From Macrocystis pyrifera (Eukaryota > Sar > Phaeophyceae > Laminariales > Laminariaceae): DNA of 64,000 bases. Both the position numbers and the translations under genes were made by a program. This document shows, one piece after another, positions 1-64,000 of the stretch (position 1 is its first letter; each line of letters begins with the position of its first letter). The DNA is taken from NCBI GenBank assembly GCA_031763025.1, contig JASSKH010000002.1:19782168-19846167 (forward strand), written 5' to 3'. The notes below the pieces were generated by a model, which made no database searches, was not told where the DNA came from, and was given only the letters and a program-made list of their open reading frames with translations.

Positions 1-2267
1 CGGGAAGCCCGGTCGGACACATTGGTCGAGGTCTCGGCGCGATCCGTGCACTCTGGAGCGCGTGGCGGGCGTTCAAACTTTGTATTTCCGGCGGCAGTGG
101 ATAAGACGATCTCCCTGGTTTAGGTACGAGAGGCCTTATTTTGTACGTACGTATCGGTAAAGTATTGGAGTGTTTGCGATATTTTTTTTCAACTTTTAAT
201 CCTCCAAAAATTATCCCGAGGTAACTTTTTTAGGTAAACTTCTGAGAAAAAGGCAAAAAAGTACTCCAGCGAAGTCAGGATTTCATCAAAAGTTGCGGTA
301 ACTTTTGGCTCTCTGTTTCATAGGCCAACACGCACCGAGCATTTTCCCGACGCAGAACGCACCTCAAATATCAAAGGAACACCGAACATCTTCCATGCCA
401 CCATGCTGCTTGCTGTACGCATCACGACTGGGAGCGCAGAGGCTCGAGAGGTGTAGTTTGAGTATAGCGCGCACGAGCGGCGTTGGATTGGGCAGTGGGC
501 CGCCGCCGCACCTACGGTACACGCTTTCGCCCGCTTGATGACGACGTGGAGGATGCGTCGTCCCCAAAAAGCACTCGCACTCACACTCGTTCTCGTACTC
601 ACACTCGTACTGGTACAGCCTTCCTTGAAGAGCGCGACAGCATGCCAGCTCGTGTATCATTTCGATTTCACCATACTGTGCAGCAATCCAAAAATGGCAG
701 CTGGTTGGTGCTGGTGCTGACGCTGTTTATTTTGTTGCTCAAACTGATGCTGCCCCTAGCTGCCGCTTGCTGTGCTGCTGCTTGCAGGCATGGGGTGGCA
801 GCGGTGGCACCGCGGTCAACTCTGACGCCGAAACCGTTGCTGGGCTGCCGTTGCTACTCGCACGCAGTTTTTTTGTTTTTCGTTCTTTTTTGTTTGCCGC
901 GACGCCTCACGTCCCCACTTCCCTTCTTATTTTCGGAGGCGTCGCCTGCAGGACTGGGTTTACCTCACTCGCAAGCACACCGAAATCAGGAAGGGAAGGC
1001 AATTCACTTTTTCAGCGGAAGAAAAGATTTTTTTTTATACCTCTGTCGCAAACACTGTATTGTCGGTTTTCTCCCCTAGGCTCTCATGAGCTGTGAGCAC
1101 ACATATACCAGATACACAACAGACAACATGCACAGATATCATCGTTCCAACGCTGCCGCCCGCACGCGGTGCGTGTGCGACACACCCATATGCGCAGTAT
1201 TGCTGGCTGTAGCTAGTTGTGTCTGTCGGAGCCTGCCGTCCGTATCCCACCGTCTGCCAGATTTTTTTTTCATACGTATGCACCCAGGCTGGTATATACC
1301 AGGCATCCCTGCACATTTTTTGTGTTGCTGCACGCGGAGCACGGACCACGGCCCAAACAACAATAGCAACACTGCACAGAGCGTGCTCACCTGGCCTCCT
1401 ACAGCACCACAACCCTGCTGCCCAGCGCCAGCAGCAGTGGGCACACCTTGCGCGTATGGATGATCGTACTGCGGCTATTAAGGTTGGTTTATCGGAGATT
1501 TCGATCGATCACTTGCTCACGCCACCACCACACCACCATCACCTCTCTCCCTGCTGCTTCTTCTGCATATTACTGTGTGTGTTCCAACAATGCCACTGCT
1601 CCAGCTGTGCTCAGCACAGTGCGCCAACAGCAGCAACAGCCAGCGTACTATAATATGCGCATGTGGGTGAAGATACGCTCTGTACCCTCAGTACCAGTGT
1701 TCGTTGTTGTTGTCATCGGCATTGGCCTATGCACGTACCTTCCGCAATGTGTGACCGGCCTTTTTTGCTCGGTCCCGATCATCCCCAGATCGATATGTTC
1801 GTCGAGTCGAGTACACAACAAATCGTTCGTACAAGCATCGTGTACAGCAGCATTCGTACAAACCATACTTACAGTTACTGACTGCTGCGTGTTGTACACT
1901 GCTGACCGATAAATCATAAGCCAGCTGAAAGGGCATTAGTACACGTTCCTTTGTCGCAGTACGAGTATCTTCTGCTGTCGTATCATATCACATGGCATTT
2001 TACAGCAGTACCGCTGTACATGCAGTCGAACCTGTACAAGCTACTCTACTGTAGGAAATCCAGCAAGGTGTTTTAATTGGGTAAAAACCACAACGTGCCA
2101 GTTATACGAGCACTGCTCCACCGTAGATATGTCATACTGCGCTTGATAAATTTTTCGTTTCCGAGGGTCAACTCGCACCATCCACGCTTTTTTTTTTTCC
2201 TTCACCTTTGACTTTTTTCGTACCAGTACATCCACGCTGCTTTTCTGAACGTACTGGTATGATATAA
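1..2267 (+). mobile_element. Repeat family A, copy A1, 5' part (start lies upstream of the window)
   Basis: Non-coding repeat. Base 1 corresponds to about 93 bases into a full copy (compare position 6871 in copy A2), so the true end is just outside the window. The copy has the usual order of conserved blocks: the CCCGGCCGGACACATTGG block, the TGTGCTCAGCACA palindrome near 1606, the CCAGCTGAAAGG block near 1921 and the GAGGTTCGACTCGCACC-like block near 2165. It is interrupted by a TIR element at 168-1056 and cut at 2267 by the B1-B2 pair, resuming at 6273. No reading frame is conserved with the other copies. Confidence 0.8.
168..1056. mobile_element. TIR DNA transposon (889 bp), non-autonomous, inserted in A1
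   Basis: The left end reads GAGTGTTTGCGA and the right end is the reverse complement of AGTGTTTGCGA. Both are flanked by GTATTG (162-167 and 1057-1062), a 6-bp target duplication. Other A copies (for example near 41237) run through this point without the insert, which supports the boundaries. The same terminal motif bounds the element at 36592-37517. The interior includes a short CTCGTACTCACA-type simple repeat at 565-612 and no credible transposase. The TIR resembles hAT ends, but 6 bp is short for hAT, so the superfamily is left open. Confidence 0.7.
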
Positions 2268-2826
2268 TAATGAGGCGCGCGAAGCGCGCAGAACGTTCGA
2301 GCCTCTTTTTTCTAGGAATTTTCCAACATAAAAAAAGCCTCTTCATAGCGGCTCGCATACGAGGGTGGGGTGCCTTGTTTTGAGTTTCTCTGTGTGTGTG
2401 GGTGTGTGATTCAACATTTTTTTGGTCCACGTTTGACCACCGCGCTCAACGCACACAGCACCAATTCCAGTCCCGGCGGGCTCTGTGCACGCACACACAC
2501 AAACGAAACCTTCTCGTGCCGGTGCGGTGGTAACTCGTTCACAGTTAGTCGAGCTAGGTGCGGCAACGTGTATAGGTACATGTTTGTGCTGGGCCATGTT
2601 GCAAAAACACAGAACCGACCAAACACCAATATTTTGCTTTCTGAGTGCTACCTAACGAAACCCAGCTCTACGAGTACTCGTAGGCAGACTGTGCCTGTCC
2701 ACAGCAACGAGCGTTCGGGCCATGTCCCCGAGACATGCTGCAGGTGGTATTATCAGGCCCACCCTCCTACTGATGAGGGGACGGAGAAAAAGCACGAGAA
2801 GATCTGCTGTAGTTGTTGTACAGCAG

Positions 2827-3052
2827 TAGTAGTGGGGGCACTGCTAGAAGCTCTGTTGGACACACGTCAGGTTGTAGATTTTTCGTCTTCAAATAAACTA
2901 TGACTTCGGGACCAGGAAACACATGGTTCACACACAAGCCGAGCGTACTGGCAGTAGTAGTGGGGGCACTGCTAGAAGCTCTGTTGGACACACGTCAGGT
3001 TGTAGATTTTTCGTCTTCAAATAAACTATGACTTCGGGACCAGGAAACACAT
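2827..3052 (+). repeat. Tandem duplication of about 126 bp inside B1
   Basis: The segment from AGTAGTGGGGGCACTGC through the CTTCAAATAAACTATGAC block to AACACATG occurs at 2827-2926 and again at 2953-3052. Other B copies have it once, so this is a private duplication in B1. Confidence 0.8.
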
Positions 3053-3078
3053 GTACGAAGGGTTCACACACAAGCCGA

Positions 3079-3850
3079 GCGTACTGCGACGCTGACCCTG
3101 GCCTCGTGTGTCCTACTGCTACTGCTGCTGCTGTTTTGCTGCTGGAGAAGCTCTGGTGTAGATGTCGTACATCAGTAGTGGCGGTGACACACCTGCTACC
3201 TGCTACGACAAGTTCTCTCTCTTGGACAGAGCATGTCGGGTGCAGATTTTTCGTCTTGAAATTATTATGCCGAATTTCTTGTTCCGAACCAATACAGGAC
3301 AAAATCGAATACGTGCAAAAAGGGTTCAAGGGTTAGATTGACAAGCCGAGCGTACAGCGACGCTGACCCTGGCCTCGTGCGTCCTACTGCTACTGCTGCT
3401 GCTGTTTTGTTGTGCTGCTGTAGATGCCGTACATCAGTACAAGCAAGTAGTCGCGATGGCACCTGCTACCTGCTACGAGGAGTTCTCTCTCTTGGACAGA
3501 GCATGTCGGGTGCAGATTTTCGTCTTCAAATTATTACGCCGAATTTCGACTTCAAAACCAACACCTGACAATATCGAGTACGTGTACAAAGGGTTCAAGG
3601 GTTAGATTGACAAGCCGAGTCGCCGAGCGTACAGCGACGCTGACCCTGGCCTCGTGCGTCCTACTGCTACTGGCGCTGCTGTTTTGTTGCTGGAGAAACA
3701 CTGCTGCTGTAGATGTCGTACATCAGTACAAGAAAGTATTAATAGTAGTGGTGGCACCTGCTACGAGAAACAAGCTCTTTCTGTTGGACAAAGCAGTTCA
3801 GATGCAGATTTTTCGTCTTCAAATCATGCCGAATTTCAACCAGAAAACAC
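3079..3850 (+). repeat. Three tandem units of about 265 bp, B-family internal repeat (B1)
   Basis: Each unit runs from GCCGAGCGTACAGCGACGC through a CTACTGCTGCTGCTG tract, then GTAGATGTCGTACATCAG, GGCACCTGCTAC, and a CAGATTTTTCGTCTTCAAAT block to GGGTTCAAGGGTTAGATTG. Units start near 3079, 3350 and 3615. The same triplet array occurs in B2 (5020-5780), B3 (24525-25110), B4 (27225-27720), B5 (28855-29600) and inverted in B6 (50050-50660). Confidence 0.8.
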
Positions 3851-4361
3851 TGCTGTTGGAAACAGAAAAAAAAAACGTGTCAGGTGTGTGTTTATTCGTC
3901 TTCTTGTTGATCTTTCTACCCGTCGACATCCAGCACAACCAGTCAGTGTCCGTGCAGATTCTTGAATTCGCGAGAGATACGATACGAACACAAGTAATAA
4001 GTTCTGTGGTCACAGCAGTGCATATTTTTCGTCTTCAAATTATTATGCCGTATTTCGAGGTGGGAATACCAGGATACACACGACAAAATCCAGTACCTGG
4101 TATTTGTTACAGGTGTGTGCGTACTGGTGTGCTGTCTTGTGTTTTTCATATATCAAGAGCAGGAGAGGCCAATAATATTTACGGTATTGAGATTTACCAA
4201 CGACGGCGTATAGGTATTAATAGTAGGTAGTAGATGTTAGATGTTCGTTCGTGTTGGTTCAGCACAAAACAGAATAATCCGTATTCGCCCAGCATGATGC
4301 ATCGCAGATATGACTACTGCAGGTATTACTGAGGTTGCGCCTCATTACCACCAATTACTAA

Positions 4362-5597
4362 TAATGAGGTGCGCGAAGCGCGCAGAGCGCGCGAGCCATT
4401 TTTTTCTAGTATTTTTCCAAGATAAAAAAAAAACTCTTCATAGCGGCTCGCATACGAGGGTGGGGTGCCTTGTTTTGAGTTTCTCTGTATGTGTGAGTGA
4501 TTCAACATTTTCTTGGTCCACGTTTGACCACCGCTCTCAACGCACCCGGCACCAATTCCAGTCCCGGCGGGCTCTGTGCACGCACACACACAAACGAAAC
4601 CTTCTGGTGCTGGTGCGGTGGTAAGTCGTTCACAGTTGGTTGAGCTAGGTGTGGCAACGTGTGTAGGCACATGTTTGTGTTGGGCCATGTTGAAAAAACT
4701 CAGAACCAACAACACATTATAACGGTTTTTGCTTTCTGAGTTCTACCTACGGAATCCCAGCTCTACGCGTACTTGTAGGCAGACTGTGCTTGTCCACAGC
4801 AACGAGCGTTCAGGCCATGTCCCCGAGACATGCTGCAGGCCCACCCTCCTGCTGATGAGGGGACGGAGAAGCAGGAGAGTATCTGATGTATAGTTGTTCT
4901 ACAGCAGTATAGTAGTGGTGGCACTGCTACAAGCTCTGTTGGACACACGTCAGGTTGTAGATTTTTCGTCTTCAAACTATATGAGTTTGGAACCAGGAAA
5001 CACATGTACGAAGGGTTCACACACAAGCCGAGCGTACTGCGACACTGGCCCTGGCCTCGTGTGTCCTACTGCTACTGCTGCTGCTGTTTTGCTGCTGGAG
5101 AAGCTCTACTGTAGATGTCGTACATCAGTAGTAGCGGTGGCACCTGCTACCTGCTACGAGAAGTTCTCTCTTGGACAGAGCATGTCGGTACAGATTTTTC
5201 GTCTTTGAAATTATTATGCCGACTTTCGAGTTCAAAACCAACACAGGACAAAATCGAGTACGTGTACAAAGGGTTCAAGGGTTAGATTGACAAGCCGAGC
5301 GTACAGCGACGCTGACCCTGGCCTCGTGTGTCCTACTGCTACTGCTGCTGTTTTGCTGCTGGAGAAGCTCTGCTGTAGATGTCGTACATCAACTGAGAGG
5401 CGGTGGCACCTGCTGCCTGCCACGATGAGTGCTCTGTCCTGGACAGAGCATGTCGGGTGAAGATTTCTCGTATGCAAATTATGCCGAATTTCGAGTTCGT
5501 AACCAACACAGGACAAAATCGAGTACGTGTACAATGGGTTCAAGGGTTAGGTTGACAAGCCGAGCCTACAGCGACGCTGACCCTCGCCTCGTGCGTC

Positions 5598-5635
<38 letters not shown>

Positions 5636-6272
5636 TTGTTGCTGGAGTAACACTGCTGCTGTAGATGTCGTACATCAGTACGAGTAGCAAGTAGTGGTGG
5701 CACCTGCTACGAGAAAGAAAATGTTTCTGTTGGACAAAACATTTCAGATGCAGATTTTTCGTCTTCAAATTATGCTGAATTTCAACCAGAAAACACTGTT
5801 GGAAAAAACATGTCAGGTGTGTGTTTGTTCTTGTTCTTTCTACCCTGACCCGTCGGCATTGTCCGTGCCGATTCTTGAATCCCCGAGAGATACGATACCA
5901 ATACAAGTTCTGTGGTCACAGGTCACAGCAGTGCAATTTTTTCGTCTTCAAATAATTATGCCGGATTTAGAGGTGGAAACCAGGATACACACGACAAAAT
6001 CCAGTATTTGTGTATTTGTTACAACAGGTGTGTGCGTATTGCTGCTGTGTTTTTCATATACTGTATCAAGAGCAGAAGAGGTCAAGAACATTCACGATAT
6101 TGAGATTCACCAACCACGGCGTATAGGTAGTAGGTAGTACAGCAGCAGTAGATGTTCGTTCGTGTTTGTTCAGCACAAAACAGAATAATCCGTATTCGCC
6201 CAGCATCATGCATCGCAGATATGACCACTACAGGTGTTACAGAGGTCGCGCCTCATTACCACCAATTAGCAG
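4362..6272 (+). mobile_element. Repeat family B, copy B2
   Basis: Starts TAATGAGGTGCGCG directly after the end of B1 and ends CCACCAATTAGCAG. The flanking A1 sequence resumes with TACAAGG. An empty site in another A copy (near 8447) reads GATATAATACAAG, so the B1-B2 pair went in as one unit at a TA. Internal blocks match B1, with three 265-bp units at 5020-5780. Confidence 0.75.
5604..5633 (+). repeat. CTG microsatellite (10 units)
   Basis: An uninterrupted CTG run in the third 265-bp unit of B2. Equivalent positions in other B units have fewer and interrupted CTG triplets, so tract length varies between copies. Confidence 0.9.
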
Positions 6273-6777
6273 TACAAGGTGTGTGTGTTTTTATCCAAGT
6301 CCACGGAGTTTGGGCGCGCTTACGTGTGGCGTGCTTTCATACCTCAACTTTTCACAGCTGCTCAAAGTACTTGTAGAGCAAAGTGTAGTTCATGCAGATC
6401 GTGCAGACTCCATCCGGTAGAGATGTTCAGATCATCAAGGATCACACATATATCGATGATACAGATCCCACCCAGGCCATAAATACCTGGATGATGCAAA
6501 TCCCGTCAATTTTCTTCTGAATGATACGCTTTCCTTTGAGCAATACAGTAGTCTAAGCCTCCGATACTCCAAGACATGCGAGAGAGCATCGAAGATTGGA
6601 CTACTACTCTTCGCTTTTAGCAATATTACAGAACTACTGTACTGTAACCCATCACTCATTTTACTAATGGATCATTTTTACTCAAACCGGAGGTGCAAGG
6701 GTTTTACCTGCGTCTCCCTTTTCAACTTGCGACACCCTCCGGATTTCATACCACCCATATGCCGAAGGGGAACCTTG
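6273..6777 (+). mobile_element. Repeat family A, copy A1, resumed 3' part
   Basis: Resumes after B2 with the block that reads GAGTTTGGGCGCGCTTACG in other copies, then diverges. Most of the 3' half of a normal copy is missing and is replaced by about 280 bases of unique sequence (about 6410-6690). The last 90 bases are a diverged family A tail ending GGGGAACCTTG at 6777. Copy A2 begins at the next base. Confidence 0.65.
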
Positions 6778-6852
6778 TATGTATACGTATGTTTGTCAAA
6801 TGTTCGTACTTTTGCCAACTTTTCTCTTCGTACAAAGCACTTTTCGGCATAA
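6460..6852 (+). other. Open frame over a unique insert, unknown origin
   Basis: The frame after a TGA at 6457-6459 stays open for 130 codons and covers the only unique DNA in this part of the array. The first 75 or so codons read like ordinary protein (for example KYLDDANPVNFLL and SFEQYSSLSLRYSKTC) and are more AT-rich than the neighbours. The rest runs into the family A tail. There is no good start codon. It could be a captured exon or a chance frame; I do not recognise the protein. Confidence 0.25.
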
Positions 6853-8539
6853 CACCAAGCGCTCGCAAACGGGAAGCCCGGCCGGACACATTGGTCGAGG
6901 TCTCGGCGCGATCCGTGCACTCTGGAGCACGTGACGGGCGCCTAAAGTTTCTTTTTTCCGCGGGAGTGGATAAGACGATTTCTCTCGTTTCAGTACGAGA
7001 GGCCTTATTTTGTACGTACGTATCGGTACACATGCCCTCTGTTTTCTATCCCAGGCTCTCATGAGCTGTGAGCACACAGCTCAGGCATACACCAGGTGCA
7101 CAACAGACAACATGCATAGATCCCATCGCTCCAACGCTGCCGCCCACACGCCATGCGTGTTCGACACACCCATATGCGCAGTGTTGCTGTGGTTGGTTGT
7201 GTTTGTCGGAGCCTGCCGTCCGCATTCCACCGTCTGCCATATTTTTTTTTATCCGTACGCACCTGGGAATGATTGTATCCCTGTATGTATTTTTTGGGTT
7301 GTTGCATGGAGCACGGACCACCGCCTAGAGAACAATACCCACAGCAGTGCACAGAGCGTGCTTACCTCCAGCTTCCTACAGCATCACAACCCTGCTGCCC
7401 AGCAGCAGCAGTCGGCACACCTTAAGCGTATGGATGATCGTTAGTAATGATCGTACTGCGGCTATCAAAGTTGGTTTATCGGAGATTTCGATCGATCACT
7501 TGACCACGCCACGACCACACCACCAGCATTACCTCTCTCCGTGCTCTTCTGCTTATTGCTGTGTTATCCAACATTGCCACTGCTCCAGCTGTGCTCAGCA
7601 CAGTGCGCCAACAGCAGCAGCAGGCAGGGTACTATGCGCATGAGGAAGATCCGCGCTCTACGCTCAGTGTTTCGTTGTTGTTGTCATCGGCACACTGTCC
7701 TATGCATGTACCTTCCGCAATGTGTGACCGGCCTTTTTTGCTCGGTACCGATTATCCCCGGATCGACATATTCGTCGACTCGAGTACAACAAAAACAAAT
7801 CGTTCGTACTAACTGTACAACACTGTACAACAAATCGTTCGCACAGCAGCGTCCGTACCAAACATACTTTACAGCAGTAAGTAGTTCTGATTGCTGTGTG
7901 TCCTAGACTGCTGGCCGATAGATCCTAGAGCCAGCTGAAAGGGGGTCAGTACACGTACGTTCCTCACGTGGCATTTTACATTTTACACCAGTAGTACTGT
8001 ATATGCACTCTACATTAGTATCTGGTGTAGGAGATCGTGCAATGTGTTTCAGATTGAGTGAAAAACACGACGTGCCAGTTGTACGAGCACTGCTCATACT
8101 GAGCTCGATAAAATTTCCGTTTCCGAGGTTCGACTCGCACCATCCACGCTTTTTTTTTTCTGCAGTACCACAACACCAGTACATTCATTATCATTATTAT
8201 GCCTGCACCTTCCGACAAAATAGCGGAGATGCCGTTCCTATATACACCGAACATCCTTCCTTAAATCAGCAGTATCCCTCATACGCTTCTCTGTGCCAAA
8301 CGTTTCCCAATTTCCATTCCCCACATCATTTTAGCTACCGGCATTCATCCACCTTGCTTATATAATACAAGTTGTGTGTTGTGTTTTTTCCACTTGTGTT
8401 TGTACCAGCACGTTCATCCACCTTGATTTTCTGAACGTAAAAGATGATATAATACAAGTTACTCGTGTGTTTTACCCAAGGTAATGAGTTTGGGCGCGCT
8501 TAGGTGTGGCGTGCGTTCCTACCTCAACATTTCACAGCT

Positions 8540-8558
8540 ACTCCCGATATTCGGGAGT
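8540..8558. repeat. Hairpin in family A with a compensated base pair
   Basis: Perfect stem ACTCCCGA-TAT-TCGGGAGT. At the same place copies A5 (16151-16169), A4 (17427-17445) and A6 (19534-19552) have ACTCCCAA-TAG-TTGGGAGT: both arms changed together and pairing is kept. A7 (21879-21897) has one mismatch. Confidence 0.8.
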
Positions 8559-9210
8559 AAAGCAAAGCATGTTCGAGAAAATACTGCTAGGTACATCGTA
8601 CACTCACTCGCAGTATTTCAGGGGCTTTGTACTCAAGATACTGCGAGTACTGGCAATATTTTGAGGTTCTGTATACTACTTCAGATACTCCTCCTGCGCA
8701 TACTTTACCGCTCGAACGAATGCGGGGTTCGCTACTGCTGCTGTCGTGGATACTTCCTGCCGTGCTTCAAGTATCTCGGGGTTCTGTACCGCGGGTACTA
8801 CGAATATACTAATCTAGTCTAGCAGTATTTCGTCCGTTGGTAGTGTTCGTACTGCTGCTTCTGCGAGACTCAGTACTCGCAGTAGTACCGAAATACCCTC
8901 AATATGCTCATTATACTTCGAGCATTAAGTATACTTCAACCGTCTGTGCACCGTGTCGACAATCCTCAGGTCCAGCGTTCGACACAAAACACTCCCAGAT
9001 AGTCCCACAAGTGGGAGTTGGAGCAAACTACTTTCGCTGGAGACAACTCGAGTTCTTAAAGCAGTCTGGCAGTATGTCGAGACATGCATTTGCGAGGAAT
9101 ATATATGCATGTACTGCGAATACTCTCAGTATCTCGAGGTTCTGTACTGCGCATATTGCCTCTACTCCCATTTAGTGTTTCGATACTATACTACGGGTAC
9201 ATCACATGCC

Positions 9211-9540
9211 GGCGTCCCCGGTGGCTTGGTAGGCGGTCCGCGAGCCTATCAAGATCAATTTCGTGAGTTCGAGTCTCACCGAGTGCATGCTCGTAGGGAC
9301 TTTTTCTTGCATAAAATTGATTAGCGGAAAGCGCGAAAGCGTGAGTTGGCTACATTCGATGAAAATCGACGAGCAGTGGGAATGCCGAACCCTATGCGCG
9401 ATAAAAACTAAAGGCACGTACCGGGGGGGAGAAGGGATGACACCTGTGACCACGGCTTGTCCAGAAGATCGCTGAGGGTAAATCCTTCTACGAGTTAGGC
9501 TGGAAAGTAAAAGGGATGATTGAAAAAATACAAAAAAAAA
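9211..9540 (+). mobile_element. tRNA-derived SINE, copy 1
   Basis: About 330 bp. The head carries RNA polymerase III promoter motifs: a box A-like GTGGCTTGGTAGG near 9221 and a box B-like GAGTTCGAGTC at 9265-9275. It ends in an A-rich tail (GAAAAAATACAAAAAAAAA). The empty site in A3 (near 12195) reads GGGTACATACTTACC across the insertion point. Mobilisation would need an unseen LINE partner. Two more copies are at 13770-14102 and, inverted, 42416-42729. Confidence 0.8.
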
Positions 9541-10119
9541 TACTTACCTGTGTTCTCGGTGTTCGGTACTGCTCATATTCTCATTACTATCAGTATTTGG
9601 GCCGTCTCAGTACTCGCAATATTTTGGCCGCCAGTACTCCAATACCCTCAGTACTCCGACCACGATTTGTTCTCGAGCATTCATCTGTGAAAGCTTGATG
9701 TTACCCTGAGCACCAAGAAACACTCATTTTGGGGGAATATATACATGTATACATTGTACTAGTATGTATGTGATGTACCTTACTCAGCCGGTCACAAAGC
9801 ATTATCGCGCAACCTCGACCTCACCCAACTTTTTTGTGCTTACGTTTACGCCGGATACATTGATTTGATCGCCACGAGTCATCTGGATCAATATATCCAC
9901 TTGCCGATACCCTATTTTATATTATTGCAGTAATGACCCCACACTGATTCCGCAAACAGCAGTGTAGTAGTATGTCCTCCAAAATATGTGTGTGTTGTAC
10001 AACATTAAAATGATGGGCGGATGCAGGTATACTACTTCTAAACAGGTGTGCAGGATTTCATACGAGTATTATTTCGCTCTTGCGCCACTCCCCCAGGCAC
10101 CTCCCGGAGGGGAACCTTG

Positions 10120-10245
10120 TATATTGTATTCGCATGTGCTGTATTTTACTCAGTCGGTCACAAACATTATGGGGCAACGTCGACCTCACGCAACTTTTTT
10201 GTAGTCTTCAGGATCAATATCCACTTACCGGTACCCTAATTTATA
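10120..10245 (+). mobile_element. Repeat family A, copy A0 (outermost), middle fragment
   Basis: After A2 ends, sequence equivalent to the CCGGTCACAAAG / GCGCAACCTCGACC block of family A appears with no 5' part in the window. It is cut at the CCCTAATTTATA sequence by A3. The continuation (TATTGTAGTAATGATCCC) is found 22 kb away at 32452. Confidence 0.6.
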
Positions 10246-12576
10246 TGTTATGTATACGTACATTTGTCAAATTTTCGTACTTCAGCCAACTTTTCTCTTC
10301 GTACAAAAGCACTTTTCGGCATAACACGTAATGCTCGGAAACAGGAAGCCCGGCCGGACACATTGGTCGAGGTCTCGGTGCGATCCGTGCACTCTGGAGC
10401 ACGTGACGGGCGCCCAAAGTTTTTTTCCGGCGGGAGTGGATAAGACGATTTAACTGGTTTCAGTACGAGAGGCCTTATTTTGTACGTACGTATCGGTACA
10501 CATGCCCTCTGTTTTCTATCCCCGGCTCTCCTGAGCTGTGAGCACACAGCTCGGGCATATACCAGGTACACAACAGACAACATGCATATATCCCATCGTT
10601 CCAACGCTGCCGCCCACACGCCGTGCGTGTTCGACACACCCATATGCGCAGTGTTGCTGTGGTTGGTTGTGTTTGTCGGAGCCTGCCGTCCGCATTCCAT
10701 CGTATGCCATACACATGGTATATTTTTTATCCGTATGTGCCCAGGATGACGTATAATATCCCTACATTTTTTTTGGGTTGTTGCACGGAGCACGGACCAC
10801 CGCCTGGAGAACAATACCCACGTGCACAGAGCGTGCTTACCTCCAGCTTCCTACAGCACCACAACCAACCCTGTTGCCCAGCAGTGGGCACACCTTGCGC
10901 GTATGGATGATCGTACTGCGGCTCATTCGTACAGCAGCGTTCGTACAAAACATACTTACAGCAGTACAGTAGTTCTTGCAGTGTGTCCTACATTGCTGAC
11001 TGATAGATCCTAGAGCCAGCTGAAAGGCGATCAGTACACGTACGTTCCTCGCGTGACATTTTACATTTTACAGCAGTACTGCTGAATATGCAGTCGTACC
11101 TGTACAAGCTACTCTACTGCAGCAGGAGATCGTGCAACGTGTTTTAGATTGCGTAAAAAACACGACGCACCAGTTGTACAAGCACTGCTATTCTAGCGTG
11201 TACGTTTATACTGCGCTGGATAAATTTTCGTTTCCGAGGTTCGACTCGCACCATCCACGTTTTTTTTTTTTGTCAATTGACTTTTTTTGTACCAGGACTA
11301 CAACAGTACTACAGCGCTAATAATGATACATTCGTCCACACCTTGCTTTTCTGAACGTATAGCATGATATACTGTACTATTAGTTGGGTGTGTTTATTTT
11401 CCACTACTGACTTTTTTTGTGCCAGTACATTCATCCACATTGCTTTTCTGAACGTATAATATGTTATAGTCCATGTTACTTGTGTGTTTTAGCCCAAATG
11501 AAAGAGTTTGGGCGCGCTTGCGTGTGGCGTGCGTTCATACCTCAACATTTCACAGCTACTCTCCGAATACTTGGGAGTAAAGCAAAGCATGTTCGAGAAA
11601 ATACTGCTGCTAATACTGTAGGTACTTCGTACACTCGCAGTATTTCGAGGTTTTTGTACTCGAGATACTGCGAGTACTTGCAGTAGATATTTTGAGGTTC
11701 TGTAGATACTACTGCGTATACTTTCGGGCTCGCACTAATGCGGGGTTCGCTACTGCTGCTGGCATGGATACCGCCGGTTGTGCTTCAAGTATCTCGGGGT
11801 TCTGTACCGCGGGTACAAGTATACCAGATACTGTACTAGTCTAGCAGTATTTCGTCCGTTGGTAGTGTTCGTACTGCTGCTTCTGCGAGACTCAGTACTC
11901 ACTCGCAGTAGTGAAATACCCTCAACATGCCCAGTATACTTCGAGTATGAAGTATACTTCAACCGTCTGTGCACCGTGTCGACCAGTCTCAGGCCCAGCG
12001 TTCGGCACAAAACACACCCAGATAGTCCCACACGAATGGGAGTTGGAGCAAAGTACTTTCGCTGGAGACAATTTGAGCAGTCTGGCAGTATTTCGATATG
12101 CATGTACTGCGAATACTCTCAGTAGCTCGAGGTTCTGTACTGCGCATATTGCCTTGACCACAAGTATTACGGGTATTTCGTGTTTCGATACTACTGCGGG
12201 TACATACTTACCTGTATTCTCGGGGTTCGGTACTGCTCACACTCTCATTACTCTCAGTATTTGGGCTTTCTCAGTACTCGCAATATTTTTGCCGCCAGTA
12301 CTCCAATTGCTCTCAGTTCTCCGACTACGATTTGTTCTCGAGCATTTACCTGTGAAACCTTGATACTACCCCCCGAGCACCAAGAAACATTTATTTTGGG
12401 GAACATATATATTGTAGTACCAGTGTGTATAGTGTGTATTTATGTGCGATACCTTACTCAGCCGGTCACAGAGTATTATGGCGCAACCTCGACCACGCGC
12501 AACTTTTGTTGTACTTACGAATTAATCGCCGCGAGTCAGCTGGATCAATATATCTCCACTTACCGATATACCCTAT
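10246..12576 (+). mobile_element. Repeat family A, copy A3, 5' part
   Basis: Begins TGTTATGTATACGTAC, the same 5' end as A8. It lacks the segment between the GATCGTACTGCGGCT block and the CGTTCGTACAAAACATAC block (deletion near 10920). It is cut at the ACCGATATACCCTAT sequence by A4 at about 12577. The likely continuation is at 31503-32451. Confidence 0.65.
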
Positions 12577-14480
12577 GTATATTTGTCAAATTTTCGTACT
12601 TTTGTCAACTCTTCTCTTCGCACGAGCACTTTTAGGCAAAACACCAAGAACACGGACACGGCAAGCCCTGCCGAACACATTGGTATAGGTCTCAGCGCGA
12701 TCCGTGCACTCTGAAGCGCGTGGCGTGCGCTCAAAGTTTTTTTTTTTTTCCGGCCGGAGTGGATAAGACGATTCCCTTGGTTTCAGTGAGAGGCCTTACT
12801 TTGTACGTACGTATCGGTACATACATACTGTCTGTTTTTTCCCCTAGGCTCTCACGAGCTGTGAGCACACAGCTCAGACATATACCAGGTACACAACAGA
12901 CAACATGCACAGATCCCAACGTTCCAATGCTGCCGCCCACCCGCCCACCCGCCGTGCGTATGCGACACACCCATATGCGCAGTGTTGCTGTGGTTGGGTG
13001 CGTTTGTCGGAGCCTGCAGTCCGCATTCCACCGTCTGCCATATACTTTTTGATTCGTATATACCCAGGACGACGTATATATCCCTGTACATTTTTTTTGT
13101 GTTGCACGGAGCACGGACGACCGCCTAGAGAACAATAGCCACAGCAGTGCACAGAGCGTGCTTACCTCCAGCTTCCTATAGCATCACAACCCTGCTGCCC
13201 AGTAGCAGCAGCAGCAGTGGGCACACCTTGAGCGTATGGATGATCGTGCTGCGGCTATCACAGTTGGTTTATTCGATCAATCACTTGACCACGCCACGAA
13301 CACACCAACCAGCATCACACACCTCTCCCTGCTTCAGAATCTTTTTCTGCTTATTACTGTGTGTGATCCAACATTGCCACTGCGCCAGCTGTGCTCAGCA
13401 CAGTGCGCCAACAGCAGCAGCAGGCAGGGTACCATACGCATGCGAAAGATCCGCGTTGTAAGCTCAGTACTAATGTAGTTCGTTGTTGTTGTCATCGGCA
13501 TTGGCCAATGCACGTACCTTCCGCAGTGTGTGACCCATTATCCTCGGATCGATATAATCGTCTCGAGTAAAACAAAAACCAATCGTTCGTACTACTGTAC
13601 AACAAATTATTCGTACAGCAGCGTTCGTACAAAACATACTTAGAGCAGTAGTTCTCATTGCTGTGTGTCCTACATTGCTGACCGATAGATCTTAGAGCCA
13701 GCTGAAAGGGGGTCAGTACACGCACGTTCCTCGCGTGGCGCTCTACAGCAGTACTGCTGTGTATAGACCGGCGTCCCCGGTGGCTTGGTAGGTGGTCCGC
13801 GTGCCTGTCAAGATCAATTTCGTGGGTTCAAGTCTCACCGAGTGCATGCTCATAGGGACTTTTTCATGCATAAAAAATTGATAAGCTGAAAGCGTGAAAG
13901 CGTGAGTTGGCTACATTCGATGAAAATCGACGAGCAGTGGGAATGCTGAACCTTATGCGCGACAAAAAATAAAGGCACGTACCCGGGGGGAGAAGGGACG
14001 ACACCTGTGACCACGGCTTGTCCAGAAGATCGTCGAGCGTAAAACCTCCTACGAGTGGGCTGGAAAGTAAAAGTGATGAAGAAAAAAAAAAAAAAAAAAA
14101 AATGCAGTCGTACCTGTACAAGCTACTCCACTGCTGTAGGAGATCATTCGAAGTGTTTTAGATTGCGTAAAATACACAACGTGCCAGTTGTACGAGCACT
14201 GCTGTTGTGTCTAGGGTAGAGGGTAGACGTTTATACTGAGCGCGATTAAATTTTCGTTTCAGAGGTTCGACTCGCACCATCCACGCTTTTTTTTTTATTC
14301 ACATTTGACTTTTTTTGTACCAGAGGACTAACTATTAATAATACATTCGTCCACACCTTGCTTTTCTGAGCGTATTGTATGATATATTGCTGTAATATAA
14401 GTTGTGTGTGTTTATTTTCCACTTCTGCCTTTTTTTGTACCAGTACATTCATCCACCTTGCTTTTCTGAACGTATATTAT
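12577..14480 (+). mobile_element. Repeat family A, copy A4, first segment
   Basis: 5' end GTATATTTGTCAAATTTTCG, running to the GCTTTTCTGAACGTATA block, where A5 is inserted (about 14481). A SINE is inserted at 13770-14102. Further pieces of the same copy lie at 17345-17796, 23438-23873 and 26402-26568, each starting exactly where the previous piece stopped. Confidence 0.7.
13770..14102 (+). mobile_element. tRNA-derived SINE, copy 2
   Basis: The same head as copy 1 (box A-like GGTGGCTTGGTAGG, box B-like GGGTTCAAGTC) and a poly-A tail of 20 or more bases (near 14082-14102). It interrupts the ACAGCAGTACTGCTGT / TGCAGTCGTACCTG sequence of A4, which is uninterrupted in A5 near 15640-15675. Confidence 0.85.
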
Positions 14481-17344
14481 GTATGTATACGTATATTTGT
14501 CAAATTTACGGCGTACTTTTGCCAACTTTTCTCTTCGCACGAGCACTTTTAGGCAAAACATTAAGGACACGGACACGGGAAGCCCTGCCGGACACATTGG
14601 TCTAGGTCTCGGCGCGATCCGTGCACTCTGAAGCGCGTGGCGGGCGCTCAAAGTTTTTTTTTTCCGGCGGGAGTGGATAAGACGATTTCCCTGGTTTCAG
14701 TGAGAGGCCTTACTTTGTACGTACGTATCGGTACATACATGCTGCCTGTTTTCTCCCCTAGGCTCTCATGAGCTATGAGCACACAGCTCAGACATATGCC
14801 AGGTACACAACAGACAACATGCACAGATCCTAACGTTCCAACGCCGCCGCCCCCCCGTCCACCCGCCGTGCGTGCGCGACACACCCTTACGCGCAGTGTT
14901 GCTGTGGTTGGTTGCGTTTGTCGGAGCCTGCAGTCCGCACTATTGATCCGTATATACCCAGGATGACGTATATATCCCTGTACATTTTTTTTGTGTTGCA
15001 CGGAGCACGGACCACCGCCTGGAGAACAATAGCCACAGCAGTGCACAGAGCGTGCTTACCTCCAGCTTCCTATAGCATCACAACCCTGCTGCCCAGTAGC
15101 AGCAGCAGCAGTGGGCACACCTTGCGCGTATGCATGATCGTACTGCGGCTATCACGGTTTATTCGATCGATCACTTGACCACGCCACGAACACACCAACC
15201 AGCATCACACACCTCTCTACCCGCTTCAGAATCCTCTTCTTCTGTGTGTGATCCAACATTGCCACTGCTCCAGCTGTGCTCAGCACAGTGCGCCAACAGC
15301 AGCAGCAGGCAGGGTACTATGTGCATGCGGAAGATCCGCGCTGTAAGCTCAGTACTACTGCCGTAGTTCGTTGTTGTTGCCATCGGCATTGGCCGATGCA
15401 CGTACCTTCCGCAGTGTGTGACCCATTATCCCCGGATCTATATATTCGTCGTCTCAGGTACAACAAGAACAAATCGTTCGTGCTGTGCAACAAATTATTC
15501 GTACAGCAGCGCTCGTACAAACCATACTTACAGCAGTACTTCTCATTGCTGTGTGTCCTACATTGCTGACCGATAGATCCTAGAGCCAGCTGAAAGGGGG
15601 TCAGTACACGTACGTTCCTCGCATGGCATTCTACAGCAGTACTGCTGTATATGCAGTCGTACCTGTACAAGCTACTCTACTGTTGTAGGAGATCGTGCAA
15701 AGTGTTGTAGATTGCGTAAAAATCGCGACGTGCGAGTTTTTCGAGCACTGTTCTATTAATAGCATAGATGTTTATACTGCGCGCGATAAAATTTTCGTTT
15801 CCGAGGTTCGACTCGCACCATCCACGCTTTTTTTTTTAATTCACTTTTTTTTGTTACTTTTTTTGTACCCAGACTACAACAACAGTACTACTGATATTAA
15901 TACTAATACTTTCGTCCACACCTTGCTTTTCTGAGCGTATACGTAGTATGATATATTGTACCTACGATAACATAATAAGTTGTGTGTGTTTATTTTCCAC
16001 TGGCTTTTTTTGTACCGACCAGTACATTCATCCACCTTGTTTTCTGAACGTGTAATATCATATTGTAGTTACTTGTGTGTTTTTACCCAAGGTAAAGAGT
16101 TTGGGCGCGCGTATGTGTGGCGTGCGTTCACACCTCAACATTTCACAGCTACTCCCAATAGTTGGGAGTAAAGCAAAGTATGTTCGAGAGAGTACTGCTC
16201 TTATTATCGTAGGTATATTACTTCGTACACTCGCAGTATTTTGAGGTTCTATCGATACTACTTCGTATACTTTCGGGCTCGCACTAACGCGGGGTTCGCT
16301 ACCGCTGCTAGCGTGGATACCCCTTGTTGTGCTTCAAGTGTCTCGGGGTTCTGTACCGCGGGTACTACAAGTATTCTAGTCTACACAGTAGCAGTATTTC
16401 GTCCGTTGGTAGTGTTCGTACTGCTACTTCTGCGAGACTCAGTACTAACTCGCAGTAATGAAATACCCTCAACATGCCCAGTATACTTCGAGTGAGTATC
16501 ATGTATACTTCAACCGTCTGTGCACCGCGTCGACAATTCTCAGGCCCAGCGTTCCGCACCAAACACACCTAGATAGTCCCACACGAGTGAGTGGAGTTGG
16601 AGCAAACCACTTTCGCCGGATACAACTTGAGTACTTAAAGCAGTCTGGCAGTATTTCGAGATACGCATTTGCGAGGAATATATATCATGCATGTACTGCG
16701 AATACTCTCAGTATCTCGAGGTTCTGTACTGCGCATATTGCGTTTACTCCAAGTATTTTGTGTTTCGATACTACTGCGGGTGCATACTTTCCTGTATTCT
16801 CGGAGTTCGGTGCTGCTCACACTCTCATTACTCTCAGTATTTGGGCCTTCTCAGTACTGGCAATATTTTTGCCGCCACTACTCCAATACTCTCAGTGCTC
16901 GGACTACGATTTGTTCTCGCCGAGCATTTATCTGTGAAACCTTGATGTTACCCTGAGCACCAAGAAACATTTATTTTGGGGGAACATATATATACATTGT
17001 ACCAGTATGTATGTGCTGTACCTTACTCAAGCGGTCACATAGTATTATGGCGCAACCTCGACCTCGCGCAACTTTTTTGTACCAGGTATGAATTAATCGC
17101 CGCGAGTTGGCTGGATCAATATATCCACTTATCGCTACCCTATTTTATATTATTGTAGTAATGGTCCCACACTAATTCCGCGAACAACAAGCAGTATAAC
17201 AGTCTGTTCTCAAAAAAATGTAGTGTGTGTCTTCACGTTAAAATGATGGGTGGATGCAGGTACTACTTCCACACAAGTGTGCAGGGTTGCATAGGAATAT
17301 TATTTCGCTCTTGCGCCACTCCCCTATTCATAGGGCACCTCCCG
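14481..17344 (+). mobile_element. Repeat family A, copy A5 (near full length)
   Basis: From TATGTATACGTATATTTG to GGGCACCTCCCG. The last 13 or so bases of the usual 3' end are missing, cut within the terminal hairpin. The next base resumes A4 with AGTAACTTGTGTTTTTACCC, the sequence that follows the A4 interruption point in uncut copies. This is one of the clean bracket-type nestings. Confidence 0.75.
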
Positions 17345-17796
17345 AGTAACTTGTGTTTTTACCCAAGGTAAAGAGTTTGGGCGCGCTTACGTGTGGCGTG
17401 CGTTCACACCTCAACATTTCACAGCTACTCCCAATAGTTGGGAGTAAAGCAAAATATGTTCGAGAAAATACCGCTATTATTATTGTAGGTACTTCGTACA
17501 CTCGCAGTATTTCGGGGTTTTTGTACTGGAGATACTGCGAGTACTCGCAGTATTTTGAGGTTCTGTCGATACTACTTCGTATTCTTTCGGGCTCGCACTA
17601 ATGCGGGGTTCGCTGCTGTTGCTGGCGTAGATACCCCCTGTTGTGCTTCAAGTGTCTCGGGGTTCTGTACCGCGAGTACTACAAGTATCTAGTCTAGCAG
17701 TATTTCGTCCGCTGGTAGTGTTCGTACTGCTGCTTCTGCGAGACACAGTACTCCCAGTAATGAAATACCCTCAATATGCCCAGAATACTTCGAGTA
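17345..17796 (+). mobile_element. Repeat family A, copy A4, second segment
   Basis: Resumes after A5 with the TTTACCCAAGGTAAAGAG block, continues through the ACTCCCAA hairpin (17427-17445) and the palindrome at 17532-17553, and is cut at CAGAATACTTCGAG by A6. Confidence 0.75.
17532..17553. repeat. 22-bp perfect palindrome
   Basis: Each arm reads ATACTGCGAGT. The identical palindrome is at 21982-22003 in A7, with one mismatch in A6 near 19635. A nearby inverted copy of the arm (ACTCGCAGTATTTCG) allows alternative foldbacks. Confidence 0.85.
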
Positions 17797-20390
17797 TATG
17801 TATACGTATATTTGTCAAATTTTCGGCGTACTTTTGCCAACTTTTCTCTTCGCACGAGCACTTTTAGGCAAAACACTAAGAACACGGACACGGGAAGCCC
17901 CGCGGGACACATTGGTCCAGGTCTCGGCGCGATCCGTGCACTCTGAAAGCGCGTGGCGGGCGCTCAAAGTTTTTTTTCCGGCGGGAGTGGATGAGACGAT
18001 TTCCCTGGTTTCAGTAAGAGGCCTTACTTTGTACGTACGTATCGGTACATACATGCTTTCAGTTTTCGCCCCTAGGCTCCACGAGCTGTCTGTTTACTCC
18101 CCTAGACTCTCACGAGCTGTGAGCACACAGCTCAGACATATACCAGGTACACAACAGACAACATGCACAGATCCCAACGTTCCAACGCTGCCGCCCCCCC
18201 GCCCACCCGCCAGCGTGTGCGACACACCCATATGCGCAGTGTTGCTGTGGTTGGTTGCGTTTGCGGGAGCCTGCAGTCCGCATTCCACCGTCTGCCATAT
18301 ACTTTTTGATTCGTATATACCCAGGATGACGTATTCCCTGTACATTTTTTTTGTGTTGTTGCACGGAGCACGGACCACCGCCTACAGAAAAATAGCCACA
18401 GCAGTGCACAGAGCGTGCTTACCTCCAGCTTACTACAGCACCACAACCCTGCTGCCCTGCTGCCCGGCAGCAGCACCAGTGGTAGTGCAGCAGCAGCAGT
18501 GGGCACACCTTGCGCGTATGGATGATCGTACTGCGGCTATCACAGTTGGTTCATTCAATCAATCACTTGACCACGCCACAAATACACCAACCAGCATCAC
18601 ACACCTCTCTCCCTGCTTCTCTTCTTCTCTGCTTATTGCTGTGTGTGATCCAACATTGCCACTGCTCCAGCTGCGCTCAGCACAGGGCGCCAACAGCAGC
18701 AGCAGGCAGGGTACTATGCGCATGTGGACGATCCGCGCTGTAAGCTCAGTACTACTGTGGTTCGTTGTTGTTGCCATCGACATTGGCCGATGCACGTACC
18801 TTCCGCAATGTGCGACCCATTATCCCCGGATCGACATATTCGTCGTCTCGAGTACAACAAAAACAAATCATTCGTACTGCTGTACAACAAATTATTCATG
18901 CAGACAGCAGCGTTCGTACAAAACATACTTAGAGCAGTAGTTCTCATTGCTGTGTGTCCTACATTGCTGCCCGATAGATCCTAGAGCCAACTGAAAGGGG
19001 ATCAGAACACGTACGTTCCTCGCGTGGCATTCTACAGCAGTACTGCTGTATATGCAGTCGTACCTGTACAAGCTACTCTACTGCTGTATGTAGGAGATCG
19101 TGCAAAGTGTTTAGATTGCGTAAAAAACATGACGTCACAGTTGTACGAGCACTGTTCTAGCGTATGCGCTTATACTGCGCGCGATAAAAATTTCGTTTCC
19201 GAGGTTCGACTCGCACCATCCAGGCTTTTTTTTAAGTTCACTTGACTTTTTTTGTACCAGGACTACAACAACAAAATAGTAGTATCATTAATAATAGTAC
19301 ATTCGTCCACACCTTGCTTTTCTGAGCGTATAGTATGATATACTGTATACAAGTTGTGTGTGTTTATTTTCCACATCTGTTTTTTTGTACCAGTACATTC
19401 ATCCACCTTGCTTTCTGAACGTATAATATGATATACCTGGTACAAGTTACTTGTGTTTGTGTTGATTACCCAAGGTAAAGAGTTTGGGCGCGCTTACGTG
19501 CGGCGTGCGTTCACATCTCAATATTTCACAGCTACTCCCAATAGTTGGGAGTAAAGCAAAGTATGTTCGAGAAAATATTATTATTATCGTAGGTACTTCG
19601 TACACTCGCAGTATTTCGGGGTTCTTGTACTCGAGATACTGCGAGCACTCGCAGTATTTTGAGGTTCTGTTGTACTACTTCAGATACTTTCGGGCTCGCA
19701 CTAATGCGGGGTTCGCTACTGCTGCTGGCGTGGATACCCCCTGTTGTGCTTCAAGAGTCTCGGGGTTCTGTACCACGGGTACTACAAGTATTCTAGTCCA
19801 GCAGTATTTCGTCCGTTGGTAGTGTTCGTACTGCTGCTTCTGCGAGACTCAGTACTCGCAGTAATGAGATACCCTCAATATGCCCAGTATACTTCGAGTG
19901 AGTATCATGTATACTTGAACCGTCTGTGCACCGCGTCGACAATTCTCAGGCCCAGCGTTCGGAACAAAACACACCTAGATAGTCCCACACGAGTGGGAGT
20001 TGGAGCAAACCACTTTCGCTGGAGACAACTTGATTGAGTACTTAAAGCAGTCTGGCAGTATTTCGAGATACGCATTCGCGAGGAATATATATATACGCAT
20101 GTACTGCGAATACTCTCAATATCTCGAGGTTCTGTACTGCGCATATTGCCTTTACTTCAAGTATTTCGTGTTTGGATACTACTACTGCGGGTACATACTT
20201 TCCTCTATTCTCGGGGTTCGGTACTGCTCACACTCTCATTACTCTCAGTATTTGGACCTTCTCAGCACTGGCAATATTTTGGCCGCCACTACTCCAATAC
20301 AGTGCTCAGACTACGATTTGTTCTCGAGCATTTATCTGTGAAACCTTGATGTTCCCTGAGCACCAAGAAACATTTATTTTGGGGGAACAT
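17797..20390 (+). mobile_element. Repeat family A, copy A6, first segment
   Basis: 5' end GTATACGTATATTTGTC. It carries all blocks up to GGGGGAACATATAT, where A7 is inserted. It contains the longest open frame in the array (17798-18940, 380 codons). That frame is broken in every other A copy and crosses the CAG-rich and palindromic blocks, so I treat it as fortuitous. Confidence 0.75.
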
Positions 20391-23082
20391 ATATGTATAC
20401 GTATATTTGTCAAATTTTCGTACTTTTGCCAACTTTTCTCTTCGCACGAGCACTTTTAGGCAAAACACTAAGTACACGGACACGGGAAGCCCTGCCGGAC
20501 ACATTGGTCTAGGCCTCAGCGCGATCCGTGCACTCTGAAGCGCGTGGCGGGCGCTCAAAGTTTCTTTTCCGGCGGGAGCGGATAAGACGATTTCCCTGGT
20601 TTCAGTAAGAGGCCTTACTTTGTACGTACGTATCGGTACATACATGGTCATGCTGTCTGTTTTCTCCCCTAGGCTCTCACGAGCTGTGAACACACAGCTC
20701 AGACATATACCAGGTACACAACAGACAACATGCACAGATCCGAACGTCCCAACGCTGCCGCCCCCCCCCCCCCCCCGCCCACCCGCCGTGCGTGTGCGAC
20801 ACACCCATATGCGCAGTGTTGCTGTGGTTGGTTGCCTTTGTCGGAGCCTGCAGTCCGCATTCCACCGTTTGCCATACGCGTATACTTTTTGATCCATATA
20901 TATCCCAGGATGACGTATATATCCCTGTACATATATTTTGTGTTGCACGGAGCACGGACCACCGCCTAGAGAACAATAGCCACAGCAGTGCACAGAGCGC
21001 GCTTACCTCCAGCTTCCTACAGCACCACAACCCTGCTGCCCTGCTGCCCAGCAGCAGCAGCAGTGGGCACACCTTGCGCGTATGGCATGATCGTACTGCG
21101 GCTATCACAGTTGGTTTATTCGATCGATCACTTGACCACGCCACGAACTAACTATTGCTGTGCGTGATCCAACATTGCCACTGGTCGAGCTGTGCTCAGC
21201 ACAGTGCGCCAACAGCAGCAGCAGGCAGGGTACTATGCGCATGTGGAAGATCCGCGCTGGAAGCTCAGTACTACTACTGTACGAGTAGTTCGTTGTTGTT
21301 GCCATCTTCATTGGCCGATGCACGTATACCTTCCGCAGTGTGTGATCCATTATCCCCGGATCGATATATCTCGAGTAAAACAAAAACTATTAATAATCGT
21401 TCTTACTGCTGTACAACAAAATTATTCGTACAGCAGCGTTCGTACAAAGCATACTTGCAGCAGTAGTAGTTCTCATTGCTGCGTGTCTTACATTGCTGAC
21501 CGATAGATCCTAGAGCCAGCTGAAAGGGGGTCAGTACACGTACGTTCCTCGCGTGGCATTCTACAGCAGTACTGCTGTAGGAGATCGTGCTAAGTGATGT
21601 AGATTGCGTAAAAACACGACGTGCCAGTTGTACGAGCACTGTTCTAGCGTAGACGTTTATACTGCGCGCGATAAAATTTTCGTTTCCGAGGTTCGAGTCG
21701 CACCATCCACGCTTTTTTTATATTCCACTTTTGACTTTTTTTGTACCAGTACATTCATCCACCTTGCTTTTCTGAACGTATAATATGATGTACAAGTTAC
21801 TTGTGTGTTTTTACCCAAGGTCAAGAGTTTGGGCGCGCTTACGTGTGGCGTGCGTTCACACCTCAACATTTCACAGCTACTCCCAATAGTTAGGAGTAAA
21901 GCAAAGTATGTTCCAGAAGATACTGATTATTATCGTAGGTACTTCGTACACTCGCAGTATTTCGGGGTTTTTGTACTCGAGATACTGCGAGTACTCGCAG
22001 TATTTTGAGGTTTTGTCGATACTACTTCGTATACTTTCGGGCTCGCACTAATACGGGGTTCGCTACTGCTGCTGGCGTGGATACCCCCTGTTGTGCTTCA
22101 AGTGTCTCGGGGTTCTGTACCGCGGGTAGTACAAGTATTCTAGTCTACAGCAGTAGCAGTATTTCGTCCGTTGGTAGTGTTCGTACTGCTGCTTCTTCTG
22201 CGAGACTCAGTACTCGCAGTAATGAAATACCCTCAACATGCCCAGTGTACTTCGAGCATGATGTATACTGCAACCGTCTGTGCACCGCGTCGACAATTCT
22301 CAGGCCCAGCGTTCTGCACCGAACACACCCAGATAGTCCCACACGAGTGGGAGTTGGAGAAAACCACTTTCGCTGGAGACGATTTGAGTACTTAAAGCAG
22401 TCTGCTAGTATTTCGAGGTACGCATTTACGAGGAATATATATCATGCATGTACTGCGAAATACTCTCAGTATCTCGAGGTTCTGTACTGCGCATATTGCC
22501 TTATATTTCGTGTTTCGATACTACTGCGGGTACATACTTTCCTGTATTCTCGGGGTTCGGTACCGCTCACACTCTCATTACTCTCAGTATTTGGGCCTTC
22601 TCAGTGCTGGCAATATTTTAGCCGCCAGTACTCCAATACTCTCAGTGCTCGGACTACGATTTGTTCTCGAGCATTTATCTGTGAATGGTGTTACCCTGAG
22701 CACCAAGAAACATTTATTTTGGGGGAACATATATATTGTACCAATATGTATGTGCTGTACCTTACTCAACCGGTCACAAAGTACTATGGCGCAACCTCGA
22801 CCTCGCGCAACTTTTTTGTAGTCACGAATTAATCGCCGCGAGTCAGCTGGATCAATATATCTCCACTTACCGCTACCCTATTTTATATTATTGTAGTAAT
22901 GATCCCACACTATAATTCCGTGAACAGTATAATAGTCTGTCCTCAAAAATATGTTGTGTGTTCTTGATGGGTGGATGCAGGTACTACTTCTACACAAGTG
23001 TGCAGGGTTGCATACATACGAATATTATTTCGCTCTTGCGCCACTCCCCTATTCATACGGCACCTCCCGGAGGGGAACCTTG
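20391..23082 (+). mobile_element. Repeat family A, copy A7 (end to end, innermost)
   Basis: From ATATGTATACGTATATTTG to CTCCCGGAGGGGAACCTTG. The next bases, TATATTGTACCAGTATG, are the continuation of A6 from its cut. The uncut sequence GGGGGAACATATATATTG is seen inside A7 itself (near 22725). This gives a clean related empty site and defines both ends of the family to within the (TA)n ambiguity. A cytosine run lies near 20760-20776. Confidence 0.8.
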
Positions 23083-23437
23083 TATATTGTACCAGTATGT
23101 ATGTGCTGTACCTTACTCAACCGGTTACAACGTATTATGGCGCAACCTCGACCTCGCGCAACTTTTTTGTACTTACGAATTAATCGCAGCGAGTCAGCTG
23201 GATCAATATATCCACTCACCGCTACCCTATTATATAGTATTGTAGCAATGATCCCCCACGAATTCCGTGAACAATATATAATAGTCTGTTCTCAAACATA
23301 TGTTGTGAGTGTTCACGGTAAAATGATGGGTGGATGCAGGTGCTACTTCTAAAAAAGTGTGCAGGGTTTCATACGAGTATTATTTTGCTCTTGCGCCACT
23401 CCCCTATTAATACGGCACCTCCCGGAGGGGAACCTTG
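23083..23437 (+). mobile_element. Repeat family A, copy A6, 3' end
   Basis: Contains the GTGCTGTACCTTACTC block, the GCGCAACCTCGACC block and the canonical 3' end (CTCCCGGAGGGGAACCTTG) at 23437. It is followed by TATGATGTATACTTC, the continuation of A4. Confidence 0.75.
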
Positions 23438-23873
23438 TATGATGTATACTTCAACCGTCTGTGCACCGCGTCGACAATTCTCAGGCCCAGCGTTCGATAC
23501 TGCTCACACCCTCATTACTCTCAGCATTTGGGCCTTCTCAGTGCTGGCAATATTTTTGCCGTCAGTACTCCAATACTCTCAGTGCTCGGACTACGATTTG
23601 TTCTCCAGCATTTATCTGTGAAACCTTGATGTTACCCTGAGCACCAAGAAACATTTATTTTGGGGGAACATATATATTGTACCAGTACGTAACATATATA
23701 TTGTACCAGTATGTATGTGCTGCACCTTACTCAACCGGTCACAAAGTATTATGGCGCAACCTCGACCTCGCGCAACTTTTTTGTACTTACGAATTAATCA
23801 TACATACGAATTAATCACCGCTAGCCAGCTGGATCAATATATCCACTTACCGCTACCCTATTTTATATTATTG
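23438..23873 (+). mobile_element. Repeat family A, copy A4, third segment
   Basis: Resumes at the ACTTCAACCGTCTGTGC block, has an internal deletion at GCCCAGCGTTCGATACTGC, contains a short duplication of the AACATATATATTGTACC sequence (near 23667-23708), and is cut at TTTATATTATTG by B3. Confidence 0.7.
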
Positions 23874-26401
23874 TAATGAGGCGCGCGAAGCGTTTTCTTG
23901 GAATTTTCCAAGAAAAAAAAAGCCTCTTCATAGCGGCTCGCGTAGGGTGCCTTGGTTTGAGTGTTTCTGTATGTGTGTTTATGTGTGTGGGTAGGTGTGT
24001 GTGTGATTCAACATTTTTTTGGGCAACGTTTGACCACCGCCCTCGGCGCACACCGCACCAATTCCAGTCCCGGCGGGCTCTGTGCGCGCGCACACACAAG
24101 CGCACACACAAAAGAGACCTCGTGCTGGTGCGGTGGTAAGTCGTTCACAGTAGCTCGAGATAGGTGTGGCAACGTGTGTAGGCACATGTTGGTGCTGGGC
24201 CATGTTGAAAAACACAGAACCAACGACACATTATAACGGTTTTTGTTTGAAACCCAGCTCTACGAGTACTCGTAGGCAGACTGTGCCTGTCCACAGCAAC
24301 GAGCGTTCGGGCCATGTCCCCGAGATATGATGCAGGCCCACCCTCCTGCTGATGAGGGGACGGAGAAGCAGGAGAGTATCTGCTGTATAGTTGTTGTTCA
24401 GCAGTAGTAGTAGTGGTGGCACAGCTAGAAGCTCTGCTGCTGGACACATGTCAGATTGTAGATTTTTCGTCTTCAAATTATGAGTTCGGGACCAGGAAAC
24501 ACATGTACGAAGGGTTCACACACAAGCCGAGCGTACAGCGACGCTGACCTGGCCTCGTGTGTCCTACTGCTGCTGCTGTTTTGCTGCTGGAGAAGCTCTG
24601 CTGTAGATGTCGTCCATCAGTAGTAGCGGTGGCACCTGCTACCTGCTACGAGAAGTTCTCTCTTGGACAGAGCATGTCGAGTGCAGATTTTTCGTCTTGA
24701 AATTATTATGCCGAATTTCGAGTTCAAAACCAACACAGGACAAAATCGAGTACGTGTACAAAGGGTTCAAGGGTTTAGATTGACAAGCCGAGCGTACAGC
24801 GACGCTGACCCCGGCGTCGTGTGTCCTACTGCTACTGCTGCTGCTGTTTTGTTGCTGGAGAAACACTGCTGCTGTAGATGTGTACAAAGGGTTCAAGGGT
24901 TACATTGACAAGCCGAGCCGCCGAGCGTACAGCGACGCTGGCCCTGGCCTCGTGCGTCCCACTGCTACTGCTGCTGCTGTTTTCGTTGCTGGAGTAACAC
25001 TGCTGCTGTAGATGTCGTACATCAGTACAAGCAAGTAGTGGCACCCGCTACGAGAAAGAAGCTGCTTCTGTTGGACAAATAATTTCAATGCAGATTCTTC
25101 GTGTTTAAATTATGCCGAATTTCAACCAGAAAACACTTGCTGTTGGAAAAACAGAAAAAGAAAAAACATATCACAGGTGTGTGTTTATTTGTCTTCTTGT
25201 TCTTTGTTCTTTCCACCCGTCGACATCCAGCACAACCAGCCAGTGTCCGTGCCGAATCTTGAATTCCCGAGAGATACAATACGAAAACAAGTAATAAGGG
25301 CCACTCCTAACGAACAAAAAAAATCACGATTCGTGAGATTTTTGTTGAGAATCGTGATTTTTTTGTCGTGAATCACGATAAAAAAAATCACGATTCATGA
25401 CGCCAATTTTTTTAGCTTTTCCCTCAAAAAAACAAAATCACGATTCGTGACATTTGTCGTGTCTCAAAATACGCCTGATCAAGGCACCACGCAACCCACG
25501 TGCACCAACGGTATCCGATGGTCGTCATAGGGGCATGGCAGACTCTGCTTCGCACGCTGCTTGTGGACAACGGGCGGCTACCCAAGGACACCGCTGGGCG
25601 CGGGCTAACGAGGAGGTTGTGGCCTCGAAATTTCCAGGAGGAGGAGCCACTGCTGGAAGACAAACGGGAAAATGACCTGAGGATGTCACAGGCCAGGCCG
25701 GGCAGACGGCCTGCGAGATGGAATCTCGCGAAACGAGCTTGGCCGACGGCCGGTGAAGTTGGAATCTCGCAGGCTGGGTCAGGCTTCGGCCCGCGATTCG
25801 AATATGTCACGGGCTAGGCCAGGTGCGGACGGCCCAGCCCGGCCTGGCCGTGCCCCACTCTCGAGAGTTTGCTCCACACCCCCAAAAAACGTTGGGTTTG
25901 AAATATCAGAACTTTAACTATTTTGAAAATATTACAAAACGCGACGTTTTTTTTCGGCTTTTTTCGTTAGAACTGAAATGTTGCGGATCGTGATCTTTTG
26001 GCATGCCTAAAAATCACGAATCGTGATTTTTTTTTGGTTCGTTAGGAACGGCCCTAAGTTCTGTGGTCACACAGCAGTACATAATTTTCGTCTCCAAATT
26101 ATTATGCCGGATTTCGAGGTGGAAATACCAGGATACACACGACAAAATCCAGTACCTGGTATTTATTACACGTGTGTCCGTACTGCTGTGCTGTCTGTGT
26201 TTTTCAAGAGCAGGATATGATCAGATGATGCCAAGAATATTTACGGTTATGAGATTCACCAACGACGGCGAATAGGTTGTAGGTGCAGCAGCAGTAGATG
26301 TTCGTTCGCGTTGGTTCAGCACAAATGTTTTGCATGATGCATCGCAGATATGACTACTGCAGGTATTGCTGAGGTCGCGCCTCATTACCACCAATTACTA
26401 G
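23874..26401 (+). mobile_element. Repeat family B, copy B3
   Basis: TAATGAGGCGCGCGAAGCG at the start, CCACCAATTACTAG at the end. Flanks TTTATATTATTG and TAGTAATGATCCC join to the uncut A sequence seen near 22888, so the insertion is exact at a TA. Three 265-bp units lie at 24525-25110. A 757-bp Harbinger-like element interrupts it at 25298-26054. Confidence 0.8.
25298..26054. mobile_element. PIF/Harbinger-like element (757 bp) with TAA target duplication
   Basis: Terminal inverted repeats of about 38 bp begin GGGCCACTCCTAACGAAC on the left and GGGCCGTTCCTAACGAAC on the right, and continue with an A run and ATCACGATTCGTGA. TAA flanks both sides (25295-25297, 26055-26057). The empty site is present in B1 (about 3991-4012, AAGTAATAAGTTCTG) and inverted in B6 near 49870. 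TIRs beginning GGGCC with 3-bp TAA duplications are classic PIF/Harbinger features. The interior has an open frame at 25500-25817 with no recognisable nuclease. Confidence 0.85.
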
Positions 26402-26568
26402 TAGTAATGATCCCACACTAATTCCGTGAACAGTATAATAGTCTGTCCTCAAAAACATGTTTGGTGTGTTCTTCACGTGAAGATGATGGGTGGATGCAGG
26501 TACTACTTCTACTCGTGTAGGGTTGCATACGAATAGTATTTTGCTCTTGCGCCACTCCCCTATTCATC
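26402..26568 (+). mobile_element. Repeat family A, copy A4, fourth segment
   Basis: Short piece with TAGTAATGATCCCACAC, CTGTCCTCAAAAACATG and GCGCCACTCCCCTATTCAT, ending a few tens of bases before the family 3' end, where B4 is inserted. Confidence 0.7.
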
Positions 26569-28191
26569 ATGAGAAGCGCGCAGAGCGTGCGACCCTTTTT
26601 TTCTTGGATTTTTCCAAGAAAAAAAAAAGACTCTTCATAGCGGCTCGGATACGAGCGTAGGGTGCCTTGGTTTGAGCTTCTCTGTATGTGTATGCGTAAT
26701 TCAACATTTTTTTGGGCAACGTTTGACCACCGCTCTCGACGCACACCGCACCAAATCAGTCCCGGCGGGCTCTGTGCGCGCACACACACAAAAGAGACCT
26801 CGTGCTGGTGCGGTGGTAGTTCGTTCACAGTAGCTCGAGCTAGGTGTGACAGCGTGTGTAGGCACATGTTTGTGCTGGGCCATGTTGAAAAACACAGAAC
26901 CAACAACACATTATAACGGTTTTTGCTTTTTGAGTTCCACTTAACGAAACCCAGCCCTACAAGTACTCGTAGGCAGACTATGCCTGTCCACAGCAACGAG
27001 CGTTCGGGCCATGTCCCCGAGACATGCTGCAGGCCCACCCTCCTGCTGATGAGGGGACGGAGAAGCAGGAGAGTATCAGCTGTATAGTTGTTGTACAGCA
27101 GTAAGTAGTAGTATAGTGGTGGCACTGCTAGAAGCTCTGTTGGACACACGTGAGATGGTAGATTTTTCGTCTTCAAATTATGAGTTCGGGACCAGAAAAC
27201 ACATGTACGAAGGGCTCACACACAAGCCGACCGTACAGCGACGCTGACCTGGCCTCGTGCGTCCTACTGCTGCTGCTGCTGCTGTTCTGTTGCTGGAAAA
27301 GCTCTGCTGTAGATGTCGTACATCAACTGAGTAGCGGTGGCACCGGCTACCTGCTACGAGAAGTTCTCTCTCCTGGACAAAGCATGTCGGGTGCAGATTT
27401 TTCGTCTGCAAATTATGCCGAATTTCGAATTCGGAACCAAAGCAAGACAAAATCGAGTACGCGTACAAAGGGTTCAAGGGTTTAGATTGACAAGCCGAGC
27501 GTACAGCGACGCTGACCCTGGCTTCGTGCGTCCTACTGCTGCTATTGCTGCTGCTGTTTTGTTGCTTCAGAAACACTGCTGCTGCTGCTATAGATGTCGT
27601 ACATCAGTACAAGTAGCAAGTAGTGGCGCTACCTGCTACGAGAAGGCTCTTTCTGTGAGTTCTGTTGGACAAAATATTTCAGATGCAGATTTTTCGTCTT
27701 CACAAATTATGCTGAATTTCAACCAGAAAACACGGTCGGAAAAAACATGTGAGGTGTGTGTGTTTGTTCTTGTTCATTCTACCCGCCGGCATTGTCCGCG
27801 CCGATTCTTGAATCCCCGAGACACGATACGAACACAAGATCTGTGGTCACAGCAGTGCATATTTTTCGTCTTCAAATTATTATGCCGGATTTCGAGGTGG
27901 AAACCAGGATATACACAACAAAATCAACTGTGGTTACAACAGAACAGGTGTGTGTGCGTACTGCTGCTGTGTTTTTCATATATCAAAGAGCAGAAGAGGC
28001 CAAGAACGTTTACGATATTTGAGATTCACCAACGACGGCGTATAGGTAGTAGTACAGCAGCAAGTAGTAGATGTTCCGTTGTGTTGGTTCAGCACAAAAC
28101 AGAATGATCCGTATTCGCCCAGCATGATGCATCACAGATATGACTACCGCAGGTATTACTGAGGTCGCGCCTCATTACCACCAATTACTAG
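26569..28191 (+). mobile_element. Repeat family B, copy B4
   Basis: The 5' end is shortened (ATGAGAAGCGCGCAG, with part of the GC hairpin lost). The internal blocks are as in B1, with triplet units at 27225-27720. It ends CCACCAATTACTAG and abuts B5 (TATTGAGGTGCGCG) directly, forming a head-to-tail pair. Confidence 0.75.
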
Positions 28192-31100
28192 TATTGAGGT
28201 GCGCGAAGCGCGCAGAGTGTGCGAGTCTTTTTTTTCTTGGATTTTTGCAAGAAAAAAAAGACTCTTCATAGCGGCTCGGATACGAGCGTAGGGTGCCTTG
28301 GTTTGAGTTTCTCTGGATGTGTGTATGTGTGTGTGGGTGTGTGTGATTCAACATTTTTTTGGGCAACGTTTGACCACCGCTCTCGACGCACACTGCACCA
28401 ATTCCAGTCCCGGCGGGCTCTGTGCGTGCGCACACACAAAAGAGACCTCTTCGTGCTGGTGCGGTGGTAAGTCGTTCACAGTAGCTCGATATAGGGGTGG
28501 CAACGTGTGTAGGCACATGTTGAAAAAACACACAACCAACAACACATCATAACGGTTTTTGTTTTTGAGTTCTACCTAACGAAACCCAGCCCTACGAGTA
28601 CTTGTAGGCAGACTGTGCCTGTCCACAGCAACGTTCGGGCCATGTCCCCGAGACATGCTGCAGGCCCACCCTCCTGCTGATGAGGGGACCGTGAAGCAGG
28701 AGAGTATCTGCTGTATAGTTGTTGTACAGCAGTAAGTAGTAGTGGTGGTGGCACTGCTAGAAGCTCTGTTGGACACACGTCAGATTGTAGATTTTTCGTC
28801 TTCAAATTACGAGATCGGGACCAGGAAACACATGTACGGAGGGTTCACACACAAGCCGAGCGTACAGCGACGCTGACCTGGCCTCGTGTGTCCTACTGCT
28901 GCTGCTGCTGTTTTGCTGCTGGAGAAGCTCTGCTGTAGATGTCGTACATCAGTAGTAGCGGTTGTATCTGCTACCTACTACAAGAAGTTTCCTCCTGGAC
29001 AGAGCATGTCGGGTGCAGATTTTTCGTCTTGAAATTATCATGCCGAATTTCGAGTTCAAAACCAACACAGGACAAAATCGAGTACGTGTACAAAGGGTTC
29101 AAGGGTTTAGATTGACAAGCCGAGCGTACAGCGACGCTGACCCTGGCGTCGTGTGTCCTACTGCTACTGCTGCTTGCTGCTGTTTTGTTGCTGGAGAAGC
29201 TCTGCTGTAGATATCGTACATCAACTGAGTAGGGGTGGCACCTGCCTGCTACAAGATCTCCTGGACAAAGCATATCGGGCGCAGATTTTTCGTCTGCAAA
29301 TTATGCCGAATTTCGAGTGCGGAACCAACACAAAACAAAATCGAGTACGCGTACAAAGGGTTCTCAAGGGTTAGATTTACAAGCCGAGCGTACAGCGACG
29401 CTGACCCTGGCTTCGTGTATCCTACTGCTGCTACTGCTGCTACTGTACTACTGCTGCTCCTGTTTTGTTGCTGGAGAAACATTGCTGCTGCTGTAAATGT
29501 CGTACATCAGCACAAGTAGCAAGTAGTGGTGGCACCTGCTACGAGAAAGAAGCTCTTTCTGTCGACAAAACATTTCAGATGCAGATTTTTCGTCTTCACA
29601 AATTTATAAAAAAATAGAGTGTTAGCGCAGAACGAAAATTTAGTAGGGTGTTTTCGTCGGTAAACTTATAAAAAAATGATGTCTCTCCGGCATGCGCTTT
29701 ATCAATTTTTAAATATTGGCATGCATTTAAGATCTTCTCGGAAAACGAGAACGGATGGGTGTCCATGTGCAATAATTTGCAAGTACGTGGTATGCTGTAC
29801 CAATCTCGTATACGATGGATGAGCGCTGTGCGCTGTGTACCCGAACCAAACGTTGCTGGTGTTGTCGTGGTGTTCTTGAGTGTGCGGCTTGATACACAGC
29901 GCTGCGGCGAGCCCCCCCAAAAAAGGCACCGCGCCGAACCCGACATCAGCACAGCAAAGCAGCAGACAGAGTGCATACAGTAAATAAACCTTCTGGCGGG
30001 CTGCGTTTCATATCTTCTCTGTGCCCTGCCGCTCTCCCAACACGTAGCAGCAAGGAACAAAAACAAGCAGGCAGACCAAGATGCTGCACCTGCTGTATGT
30101 ACGTGTGTACTCGTACTTTAACCCTAAATAAAGTAGGTTTCGTGGTACCAAGGTTCCAGGTACCGGTATGTGGTCACGATAGAAGAGCGCGGCTTCGGAC
30201 ACACTACGCACGAAAACGAGAAAGAGAAGGAGGCAGGGGAACCACCACAGAGAAAGACAAGCGTACTTGATCCTCAGAGGAGCCGCACCCGGCGACCACA
30301 GCTAGACGTGCGTCGCCTGTCTCGTCGGAGCTGGCCGAGGAAGAGTTTTCCGCAGCCACATCTCTGCACACAGCTATAGCTAGCTGCTGCTGCTGCTGTT
30401 GCTACGGGTCTTGTAAACAGCAAGGTCGACGAGCAAAAAAGGCGCAAAAGCGCAGGGGATCCGCCGTTTCCACATCACCAGCCCTGTCCCCCACCGTGAC
30501 ATATGGCTCAGACCGCACGCCTATCGCACGGGGGCCGTCTCGACACGTGGAGGTCAAACGATGTCAACGACGCAAGGGCGTGTGGTCACATGCCTCAGGT
30601 GGTCAGCCAGCTCCATTTGGTCGCGCCTACACAGTATTGTTTCGGGTGTGCTTGACCAACCACGTAGGCTCGGGGAGATGTAGACCAACCGTCTAACGTG
30701 GTCGTTGTCGTGTTCGGCTCTGTATATTTTTCTGGCTCTATGGATATTTGCCTTTCAAATATACATAACGCGGCCGTATTTGAGTAAATTTGAGTAAATT
30801 TGGAAATAGTTATTTGCTATCCGTCGGTATCGGGGGAATACAAGTGGTCGTTATAGTCAAATTTTCACAAAGCGCTAACACTCTATTTTTATGCAAATTT
30901 GATTAGGATATTTGATTAGTCGTCGGTAACGGGGGAATAGATAAGCTAAATTCGTACCAAATAGTATTTTTTCTTTTGCGCAGACACTCTACTATCGTTG
31001 GAAAAAACATGTGAGATATGTGTGTTTGTTCTTGTTCTGTCTACCCGCCGGCATTGTCCGTGCCGATTCTTGAATCCCCGAGAGATACGATACGATTACA

Positions 31101-31502
31101 ATATCTGTGATTTCGAAATTTATAAAATATCTGTGGTCACAGCCAGTGCATATTTTTCGTCTTCAAATATTATGCCGGATTTCGAGGTGGAAACCAGGAT
31201 TTATGCAACAAAATTAACAATAACGACAGAACAGGTAGGTGTGTGCGTACTGCTGCTGTGTTTTTCATACACATGTATATCAAGAGCAGAAGAGGCCAAG
31301 AACATTTACGATATTATTGAGATTCACCAACGACGGCGTATAGGTATTAATAGCAGGTAGTACAGCAGCAAGCAGTAGATGTTCCTTTGTGTTGGTTAAG
31401 CACAAAATAACAGAATAATCCGTATTCGCTCAGCATGATGCATCGCAGATATGACTACTGCAGGTATTACTGAGGTCGCGCCTCATTACCACCAATTATT
31501 AG
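28192..31502 (+). mobile_element. Repeat family B, copy B5
   Basis: Same structure as B4, interrupted at 29615-30991 by a TIR element. It resumes with GTTGGAAAAAACATGTGAG and ends CCACCAATTATTAG. About 25 bases of B sequence present in B4 near 27712-27736 are missing at the insertion. Confidence 0.75.
29615..30991. mobile_element. TIR element, composite (about 1.4 kb), inside B5
   Basis: The left end is TAGAGTGTTAGCGCAG and the right end is the complement of TAGAGTGTCTGCGCA. A second inward-facing end (complement of TAGAGTGTTAGCGC) lies at about 30886-30900, so it may be an element inside an element or carry a duplicated end. I see no clear target duplication, and flanking B sequence was lost. 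No transposase is recognised. The interior includes the sequence TCGTCGGTAA twice. Confidence 0.5.
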
Positions 31503-32451
31503 TGTAGTTTGTCCTCAGACCGTTTCCTATGCGGATCGATTTCGAGCTTCAGATTTGTATTTTTCGATCTCAAAAATGAATGACCCTGCTTATGCAGTCC
31601 AAATATGCAAAATCCGGCCGGAAAATTTTCGATTTGAGAATCCGATGACCCAAGTCGTCGGATTTTGGACCAAAATACGACGACCTGGGTCATCAGATTT
31701 TCAAATCGAAAAATGGCATGCTCTTTAAATTCAATATGTTATCCACGACAGCAAACGGCAGCAGAACGATCGACGAGTTGGATGGTGATACAGCCGCTGT
31801 ACAGCGACGTTGCTTCGCGCCCGACGCGCGGACGGCGCGTCGCGCGTCCCTCCGTGGCCAGACTAGAGTCGGCTGGCGCGGGCTCGGGCCTAGAGACCAA
31901 GAGAAGCGCACTCGGCACGCGCCTCTCCGTGGATACGTACTCGTAGACTACACTGTTGTACAGCAGCAGCAGCAGCAGCAGCAGTCGGTCACAAAATGAA
32001 ACACAAAATACCATCAGAGGTTGACTCTAGCGCACTCGCCTCGTCTCTTCGCTGCCAGACCAGAGGCAGTCAGCGTGGGCTCGGACGCTTGGGTCCTACG
32101 CGCGGGGCAGCGCACCCAGCGCGTCTCTTCGCGGCGCCAAACCACAAAAACAGCAGTTGGTCTCGGCGTTTGCTGGAATCTCTAAATGCACAATAAATCT
32201 GATTTTTCCGCATAGGTAGACTCTTTCGATTTGCCAAGTTCATATCTGAAAATGACATCGGGTCAAAATCTGAAGCTCAAAAATCGAACCGCATAGGAAA
32301 CGGCCTCAAAAACATGTGTGTGTTCTTCACGTTAAAATGATGGGTGGGTGCAGGTGCTACTTCTAAACAAGTGTGCAGGGTTTCATACGAGTATTATTTC
32401 GCTCTTGCGCCACTCCCCTATTAATACGGCACCTCCCGGAGGGGAACCTTG
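31503..32451 (+). mobile_element. Repeat family A, probable 3' end of copy A3
   Basis: TGTAGTTTGTCCTCA, interrupted by the 788-bp element, then AAAACATGTGTGTG through to the canonical 3' end at 32451. Assignment to A3 follows from bracket order. The left side of this piece is missing bases relative to the A3 cut, so the assignment is inferred. Confidence 0.55.
31518..32305. mobile_element. TIR element (788 bp) with TCA target duplication
   Basis: TIRs of about 40 bp begin GACCGTTTCCTATGCGG (left) and GGCCGTTTCCTATGCGG (right) and share GAGCTTCAGATTT. TCA flanks both sides (31515-31517, 32306-32308), and the empty sequence CTGTCCTCAAAAACATG is present at about 26442. A 3-bp duplication suggests PIF/Harbinger-like, but TCA is not the usual TWA. 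A CAG run lies at 31961-31984. I see no transposase. Confidence 0.75.
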
Positions 32452-32660
32452 TACGTGGTATTGTAGTAATGATCCCATACAGCATACTATTTCCACAAAC
32501 AGTAACAGATGAGTCTGTCCTCAAAAATATGTGTGTGTTCTCCACACTGATGATGGCTGGATGCAGCCACTACTTCTAAACAGGTGTGCAGGACTTCATA
32601 TGAGTATTATTTCGCTCCTGCGCCATTTCCCTCGCAGGCACCTCCCGGAATCGAACGTTG
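32452..32660 (+). mobile_element. Repeat family A, 3' end of outermost copy A0
   Basis: TATTGTAGTAATGATCCC continues the A0 sequence cut at 10245. The copy ends with a mutated tail (CTCCCGGAATCGAACGTTG). It is the most diverged 3' end, as expected for the oldest copy. Confidence 0.6.
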
Positions 32661-33792
32661 TGTATCCTCTATAGCTCAAGTTCTTAAAATATGTGCAGAT
32701 GAGTTACCCTCCTCTAGCTCAAGCCGGGAAACATGCGCAGCCTATGTAGCCCACGTAGCTCACAGGTGAGCCACCCTCGGAAAGAGCTAGCTCGAGCTTC
32801 GGTGAGTTGATCTGTCCGAGGTGAACAGACCACATGGAACAGACACTGCTATCCTGTGTCCAACAAGAATACATCCCCACAACTCTGCACCCCTGCTGGC
32901 GAATAGCAGAGCATAACAAATAAACGAAAAAGAAACGAACGAACGAACAGACGAACAAAAAAACAAGAAGTGCTGAACCCTAGCGTGACCAACTCGCACC
33001 AACGAACGCCTTTTTCCCTCCTCGTACCTGGTAGATGGCCTAGATGAATTGCCCAACCAAGGACTCCAGAGGACTTCAGGCGTTTAGTAGTCGCCTGTGT
33101 TCCATTGCCCACAAAATGTTATTTTCAGTTTTAGGTGCAATAAAAAACCCGAATACTATTGAAACCGGGGTTTGGCGAAGATCAGCCCCACATAAGGCCT
33201 TTGAAACCACTCTTCACGACCTGCTGCCCACTGAAGCCTCCAAATGACACAGGACGCTCAGAGGAACTCGATCAAGTAATGGTAGAGCCTGTTCTGTGGC
33301 TGGTTGGCGCTTGGCCGTCCTAGGCTTGGCTAAATTCGATTCATCGCACTTTCAAGCAAACGGCAACTACTTCGGTCGAGGCAATTATTGCGCCGCCCGA
33401 TTTGGCCATTTTCTCGGCCGAGCTCCGACTCGAAGACCTTGACGGAATTGACCAGATTTCCGTATTAGCAAGGCCGGCACGTACCGCGTATCTGCATATG
33501 CATCGGGACTGAAAACGGAGTTATAGCGTGTTTCAACTGTGGGCACAAGCGAGAGCAGGATACTTACGTGGCCGTTTTGTGCATGTTTTTGGTGATTTTT
33601 TAGGCACCATTCTGCGGTCGACCGTGGCAGCTGGAGGTTCAATCCCCAATTTCGCAAGGCGGAAATGACATGACTGGCTGTACACGAGCACACACACAGC
33701 AGCTGCGGCAGAGGGACGGAGCAAGTTCTGCGCTTCTGCGGCCGGGCTTTGACCTACCCAAATATCATCTAAAAACGCTACTATTAATAGTA
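32661..33792. other. Unassigned sequence, no clear gene
   Basis: Contains purine-rich stretches (GAACGAACGAACAGACGAAC near 32938), no TIR pair I can detect and no long frame. The one coding-like stretch is listed separately at 33324-33512. Downstream, TGTTTCAACTGTGGGCAC (33528-33545) would encode CFNCGH, weakly like the start of a retroviral-type zinc knuckle. Confidence 0.5.
33324..33512 (+). other. Short coding-like frame, possible retroelement relic
   Basis: 62 codons open between TAG (33321) and TGA (33510), containing EAIIAPPDLAIFSAELRLED and DGIDQISVLARPARTAY. The composition is protein-like, but there is no start codon and no recognised family. It may be a gag or exon remnant. Confidence 0.2.
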
Positions 33793-33917
33793 AGGGCCAC
33801 TCCTGACGAAAAAAAAAAAAACACGAAAAAAATCACGATTCGTGAGATTTTTGTCGTGTGAAGCGCGTTTTTTTTTGTCGTGATTCAAGACAAAAAAAAT
33901 CACAGGCCGGATCTTAG
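33793..33917. mobile_element. Partial copy of the GGGCCACTCC Harbinger-like element
   Basis: GGGCCACTCCTGACGA, an A run and ATCACGATTCGTGAGATTTT match the left TIR of the element at 25298. TAA precedes it. The matching right end is not found. About 125 bases on, TTAGGGCCCGTTTGAAC could be the start of a different GGGCC-type element. Confidence 0.5.
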
Positions 33918-34714
33918 GGCCCGTTTGAACTTGGACTTTTCGTCCTTTTAATTTGATTCGATTTTTTTTTTTCAATTTAATTTGCATCTGATTGGCCAGA
34001 GAGTGAACGACCCAGGCAGGATTCGAAGGGGCAAATTAGAATAAATCAATTTGAGTGAAAAAAGTCTTCGGGGACTTTTTTCGTGTGATTTTTCTAATTT
34101 CAATTTCGACTTGGGGAGTTGTTCAACCTTGGTTGAACATGTTCGTGGTGGATCAAAGCCACTGGTGGAGTCTGGGGTGATTCTTGGCTGCTTCGGTGAC
34201 CACCGTCGAGGCGATAACACGCGAACCTCAACGACTGGCGACCGGAGCAATAGCCGCGGCCACGGCCACAGACCATAGCACATTGTACCCCGGAGGTGGC
34301 GCCTCAAAATAAATCATGGCGGCCGCAAGCCCAATTTTTCGGCCTGCTTGATCGGCCAACCACCACGGAAACTAAGCAAAGGAACAAAACAGAGGATACG
34401 CTCGAGACCTCGATAGCTGCACCACCTCTGCTGTTCCGCACGTCACTCTTGATGGATCCCTACGCCCACCCAAGGCACCCTGAGAGTTATAGCTTCCTAT
34501 CCTGCGCCACCAAAAACAAAAGAGGCCGGCGGCGGCGCGTACGCGAAACGCAAACCTTCGCTCTGGTCTTTGCTCGTCACGATTTGTCGGCTGGGCGTTG
34601 TGCGCCCTTGGTTATTCCAGGTTGTTTCGATTTCCTTTCTGTTTGACTAATGCGCCATTTCTCGATACAGGATCACAAACACGTTTTTTTTTTCGAAATC
34701 AAATTCAAATTCAA
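33918..34714. other. Unassigned sequence between TIR elements
   Basis: AT-rich left part, then GC-richer DNA. A frame at 34296-34646 (116 codons, NRGRRRRVRET-like tail region) has no recognisable domain. Short inverted motifs such as TTCAACCTTGGTTGAA (34122-34137) are present. Confidence 0.4.
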
Positions 34715-35498
34715 GGTGTGTCTAAACAGAATCGAAATCGAAAATCGAAAATCGAATTGATAATCAACAAGGCGTTGATTGGTCCCTGGTCAAAACATGT
34801 TCCTCTTCGTTTTTTAGGTTCCGAAAAAATGAACGATTTACAAGTTGTAAATCGTTCATTTTTTCTTTACAGCCCAATGCCAAAACCAAAAAGTTGACGG
34901 CTGGGAATCGAAAAGGAAATCGAAAGCACGAACAGCAACAATTCAGCTCGTCCTACTGGTCAGCCAGCCACGTCAAAATATCACATCAGGACCACCGTAC
35001 ACAACATCCAACCCATAGCCAGCACGGCAACATAGCCGCACAGACCCCCCGTTAACAGCCAGCAGGCGAACCACAACACCAGCCCCGACGTTCTCGGGCC
35101 TTTGTTTCCCGGCGTTCGAGCCAGAGCGAACATAATATGAGGAAAATTCAGGATGATACCCTTGAGAACGAGGTCGGAAGTTCGTTCTCAGTATAATTTC
35201 AAGTTTGATCTCGGGGCGTCAACGTTGGACGCGCCACCACCTCCATGGGAGGCCCAACGACCTCCCGGAATCGAATTGCCGTCGCGTTTGCCTGCTTGTG
35301 TGGTGGATCTGTGTTACCGAGCGCTAGATTGCCGGCATGTGTGCACAGATGCGAACGGCCTAGTAGGTTGTGCTCTTGCTTTTCCCCTGGACTTCTATTT
35401 TCACTTTTCGATTCTGTTTAGACACCTCGGCAAATTTTTATGGAAATCGAAATGAATTCGATTTTCGATTGAGCTTTTCGATTCTGTTTAGACATACC
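34715..35498. mobile_element. TIR element ending in GGTGTGTCTAAACAG (784 bp)
   Basis: Left end GGTGTGTCTAAACAGAATCG, right end complement of GGTATGTCTAAACAGAATCG, both continuing into ATCGAAAATCGAATT. An extra internal copy of the end (complement of GGTGTCTAAACAGAATCG) sits at about 35407-35426. I could not identify a target duplication. A perfect 43-nt hairpin lies inside. Confidence 0.6.
34823..34865. repeat. Perfect hairpin, 21-bp arms, 1-nt loop
   Basis: The left arm GAAAAAATGAACGATTTACAA pairs exactly with 34845-34865; the loop is one G. It may be a recent palindromic insertion or a foldback of a small element. Confidence 0.9.
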
Positions 35499-35511
35499 CT
35501 CTCATTGGAAT

Positions 35512-35683
35512 TGTGGATACTAGGTCCCCTTCCCCTAGATTGTACCGCCTCATTACACACAAGTTCAAGGTCAACATAGGTGACTCACTCCGTTCCGTGA
35601 AGACTCGAGACACCAACCCACCTCGGTGTGTCCTCCACACCACAGCCACATAAGAGAGAACCTGCCCGGGGCTCCGCCCCACA
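35512..35683 (+). repeat. Gypsy 5' LTR (172 bp)
   Basis: Begins TGTGGATACTAGG and ends GCTCCGCCCCACA (TG...CA). It differs from the 3' LTR at four sites, all transitions (about 97.7% identity). The bases after it, TTGGCGTCGTTGGC, are where a primer binding site should lie; I do not assign the tRNA. Confidence 0.9.
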
Positions 35684-35798
35684 TTGGCGTCGTTGGCTTG
35701 GTCTCTTTTTCTGGTGTTGGTTTCGCAGCGCGCGACACTGTCAGCGCTGCTGTCTCGCGGGATTTTTTATCGAGAACATTTCCGTACCTGCCAGCTCT

Positions 35799-36591
35799 AT
35801 GAGTGAGCTTGGTTTCCATCCCCCTTCTGACGAGGAAGAAGAGGGACACCCCTCTGCTGAGGAGGAGGAAGAACGCCATTCTGCAGAAGAGAGTACGAGT
35901 TACCTGAGAGGAGATCGCAGAGGTGGCGATAGTCGCGAGATCGTCGGGGCGAATCGTTCAATTCGTCACAGCGACTCAGTCCGTCAAGTTGGAGCAAGCG
36001 GTGCTGCCGGAGGTGCTACTGGAGACGCTGCTGATGATGGGGCCGCAACGAGAGCTGGAGAAGATGTCCGTTCAGAGGAATCGCAAGCTTCCTCATCTGA
36101 CTACTACAGCTCCAGAGACGACGAGTACGATCGTCGTCGTCGTCGTTCGCGTCGTGGTACACGGCGTTCACGCTCCCCCAGTCGTCATCACAGCAGGGAC
36201 AGCAGAGAAGAGCGAAGAGCGAATTCTAGTTCTTCGCTGCTGAACAGCACCAACATCACAGCCATCAACAACCTCGTATCCGAGCATCTCGCCAAGGGCA
36301 AGTTTGAAGAGGTTAACTCGTTATTGACTGCTGTGAGTGCCTTGCATGCTGGTTTTCCCCCTGTAAGTACCCCTGTTGCGTCTAACATGTCGCAGTCGCT
36401 CAAGCCCTCAGCCCCATCCGTACCCGTGGTGAATTCAAGGATGAATCCCACTGATTTTGCTGCAATCACGAAATTTTTTGGTACTGAAGACGATAAGACT
36501 TTGTAGTGGACCGTATAGACCAGTACGAAGCTTTCGTAAGAGTGTCTCTGAAGTCTCGTGCTGTGGTACGAGTATGACAGACGAGTTAGTA
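35799..36591 (+). pseudogene. gag: Gypsy gag, N-terminal part
   Basis: Starts at an ATG about 115 bases after the LTR (MSELGFHPPSDEEEE). An acidic Glu-rich N-terminus is followed by an Arg/Ser-rich stretch (residues about 108-140) and a region with LNSTNITAINNLVSEHLAKG. The frame stops at 36506 after FFGTEDDKTL; gag-like sequence continues after a one-base shift (DRIDQYEAFVRVSLKS) to the TDELV codons, where a TIR element is inserted. It would form the particle shell of the retrotransposon. No zinc knuckle is seen in this part. Confidence 0.7.
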
Positions 36592-37517
36592 TGGTGTTTG
36601 CGAAGTTCCGATTATAATTGGGTTTGGCGTATTTCTATTCTCCCGATCCCAAAAAATAATCAACTCCCAAAATAAGGACTCAAAATCGGCTCATATGGGC
36701 CATATCTTCATAAAATTTTCGGGTTGGGTTTGGCTTCTTGGGTTTCGATTATGATCATAGCTTCATTGGCCAGGACAACCCGGAGATGCCCCGGGCGAAT
36801 GAAACATCGTATTTGGCAAGAAATCATAATCATCTACGTCACGTGCTCATACGCACAGCGTAGCCCAGCACGAGGAGGGAGGCATGATACATGGGTTGCC
36901 TCACACCACCAAGCTATCTAACCGAGCGCACGGCCCATTTGGCGAGGCCGTATCAACGCGAGGCCCTCGCGAAGACCGGCAAAGTCTTGCGGCCATTTGC
37001 GGCGGAGGGCTGGCAGGGTGCAGCTTGAGCATCGTTGGCGGCGCCGTGTGCGCTGTGGACTGCTTCGGAAGTTGTTGCTCTGCTGTGCTGCTTGTTCTTG
37101 ATGTGGCAACAAAGTAGCGGTACTCAGGGCTCTGGCGCGTGTTACCGCACCACACGCACACCCACACACAGCACGCCTACGCACGCACTGCACAACGGGC
37201 TTCGGTCGCATCGATTGGCACTCTTCGCATGGCTGCCATAGAGCACAGAGCACACACACACGCAGCGAGCCATGCAGCAGCAGCAGCAGCAGCGAGCAGC
37301 ATCTCGCACGAAGCCGTTGGTGTTCCATTTTTCGTACTTTTATTTCGTTATTTGTCATTTGTTGCTGTATTCCATTTTCCTAGAATATTATTTCCAGTTC
37401 AAAACCGAAATGATCGCTTTGGATTCTCGCAATCACTTTCAAACCAGATTCTGTTTTGGTTTGGTGAATAGCCTGTGGTTCTCGACCCAACCATAATCGG
37501 TTCTTTCGCAAACACTC
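36592..37517. mobile_element. TIR DNA transposon (926 bp) inserted in gypsy gag
   Basis: Ends TGGTGTTTGCGAAG and the complement of GAGTGTTTGCGAAAG, continuing into CCGATTATRRTTGGGT, about 35 bp of TIR. TAGTA flanks both sides (36587-36591, 37518-37522). Removing the element and one TAGTA joins two open gag segments in frame, which confirms the boundaries. The end motif is shared with the element at 168-1056. Non-autonomous: a CAG repeat (37273-37293) and no transposase. Confidence 0.75.
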
Positions 37518-37725
37518 TAGTAGACTCGTGCTTGATGCAGTACTTTTTGTATGTCCTCAAAGAGGAGGCAATTGTGTTTCATACACAACTCTAGTCCCGT
37601 GGCGGCGTGGTGCCGACCACCAGTTGTTGCCAGACGAGGAGGCAAAAACAGTACCGAAGTCTTGGGCAGAGGTTAAGTTAGCCTTTGAATCCACGTACCT
37701 GTCCGCGGACGCCGTAGCGCGTTCA
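37518..37725 (+). pseudogene. gag: Gypsy gag, middle part
   Basis: Continues gag after the TIR element. One frame gives DSCLMQYFLYVLKEEA, then a shift leads to QLLPDEEAKTVPKSWAEVK and the FESTYLSADAVARS region, which has the W and F spacing typical of retrotransposon capsid segments. It is cut by the element at 37726. Confidence 0.6.
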
Positions 37726-38158
37726 GGGTGTGTCTTAACCCCCCCCAGAGAGCATTGAAACGAACCGGACGGAATATTATTTGCTGCATGAATTGATGCT
37801 GATTGGTTGTGGGAAACGAATAGATTCAGTGCAGCCCGAGAAAAAAACTGTATATCTAGGAAGAGGAAGAAGAAGTGTTGCACCCCTTTTTCTTGTTTGG
37901 GAGGACCGAACGCCCCGACCGAACGGGAACATATAGGATCTTATTTGATGTAGATGGACACCACCGAAGATGGATGTGGACACCAATGTGCTCTGGCGTG
38001 TGCAAAAGATACCGTTCGTACTGATTCGGCTGGCGTGGCCCAGGATTCTGCATGGACCCAAACACGTTTTTTTTCACAGGCACGGGACGGATGACCACGA
38101 ACAGCCTCGTTCCGTTCCGCTCGTTCCCGTGCTCTCTGGGGGGAGTTAAGACACACCC
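37726..38158. mobile_element. Small TIR element (433 bp), ends GGGTGTGTCTTAAC
   Basis: About 30-bp TIRs: GGGTGTGTCTTAACCCCC on the left and the complement of GGGTGTGTCTTAACTCCC on the right, both reaching CAGAGAGCA. No clear target duplication. The end is similar to hAT-type termini, but without the duplication the superfamily stays open. Confidence 0.65.
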
Positions 38159-38430
38159 AGTCGAAGATATTGTCACATGGCAATGTCTGAAACCGACTCT
38201 GTAACGTCGTTCACAAATAAACACCGTGACAAGTTTGCCAATTTCCGTCAAGCGGAACGTACCGGAGTTTCCGAGTTGGAAGCTCTAAAAATTGGAATTT
38301 TTGAACTAGGGTTGACACCCGAACTGCACGAGCGGCAATGCATCGGTCCGTATTGCAGATCAATGCAGGAGTCCAGTGATCGTGCGCAACGTAATGCCGC
38401 GACACTAGAGCAAACTGTAGACAACACAGT
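38159..38430 (+). pseudogene. gag: Gypsy gag, C-terminal part, disrupted by D1
   Basis: Frame from 38177: MSETDSVTSFTNKHRDKF, then LEALKIGIFELGLTPELHER, resembling the SLxxFxxKF and GL-P-EL motifs of gypsy gag. D1 enters after VDNT; the same frame continues on the far side (40928 to about 40980) as VSTLWSVQSASN. Beyond that the element is interrupted by A8. Confidence 0.6.
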
Positions 38431-38611
38431 TAGGGGTGCGCCTGAGGTCCTTTTTATAGCCGGTACCAGCAATATCAGTGTCCATTGACCGTTGTGCGCA
38501 GAGATGAATTTCGTTTTTTTTTACCAATCACAACGAAGAAAATTGACAGCAGCCGTCATCATTTTTTTTCATTAGAGACCAAAGCCCAAAAGCTTGGAGA
38601 ATTTCTGGAAA

Positions 38612-39169
38612 TCAAGAATTACTAGAAAATAGCAGCCATGTGTAAGCCAGGGTCAGCAGCAGCAGCAACAGGCAGCGCAGCAGCGGGAGAAAGAGGGGAT
38701 GGAAGGTGGCGATGCAGCGCGGTCCGTTGCTGTTCTCGCGGAAGAAATCATATTTGCGTTCCGCAATGGGTGCTTCTTGCATGTCCTCCACCTTGCCGTC
38801 AACGTGGGGATGGAGAACGTATTCTTTATGGGTCCCTTGGGTTCGGGTTCTTGGCATGAAAGGTCGAAGCAACACCTCGTCGAGCTGCACGCCGGCGCCC
38901 GCGTACAGAACTTTCATGATAATAGGGCCGACGTGCTTGAGCGGGGTCCCGATCTCAATGATGTCCTGACATAGACGCGCCGACGTCATACCGTACGCGC
39001 GTCTCTTGCCTTTTCCACCACCCCCCTGCTCGTCGTCCTCCCCCGCAGTCTGGCCATACGGGCGCAGATTGTCCAAAATCCTATTCTCCAAAATCTGTCC
39101 CATGTCTTGCTGGGGCGGCCTTGTCTGGACAGGGACAGGCGTGCGCCTGCTGCCGGTCCCACCGGCCAT
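38612..39169 (-). CDS. D-element ORF 2, unknown protein (D1 copy)
   Basis: 185 codons from ATG. Ala/Gly/Pro-rich start, then QDMGQILENRILDNL, a Gly/Lys-rich linker, the well-conserved core LCQDIIEIGTPLKHVGPI and the LYAGAGVQLDEVLLRPFMP region, then a Leu-rich hydrophobic stretch near the C-terminus that could span a membrane. The D2 counterpart (53115-53642) is collinear with mainly conservative changes and one small deletion in the linker. The frame is open upstream of the ATG (Arg/Lys and poly-Ala), so the true start or a splice acceptor may lie further up. No family recognised. Confidence 0.5.
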   Translation of the reverse strand: MAGGTGSRRTPVPVQTRPPQQDMGQILENRILDNLRPYGQTAGEDDEQGGGGKGKRRAYGMTSARLCQDIIEIGTPLKHVGPIIMKVLYAGAGVQLDEVLLRPFMPRTRTQGTHKEYVLHPHVDGKVEDMQEAPIAERKYDFFRENSNGPRCIATFHPLFLPLLRCLLLLLLTLAYTWLLFSSNS

Positions 39170-39362
39170 AGCTGCTGCAGCTGCTGCCGAGGCCTCGATC
39201 TTTTTGCGTTGGCGTCTATTCTGTTGTCGTCAAAACCAGCAGGGTCGAGGCATGACAACAGGGCATTGGCAACAACAAAGTGGCGGCTATTAATAATAAG
39301 TACTCCGTATCGGTTGCATATCAACTTTGTTTCTGTGATGCCTCAAATAACAAGTAATGCAA

Positions 39363-39550
39363 ATATACGTTAATCACAACAACAAAAATCAGTAAAAAAA
39401 CAGGTGATATAAATAATATACTATTACGTTAATCACAACAACAAAAGTCAGTGAAAAAACAAATGATGAAAAAAAATACCGGTATACTATTACGTTAATC
39501 ACAACAACAAAAATCAGTAAAAAAACAAGTGATTATAAATAATATACTAT
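39363..39550. repeat. Tandem repeat of about 70 bp, three units (D1)
   Basis: Units share ACGTTAATCACAACAACAAAA and a CAGTRAAAAAACA stretch, separated by AT-rich sequence. The same array is inverted in D2 at about 52740-52925. Confidence 0.85.
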
Positions 39551-39731
39551 TAATTAAATAGTGTTTCCTGCAGCAGATGCATCATGTTGAAAGAAAATAT
39601 AGCACAACGCCAAATTCGGTCGAGGCTACCCCAAGCCGAGCATGCCATCAACAACAAAACGACTGCTTGCGCTGCTGCTCACCCTCTTCCACGAATTGGC
39701 GTTGTTCACTAGCTGCTGCCTTCGCCGAGCT

Positions 39732-40306
39732 TTAGCGTTCTCCACCTCCCTTTCCATCTGCTTGAGCTTGAGCTTCTCGAAGCCGAGCCGCTCTCGAAGG
39801 TACATCCCGGTCTGACTCCTGCTGCGCCAAAAACTGACCTCCAAAACCGTAAAAAATCACCGACACGAGCTGGTTCCTCTCTTCGATGAGACCACCCGTG
39901 ACCAACGACAGGCGATCCATCTCCGAAATCCTCGCCACCCTCACCACCTCTGCCCGCCTCCGCCCCTCCTCGGCTGCCATCGCCGCGAGTGCTGCACGCG
40001 TTCCTGCCTCCGCGTGCAGCCGCTGTTGACGCTCCGTGGACAATGTTTCTGCTGTGTCAAGTCGCAGCAGCTCCTCGATTTCCATTGTCTCTTTTCGGTC
40101 CTCGGCTGGACTCTCGGCCGATTGGCGAGCTGCGCTCTCAGCAGCATGTTTGGCGACAGCCTCGTCGCGTGCGCGGGCAGCACCGTCATGGCGTCGCTCG
40201 AACGCAAGATAGTCGCGGCGCTCCGCTATGTTCTTTGCGCGCTTCTCTCTTCCCGCCTCTCCGTTTTCCCCGTGCGGGCAAAAACCTCCTAGTTTTTGTT
40301 TTCAGG
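39732..40306 (-). CDS. D-element ORF 1, predicted coiled-coil protein (D1 copy)
   Basis: The frame is open from about 40306 to 39732, but the first ATG is at 40085 (MEIEELLRLDTAE). It is rich in Ala, Glu, Arg with heptad-like spacing (STERQQRLHAEAGTRAAL, AAEEGRRRAE), then SEMDRLSLVTGGLIEERNQL and a hydrophobic IFYGFGGQFL. It overlaps a second conserved frame (39626-39844) with LKLKQMEREVENAKARRR, suggesting frameshifting or splicing. The D2 copy is at 51980-52552. I do not recognise the family. The long coiled coil suggests a structural or oligomerising role, which is inference. Confidence 0.45.
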
Positions 40307-40384
40307 GCCTGCTGATATTTCTCTTACTATTTTTCTTGTGTCGTATCGTGTTTTCTCATTGTAATTATGTATATAAAAAAACTA

Positions 40385-40484
40385 CCACTCTGACCCGAAA
40401 TATAGGGACCGTTGAAATACAATTATTCAATACAAACGATCCTTGTATTTTGGATAAGAAAAGTACTCTTTTTTGACGGGGTGG
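40385..40484. mobile_element. TA-flanked MITE inside D1 (100 bp)
   Basis: CCACTCTGACCCGAAATATA at the left and the complement of CCACCCCGTC at the right, each next to TA. The same insert is at 51806-51902 in D2, so it was present before D1 and D2 separated. Ends of this type with TA targets fit Tc1/mariner-derived MITEs. Confidence 0.6.
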
Positions 40485-40490
40485 TACTCC

Positions 40491-40736
40491 TTACTCACAT
40501 GTACGATTAGGGTATTTTTGTTCGTCCGTGTGCGGCATACTACGAACTAGGTTTCTGTAGCCTCGATTTTTCATATCAGCCGACGCGCTCTGCTGCCAGG
40601 TAAATAATGCCAAAAAATGCTTAAAATCACACCTATAGCTGTTTTTGAGATCAGCATCAAACGGAAAAACATTCCGGTTGCTAAATGTGTCTAGAACATA
40701 TGCTTTTATACGTCTGGGCACACTATGGACAGCCAA
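40491..40736 (-). CDS. D-element ORF 3, unknown short protein (D1 copy)
   Basis: About 81 codons: AVHSVPRRIKAYVLD, FSNRNVFPFDADLKNSYRC, FTWQQ, then GYRNLVRSMPHTDEQKYP. The D2 copy (51521-51799) is nearly identical over this length and extends 11 codons upstream. The conservation of frame and residues between two copies argues for a real exon. There is no recognised domain. It may be part of a larger spliced protein with ORFs 1 and 2. Confidence 0.45.
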   Translation of the reverse strand: MAVHSVPRRIKAYVLDTFSNRNVFPFDADLKNSYRCDFKHFLALFTWQQSASADMKNRGYRNLVRSMPHTDEQKYPNRTCE

Positions 40737-40992
40737 TTCGTGACGTATCAGGAGTTAAACTCGATGCAAGGATGACCTTCTGGTATACTATCAAGTTATT
40801 TTGGAGCGCCATGACAGTTCAGAATTGTTCTTTTTGTCCAGTCTGTTGGTGGGGACTTTTGGGGAAATATTCGTCGAAATTCACGTGCCACTTTTTTTGG
40901 TCGGTACGGACCTCAGGCGCACACCTAACAGTGAGTACACTGTGGTCAGTTCAATCCGCGAGTAATTTTTTTCTAGTCGATGGCGTTCTATA

Positions 40993-43334
40993 TGTTATGT
41001 ATACGTATATTTGTCAAATTTTCGTACTTTTGCCAACTTTTCTCTTCGCACGAGCACTTTTAGGCAAAACAGTAAGTACACGGACACGGGAAGCCCTGCC
41101 GGACACATTGGTGTAGGTCTCGGCGCGATCCGTGCACTCTGAAGCGCGTGGCAGGCGCCCAAGGTTTTTTTTCCGGCGGGAGTGGATAAGACGATTTCCC
41201 TGGTTTCAGTACGAGAGGCCTTATTTTGTACGTACGTATCGGTACATGCTGTCTGTTTTCTCCCCCAGGCTCTCATGACCTGTGTGCACACAGCTCAGGC
41301 ATATACCAGGTACACAACAGACAACATGCACAGATCCCAACGTTCCAACGCTGCCGCCCACACGCCGTGCGTGTGTCGACACACACATATGCGCAGTGTT
41401 GCTGTGGTTGGTTGTGTTTGTCGGAGCCTGCCGTCCGCATTCCATCGTCTGCCATATATTTTTTTATCGGTATGTACCCAGGATGAAGTGTAATATCCTT
41501 GTACATTTTTTTTAGGTTGTTGCGCGGACAGCACGGACCACCGCCTAGAGAACAATGCCCACAGCAGTGCACAGAGCGTGCTTACCGCCAGCTTCCCACA
41601 GCACCACAACCCTGCTGCCCAGCAGCAGCAGTGGGCACACCTTGCGCGTACGGATGATCATACTGCGTCTATCAAAGTTGGTTTATCGGAGATTTCGATC
41701 GATCACTTGTGACCACGCCACGACCACACCACCTACCTGGTCCAGCATCATCATCACCTACCTCTCTCCCTGCTTCTTTTGCTTATTGCTGTGTGTGATC
41801 CAACATTGCCACTGCTCCGGCTGTGCTCAGCACAGTGCGCCAACAGCAGCAGCAGGCACGGTACTATGCGCATGTGGAAGATCCGCGCTGTACCCTCAGT
41901 AGTACCAGTGTTCGTTGTTGTTGTCATCGGCACATTGGCCCCCTATGCACGTACCTTCCGCAATGTGTGACTGGCATTTTTTGCTCGGTACGGATTATCC
42001 CCGGATCGATATATTCGTCGACTCGAGTACAACAAAAACAAATCGTTCCTACTACTGTAAAACACTGCTGTACAACAATTAGTACAGCAGCGTTCGTACA
42101 AAACATGCTTTACAGAAGTAGTTCTGATTGCTGTGTGTCCTACACACTGCTGACCGATAGATCCTAGAGCCAGCTGAAAGGGGATATAGGTACACGTACG
42201 TTCCTCACGTGGCATTTTACATCAGTACTGCTCTATACGCAGTCGTACCTGTACAACCTACTCTACAGCAGGACTAACTGGTTGTAGGAGATCGTGCAAT
42301 GTGGTTCAGATTGCGGAAAAAACACGACGTGCGAGTTGTACGAGCATACTGCGCTCGATAAAAATTTCGTTTCCGAGGTTCGACTCGCACCATCCGCGCT
42401 TTTTTGTTTCAGGCCTTTTTTTTTTTTTTTTCATGACTTTCCAGCCCACTCGTAGGAAGTTTTTACCCTCGACGATCTTCTGGACAAGCCGTGGTCACAG
42501 GTGTCGTCCCTTCTTCCCCCCGGTACGTGCCTTTATTTTTATCGCGCATAGGGTTCAGCATTCCCACTGCTCGTCGATTTTCATCGAATGTAGCTAACTC
42601 ACGCCCTCGCGCTTTCCGCTTATCAATTTTTATGCAAGAAAAAGTCCCTACGAGCATGCACTCGGTGAGATTTGAACCCACGAAATTGATCTGGACAGGC
42701 ACGCGGGCCACCAAGCCACCGGTGACGCCAGCAGAGTACTACAACTTAACAGCAGTACATTCACTATTATTCATTATTTGTATTATGCTTGCTTTCCGAC
42801 AATATAGCGCAGATGCCGTTCCTATATAAACCGAACATCCTTAAATCAGTAGTATCCCTCATACATACTCTTCTCTCTGCCTGCCGTTTCCCATTTTCCA
42901 TTCCCCACATCATTTCAGTTTAGCTACCGGCATTCATCCACCATGCTTTTCTGAACGTTTAGTACTATATAATACAAGTTGTGAGAGTTGTGTTTTCCAC
43001 TTGTGACTTTTTTCGTACCAGTACGTGCATCCACCTTGCTTTTCTGAACGATTAACTTTTTTTTACTTACGAATTAATCGCCGCAAGTCAGCTGGATCAA
43101 TATATCCACTTCCCGCTACCCTGTTTTGTGTTATTGATTCCGCACTAATTCCGTGAACATTATTATATTGGTCTGTCCTCAAAATAAATATGTTGTGTGT
43201 GTTCTTCACGTTTAAATGATGGGTGGACGCAGGTACTACTTCTACGCAAACAAGTGTGCAGGGTTGGATACGAATACTATTTCGCTCTTGCGCCACTCCC
43301 CTATTAGTACGGCACCTCCCGGAGGGGAACCTTG
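40993..43334 (+). mobile_element. Repeat family A, copy A8, inserted in the gypsy element
   Basis: A full end-to-end copy away from the main array: 5' TGTTATGTATACGTATATTTG, 3' CTCCCGGAGGGGAACCTTG at 43334. Flanks are TCTATA on the left and TATAGGTTATAC on the right, again an AT-rich target. The copy lacks the hairpin and palindrome blocks between about 43050 and 43065 but has all 5' blocks. Its presence inside an unrelated retrotransposon shows that A moves as a unit and is not simply a local satellite. Confidence 0.8.
42416..42729 (-). mobile_element. tRNA-derived SINE, copy 3 (inverted), in A8
   Basis: A poly-T (42416-42431) is the complement of the tail. Complements of the box B-like and box A-like motifs lie at about 42666-42676 and 42706-42720. 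It is inserted at the poly-T tract of family A (compare 8150). Confidence 0.85.
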
Positions 43335-44789
43335 TATAGGTTATACTTGCCAGGTCACTTGCGCAAGCGTAGTTCTTTCCGAGACCAATTGGTAGTCCCG
43401 AAAACACTACGCTCACTCGTGATAAAAGCATGTCACGACCTCCCCGCGTCTGGCGGACATTTAGCTTTCAAAGCAACGTTCGATCGAGTTCGCGACCGTT
43501 ATTGGTGGCCCACCATGCAAGGAGACATTCAATCTCACTGCGCCAGTTGTGAAGCCTGCCAACGTCGTAAAAACTCCTCACCGCCGACCGCCGCTACCGA
43601 AAGGTCGTGTTCCAGTAGAACGGCCGTTTCAGCGAGTAGCCATCGATCTCGTTGAGTACAAAACAATCTCCCAAGATTGCAAATATGTTTTGTCAGTCAT
43701 TGACCACTTGACACGCTTTTGTTATTCTCGCACCCATTCGCAATAAAGCAGCAACCACCATTGCACGTGTTCTTGTGGACCGAGTATTTTCAGTATTTGG
43801 TGTTCCAGAAATGTTATATTCTGACCAAGGTACAAAGTTTGAAAACCAACTTGTCCGAGAGTTACAAACAGTTTTTGGTTACAAGAAAACCCGTACCACA
43901 CCATATCGGCCACAAGGCAATTCAGTATTAGAGCGTGTGCATAATACTATGCATAATATGCTACGGCGTAGCCATGTATTGTGACGTTGCTCACGAAAAC
44001 TGGTCACAGCTTCTACCGTTTGTCCAAATGGCACACAACACTGCCTATAGTAGTACGATACATGAGACACCCCATTACCTCATGTTTGGTCGCATGCCCA
44101 CGCTCCCCATTGACATCATACTAGGAATGCCACAAGCAGAACTTCCCGACACAGCTTTACAGTATACACATGAAACCGTCGAAAATTTGCAGCTTGGGTA
44201 TGAACTAGCAAGGCAAAATCTTGATGAACGTTCGGCTGCTCGAGAAGCATCTAACGTTCTTCTACGCTTTCAACAGTTTCAACCTGGTGATTTAGTGTTG
44301 GTGCATCAACCCCATAGTACGCAAGATGACCCCAACAATAAGTTGCTCAGTCCGTGGCGTGGTCCATACCAAGTACGCCATCGATTGTCTCCAGTCGTTT
44401 ATCGTGTTTCGAAAATCGATCAGTCAACAGAGACATCAGTACATTTAGGAAGAATTAAACAGTACCACCAACGCAGTGCTTTCGCAGATCCTGATTTTGA
44501 AAAGATCAATCAGATGTTCCTGGGCGCGCAGTTTCCAATGCCAGATCTCGAAAGAGATGTATCACAAGTATGCATTGGCCCCCGGATAGTTGAAAGCATT
44601 GTTGACCGCAAGCGTTGGAAATGTCGATCTTCCCCGTTCAATGTTCGATTCCGAGTAAAGGTTTCGCGGTGCAGGTCCGAATATAGCGATGGATGGTATC
44701 ATCGTCGCCAAATTCCCCACTGCCACGAACATATACGTGCATACCTTGCGAAAATTCAGGAAAGTTCGCCTGAATCGCACAAACACTAA
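43335..44789 (+). pseudogene. pol: Gypsy integrase with chromodomain-like tail, frameshifted
   Basis: The first frame (43335 on) has the HHCC zinc domain: HDLPASGGH, then YWWPTMQGD and CASCEACQRRK. A shift leads to the catalytic core, with RPFQRVAIDLVEYK and YVLSVIDHLTRF. Another shift gives VFGVPEMLYSDQGTKFEN, TTPYRPQGN and the LERVH glutamate. The final frame (43935-44789) holds MAHNTAYSSTIHETPHYLMF, a GPY-type module (SPWRGPYQVRHR) and a C-terminal IVESIVDRKRW...YSDGW...IPHCHEHIRAYLA pattern, which matches a decayed chromodomain and places the element among chromoviruses. At least three frameshifts make it non-functional. Confidence 0.85.
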
Positions 44790-45159
44790 CTCCCGCGCCC
44801 CCAGTCTAGCAACCTGTGGAGGCAGAGCCTACGGAATCACCCCGATAGTGCCGCAGTTTGAGTTAGCAGTACTAAAGTTATGGATGACACGTAGTCTGCC
44901 ATCTAGTTTTGTTGTTTTGTATAGTGTTTGTACGAACCGCTGTAAGCGTCGTACAACACAGTTAGGGATGGGAATGGATTCGTTTTAGTACGTAAAAAAA
45001 AAACAAAGGATGTCGCATGGTCGTTATCGGGGGGAAAAAATCTTTAGGAAATTAACCAATCCGTGATTGGGAAAAACAAAAGTTTGCAACCAAAAAATCC
45101 CAAGGTTGTGTTCGGTAAGGTACATACCGAGGCGTACCAGCGGTAGTATACCTCCGGTA

Positions 45160-45500
45160 TACCGGTACCGAGAATATCGGTACGTTCGGTATGATGTTCG
45201 TACCCGTACCGAGGACTTCGGTACCTTCGGTACGATGTCCGTGCCGGTACCGAGATTTTCGGTACGTTTTCGGTACGTTCGGTACGATGTCCATGCCGGT
45301 ACCGGTGGTACCGGTACGATAATCCGTACCGGTACCGAGAAGTTCGGTACGTTCGGTACGATGTCCGTACCGGTACCGAGGACTTCGGTACGATCGGTAC
45401 GATGTCCATACCGGTACCGAGAAGTTCGGTACATTCGGTACGATGTTCATACCGGTACCGAGCGTATACCGGTACCGAGCATACCGGTACCGGGCTGATC
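45160..45500 (+). repeat. Subterminal CGGTAC array, left
   Basis: Units of about 42-60 bp built from TACCGAGAAGTTCGGTACG and TTCGGTACGATGTCCGTACC. A matching array in the same orientation is at 46385-46680; related arrays are at 54600-54945 and 55430-55815. Subterminal repeats are typical hAT transposase-binding regions, but these are unusually long. Confidence 0.85.
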
Positions 45501-45866
45501 GGGAAGGTAGGCAAGAACCACTTGCCCACCCTGGCGCCTGTCGCCCAGCAGGTGTTCGGGAACCAGGCCCCTGCTGCGCAAATCGAGCGCGATTTCAGTG
45601 GTTGCGGTAACCTCCTGACCGCGAATCGGAGCCGCATGGACACGTACTGGGTGGAGATAGTGATGTTCCTCAAAGCAAACTTCGATAGCCTCCCCGCGTA
45701 CGGTGCCATCCCCATGATCGCTCCGAAGAATATCCGCTCGTGTCTTCCCGGGCGTTTTTCGGGGGAAGACAAGGACTTGTTGGAGGCTGAAAGCACCTTC
45801 GACCTCCTCAACAACACGGAGGCGCCGACGGCCGATGGCATGTCCGCTGGCATGGAGGAGGAGTAG
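45500..45866 (+). pseudogene. hAT transposase C-terminal dimerisation domain remnant
   Basis: The frame ending at 45866 reads LPTLAPVAQQVFGNQAP, then ERDFSGCGNLLTANRSRMD and WVEIVMFLKANFD. The pattern of L-P-L-A, an A-rich turn, ERxFS, an N-R-xR block and a final FLK-N helix matches the hATC domain. The N-terminal zinc finger and the RNase H-like catalytic core are missing and replaced by the CGGTAC array. An acidic tail follows (EDKDLLEAEST). Confidence 0.8.
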
Positions 45867-46384
45867 GATTCTTAGGCGGAATGATATCGAGAGACATCTG
45901 TTCTGACACGATATATCTGGGCATTTTCCTGGTTACTGGTCGCGTGGGTGCACAAGTTCCAAGTGGTCCGTTCGGTACTTGCACCTGTACTTCAGTTGGG
46001 CTCAGGAGTAGTTTTAAGTTTTAGGATTTGTTGGCCGTTCCTGTTTTGATTTTGCAACAGGACAATTCGTGGCTTGGAATTGAAATTCAAAAATTCGTAT
46101 GTTGAATTTTAGAACACAACCTTGGAAATTGAAATCGGTTGTCGTTTTTGTTTGAATTTGAATTTGCTGGTCTCTCCTGTGTTCGACTTTCAATGGGGAG
46201 AGTCTCGGATATACTCCGTATAATATTATTATTAATATTAATATTTTTATTTTTGTTTGGTTTCATTCAACGGTTTCATTGTTGCACGCACACATACAAA
46301 CATTTTGTTTTTTTCCACGTGCATTTTGAAATTGACATTTTGGACGGGCAATATGAGAGACGCTCCGCACACACACACCGCCGG

Positions 46385-46680
46385 TATCGCCGGTATCACC
46401 GGTATCGGTACCGGTATGGGCTTCCGTACCATACCGAGAAGCTCGGTACGTTCGGTACGGTGTCTATAACGGTACCGAGAAGTTCGGTACGTTCGGTACG
46501 AAATTCGTACCGGTACCGGTGGTGCCGGTACGATAATCCGTACCGGTACCGAGAAGTTCGGTACGTTCGGTACCATGTCCGTACCGGTACCGAGAAGTTC
46601 GGTACGTTCGGTACGATGTCCATACCGGTACCGAGAAGTTCGGTACGTTCGGTACGATGTCCGTACCGGTACCGAGCATA
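46385..46680 (+). repeat. Subterminal CGGTAC array, right
   Basis: The same unit and orientation as the left array. The repeats lack stop codons in several frames and create long spurious ORFs on both strands. Confidence 0.85.
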
Positions 46681-47283
46681 CCCGTACCTTACCGAACACA
46701 ACCTTGAAAAAATCCGTTCTATGATGCTGCCTCTCAAAAATAAAATAAAAAGCAGCAGTGCCGGCATCGATGTTGTGGCGTTGAGCTGTAGTTGGAAAAA
46801 AGTCAGCCTTGCTTTTTGCACGACACGTATTGCAGGACAGCGCACAACCAAGCCCAGAGGATGGAGTTGCAGCGTAGACACGGACGCGCGAGCGTGAACG
46901 AATCGCACGTTTCTGGGGAGGCCTTGGGATTGGCGACCGGCAGCACGAGAAAGCTGCCCCCCCCTGTGAAACACATCTTGTACAGATCAAGTCGCAGCAT
47001 GCGGTCCTGTTTTACTGCTGTTAACAAGTAATCAAGAAGAACATACCTCGTACCTACACACAGAGCATCGACACTCGGCTGCGTGTTGCTATACTGCACT
47101 TCGCCGAGACCGGGAGTTCGACGGCGCTGCCTGCACCTCCGTGGCAGCGCGCCCCACTTCTAGCTCACGGGCAAGTTGTTGTTGTGCGTGCAGCTAGGCT
47201 TTTGAGCCTTGCGGCCAAGGCTGCATTCACCACGCGCCTGGAATATGCATGCTGCTGCTGTATGTACTCGTACGTACGTCGTA

Positions 47284-47362
47284 CCACTCTGTCCGGAAAT
47301 TTAAAGAACAGCGTATTTTCACATTTATGATTAAACCATTCCTATATTTCCGGAGAGGGTGG
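47284..47362. mobile_element. Small MITE with TA target (79 bp) in H1
   Basis: CCACTCTGTCCGGAAATTTA at the left pairs with the complement at the right (CCACCCTCTCCGGAAATATA); TA lies on both sides. Ends are like the MITE inside D1 and D2. Confidence 0.7.
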
Positions 47363-48308
47363 TACGCTAGAGTATTTTTACTCCGTCGTTTTCTCACGTG
47401 AGAAAACAATAGTGATGCGTTCGCATCTGAACGCTAGGGGTAACTCGCTTCCTGCTGCATCAAGGCCCGATCACAGATGGTCTTCGCTGTTGCGATGACA
47501 CCGGTGTGATGGCGATCGCTCGGCGTGCGGCCGCCTTCATGTCTGGCACAGTTTGCCCGATACCATGAAGACTGGACGTCCTTTGTTTTATCTCGGGATA
47601 TTTTTTGTCGAATTTCCCATCAACAATTGACTCTTCAAAAGAGGGTCAACTCGTGCAACAGATTTCATGTCGGCTACTTGTCGGATTCAGGTGCGGATTG
47701 CATTGCTGTGTGCGCAAAGTCATTCCGCATCGATTGACTAGTTTAGATTTTCGAGTATAGTCAAATAGACAGAAAGATACGAATACAACCTAAAAAAATC
47801 GAGTTTTCCCGCGTATTTCCACAAAAACTGAGCGGAGCAATCTGCAGATCAAAACACAACCAATCAGTGGATCATTCTCCATCGATGGGAGGTGTCTGTC
47901 GAACTTTATCATCCAATTCGTTTCCCTGGTCGAGTAATCAGGTGCTCGGTGCTACACGTGAATGTAGTCTAAAACCAAGTAAATAGGGTGGTGGCAGACT
48001 ATTTTTAAAAAATGTTCGTTCGACTTTTCTTGAACGGATTCTCGAATAGACTGGACATTTTTTTACGTCTAAAACGAATCCATTCCCATGCCTAACAGTA
48101 CGTATGTCATCGACATAGTTAATGTCTGACAGCATTTATGTCGAGCAGACCTTCGAATATCCAGGTTGATCCCTTGTGAAAAGGCTGCAAGTTGTTTTGG
48201 TGATAATCGTCAGAATGTGATTGAGTAAGCGTGTTTCGTTGTATTACTATATATCATTTTTAGCGAGAGGAAGATACCATAGAGAGAGAGTAGGGGCACC
48301 TACTACTA

Positions 48309-48409
48309 CGGGGGTCCATAGTTAACGGGACCAAATTTTGTTAGAACGAATAGGTAAATATATAGTTTTTTTTATGTATACTATAGGTCCTATTAACTAC
48401 GGACCCCCG
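48309..48409. mobile_element. MITE with TA target (101 bp), ends CGGGGGTCC
   Basis: About 28-bp TIRs: CGGGGGTCCATAGTTAACG and the complement of CGGGGGTCCGTAGTTAATA, then GGACC. TA lies at both borders (48307-48308, 48410-48411). Confidence 0.75.
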
Positions 48410-49279
48410 TAATAGCTCTAGATGAAACATCAACTCTTAGTTATGCTAATATTTGACTTACAGTAACGCTCACTCCATTCTGGTAATGTTCGTCTACTTG
48501 CCAGAAAATGTAATCATGGTTTTTCCTGTGTTTGTCCTGGTACAGACAATCACTAAGTGTGTGGAGTTACCGAGAGTTCTTGGTAAAGTCAACAAAAGAG
48601 GTGAAGTTCCGTATAGTAAAGGTGTGTATGTGCATGTTCAGTATATTATGTACATTCCGCAAATCAAGAACACTTGTCTTCATTGACATGCTCTCTTCTT
48701 GACGTTGAATTCGTGTGCACTAACAACGTACGTTTGTTTATTGAGACAGTCAGTGCTACGTCTTGATAACGCTGTCGAACCATGATCCATTGTTATTGGC
48801 TATCCCCATTGCAGTAAAGCAAAAAGTATGGATGCCAGACCCATGTCAAATCTTCATGAAGTCACTAGAGATGCTAAGCTGTCCGCATTTCGTGAAAGGG
48901 TCAAATACAGAGTTAGTACTACAGGTTACCCACGCAGCAACTGGCCAGTAGCTTTATTTTGGTAATCCTGTTCTCAGTCACAAGTTTCATTTTGGCAGCC
49001 ACGTCCATAGGTGATAGCTGTATAGATAGCGTCACCCTGGCTCCAAATGATGTTTATACGAAGTACATCGTATTGCACATAAGACCCATTATCCCAGTAT
49101 CAATTAATCAACGTGTTCTCATCCGTGTTTTTCAACACGGATTTGCAATGTTGACGAGATTGTTGGTCGATTAATGGTAATCATGTGTGGTGTTAATGTC
49201 GCACATCTAGGAAGTTAACCTAGTCGCCCTGTTTCCCCAGTCGACACCTTTTTATTTAAGACGCACAGTGGTACGTCTC

Positions 49280-49293
49280 AAAAAAGAGGGGGG
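49280..49293 (+). promoter_or_regulatory. Polypurine tract of the gypsy element
   Basis: AAAAAAGAGGGGGG, three bases before the TG of the 3' LTR: the plus-strand priming site of LTR retrotransposons. Confidence 0.85.
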
Positions 49294-49296
49294 TGA

Positions 49297-49468
49297 TGTG
49301 GATACCAGGTCCCCTTCCCCTAGATTGTACCGCCTCATTACACACAAGTTCAAGGTCAACATAGGTGACTCACTCCGTTCCGTGAAGACTCGAGACACCA
49401 ACCCACCTCGGTGTGTCCTCCACACCACAACCACATAAGAGAGAATCTGCCCGGGGCTCCACCCCACA
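49297..49468 (+). repeat. Gypsy 3' LTR (172 bp)
   Basis: Begins TGTGGATACCAGG and ends GCTCCACCCCACA. Same length as the 5' LTR, with four transitions between them. Confidence 0.9.
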
Positions 49469-49528
49469 GAGTTGAAAGTTTATTTCCAAATAACGAAATT
49501 TAGTGTTCCCCGTTAAGATGGGCTCTTA

Positions 49529-51329
49529 CTAGTAATTGGTGGTAATGAGGCGCGACCTCAGCAATATACCTGCAGTAGTCATATCTGCGATGCATCATGC
49601 AAAACATTTGTGCTGAACCAACACGAACGAACATCTACTGCTGCTGTACCTACTACCTTTACGCCGTCGTTGGTGAATCTCATGACCGTAAATATTCTTG
49701 GCATCATATATATCCTGCTCTTGAAAAACAAAGACAGCACAGCAGTACAGACACACCTGTAACAAATACCAGGTACTGGATTTTGTCGTGTGTATCCTGG
49801 TATTTCCACCTCGAAATCCGGCATAATAATTTGAAGACGAAAAATATGTGCTGCTGTGTGTGACCACAGAATTATTACTTGTATTCGTATCGTATCTCTC
49901 GGGAATTCAAGAACGGGCACGGACACTGACGACTGGTTGTGCTGGATGTCGACGGGTGGAAATAACAAGATAAGACAAATAAACACACACCTGATACATA
50001 TTTTTCTTTTTCTGTTTTTCCAAGAGCAAGTAGTGTTTTCCGGTTGAAATTCGGCATAATTTGAACACGAAAAATCTGCATCTGAAATTATCTGTCCAAC
50101 AGAAGGCGCTTTTTTCTCGTAGCAGGTGCCACTACTTGCTTGTACTGATGTACAACATCTACAGCAGCAGTGTTTCTCCAGCAACAAAAACAGCAGCAGC
50201 AGTAGCAGTGGGACGCACGAGGCCAGGGTCAGCGTCGCTGTACGCTCGGCGGCTCGGCTTGTCAATGTAACCCTTGAACCCTTTGTACACATCTACAGCA
50301 GCAGTGTTTCTCCAGCAACAAAACACCAGCAGCAGTAGCAGTAGGACACACGACGCCAGGGTCAGCGTCGCTGTACGCTCGGCTTGTCAATCTAAACCCT
50401 TGAACCCTTTGTTGCACGTACTCGATTTTGTCCTGTGTTGGTTTTGAACTCGAAATTCGGCATAATAATTTCAAGACGAAAAATCTGCACTCGACATGCT
50501 CTGTCCAAAAGAGAACTTCTCGTAGCAGGTAGCAGGTGCCACCGCTACTACTGATGTACGACATCTACAGCAGAGCTTCTCCAGCAGCAAAACAGCAGCA
50601 ACAGTAGGACACACGAGGCCAGGTCAGCGTCGCTGTACGCTCGGCTTGTGTGTGAACCCTTCGTACATGTGTTTCCTCGAACTCATAATTTGAAGACGAA
50701 AAATCTACAATCTGACGTGTGTCCAGCAGCAGAGCTTCTAGCAGTGCCACCACTACTACTATACTGCTGTACAGCAACTATAAAGCAGATGCTCTCCTGC
50801 TTCTCCGTCCCCTCATCAGCAGGAGGGTGGGCTTGCAGCATGTCTCGGGGACATGGCCCGAACGCCCGTTGCTGTGAACAGGCACAGTCTGCCTACGAGT
50901 ACTCGTAGAGATGGGTTTCAAGCAAAAACCGTTATAATGTGTCGTTGGTTCTGTGTTTTTTCAACATGGCCCAGCACCAACATGTGCCTACACACGTTGC
51001 GCCACCTAGCTCGAGCTACTGCTGTGAACGACGTACCACCGCACCAGCACGAGGAGGTCTCTTTTGTGTGTGCGCTTGTGTGTGCGCGCGCACAGAGCCC
51101 GCCGGGACTGGAATTGGTGCGGTGTGCGTCGAGGGCGGTGGTCAAACGTTGCCCAACAAATTGTTGAATCACACGCACACACACACACGCACAGACACGT
51201 ACAGAAAAACTCAAAACAAGGCACCCTACGCTCGTATCCGAGCCGCTATGAACAGGCTTTTTTTTTTTCTTGGAAAATTGCAACAATAAAAAAGGCTCGC
51301 ACGCTCTAGGCGCTTCGCGCGCCTCATTA
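49529..51329 (-). mobile_element. Repeat family B, copy B6 (inverted)
   Basis: Read on the minus strand it starts TAATGAGGCGCGCGAAGCG and ends CCACCAATTACTAG. Triplet units are at 50050-50660 and the TG/CA block at 51000-51220. It lacks the Harbinger-like insert, so it serves as an empty site (near 49870) for B3. Only 29 bases separate it from D2. Confidence 0.8.
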
Positions 51330-51520
51330 TTTCACGCCAATTTTTTTAGAGGAACTGTTAGCTGTGCGCCTGAGGTCCGTACCGACCAAAAAAAAGTGTC
51401 ATGTGAATTTTGACGAATAATTTCCCAAAAGTCACCACCAACAGACTGGACAAACAGAACAATTCTGAACTGTCATGGCGCTCCAAAATACCTTGAATAT
51501 AGTATACCGGAAGGTCATCC

Positions 51521-51799
51521 TTGCATCGCGTTTATCTCCTGATACGTCACGAATTGGCTGTCCATAGTGTGCCCAGACGTATAAAAGCATATGTTCTAGA
51601 CAAATTTAGCAACCGGAATGTTTTTCCGTTTGATGCTGATATCAAAAACAGCTATAGGTGTCATTTTAAGCATATTTGGGCATTATTTACCTGGCAGCAG
51701 AACGCGTCGACTGATATGAACAATCGAGGCTACAGAAACCTAGTTCGTAGTATGCCGCACACGGACGAACAAAAATACCCTAATCGTACATGTGAGTAA
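51521..51799 (+). CDS. D-element ORF 3 (D2 copy)
   Basis: 92 codons; the first codon in frame is TTG, and there is no ATG near the start, which suggests an exon or a relic. It keeps VPRRIKAYVLD, NVFPFDADIKNSYRC and YRNLVRSMPHTDEQKYP as in D1. Function unknown. Confidence 0.45.
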   Translation: MHRVYLLIRHELAVHSVPRRIKAYVLDKFSNRNVFPFDADIKNSYRCHFKHIWALFTWQQNASTDMNNRGYRNLVRSMPHTDEQKYPNRTCE

Positions 51800-51805
51800 G
51801 GAGTA

Positions 51806-51902
51806 CCACCCCGTCAAAAAAGAGTACTTTTCTTATCCAAAATATAAGGATTTGTATTGAATAATTCTATTTCAATGGTCCCTATATTTCGGGTCAGAGT
51901 GG
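51806..51902. mobile_element. TA-flanked MITE inside D2
   Basis: Counterpart of the insert at 40385-40484 in D1, with TA on both sides and CCACTCTGACC ends. Confidence 0.6.
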
Positions 51903-51979
51903 TAGTTTTTTATATACATAATACAATGAGAAACACGATATGACACAAAAAAAATAGCAAGAAGAAATATCAGCAGGCC

Positions 51980-52552
51980 TTGAAACAAAAACTAGGAGAT
52001 TTTTGCCCGCACGGGGAAAACGGAGAAGCGGGAAGAGAGAAGCGCGCAAAGAACATAGCGGAGCGCCGCGACTATCGTGCGTTCGAGCGACGCCATGACG
52101 GTGCTGCCCGCGCACGCGACGAGGCTGTCGCCAAACATGCTGCTGAGAGCGCAGCTCGCCAATCGGCCGAGAGTCTAGCCGAGGACCGAAAAAAGACAAT
52201 GGAAATCGAGGAGCGGCTGCGACTTGACACAGCAAAAAAATTGTCCACGGAGCGTCAACAGCGGCTGCACGCGGAGGCAGGAACGCGTGCAGCACTAGCG
52301 GCGCTGGCAGCCGAGGAGGGGCGGAGGCGGGCAGGGTTGGCGAGGGTGGCAAGGCTTTCGGAGATGGATCGCCTGTCGTTGGTCACGGGTAGTCTCATCG
52401 AAGAGAGGAACCAGCTCGTGTCGGTGATTTTTTACGGTTTTGGAGGTCAGTTTTTGGCGCAGCAGGAGTCAGCCCGTGATGCACCTTCGAGAGCGGCTCG
52501 GCTTCGAGAATCTCAAGCTCAAGCAGATGGAAAGGGAGGTGGAGAACGCTAA
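51980..52552 (+). CDS. D-element ORF 1, coiled-coil protein (D2 copy)
   Basis: 190 codons; the first in-frame codon is TTG, the first ATG gives MEIEERLRLDTAKK (about residue 74). Long charged helix: RDEAVAKHAAESAARQSAES, STERQQRLHAEAGTRAAL, SEMDRLSLVTGSLIEERNQL, ending at GFGGQFLAQQES and a low-complexity tail. The overlapping frame 52440-52658 (LKLKQMEREVENAKARRR) is open in both copies, so the protein may continue there through a frame change. It is collinear with D1. No family recognised. Confidence 0.45.
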   Translation: MKQKLGDFCPHGENGEAGREKRAKNIAERRDYRAFERRHDGAARARDEAVAKHAAESAARQSAESLAEDRKKTMEIEERLRLDTAKKLSTERQQRLHAEAGTRAALAALAAEEGRRRAGLARVARLSEMDRLSLVTGSLIEERNQLVSVIFYGFGGQFLAQQESARDAPSRAARLRESQAQADGKGGGER

Positions 52553-53114
52553 AGCTCGGCGGAGGAAGCAGCTAGTGAACAACGCCAATTCGAGGAAGAG
52601 GGTGAGCAGCAGCGCAAGCAGTCGTTTTGTGGTTGATGGCATGCTCGGCTTGGGGTAGCCTCGACCGAATTTGGCGTTGTGCTATATTTTCTTTCAACAT
52701 GATGCATCTGCTGCAGGAAACACTATTTAATTAATAGTATATTATTTATAATCACTTGTTTTTTTACTGATTTTTGTTGTTGTGATTAACGTAATAGTAT
52801 ACCGGTATTTTTTTTCATCACTTGTTTTTTCACTGACTTTTGTTGTTGTGATTAACGTAATAGTATATTATTTGTATGACTTGTTTTTTTACTGATTTTT
52901 GTTGTTGTGATTAACGTATATTTGCATTACTTGTTATTTGAGGCACCACGAAAACAAAGTTGATATGCAACCAATACGGAGTACTTATTATTAACAGCTG
53001 CCACTTTGTTGTTACCAATGCCGTGTTGTCATGCCTCGACCCTCCTGGTTTTGACGACAACAGAATAGACGCCAACGCAAAAAGATCGAGGCCTCGGCAG
53101 CAGCTGCAGCAGCT

Positions 53115-53642
53115 GTGGCCGGTGGGACCGGCAGCAGGCGCACGGCTGTCCCTGTCCAGACAAGGCCGCCCCAGCAGCAAGACATGGGACAGATTTTAGA
53201 GAATAGGATTTTGGACAATCTGTGCCCGTATGGCCAGACTGCGGGGGGGGACGACGAGCAGGGGGGCGGTGGAAAACGCGCGAACGGTATGACGTCGGCG
53301 CGTCTATGTCAGGACATCATTGAGATCGGGACCCCGCTCAAGTACGTCGGCCCCATTGTCATGAAAGTTCTGTACGCGGGCGCCGGCGTGCAGCTCGACG
53401 AGGTGTTTCTTCGACCTTTCATGCCAAGAACCCGAACCCAAGGGACCCATAAAGAATACGTTCTCCATCCCCACGTTGACGGCAAGGTGGAGGACATGCA
53501 AGAAGCACCCATTGCGGAACGCAAATATGATTTCTTCCGCGAGAACGGCAACGGATCTCGCTGCATCGCCACCTTCCATCCCCTCTTTCTCTCGCTGCTG
53601 CGCTGCCTGTTGCTGCTGCTGCTGACCCTGGCTTACACATGA
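53115..53642 (+). CDS. D-element ORF 2, unknown protein (D2 copy)
   Basis: 175 codons with the same core as D1 (LCQDIIEIGTPLKYVGPI, then AGVQLDEVFLRPFMPRT) and a Leu-rich C-terminus. The Gly linker is shorter than in D1. The frame is open upstream of the ATG to about 53052, where a splice acceptor-like ACAACAG occurs. Confidence 0.5.
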   Translation: MAGGTGSRRTAVPVQTRPPQQQDMGQILENRILDNLCPYGQTAGGDDEQGGGGKRANGMTSARLCQDIIEIGTPLKYVGPIVMKVLYAGAGVQLDEVFLRPFMPRTRTQGTHKEYVLHPHVDGKVEDMQEAPIAERKYDFFRENGNGSRCIATFHPLFLSLLRCLLLLLLTLAYT

Positions 53643-53853
53643 CTGCTATTTTCTTAATAATTCTTGATCTCCAGAAATGCTCCATGCTTTTGGGCTTTGG
53701 TCTCTAATGAAAAAAAATGATGACGGCTGCTGTCAATTTTCTTCGTTGTGATTGGTAAAAAGAAAACAAATTCATGTCTGCGCACAACGGTCAATGGACA
53801 CTAATATTGCTGGTACCGGCTATAAAGAGGACCTCAGGCGCACCCCTAACTGT

Positions 53854-54580
53854 GGATACCATGTCCCCAGAACCAACACGCCTACCCAAATAGTCGAAAT
53901 CCCCGCATCCTTCGAGAAAGCTCTTCCACAATATGGGAATGACTAGGAATGGGGACTCACTCAAGATTTTTGATAAGGAATGCTTTCATGCTTTCAGCGA
54001 GGTACGTGTAAAAAAAACACGCCTCTGGGATTTTGTGAAATCCCTTAAGGCTGCACATAAAATAACACGGGGCAGTTGACGCCAGCTATCTTCCAATCAA
54101 ATGGTTGAAATAACGCGAACGAGGGGAGCCATCTTCCAATAAAATCGCTGTATTAACGGGAACCACGGGAACCACGTGAAATCACGCCGCACACAAACTA
54201 GAAGAAGACACAGATCGCAGCTCGCACACCCGCAGTCACGCGTCGATTGACGTTCGATCTCGACATATAATCCACCCACGGTCAACGAGCTTGGTACCGG
54301 GCAAGGCCAATGAATGCTAATTATGGCCTGTGTGATCTGAGTAGAGCACTCATGGGCTATAGATATAGATAATACGTTGCAGTCTTGTAGTCTCACGAAT
54401 ACGAGAATAATCCAAAGAATGGATTAACCCGGCAGATATTCCGTTAGTCGAGAGTAACGTTCTTTTAGGAATGTTCCCCAGGGCGGATAACCCGTCAGAC
54501 GAGATTAATGTTCCTTAGCCCAGATAGGACTACGAAGTGAGACGTTCTTATATTAGCAGAAGAACGACCGGTAGCCATAG
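53854..54580. other. Unassigned sequence between D2 and the second hAT element
   Basis: No credible coding frame. A possible LTR start lies at the left edge (TGTGGATACCATGTCCCC). Short repeats GGGAACCACGGGAACCACG (54158-54176) and two related stretches around ATTAACCCGGCAGA / GATAACCCGTCAGACGAG (54423-54505). Confidence 0.45.
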
Positions 54581-54588
54581 GAAAGTTC

Positions 54589-55829
54589 CAAGGGTGTGTT
54601 CGGTACGGTACGGGTACGCTCGGTACCGGTATGGACATGGTACCGAACGTACCGAAATTCTCGGTAAGGGTATGGACATGGTACCGAACGTACCGAAATT
54701 CTCGGTACCGGTATGGGCATCGTACCGAACATACCGAGCTTCTCGGTATCGGTACGGTGTATCATACCGATACCGCCGGTAAGGGTACGGACATCGTGCC
54801 GAACGTACCGAAGTTTTCGGTAGGGTATAGAACTCCAGACCGAACGTACCGAAATTCTCGGTACGATTTAGAACTCCATACCGAACGTACCGAAATTCTC
54901 GGTACGGTATAGACCTCCATACCGGTACCGTACCGCAGATACCAGCGGTATTTGTCAAACCGAGCGTCGCTCCACAGCAGTACCATGGTATTGCCCATCA
55001 AGAATGTGTGTGTCTGCGACAGTTTTTTTTTTTTTTTTTGTTTTGTCATCACATTCATTTCCAGAGTTCGATGGGCGCCTTACCACACCGGGTATTATTT
55101 GTCTTGCCTGAACGTCTAAACCGTGGTCACACAGAAGGCTCCTCTCCCTGAGGCCCCCACTCCCATCCTCCTGCGGTACTGACTGAAATTTTTATTGCGA
55201 GAAGAGTTCCAGCCACCTCTTTCCCACTGTGTACACACGCTTGCGCGCTATCCACCGGCAAGACACGACAACGAGAGAAAAAACTCATAACATGAGAAAA
55301 AAGGCGCTGTCGCTGGGATTCGAACCCCTGAACTGCTGTGCTGCTGTGCTGCTGCGTGCTATGTGTGTGGCGGTACTGTACCGGCACCGGGTTGTCCCGA
55401 GCCTAACTTCCCGATTAGCCCGGGATCGGTACTCTCGGTAGGGTATAAGCTCGGTATCGGTACGTGTCATACCGATACCGCCGGTACGATATGGACATGG
55501 TACCGAACGTACCGAGGTTCTCGGTAAGGGTATGGACATGGTACCGAACGTACCGAAATTCTCGGTACCGGTATGGGCATCGTACCGAACATACCGAGCT
55601 TCTCGGTATCGGTACGGTGTATCATACCGATACCGCCGGTAAGGGTACGGACATCGTGCCGAACGTACCGAAATGTTCGGTAGGGTATAGAACTCCAGAC
55701 CGAACGTACCGAAATTGTCGGTACGGTATAGAACTCCAGACCGAACGTACCGAATCCTCTCGGTACAGGTATACCGGCGGTATTTTACCGCCGGTAGGCC
55801 TCGGTAGTACCGTACCGAACACACCCTTG
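54589..55829. mobile_element. hAT element (1.24 kb), non-autonomous
   Basis: TIRs CAAGGGTGTGTTCGGTACGG at both ends (right one complementary). Exact 8-bp target duplication GAAAGTTC (54581-54588, 55830-55837). CGGTAC-type arrays at 54600-54945 and 55430-55815 flank a 480-bp core without transposase. Related to, but distinct from, the hAT in H1. Confidence 0.9.
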
Positions 55830-56353
55830 GAAAGTTCTGTAGGCGTACTTCAGATGAGAGGAATTTAGGAGAGCCTGTGGCGTGGGGTGGGACGAGTATA
55901 TCTGGGCGTCGAGTCCCGCCCCCCTACCTCTCGCTTCTCTACCAGAGCACCTCCTCAGCTCTCGCCATCAATAAGAAGATCTAAATCAGAAGAAGCGAAG
56001 CACTACTTCCCAGCCGCCAGAACCACCTGCGTCCCTTACCACTACCCTTACCACTACCCTATTATAGCGGTCACCGCTTCACATCTGACGTCGTCGCATT
56101 CAACGAATGTTCTGGCCAAGCTTGGGACTGCAGCGCTTCTTCTATACCTTCTCACGATCATGTGAGCCATCCCCATCCGGGAGGCATCTGGTTTTGAAGT
56201 CAACTTTTTTTTTGTTTCTGTTCCCTGTTTCTCGTTTCTTTCGTTCTTCTTCACTCTCTTTTTCTTTCGTTTTTTCTTCTTTTTATTTTTTCCGAATCTG
56301 CGTTCCCGAGTGCGTTTATAGTGTAGAACGTGACAAGCTGCCTAGTGGCATAA

Positions 56354-56409
56354 GTAGACGCTTCTCCCCTCTCAGTATATATAGGTGAGTAGACGCTTCG
56401 CCCCTCTCA
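56354..56409 (+). repeat. Direct repeat of 21 bp around a TATATATA stretch
   Basis: GTAGACGCTTCTCCCCTCTC at 56354 and GTAGACGCTTCGCCCCTCTC at 56389, with AGTATATATAGG between. It could be promoter or LTR debris. Confidence 0.6.
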
Positions 56410-57763
56410 TCAGGCACCGTCAAATCGCACGTGCAAGCACGCACAACAAGCTCTGTTCTTTCTTAGTAAATCTTGATATATAGGTACGGGTGATGTAGAT
56501 AGTGTTATTAGCAGAATGATCGAGGTTTGTTTTTCCGCTCCCTATACCCCGTCTCCGCCGTGGAATGACGAGGTCGATTACCTCCACGATACGTGACACC
56601 ACGTGGTTGAATGCACCTGGAGACCCCCCAAATGACCTCGTGCTCATCGCACAAACCAAGCAGCGTTTTCCTTTGTACCCCTCCGCCTCGATATGCCCGC
56701 CCTTTCACAGGGAATGCACGTCGTAAGTACTACTGTAGGTGGAACTACTGGCACATTCTTGCCCGCAGACATTTTGCCTGCATCTTCCGGTTTTTACCCG
56801 TGTTGTATGGGATTTGACCCTTACCACGACAACAAAGAAGCTGCTGTCGTACTGATAGGACACACACAGCAGTACCGACACCTTATTCTTTGATACGTGG
56901 TATGTATGCCGGTGGTGTGACTTACTACGTCATCGATAGTATACGCATCTGTGAGCAGCGTACAAACGGCTCGTGTTACAGCGGGTGGCGCCAGGGAGGG
57001 AGGTTCATAGCGCTGTGACTGTCGTGACCAGCGCTAAGGGGAGGATAATACGGCGCGAGACCACTGTCCTGATCAGGGTCACGAGTCGGGTCTATTCGAT
57101 AGGCAGAGGGCAAGCTTTGGTTAGCATCCTCTGGGCGGATCTTATAGGGGCAGGGAGGATCCCCGGTGTGGGAACGCCTTCGGTCTCGGGTACAGAGCCA
57201 GTAGCGAGGTTCCGGGACCACCCGGTGTTTACAAAGCACCACCAAGAGTGAAGAAAGAAAGTCAAAGCCAAGTGATCTGTGATACCTATCCTATCGACCC
57301 CTAGCCCCTTGGGCCCTGCCTTGCCCGTCGTGCCCGTCATCGTGTCTGTGGTGCTTCGTTGAGTGTTCACGCTGACTGCTTGCATCTACTGCATTGCATC
57401 GATCCACGTTCTGTGTGACCCGATCATTACTGCTTGAAGGCACTTCCTCGAACTCCCAAACAACAGGTGAGCCGGCCTCAGAGATCTAACGAGCGCAGGT
57501 CCTTTTTACGGTCTGAGAGCTGTACCCTGCTGTACCATGGTGAACCCAGGGAAATCGAAGTGCAGTGCGGGAGATCGGAGTGTTCGCAAAACGTGTGCAA
57601 AAGATCGGAGCGATTGCAAACTTGTGAAATAATGTCATCGTGTTCTTTGTATAATCCCACGTTTGATCTTGCATAATACTTGATTGCAAACCAGTTACTT
57701 TGTATATTCATACATCCACATGTTTTCGTTGTTGCCTGCCTTGTATGATGGTGATACGTGCAA

Positions 57764-58105
57764 TAGAGGGTTTCCCCGTGAAAAAAAAACGTCGCGAAGA
57801 TCGTCGTCTGGGAAAAAAAAAGACATACTCGAGGTTACGCCGCTTTATTATCCGTAAAAATACGAAAATCTGGGATTTTTACCACGACGAAAAATCTCAC
57901 GAGAGATACTTTTACGGCCTGTTTTTTTTCGTCGTCAGGATGAACAGCTGCGAACAGACCGCACCCGGCCCATCCGCCCCTGCTCCATATATATCCCAAC
58001 CTTGGCATCCCTCATCTGGGTCGCTGAAAGCAATCCACAGCACCACGATGACAATATAGGGTTTCCCCGTATTTTTTACAAAACGCCGTGAAAGAACGTC
58101 GCGGA
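57764..58105 (+). repeat. Diverged direct repeat pair
   Basis: AGGGTTTCCCCGT followed by an A/T run and ACGTCGCGRAGAWCGTCGTC occurs at about 57766-57812 and 58057-58105, about 290 bases apart. Confidence 0.6.
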
Positions 58106-58870
58106 GAACGTCGTCTCAGTTCATAAAATATTGTCGTGAAGTTCGCCGTGACGTTTGAAGGACAGTTTGGCGAGTACTCTGCGAAAGTTATGGAGATCTC
58201 GCCGCTCGTGCCTTTTCGTGAACAACGAATGCCCGCGCGAAGGCCCGCGCTTAAAATTGAACGCATGCTCCGCAAAAAAGTAAAATCCCACGCACGCACG
58301 TACCATTCAAGCTAGGAGTCGTCCGATTCGTACGTAATCGTCTCACCAAACTGAGGATTCGAAGAGGAATCATTGTCCGGCATACTCTCTTGGCGGTGTC
58401 TTGGTTAGAGGCTGGATGTCGACGAGTAGTTTTGATTGTTGGAGGAGGTAATGTGTTGTGTCGGGGAGTGGGGGTGCTGGTCGCCGATAAACTGTCGTCG
58501 AATTGCAGCAAAAGATTTTACAACCCAGGTTCTCTTTTTCCGTGGGACACTGATGACATGGAAACGGTAGTTATCCCCGCGGGTGTGTGAAGATAAAAGC
58601 TTTCGTTTAACGAAAGCGGTACGAGTCCCTACGGACGGCGGGTAGGTTGGGGTAAAATAGTAGTGCGTTGCGACCGTGCATGTCTGCGTGTAAATTCACA
58701 TACGGCGGCCCCAAGTTTGTACAGCAGACGTTGTGCGCAAGGGAGGGGGGAGGTTCACACGTCTGTGAGAGTTCGTGAAATCCAATTTCCTACATTTATG
58801 TACAGTATGCCGATTCGCGCATCCCTGATGCTCTCATCACCTATAACTCATGATCCTACATCTATCTCAT

Positions 58871-59216
58871 GACACGGTTAACAGCTGCTAAACTGGCGCT
58901 ACTGCCATTGTACACCCCTTCCATTCGTGGGTCCTGTTCGTTTGGATCGTTCCAGCTGCGACGGTTACAAGTTGTGGAGGGTTGCGTATATCTTCGCAGG
59001 TGTTATTATGAATTATGCCGTGTGTTCACGAGGAGAGTTTGAGCACTCCGTTCTCTGCTCCGTTCTCTGCTCCGAGCTACGAGCTAGGCTCCGCTCTCTC
59101 TCCCCCCATCTGTCCTCTAATACAACGACTATAAAGCTACTCATCAGACCACGTGGTGGTCAGGGCATCCAGGCTTGGACTCTACGAACACACTAGTGTC
59201 TTGAACGTTTGAGGTC
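58871..59216 (+). other. Probable 5' LTR and leader of the copia element (limits unknown)
   Basis: Lies immediately upstream of a primer binding site-like sequence and gag, where an LTR is expected. It includes a duplicated CTCCGTTCTCTG (59046-59070) and GACTATAAAGC (59128). The 3' LTR is outside the window, so the borders cannot be set. Confidence 0.35.
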
Positions 59217-59231
59217 TGGTACCAGAAGCCC
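59217..59231 (+). promoter_or_regulatory. Primer binding site candidate (initiator tRNA-Met type)
   Basis: TGGTACCAGAAGCCC resembles the TGGTATCAGAGCC site used by many copia elements, with one substitution and one extra base. It lies four bases upstream of the gag ATG. Confidence 0.5.
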
Positions 59232-59234
59232 ACG

Positions 59235-60522
59235 ATGCCCTCGAAGGGATCGGCTCAAGAAGAGCGCGACTCTCCAAGTGACGTTGAAACGCTGCGACGC
59301 GAGATCGAACTGGCGATGGAGAACAGCGAGGGGTCGATGCTGAACGGCCGAGTTCATGAGGAACAACGGCCGATCGGAGTCCGGCAGCGCTGTGAGTAGC
59401 GCTGCTGTAGGGGAGAGCCCACAAGGGGCAGTACCCACTGCTGTAAGAGAGATTGCAGCAGAACAAGAGACAAATTTGCATGAGGGCGCCTCGCCAGATT
59501 CGGGAGCAACTGGACGCGGAGGAACTGCGTTGCCTGTCGAGGTTGGCCCACTGAGGGGTGAGCCAGACCAGCACGGGAGGACAGGAGGATGGGGTGCATA
59601 CCCCGGCGGTGAGTTGGGTGGTGGATTTGATCTGCCTCTATCGCGCCATTTGACCTTCAAACACACTCCTGTGCCGTCGTTTAGTGGGCTAAAATCTGAG
59701 TTCAACCCCTGGACAAGAGATGCTCGGTATTACGCCAAAGGAGTTGGTTTTTTGTCTGCTTTCGTGTCGGATCCACCACAGTACATTCCCGTAGGGGAAT
59801 TAGACACCGAAAACTCGATGCTTGTCGCTAGGGGGTTTAGCCGCGAAAGTGTGCACAGGCATACACTGGCATGGAATTTCCTGTCGACGGCCCTCAAGAG
59901 CAAGAGCGATAAAGCATTTTGCACCGGTGTACCTCGCCGAGGCAAGCGTGGGACGCTCTCCTTGCATGGTACGGCCCTCAGACGACGGGGGCCAAATCAG
60001 ACCTCTCCCGACGCCCCAACAGTTTTAAGATGGCGCCGGGGAGCAACTCGCTCGAGGAGATGGGCAGGATCGAGGATCTTGCCGGGGAAATGCAAACAGC
60101 AGAAATGTCAGTAGACGACCACATGCTGTACACCATCTTTATTGACGCTCTGCCTGCCGAATACGAAGTGGAGGCTCGGAACCTGGCATCACGTGACAGC
60201 ATCGGCCGTGATGACATCATCAAGGCTGTTCGAGAACGGCATCACCGACAGGAAACAGGAAGAAGAGGTCCAACGCTGGCCACGCAGGCCATGCTATGTA
60301 CGCCGGCGGCGGCGGCGGCGGCGGTGGCGGTGGTCGCCGGAAAGGTGAAGGAAATGGCCAAGAAAAAGGTGGACGACGGGGTCACGGACGAGGCGTTAGA
60401 GGCTCCGACGAGGACGGTGGTGGCTCGGCCGCGGCTGCTGGTGGCAATGGTAACGACGCCAAAGCCGCCAGCGGAAGTACTCCAGTGAGCAAGTGTCATA
60501 GGTGTGGCAAGAAGGGCCATTG
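59235..60522 (+). pseudogene. gag: Ty1/copia gag, frameshifted
   Basis: ATG at 59235 (MPSKGSAQEERD, then an acidic helix) runs to a TAG at 59397. Gag continues in a second frame (HLTFKHTPVPSFSGLKSEFN, DARYYAKGVGFLSAF, LAWNFLSTALKSKSDKAF), a third (TSPRQAWDALLAWYGP, LEEMGRIEDLAGEM, ALPAEYEVEARNL) and a fourth with a poly-Gly run coded by GGC repeats (60302-60331) and the first half of a zinc knuckle (CHRCGKKGHW). The layout is that of copia UBN2-type gag: a capsid followed by CCHC knuckles. Four frame changes mean it cannot make Gag as read. Confidence 0.8.
60302..60331 (+). repeat. GGC repeat in copia gag
   Basis: About ten GGC-type triplets encoding poly-Gly just before the zinc knuckles. 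The frame changes just upstream of it. Confidence 0.85.
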
Positions 60523-63500
60523 GAGGAGTGTACGGCGAAGCTATGCAGTCGATGCCAGGGACGCGGGCACTCTGCCGATGCCTGTCCCATGTCCACGGAT
60601 CGATGCAGTCGATGCAACGGGCTGGGGCACGCTGCTGATGTCTGCTCCTCATCGAAAGAAGAAGCTGTCATGGCGGTGACGAGTAAGGATGGGGCAAGGG
60701 ACGACGACCCGGAAAAAGGTACGGTCCAGGCCTCAGCTTTCAAGGCCGAAGAGACAGGCAAGTGGAGCGATGGTTCGGGGGAAGGGGAGTCTGCTTGGCA
60801 GGTAGGAGACGAGGCTTGGATATGTGATAGTGGTGCGTCTACTTACATGACGCCCTCCGTTGACTGCATGATCAATTATAGAGAATGCAACTTGACTCTC
60901 CGAATCGCTGACGGATCCACCCGAGCGATCGAAGGTTACGGTGACGTGAGTGTTGTCTTTCGGTCCGGAAACGGTCCCGTGCAAGTGCTGCTTACGAACG
61001 TTGCGCACGTGCCGGATTTCCGCCACCACTTATTTTCCCTGCCCACTCTGGTCAAGAACGGCCATACTTTCGAAGGGCGCCCCACGGGGGTTGTAATCAG
61101 GCTCAAGTCGGAGCGTTCGATCGTGTTCCGGTTGAGTGGGACTCTCTACAGCCTGTACGGCTACCGGGTCGACCGCAGTTGTGGGGAAAATGCCTGTGCT
61201 GTACTCGCCCCGGGACAACTGCCCAACAAGTCTGCAATAAACATCAACGATTTCCACTGCGCTGCTGGACACTCCCACGAGGTACTACTTCGCAAGACCG
61301 CGGAGCAGCAAGGGATTGTCCTCGAGGGAAAGCTGCTGGAGTGCAAAGGGTGCTCCATGGCAAAGGGTCTCCGCAAAGGTATCAAGCAATCCACACACAC
61401 ACGGGCAGATAATAAGCTCGGGAGGGCTTTTGTGGATTTGAGTGGACCAAAGGTGGTAGAGTCTCTCGGGCGCAAGCGGTGTACTCTCATCGTGCGCGAC
61501 GATTTTTCACGATATACGTGGGTGTACTTTATGCGCCACAAGTCGGACGCCGCGGAAATGTTCGAGCAGTTCCTTGCGGATTCTCGTGCAGACGGTGTCC
61601 CTTCTACGGTGGTAATCGTCCGATCTGATGGGGGTGGTGAATTCCGCGGGGGAAAGTTTGGCGACCTGTGTAGATCGCGAGGGATCAAGCAGGAATTCAC
61701 GACGGCCGACAGTCCCCAATTCAATGGAGTAGCAGAGCGCGCGCTAGGTTTGATAGAGACGGCCGCAATGGCGGGCCGAATCCAGGCTCAAGAGCTTTTT
61801 CCTGGCGCGAAACTCCCGGCCACGACGTCGTTGTGGGCGGAAGCGTCCCACTGGGCGTGTGACGCTTTGAACCGCACAGCAACAACAGCTAACCCGCAGA
61901 GCAAGTCGCCGCATGAGATGTGGCATGGTAGCCCCCCCCCGGTAGTACTACTGCCCTTCCTGAAGCCTGGCTATTGCATGGTGAAGAGGGAAAACAAGTC
62001 ACAGGCGAAAGAGCAAGAGTGCTTTTACCTCGGCCCTGCAACAAACTACCCCGGAGATTCAGTACGAGTGCTGACAAAGAACCGCACTGTGCTAATAACG
62101 CGCAATGTCACCTGGCAACGCGTGTCGCCTGCACCACCTGTACCTGCCCAGGCGAATGACTCCCTGTCTACGAAAAAGGAGGGGTCAGAGGCAGACGACG
62201 TGAGCACGTCGGATCGAGGTGGTGGGGGGGTGGTGGTGGATGAGCTGGACGACGGTCTGGCTCACTTGAACGACCTCGACGTGACGTGGGGTTTTGACCT
62301 GGACGCGTTTATGCAGGAGCGCGCACACCAGGCACCTGCCGCCGGCGAGGCCGGCGGCGAAACACCCGAGACGATGGGTTCGTCTCAAGGGGGCGCCGTG
62401 GACGCCTCCTCGGTCCCGACAGGGAGGGCCGAAACAGCCGAGACGATGGATTCGTCTCAAGGGGGCGCCGTGGACGCCTCCTCGGTCCCGGCAGGGAGGG
62501 CCGGAAGCGACTCGGGCGCAGCATCAGCCTCCGACACCGGGCAAGGGGACGGTGAAGATCCCCCCGCGGTCCTGTCGGGGAGGCCAGCACACGAGCTCAG
62601 CAGCTGGGGCCGGCTCCCCCCGACTGTACGGGGCCGGACCCGGGGTCAAAGCCAACGCCTGGAGGGTGAACCTGCTGTGCACCAGGTAAGGATGGATGAA
62701 AGGACCGCAGACGCGCTGCTTGCGGCAGCTTACGAGTCGTGGACGAAGCCTGGGAATATGCTGGATCGTACGCCCTGGACGACGGAGGACGCAGTGGCTT
62801 TGATGGCCGGAGGACCTGCTGTGGAGAACAAAGGGGAGTTGAGCGTGTGCATGCCGAGTGGTTTCCCGGAAGACGTAGAACCGCCCCCCCAGTCCGTAGC
62901 AAATGTAGAGCGTTCTCAATACAAAGTGGCGTGGCACGAGGCCATGAAAATTGAGTTGGACGGTCACAAAACGACCGGTACGTACGAAGCCGCGACACCG
63001 CCAAAAGGGCGGAAACCTGTAGGTGCGAAGTGGGTGTTTACCTACAAGAAGGATAAGGATGGCTTGATAGTAAAGACAAAGGCCAGACTTGTGGCTAAGG
63101 GTTTTAGCCAGGTGCAGGATGTAGATTATTTTCAAACGTTTGCACCAACTCCCTCGTCAGCGTCAGTTAAAATTCTGGCGGCTGTTGCAAATGAACATGG
63201 TTTAAAGATTTTTCATCTAGACGTCGCACAAGCTTTTGTTTGCGCGAAACTCGACGCCGAGATATACATGAAACTGCCCGGTGGGTGTGGTGACAAGTCA
63301 GGAAAGATCGTCCGCCTAAACAGATCACTGTATGGTCTAAAGCAGAGCGGACGGCAGTGGGCCGGATTATTGGTAGAGCCCGTGGTAGAGTACGGAATGG
63401 AGCAGTGTAGGTCTGACCCGTGTGTGTTTCGCATGGTTGTGGACGGCAAGGTACAACTGATCATGGCCGTTCATGTAGATGACATCGTGATCGCAGGATC

Positions 63501-64000
63501 GGATGAGACATGTAGAGATTTCCATGCCGCGCTAGCTATGAAATTTCCCACGAATAACCTTGGCGAACTGACTTGGTACACTGGTTGTGCTTTCAAACGC
63601 GACTGGGAACTGGGGACATTGGATATTACGCAGAAGGCGTTCATTGAGAGCATGCTGAATCGTTTTGGTGTTAACTCATCCTCTGATATCCCCGCGACCC
63701 CCGGCGTGGAACTAGGTCCAAGAGAGGAGGGCGAACTTGGAGGAGACTGGCCGTACAGGGAGGCTGTGGGCAGCTTGATGTGGCTGTCGACCATGACGAG
63801 GCCGGACATCTCGAACGCTGTGCGTGCTGTGGCGCGCCACTCCCACAACCCAACGGAGAGGCACTGGAAGGCAGTTTTGAAGATTATGGCTTACTTCCAC
63901 GGGACCAGGTTTATGGGATTGACTTTTGCACGGGGCTCGGGTTTGGATTTGACTGCGTATAGTGATGCTGATTATGCGGATAAGTCGAACGATAGGCGCT
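60523..64000 (+). CDS. pol: Ty1/copia Pol polyprotein (zinc knuckles, protease, integrase, RT, RNase H), partial
   Basis: Open without a stop from 60523 to the window end; first ATG at 60670. In order: two CCHC knuckles (CSRCQGRGHSADAC, CSRCNGLGHAADVC), aspartic protease with WICDSGAS at 60817, the HHCC integrase zinc region (HCAAGH...CKGC near 61257-61350), integrase core with IVRDDFSRYTWVYF, VRSDGGGEF and SPQFNGVAERA (the DDE residues), a low-complexity linker with a tandem duplication, reverse transcriptase (KWVFTYKKDKDG, KARLVAKGFSQ, FHLDVAQAFV, LYGLKQSGRQW, catalytic HVDDIV near 63472) and the start of RNase H (YSDADYADKS). The frame is shifted relative to the last gag frame at about 60522. 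All key motifs look intact, so the element may be young despite its broken gag. Confidence 0.93.
62358..62503 (+). repeat. Tandem duplication (72 bp, two units) in the Pol linker
   Basis: The segment GAAACACCCGAGACGATGGG through GCAGGGAGGGCC repeats in tandem with a few changes, adding 24 residues in frame (ETMGSSQGGAVDASSVP and ETMDSSQGGAVDASSVP). Confidence 0.9.

Follow-up and report, generated by a model that had tools for sequence, protein, structure and literature searches.

In the nested retrotransposon clusters of large genomes, layered insertions provide a relative order of age, as they do for family A, the element of the brown alga Macrocystis pyrifera discussed below. Among DNA elements, Replitrons use an HUH enzyme without a helicase.

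An excess of 3' ends is reported for the Helitron2-type elements of Chlamydomonas (PMC3627910), Fusarium Helitrons combine multiple 5' termini with self-insertion (PMC5148889), and for Helraiser a read-through model was proposed, in which one 3' end is passed and a later one is used (PMC4778049). The CryptonS elements of stramenopiles mostly have TATGG termini (PMC3212892). Family A recalls both groups; its target motif, the motif rank of its nesting sites, its exact tandems, and its copies with multiple or broken ends are new here.

Family A and its termini

The non-coding, high-copy family A is genuinely mobile. The two ends proposed in the preliminary description recur throughout the genome: with up to two mismatches, the 3' end was found 2,332 times and the 5' end 1,202 times, compared to 10 and 8 matches, respectively, for the backwards controls. 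In the window, that is, the whole 64-kb stretch analyzed, the 3' 20-mer has five matches, all on the + strand (shuffles, mean 0.00), and the 5' 18-mer has six with up to three mismatches (0.03 expected). The copies read have the termini TATG...CTTG, and the element is about 1.7-4.5 kb long; the uninterrupted copy L011 (3,313 b) is the reference for element coordinates. By a rough estimate (2,332 copies of about 2.7 kb), the family makes up about 1% of the genome. A perfect 5' end lies 1.65-4.5 kb upstream in 36 of the 68 perfect 3' ends listed (contigs C125-C135). The earlier proposal would have failed if the two ends never occurred together in unique flanks; they were found paired, with non-A DNA on both sides, in seven distinct flank groups.

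As first noted, the family has no TIR and no A-tail: the two ends of the 10 copies that were compared are linked by neither a TIR, a terminal direct repeat, nor an A-tail, and these copies have no asymmetric terminal inverted repeats and no 5'-like inverted repeat close to the 3' end. A TIR (DDE) transposon was rejected as there are neither terminal inverted repeats nor a fixed duplication, an LTR element on the basis of the ends, and a SINE or LINE as there are neither target duplications nor an A-tail or repeated tail. The 3' hairpin is a 4-bp stem only, 6 b from the end (z 0.16 versus shuffles), and that of the variant 3' end is likewise no better than chance (z -0.59).

The copies read have no coding capacity. 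The three forward frames stop early at the same codons (48, 39, and 21) in 14 of 25 copies, A5 among them with a shift to one codon later; L009, L027, and A6 each have one frame open for more than 250 codons, which is not common to all three. No Pfam family was matched by three family-A frames at E 0.1, and the window has no match to tRNA genes or Rfam families. A literature search, mostly of papers free of subscription, gave no description of family A among the entries listed, which does not prove that it is unpublished.

Organization of the nest

The features of the window are as follows, all family-A parts being on the + strand.

1..6777, +: A0, 5' end just before the window; ends with the variant 3' end GAAGGGGAACCTTG
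~154-1060: unrelated insert in A0
~2257-6268: two tandem family-B copies in A0
6778..10119, +: A1, both ends present, adjoining the A0 3' end
9203-9546: SINE insert in A1
10120..10248, +: fragment of X, the outermost host copy (element ~2945-3109)
10249..12573, +: A3, first part (element 1-3110), at site beta of X
12574..14481, +: A4, first part (up to element 2004, with a shortened 5' end), at site beta of A3
13765-14101: SINE insert in A4
14482..17344, +: A5, at site alpha of A4, without its last 13 bases
17345..17796, +: A4, second part (element ~2025-2470)
17797..20391, +: A6, first part, in A4 at site delta
20392..23082, +: A7, complete, at site gamma of A6, GGGGGAACATA^TATATTGTACC
23083..23437, +: A6, last part, intact 3' end
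23438..23875, +: A4, third part (element 2473-2532 followed by 2774-3112)
26401..26567, +: A4, fourth part (element 3116-3287), following a family-B insert
32304..32451, +: A3, last part, intact 3' end
32452..32660, +: X, last part (element 3112-3313), with a decayed 3' end
40996..43334, +: A9, un-nested, both ends in non-A DNA
~42420-42735: SINE, inverted, inside A9

In L011 coordinates the stack consists of X, A3, A4, A5 and A6, and A7, which confirms the self-nesting of the preliminary description, and the order of insertion, X, A3, A4, A6, A7, stands, with A5 added as also younger than A4. Its view that this is real transposition rather than satellite growth holds too, with hosts that resume where they were cut and copies with both ends in non-A flanks. 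The statement that the outer copies resume exactly is correct for A6 after A7, but not at the A5 junction, where A5 ends in CACCTCCCG at 17344 without its last 13 bases and A4 is picked up at 17353-17795 (element 2025-2470), nor for X, which was cut near element 3109 (window 10246) and resumes, from 32459, only after seven extra bases. Altogether, four nested junctions (A5, A6, A3, and A4) are not clean, and the remainder of A4 is cut further by another repeat family, B. A1 is also nested in X, since X (element 2945-3109) reappears to the right of it; its left side adjoins another 3' end, GAAGGGGAACCTTG, ending at 6777.

Insertion and target motif

The empty sites were examined in other copies. 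The two cleanest, those of A7 and L019, show insertion without duplication or loss: 29 copies span the A7 site in A6, with six gap-free among the seven listed, and 30 span that of L019, with the junction gap-free in all seven listed. The A6 sites are ambiguous, as four of the seven listed have two more bases and three have two fewer. The possibility of a 9-bp duplication with one of its sides lost was rejected, because the left and right 9-mers of 23 paired flanks gave 72 matches versus 70.6 when shuffled.

The AT-rich targets reported previously resolve into the motif TA^TA(C/T)NNN(G/T)TA, with the element inserted between A and T and the information almost wholly on the right side. Among 52 distinct right flanks, 51 have T at position +1, and 31 of 37 left flanks have A at position -1, with no motif beyond TA on the left; the right flank has TA, rarely TATG, in common with the element 5' end. 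Among 280 pairs of flank positions tested, a single one (-3 and +7) deviates, with z 3.5.

Sites alpha, gamma, and delta of the nest are among the top 0.5% of motif sites, whereas the re-used site beta ranks low. Strong sites, which occur on both strands of the element, number 1.35/kb in A copies versus 0.34/kb in non-A DNA, the former measured in eight mutually related copies, so that the sites are not independent. The genome at large is rich in such sites, since the non-A DNA of the window (43501-64000) also exceeds the Markov expectation, with nine strong sites versus 1.1.

Self-insertion, tandems, and extra ends

Family-A DNA follows 5 of 40 unselected perfect 3' ends (6 of 40 including a 40-base match in L059), and in 3 of 40 (L057, L067, and L080) another A 5' end follows after 0-9 bases. 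The striking self-preference noted earlier is only partly upheld: nesting is above the genome share of about 1%, but A copies are also rich in motif sites. We infer that the nests arise largely from the re-use of these sites rather than from a dedicated self-targeting device; site beta and the exact tandems are not accounted for by motif supply. These head-to-tail tandems occur at 29 places (within 30 bases), eight of them without a gap, and 14 of the 29 have the same 3-base spacing, are on unplaced contigs C7-C187, and are probably one duplicated locus. Among 13 self-insertions that look independent, 12 share the orientation of their host and one (L053) is inverted (two-sided p 0.003), six of the 13 coming from this one window.

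Other copies have extra ends. L022, in non-A flanks, has two 5' ends and one 3' end, L102 has its first 22 bases twice, and a second 5' end lies within 22 or 74 bases in two among the 100 perfect 5' ends listed. In L027 the first 3' end is without its last ~30 bases and the copy ends at the next intact 3' end, which matches the Helraiser model (PMC4778049). Such ends can also arise via other DNA-based mechanisms.

Search for a coding partner

The genome has 63 matches to Helitron_like_N, with frames up to 1,646 aa; five of them have an identical Rep match score. No credible A termini were found in 12 Rep loci (~3.5 kb) or in three 9-kb Helitron stretches, which did not reach the Helitron ends. 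A positional link between family A and the Helitron genes was promising at first: a comparison of 59 of the 63 Rep matches with 95 variant ends and 47 further ends gave three downstream pairs on the same strand, no more than 25 kb apart. Later lists did not reproduce it: three, comprising 100 3' ends, 47 5' ends, and another 38, gave no pair with 58 Rep positions, and a further 100 listed ends against all 63 Rep matches gave one pair already counted and two on opposite strands.

Profiles of recombinases were also searched. PF00589 had no genome match in a search so insensitive that the DIRS-like recombinase fragment inside L016 itself reached only E 0.001 (19.3 bits versus a cutoff of 27.1), and PF12012 matched neither this genome nor any control genome. 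PF00239 (resolvase-type serine recombinases, IS607-like) had no genome match and was found in 9 of 14 control genomes.

Mode of transposition

Family A resembles Helitrons in its seamless A^T insertion, its excess of 3' ends (2,332 versus 1,202 or 1,224 5' ends), its nesting, and its multiple ends. The leading interpretation, with a probability of about 0.5, is that it is a non-canonical, non-autonomous rolling-circle family moved in trans by a Helitron-type Rep/helicase. Such an enzyme would recognize the two unlike ends and insert the element between A and T at the motif without target duplication, and nests would build up in an element-crowded genome and contig as motif-rich copies are re-used as targets. 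The Rep genes of the genome favor this interpretation; the TATG and CTTG termini, the weak 3' hairpin, the Rep loci without credible A termini, the weak proximity to Rep genes, and the unclean junctions speak against it.

A new TIR-less DNA transposon, neither Helitron nor Crypton (e.g., a helicase-free, Replitron-like HUH element), with its own target motif, is rather unlikely: the non-canonical ends, the lack of a partner, and a right-sided motif absent from the Helitron descriptions compared favor it, but Helitrons already show A^T insertion, absence of duplication, and multiple ends, and no enzyme gives this class positive support. A more specific version, in which an enzyme outside both groups reads the near-palindromic TATAC-NNN-GTATA one-sidedly and is drawn to resident 5' ends, building tandems and nests, is unlikely. 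Still less likely is a Crypton-like tyrosine recombinase moving family A as a double-stranded circle, with TA as the common core and integration at resident ends producing the tandems. The TA shared by element and target at both junctions, the tandems, the TATG start, and the L016 fragment are consistent with it; the absence of a left motif beyond TA and of PF00589 or PF12012 matches, with the insensitivity described, and flank identity that as a rule is only TA, compared to the 5-6-bp terminal direct repeats of CryptonS, argue against it. A heteroduplex form of this model, with half of the copies lacking the first seven bases, was rejected, as the inner 5' pattern (1,224) is no commoner than the outer (1,202).

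The arrangement of the copies has its own explanations. True self-targeting, by which resident copies attract new insertions through enzyme bound at their ends, is rather unlikely. It would suit the 3' ends abutting other 5' ends, the exact tandems, and the orientation bias, for which motif sites on both strands do not fully account; yet nearly half of the self-insertions come from one window, and inverted nests may be lost. A search for insertions inside an inverted copy (0 matches) is not a mirror of the tandem search and was discarded as a control. That the cluster is a satellite array formed by unequal crossing-over is highly improbable despite the head-to-tail copies and the common 3-base spacing, because element length and interruption points vary and both ends occur in the seven non-A flank groups; for the nests it was rejected, as hosts resume where cut, while tandem dimers may have spread by duplication at some loci.

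If the rolling-circle reading is true, kelps hold an abundant Helitron-like family that searches for TC...CTRR ends would miss; should the enzyme turn out to be another, brown algae harbor a new class. The landing of A in A also provides hundreds of built-in empty sites, so that one genome is enough to measure how precisely a seamless transposon inserts, how it chooses its targets, and how it skips ends.

Comparison with known systems

Unlike nested retrotransposons, family A has neither LTRs nor a coding part. With CryptonS it shares the absence of TIRs, a TATG-type start, and a stramenopile host, but not the 5-6-bp terminal direct repeats, and no recombinase is linked to it. Like family A, the canonical Helitrons (Helitron1; Helraiser/Helibat1) insert between A and T without duplication, lack TIRs, have non-autonomous relatives, and show nesting and read-through to a 3' end further on. 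However, they begin with 5' TC, end with 3' CTRR, and have a 16-20-nt palindrome ~11 b from the 3' end, in contrast to the TATG, CTTG, and weak 4-bp stem of family A, whose target motif is longer and right-sided. The preliminary description could not place the family in any type; this is softened rather than removed, the anatomy being nearest to that of the non-canonical Helitrons. Although family A is without the asymmetric inverted repeat near the 3' end of Helitron2/Helentrons and its target is not T-rich, it shares with Helitron2/Helentrons/DINE-1 and FoHeli the non-canonical ends, the self-insertion, the multiple 5' termini, and the excess of 3' ends.

Family A and Its Ends across the Genome

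Self-comparison of the window revealed two families: A, with + strand copies in 6778-32660 and 40996-43334 and a diverged one upstream of 6777, and a second, B. The searched genome comprised 537,376,219 bases in 223 contigs, with the window at C200:19782168-19846167. With two or fewer mismatches, the family-A 3' 20-mer has 2,332 matches genome-wide versus 10 for the reversed pattern, and the 5' 20-mer has 1,202 versus 8. Positions were taken for the first 100 matches of each set. These include 68 perfect 3' ends on contigs C125-C135: for 36 of them, the same strand carries, 1.65-4.5 kb upstream, an exact match to the outermost 20 bases of the 5' end or to the 20 bases from its position 9, and for 32 it does not.

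Twenty loci of 7-10 kb, selected for perfection of both ends, were read. Non-A DNA stands beside both ends of 14, which form seven flank groups (the L009 and L011 groups and L023-L027), five lie inside another family-A copy (L013, L015, L016, L020, and L019), and L022 is a composite copy within non-A DNA. The copies are internally mosaic and have their ends in common: in copies chosen for a perfect 20-mer, most of the first 50 bases (20 copies) and of the last 60 bases (40 copies) are well conserved. A variant 3' end, CACATCCCGAAGGGGAACCTTG, whose form in the window has 362 genome-wide matches with two or fewer mismatches, marks a sister subfamily (A') that is frequently found directly upstream of a family-A 5' end.

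Nested Copies and Re-used Sites

The window holds the nest X > A3 > A4, with A5 and A6 > A7 inside A4. The insertions, in coordinates of the uninterrupted copy L011 (3,313 b), are as follows.

A3 in X: site beta, element 3110
A4 in A3: site beta of A3
A5 in A4: site alpha, element about 2004
A6 in A4: site delta, element 2470
A7 in A6: site gamma, element about 2950
A1 in X: site gamma; A1 also directly adjoins the A0 3' end

The A7 junction is exact. At A6 there is a 2-base difference from the other copies shown; at A5, 13 bases of the element are missing along with part of the host; A3 is followed on the right by 7 additional bases; and A4 begins with a shortened 5' end. Alpha, beta, and gamma are also occupied elsewhere in the genome: L019 and members of the L013 group are inserted at the identical base of alpha, beta holds the inner copy of L022, and gamma holds L053, inverted.

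Target Motif

Target letters were derived from distinct flanks, 37 to the left of the element and 52 to the right. The left side contributes only TA (T 32/37, A 31/37); the right opens with TA (T 51/52, A 50/52), followed by Y, a weak R-W-A, G or T, and then T (36/52) and A (31/52) at +8 and +9. The target motif is therefore TA^TAYNNNKTA, nearly a palindrome, TATACNNNGTATA, with entry from one side.

With a weight matrix that excluded nested sites (39 right and 29 left flanks), strong motif sites occur at 1.35/kb in eight A copies versus 0.34/kb in 59.6 kb of non-A DNA, and weaker ones at 5.9/kb versus 2.1/kb. Among all positions of six A copies, alpha ranks at the 99.5 (L019) and 99.7 (L013) percentile, and delta and gamma at 99.9 each; beta ranks at 98.4 when scored on the sequence of X and at 88.3 on that of a different copy. 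Strong sites number 19 on the + strand of A versus 6 on the other; weaker sites are even between the strands.

Self-Adjacency and Tandem Copies

TA directly follows 37 of 40 unselected perfect 3' ends. In this set, family-A DNA comes after L053 (inverted) and L071 (site alpha), L067 is followed by family A at or in its first bases, L057 and L080 end 9 and 3 bases upstream of a family-A 5' end, and L059 perhaps has family-A DNA next; none of 20 left flanks ends in family-A DNA. The exact head-to-tail string GGGGAACCTTG-N(0-30)-TATGTATACGTA occurs 29 times in the genome versus 0 for the reversed pattern, with no gap in 8 cases, a 3-base gap in 14, and another gap in 7. The 14, on contigs C7-C187, are probably one locus spread by duplication. 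The tandem junction itself does not score high for the motif, and therefore motif supply does not explain these tandems.

Neighboring Repeats

Other repeats and frames were also noted.

2257-6268, 23876-26400, 26568-31503, and 49527-51331 (-): family B
9203-9546, 13765-14101, and 42420-42735 (-): SINE, inserted in A copies
about 31518-32303: element with inverted ends CCGTTTCCTATGCGG, within the A3 remainder
38425-40932 and 51354-53854 (-): inverted pair, 2.5 kb, 95% identical
43935-44786: open frame
L016, element 997-4357: insert of 3.4 kb

The SINE (about 300 bases, A-tailed, copies 90-91% alike) is presumably tRNA-type, judging from its box motifs; ARAGORN found no tRNA gene in the window. 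The element with inverted ends has a possible 5-base duplication, CCTCA, at its flanks. The open frame weakly matches PF22938, a retroviral-type integrase C-terminal domain (E 6e-06, just under the cut-off). The L016 insert, with a tyrosine-recombinase-like frame (PF00589, E 0.001, below the cut-off) and an RNase H-like frame judged by eye, is probably a DIRS-like retrotransposon fragment.

Family B starts with TAATGAGGCGCGCGAAGCGCGC (6-bp stem, GAA loop) and ends with TGAGGTCGCGCCTCATTACCACCAATTACTAG and a second hairpin, both hairpins being better than shuffles (z -2.0, -2.3). Its insertion is seamless, upstream of T, and head-to-tail tandem copies occur. With its CTAG end and an inverted repeat near both ends, it looks Helitron-like, more clearly than A.

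Contig C200 spans 22.0 Mb (4.1% of the assembly) and is rich in transposons: it carries 16 of the 63 Helitron Rep matches and, among 62 exact variant 3' ends, 11. It may be the scaffold whose gene-poor half is described in PMC10498591.

Rolling-Circle Reading and Comparison with Helitrons

Two 5' ends stand on one copy in L022 and also in L102, two close pairs occur among the listed 5' matches, and L027 passes a damaged 3' end and terminates at an intact one. The seamless A^T insertion, unlike ends, surplus of 3' over 5' ends, double 5' ends, and L027 read-through are the traces expected of a rolling-circle element that starts at its 5' end and stops at its 3' end. The genome has 63 matches to Helitron Rep genes; no enzyme was tied to the family-A ends in the stretches read around these genes, which stop before the Helitron ends. 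That a Helitron enzyme moves family A is an inference.

In PMC4067079 and PMC4778049, Helitrons follow the same A^T insertion rule and have canonical ends. The behavior of L027 parallels the 3' read-through upon hairpin failure described in the latter, the self-insertion and repeated 5' ends resemble those in PMC5148889, and the surplus of 3' ends recalls the 3' overabundance reported in PMC3627910. Against the Helitron reading stand the TATG...CTTG ends of family A, the absence of a significant hairpin, and the failure to tie an enzyme to these ends in the stretches read. Layered self-insertion is known in Helitrons and other mobile DNA; what is new is the family, its non-canonical ends, a target motif that is one-sided, and the re-use of identical internal sites as measured in this analysis. 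If the Helitron reading holds, family A is a variant of the Helitron kind.
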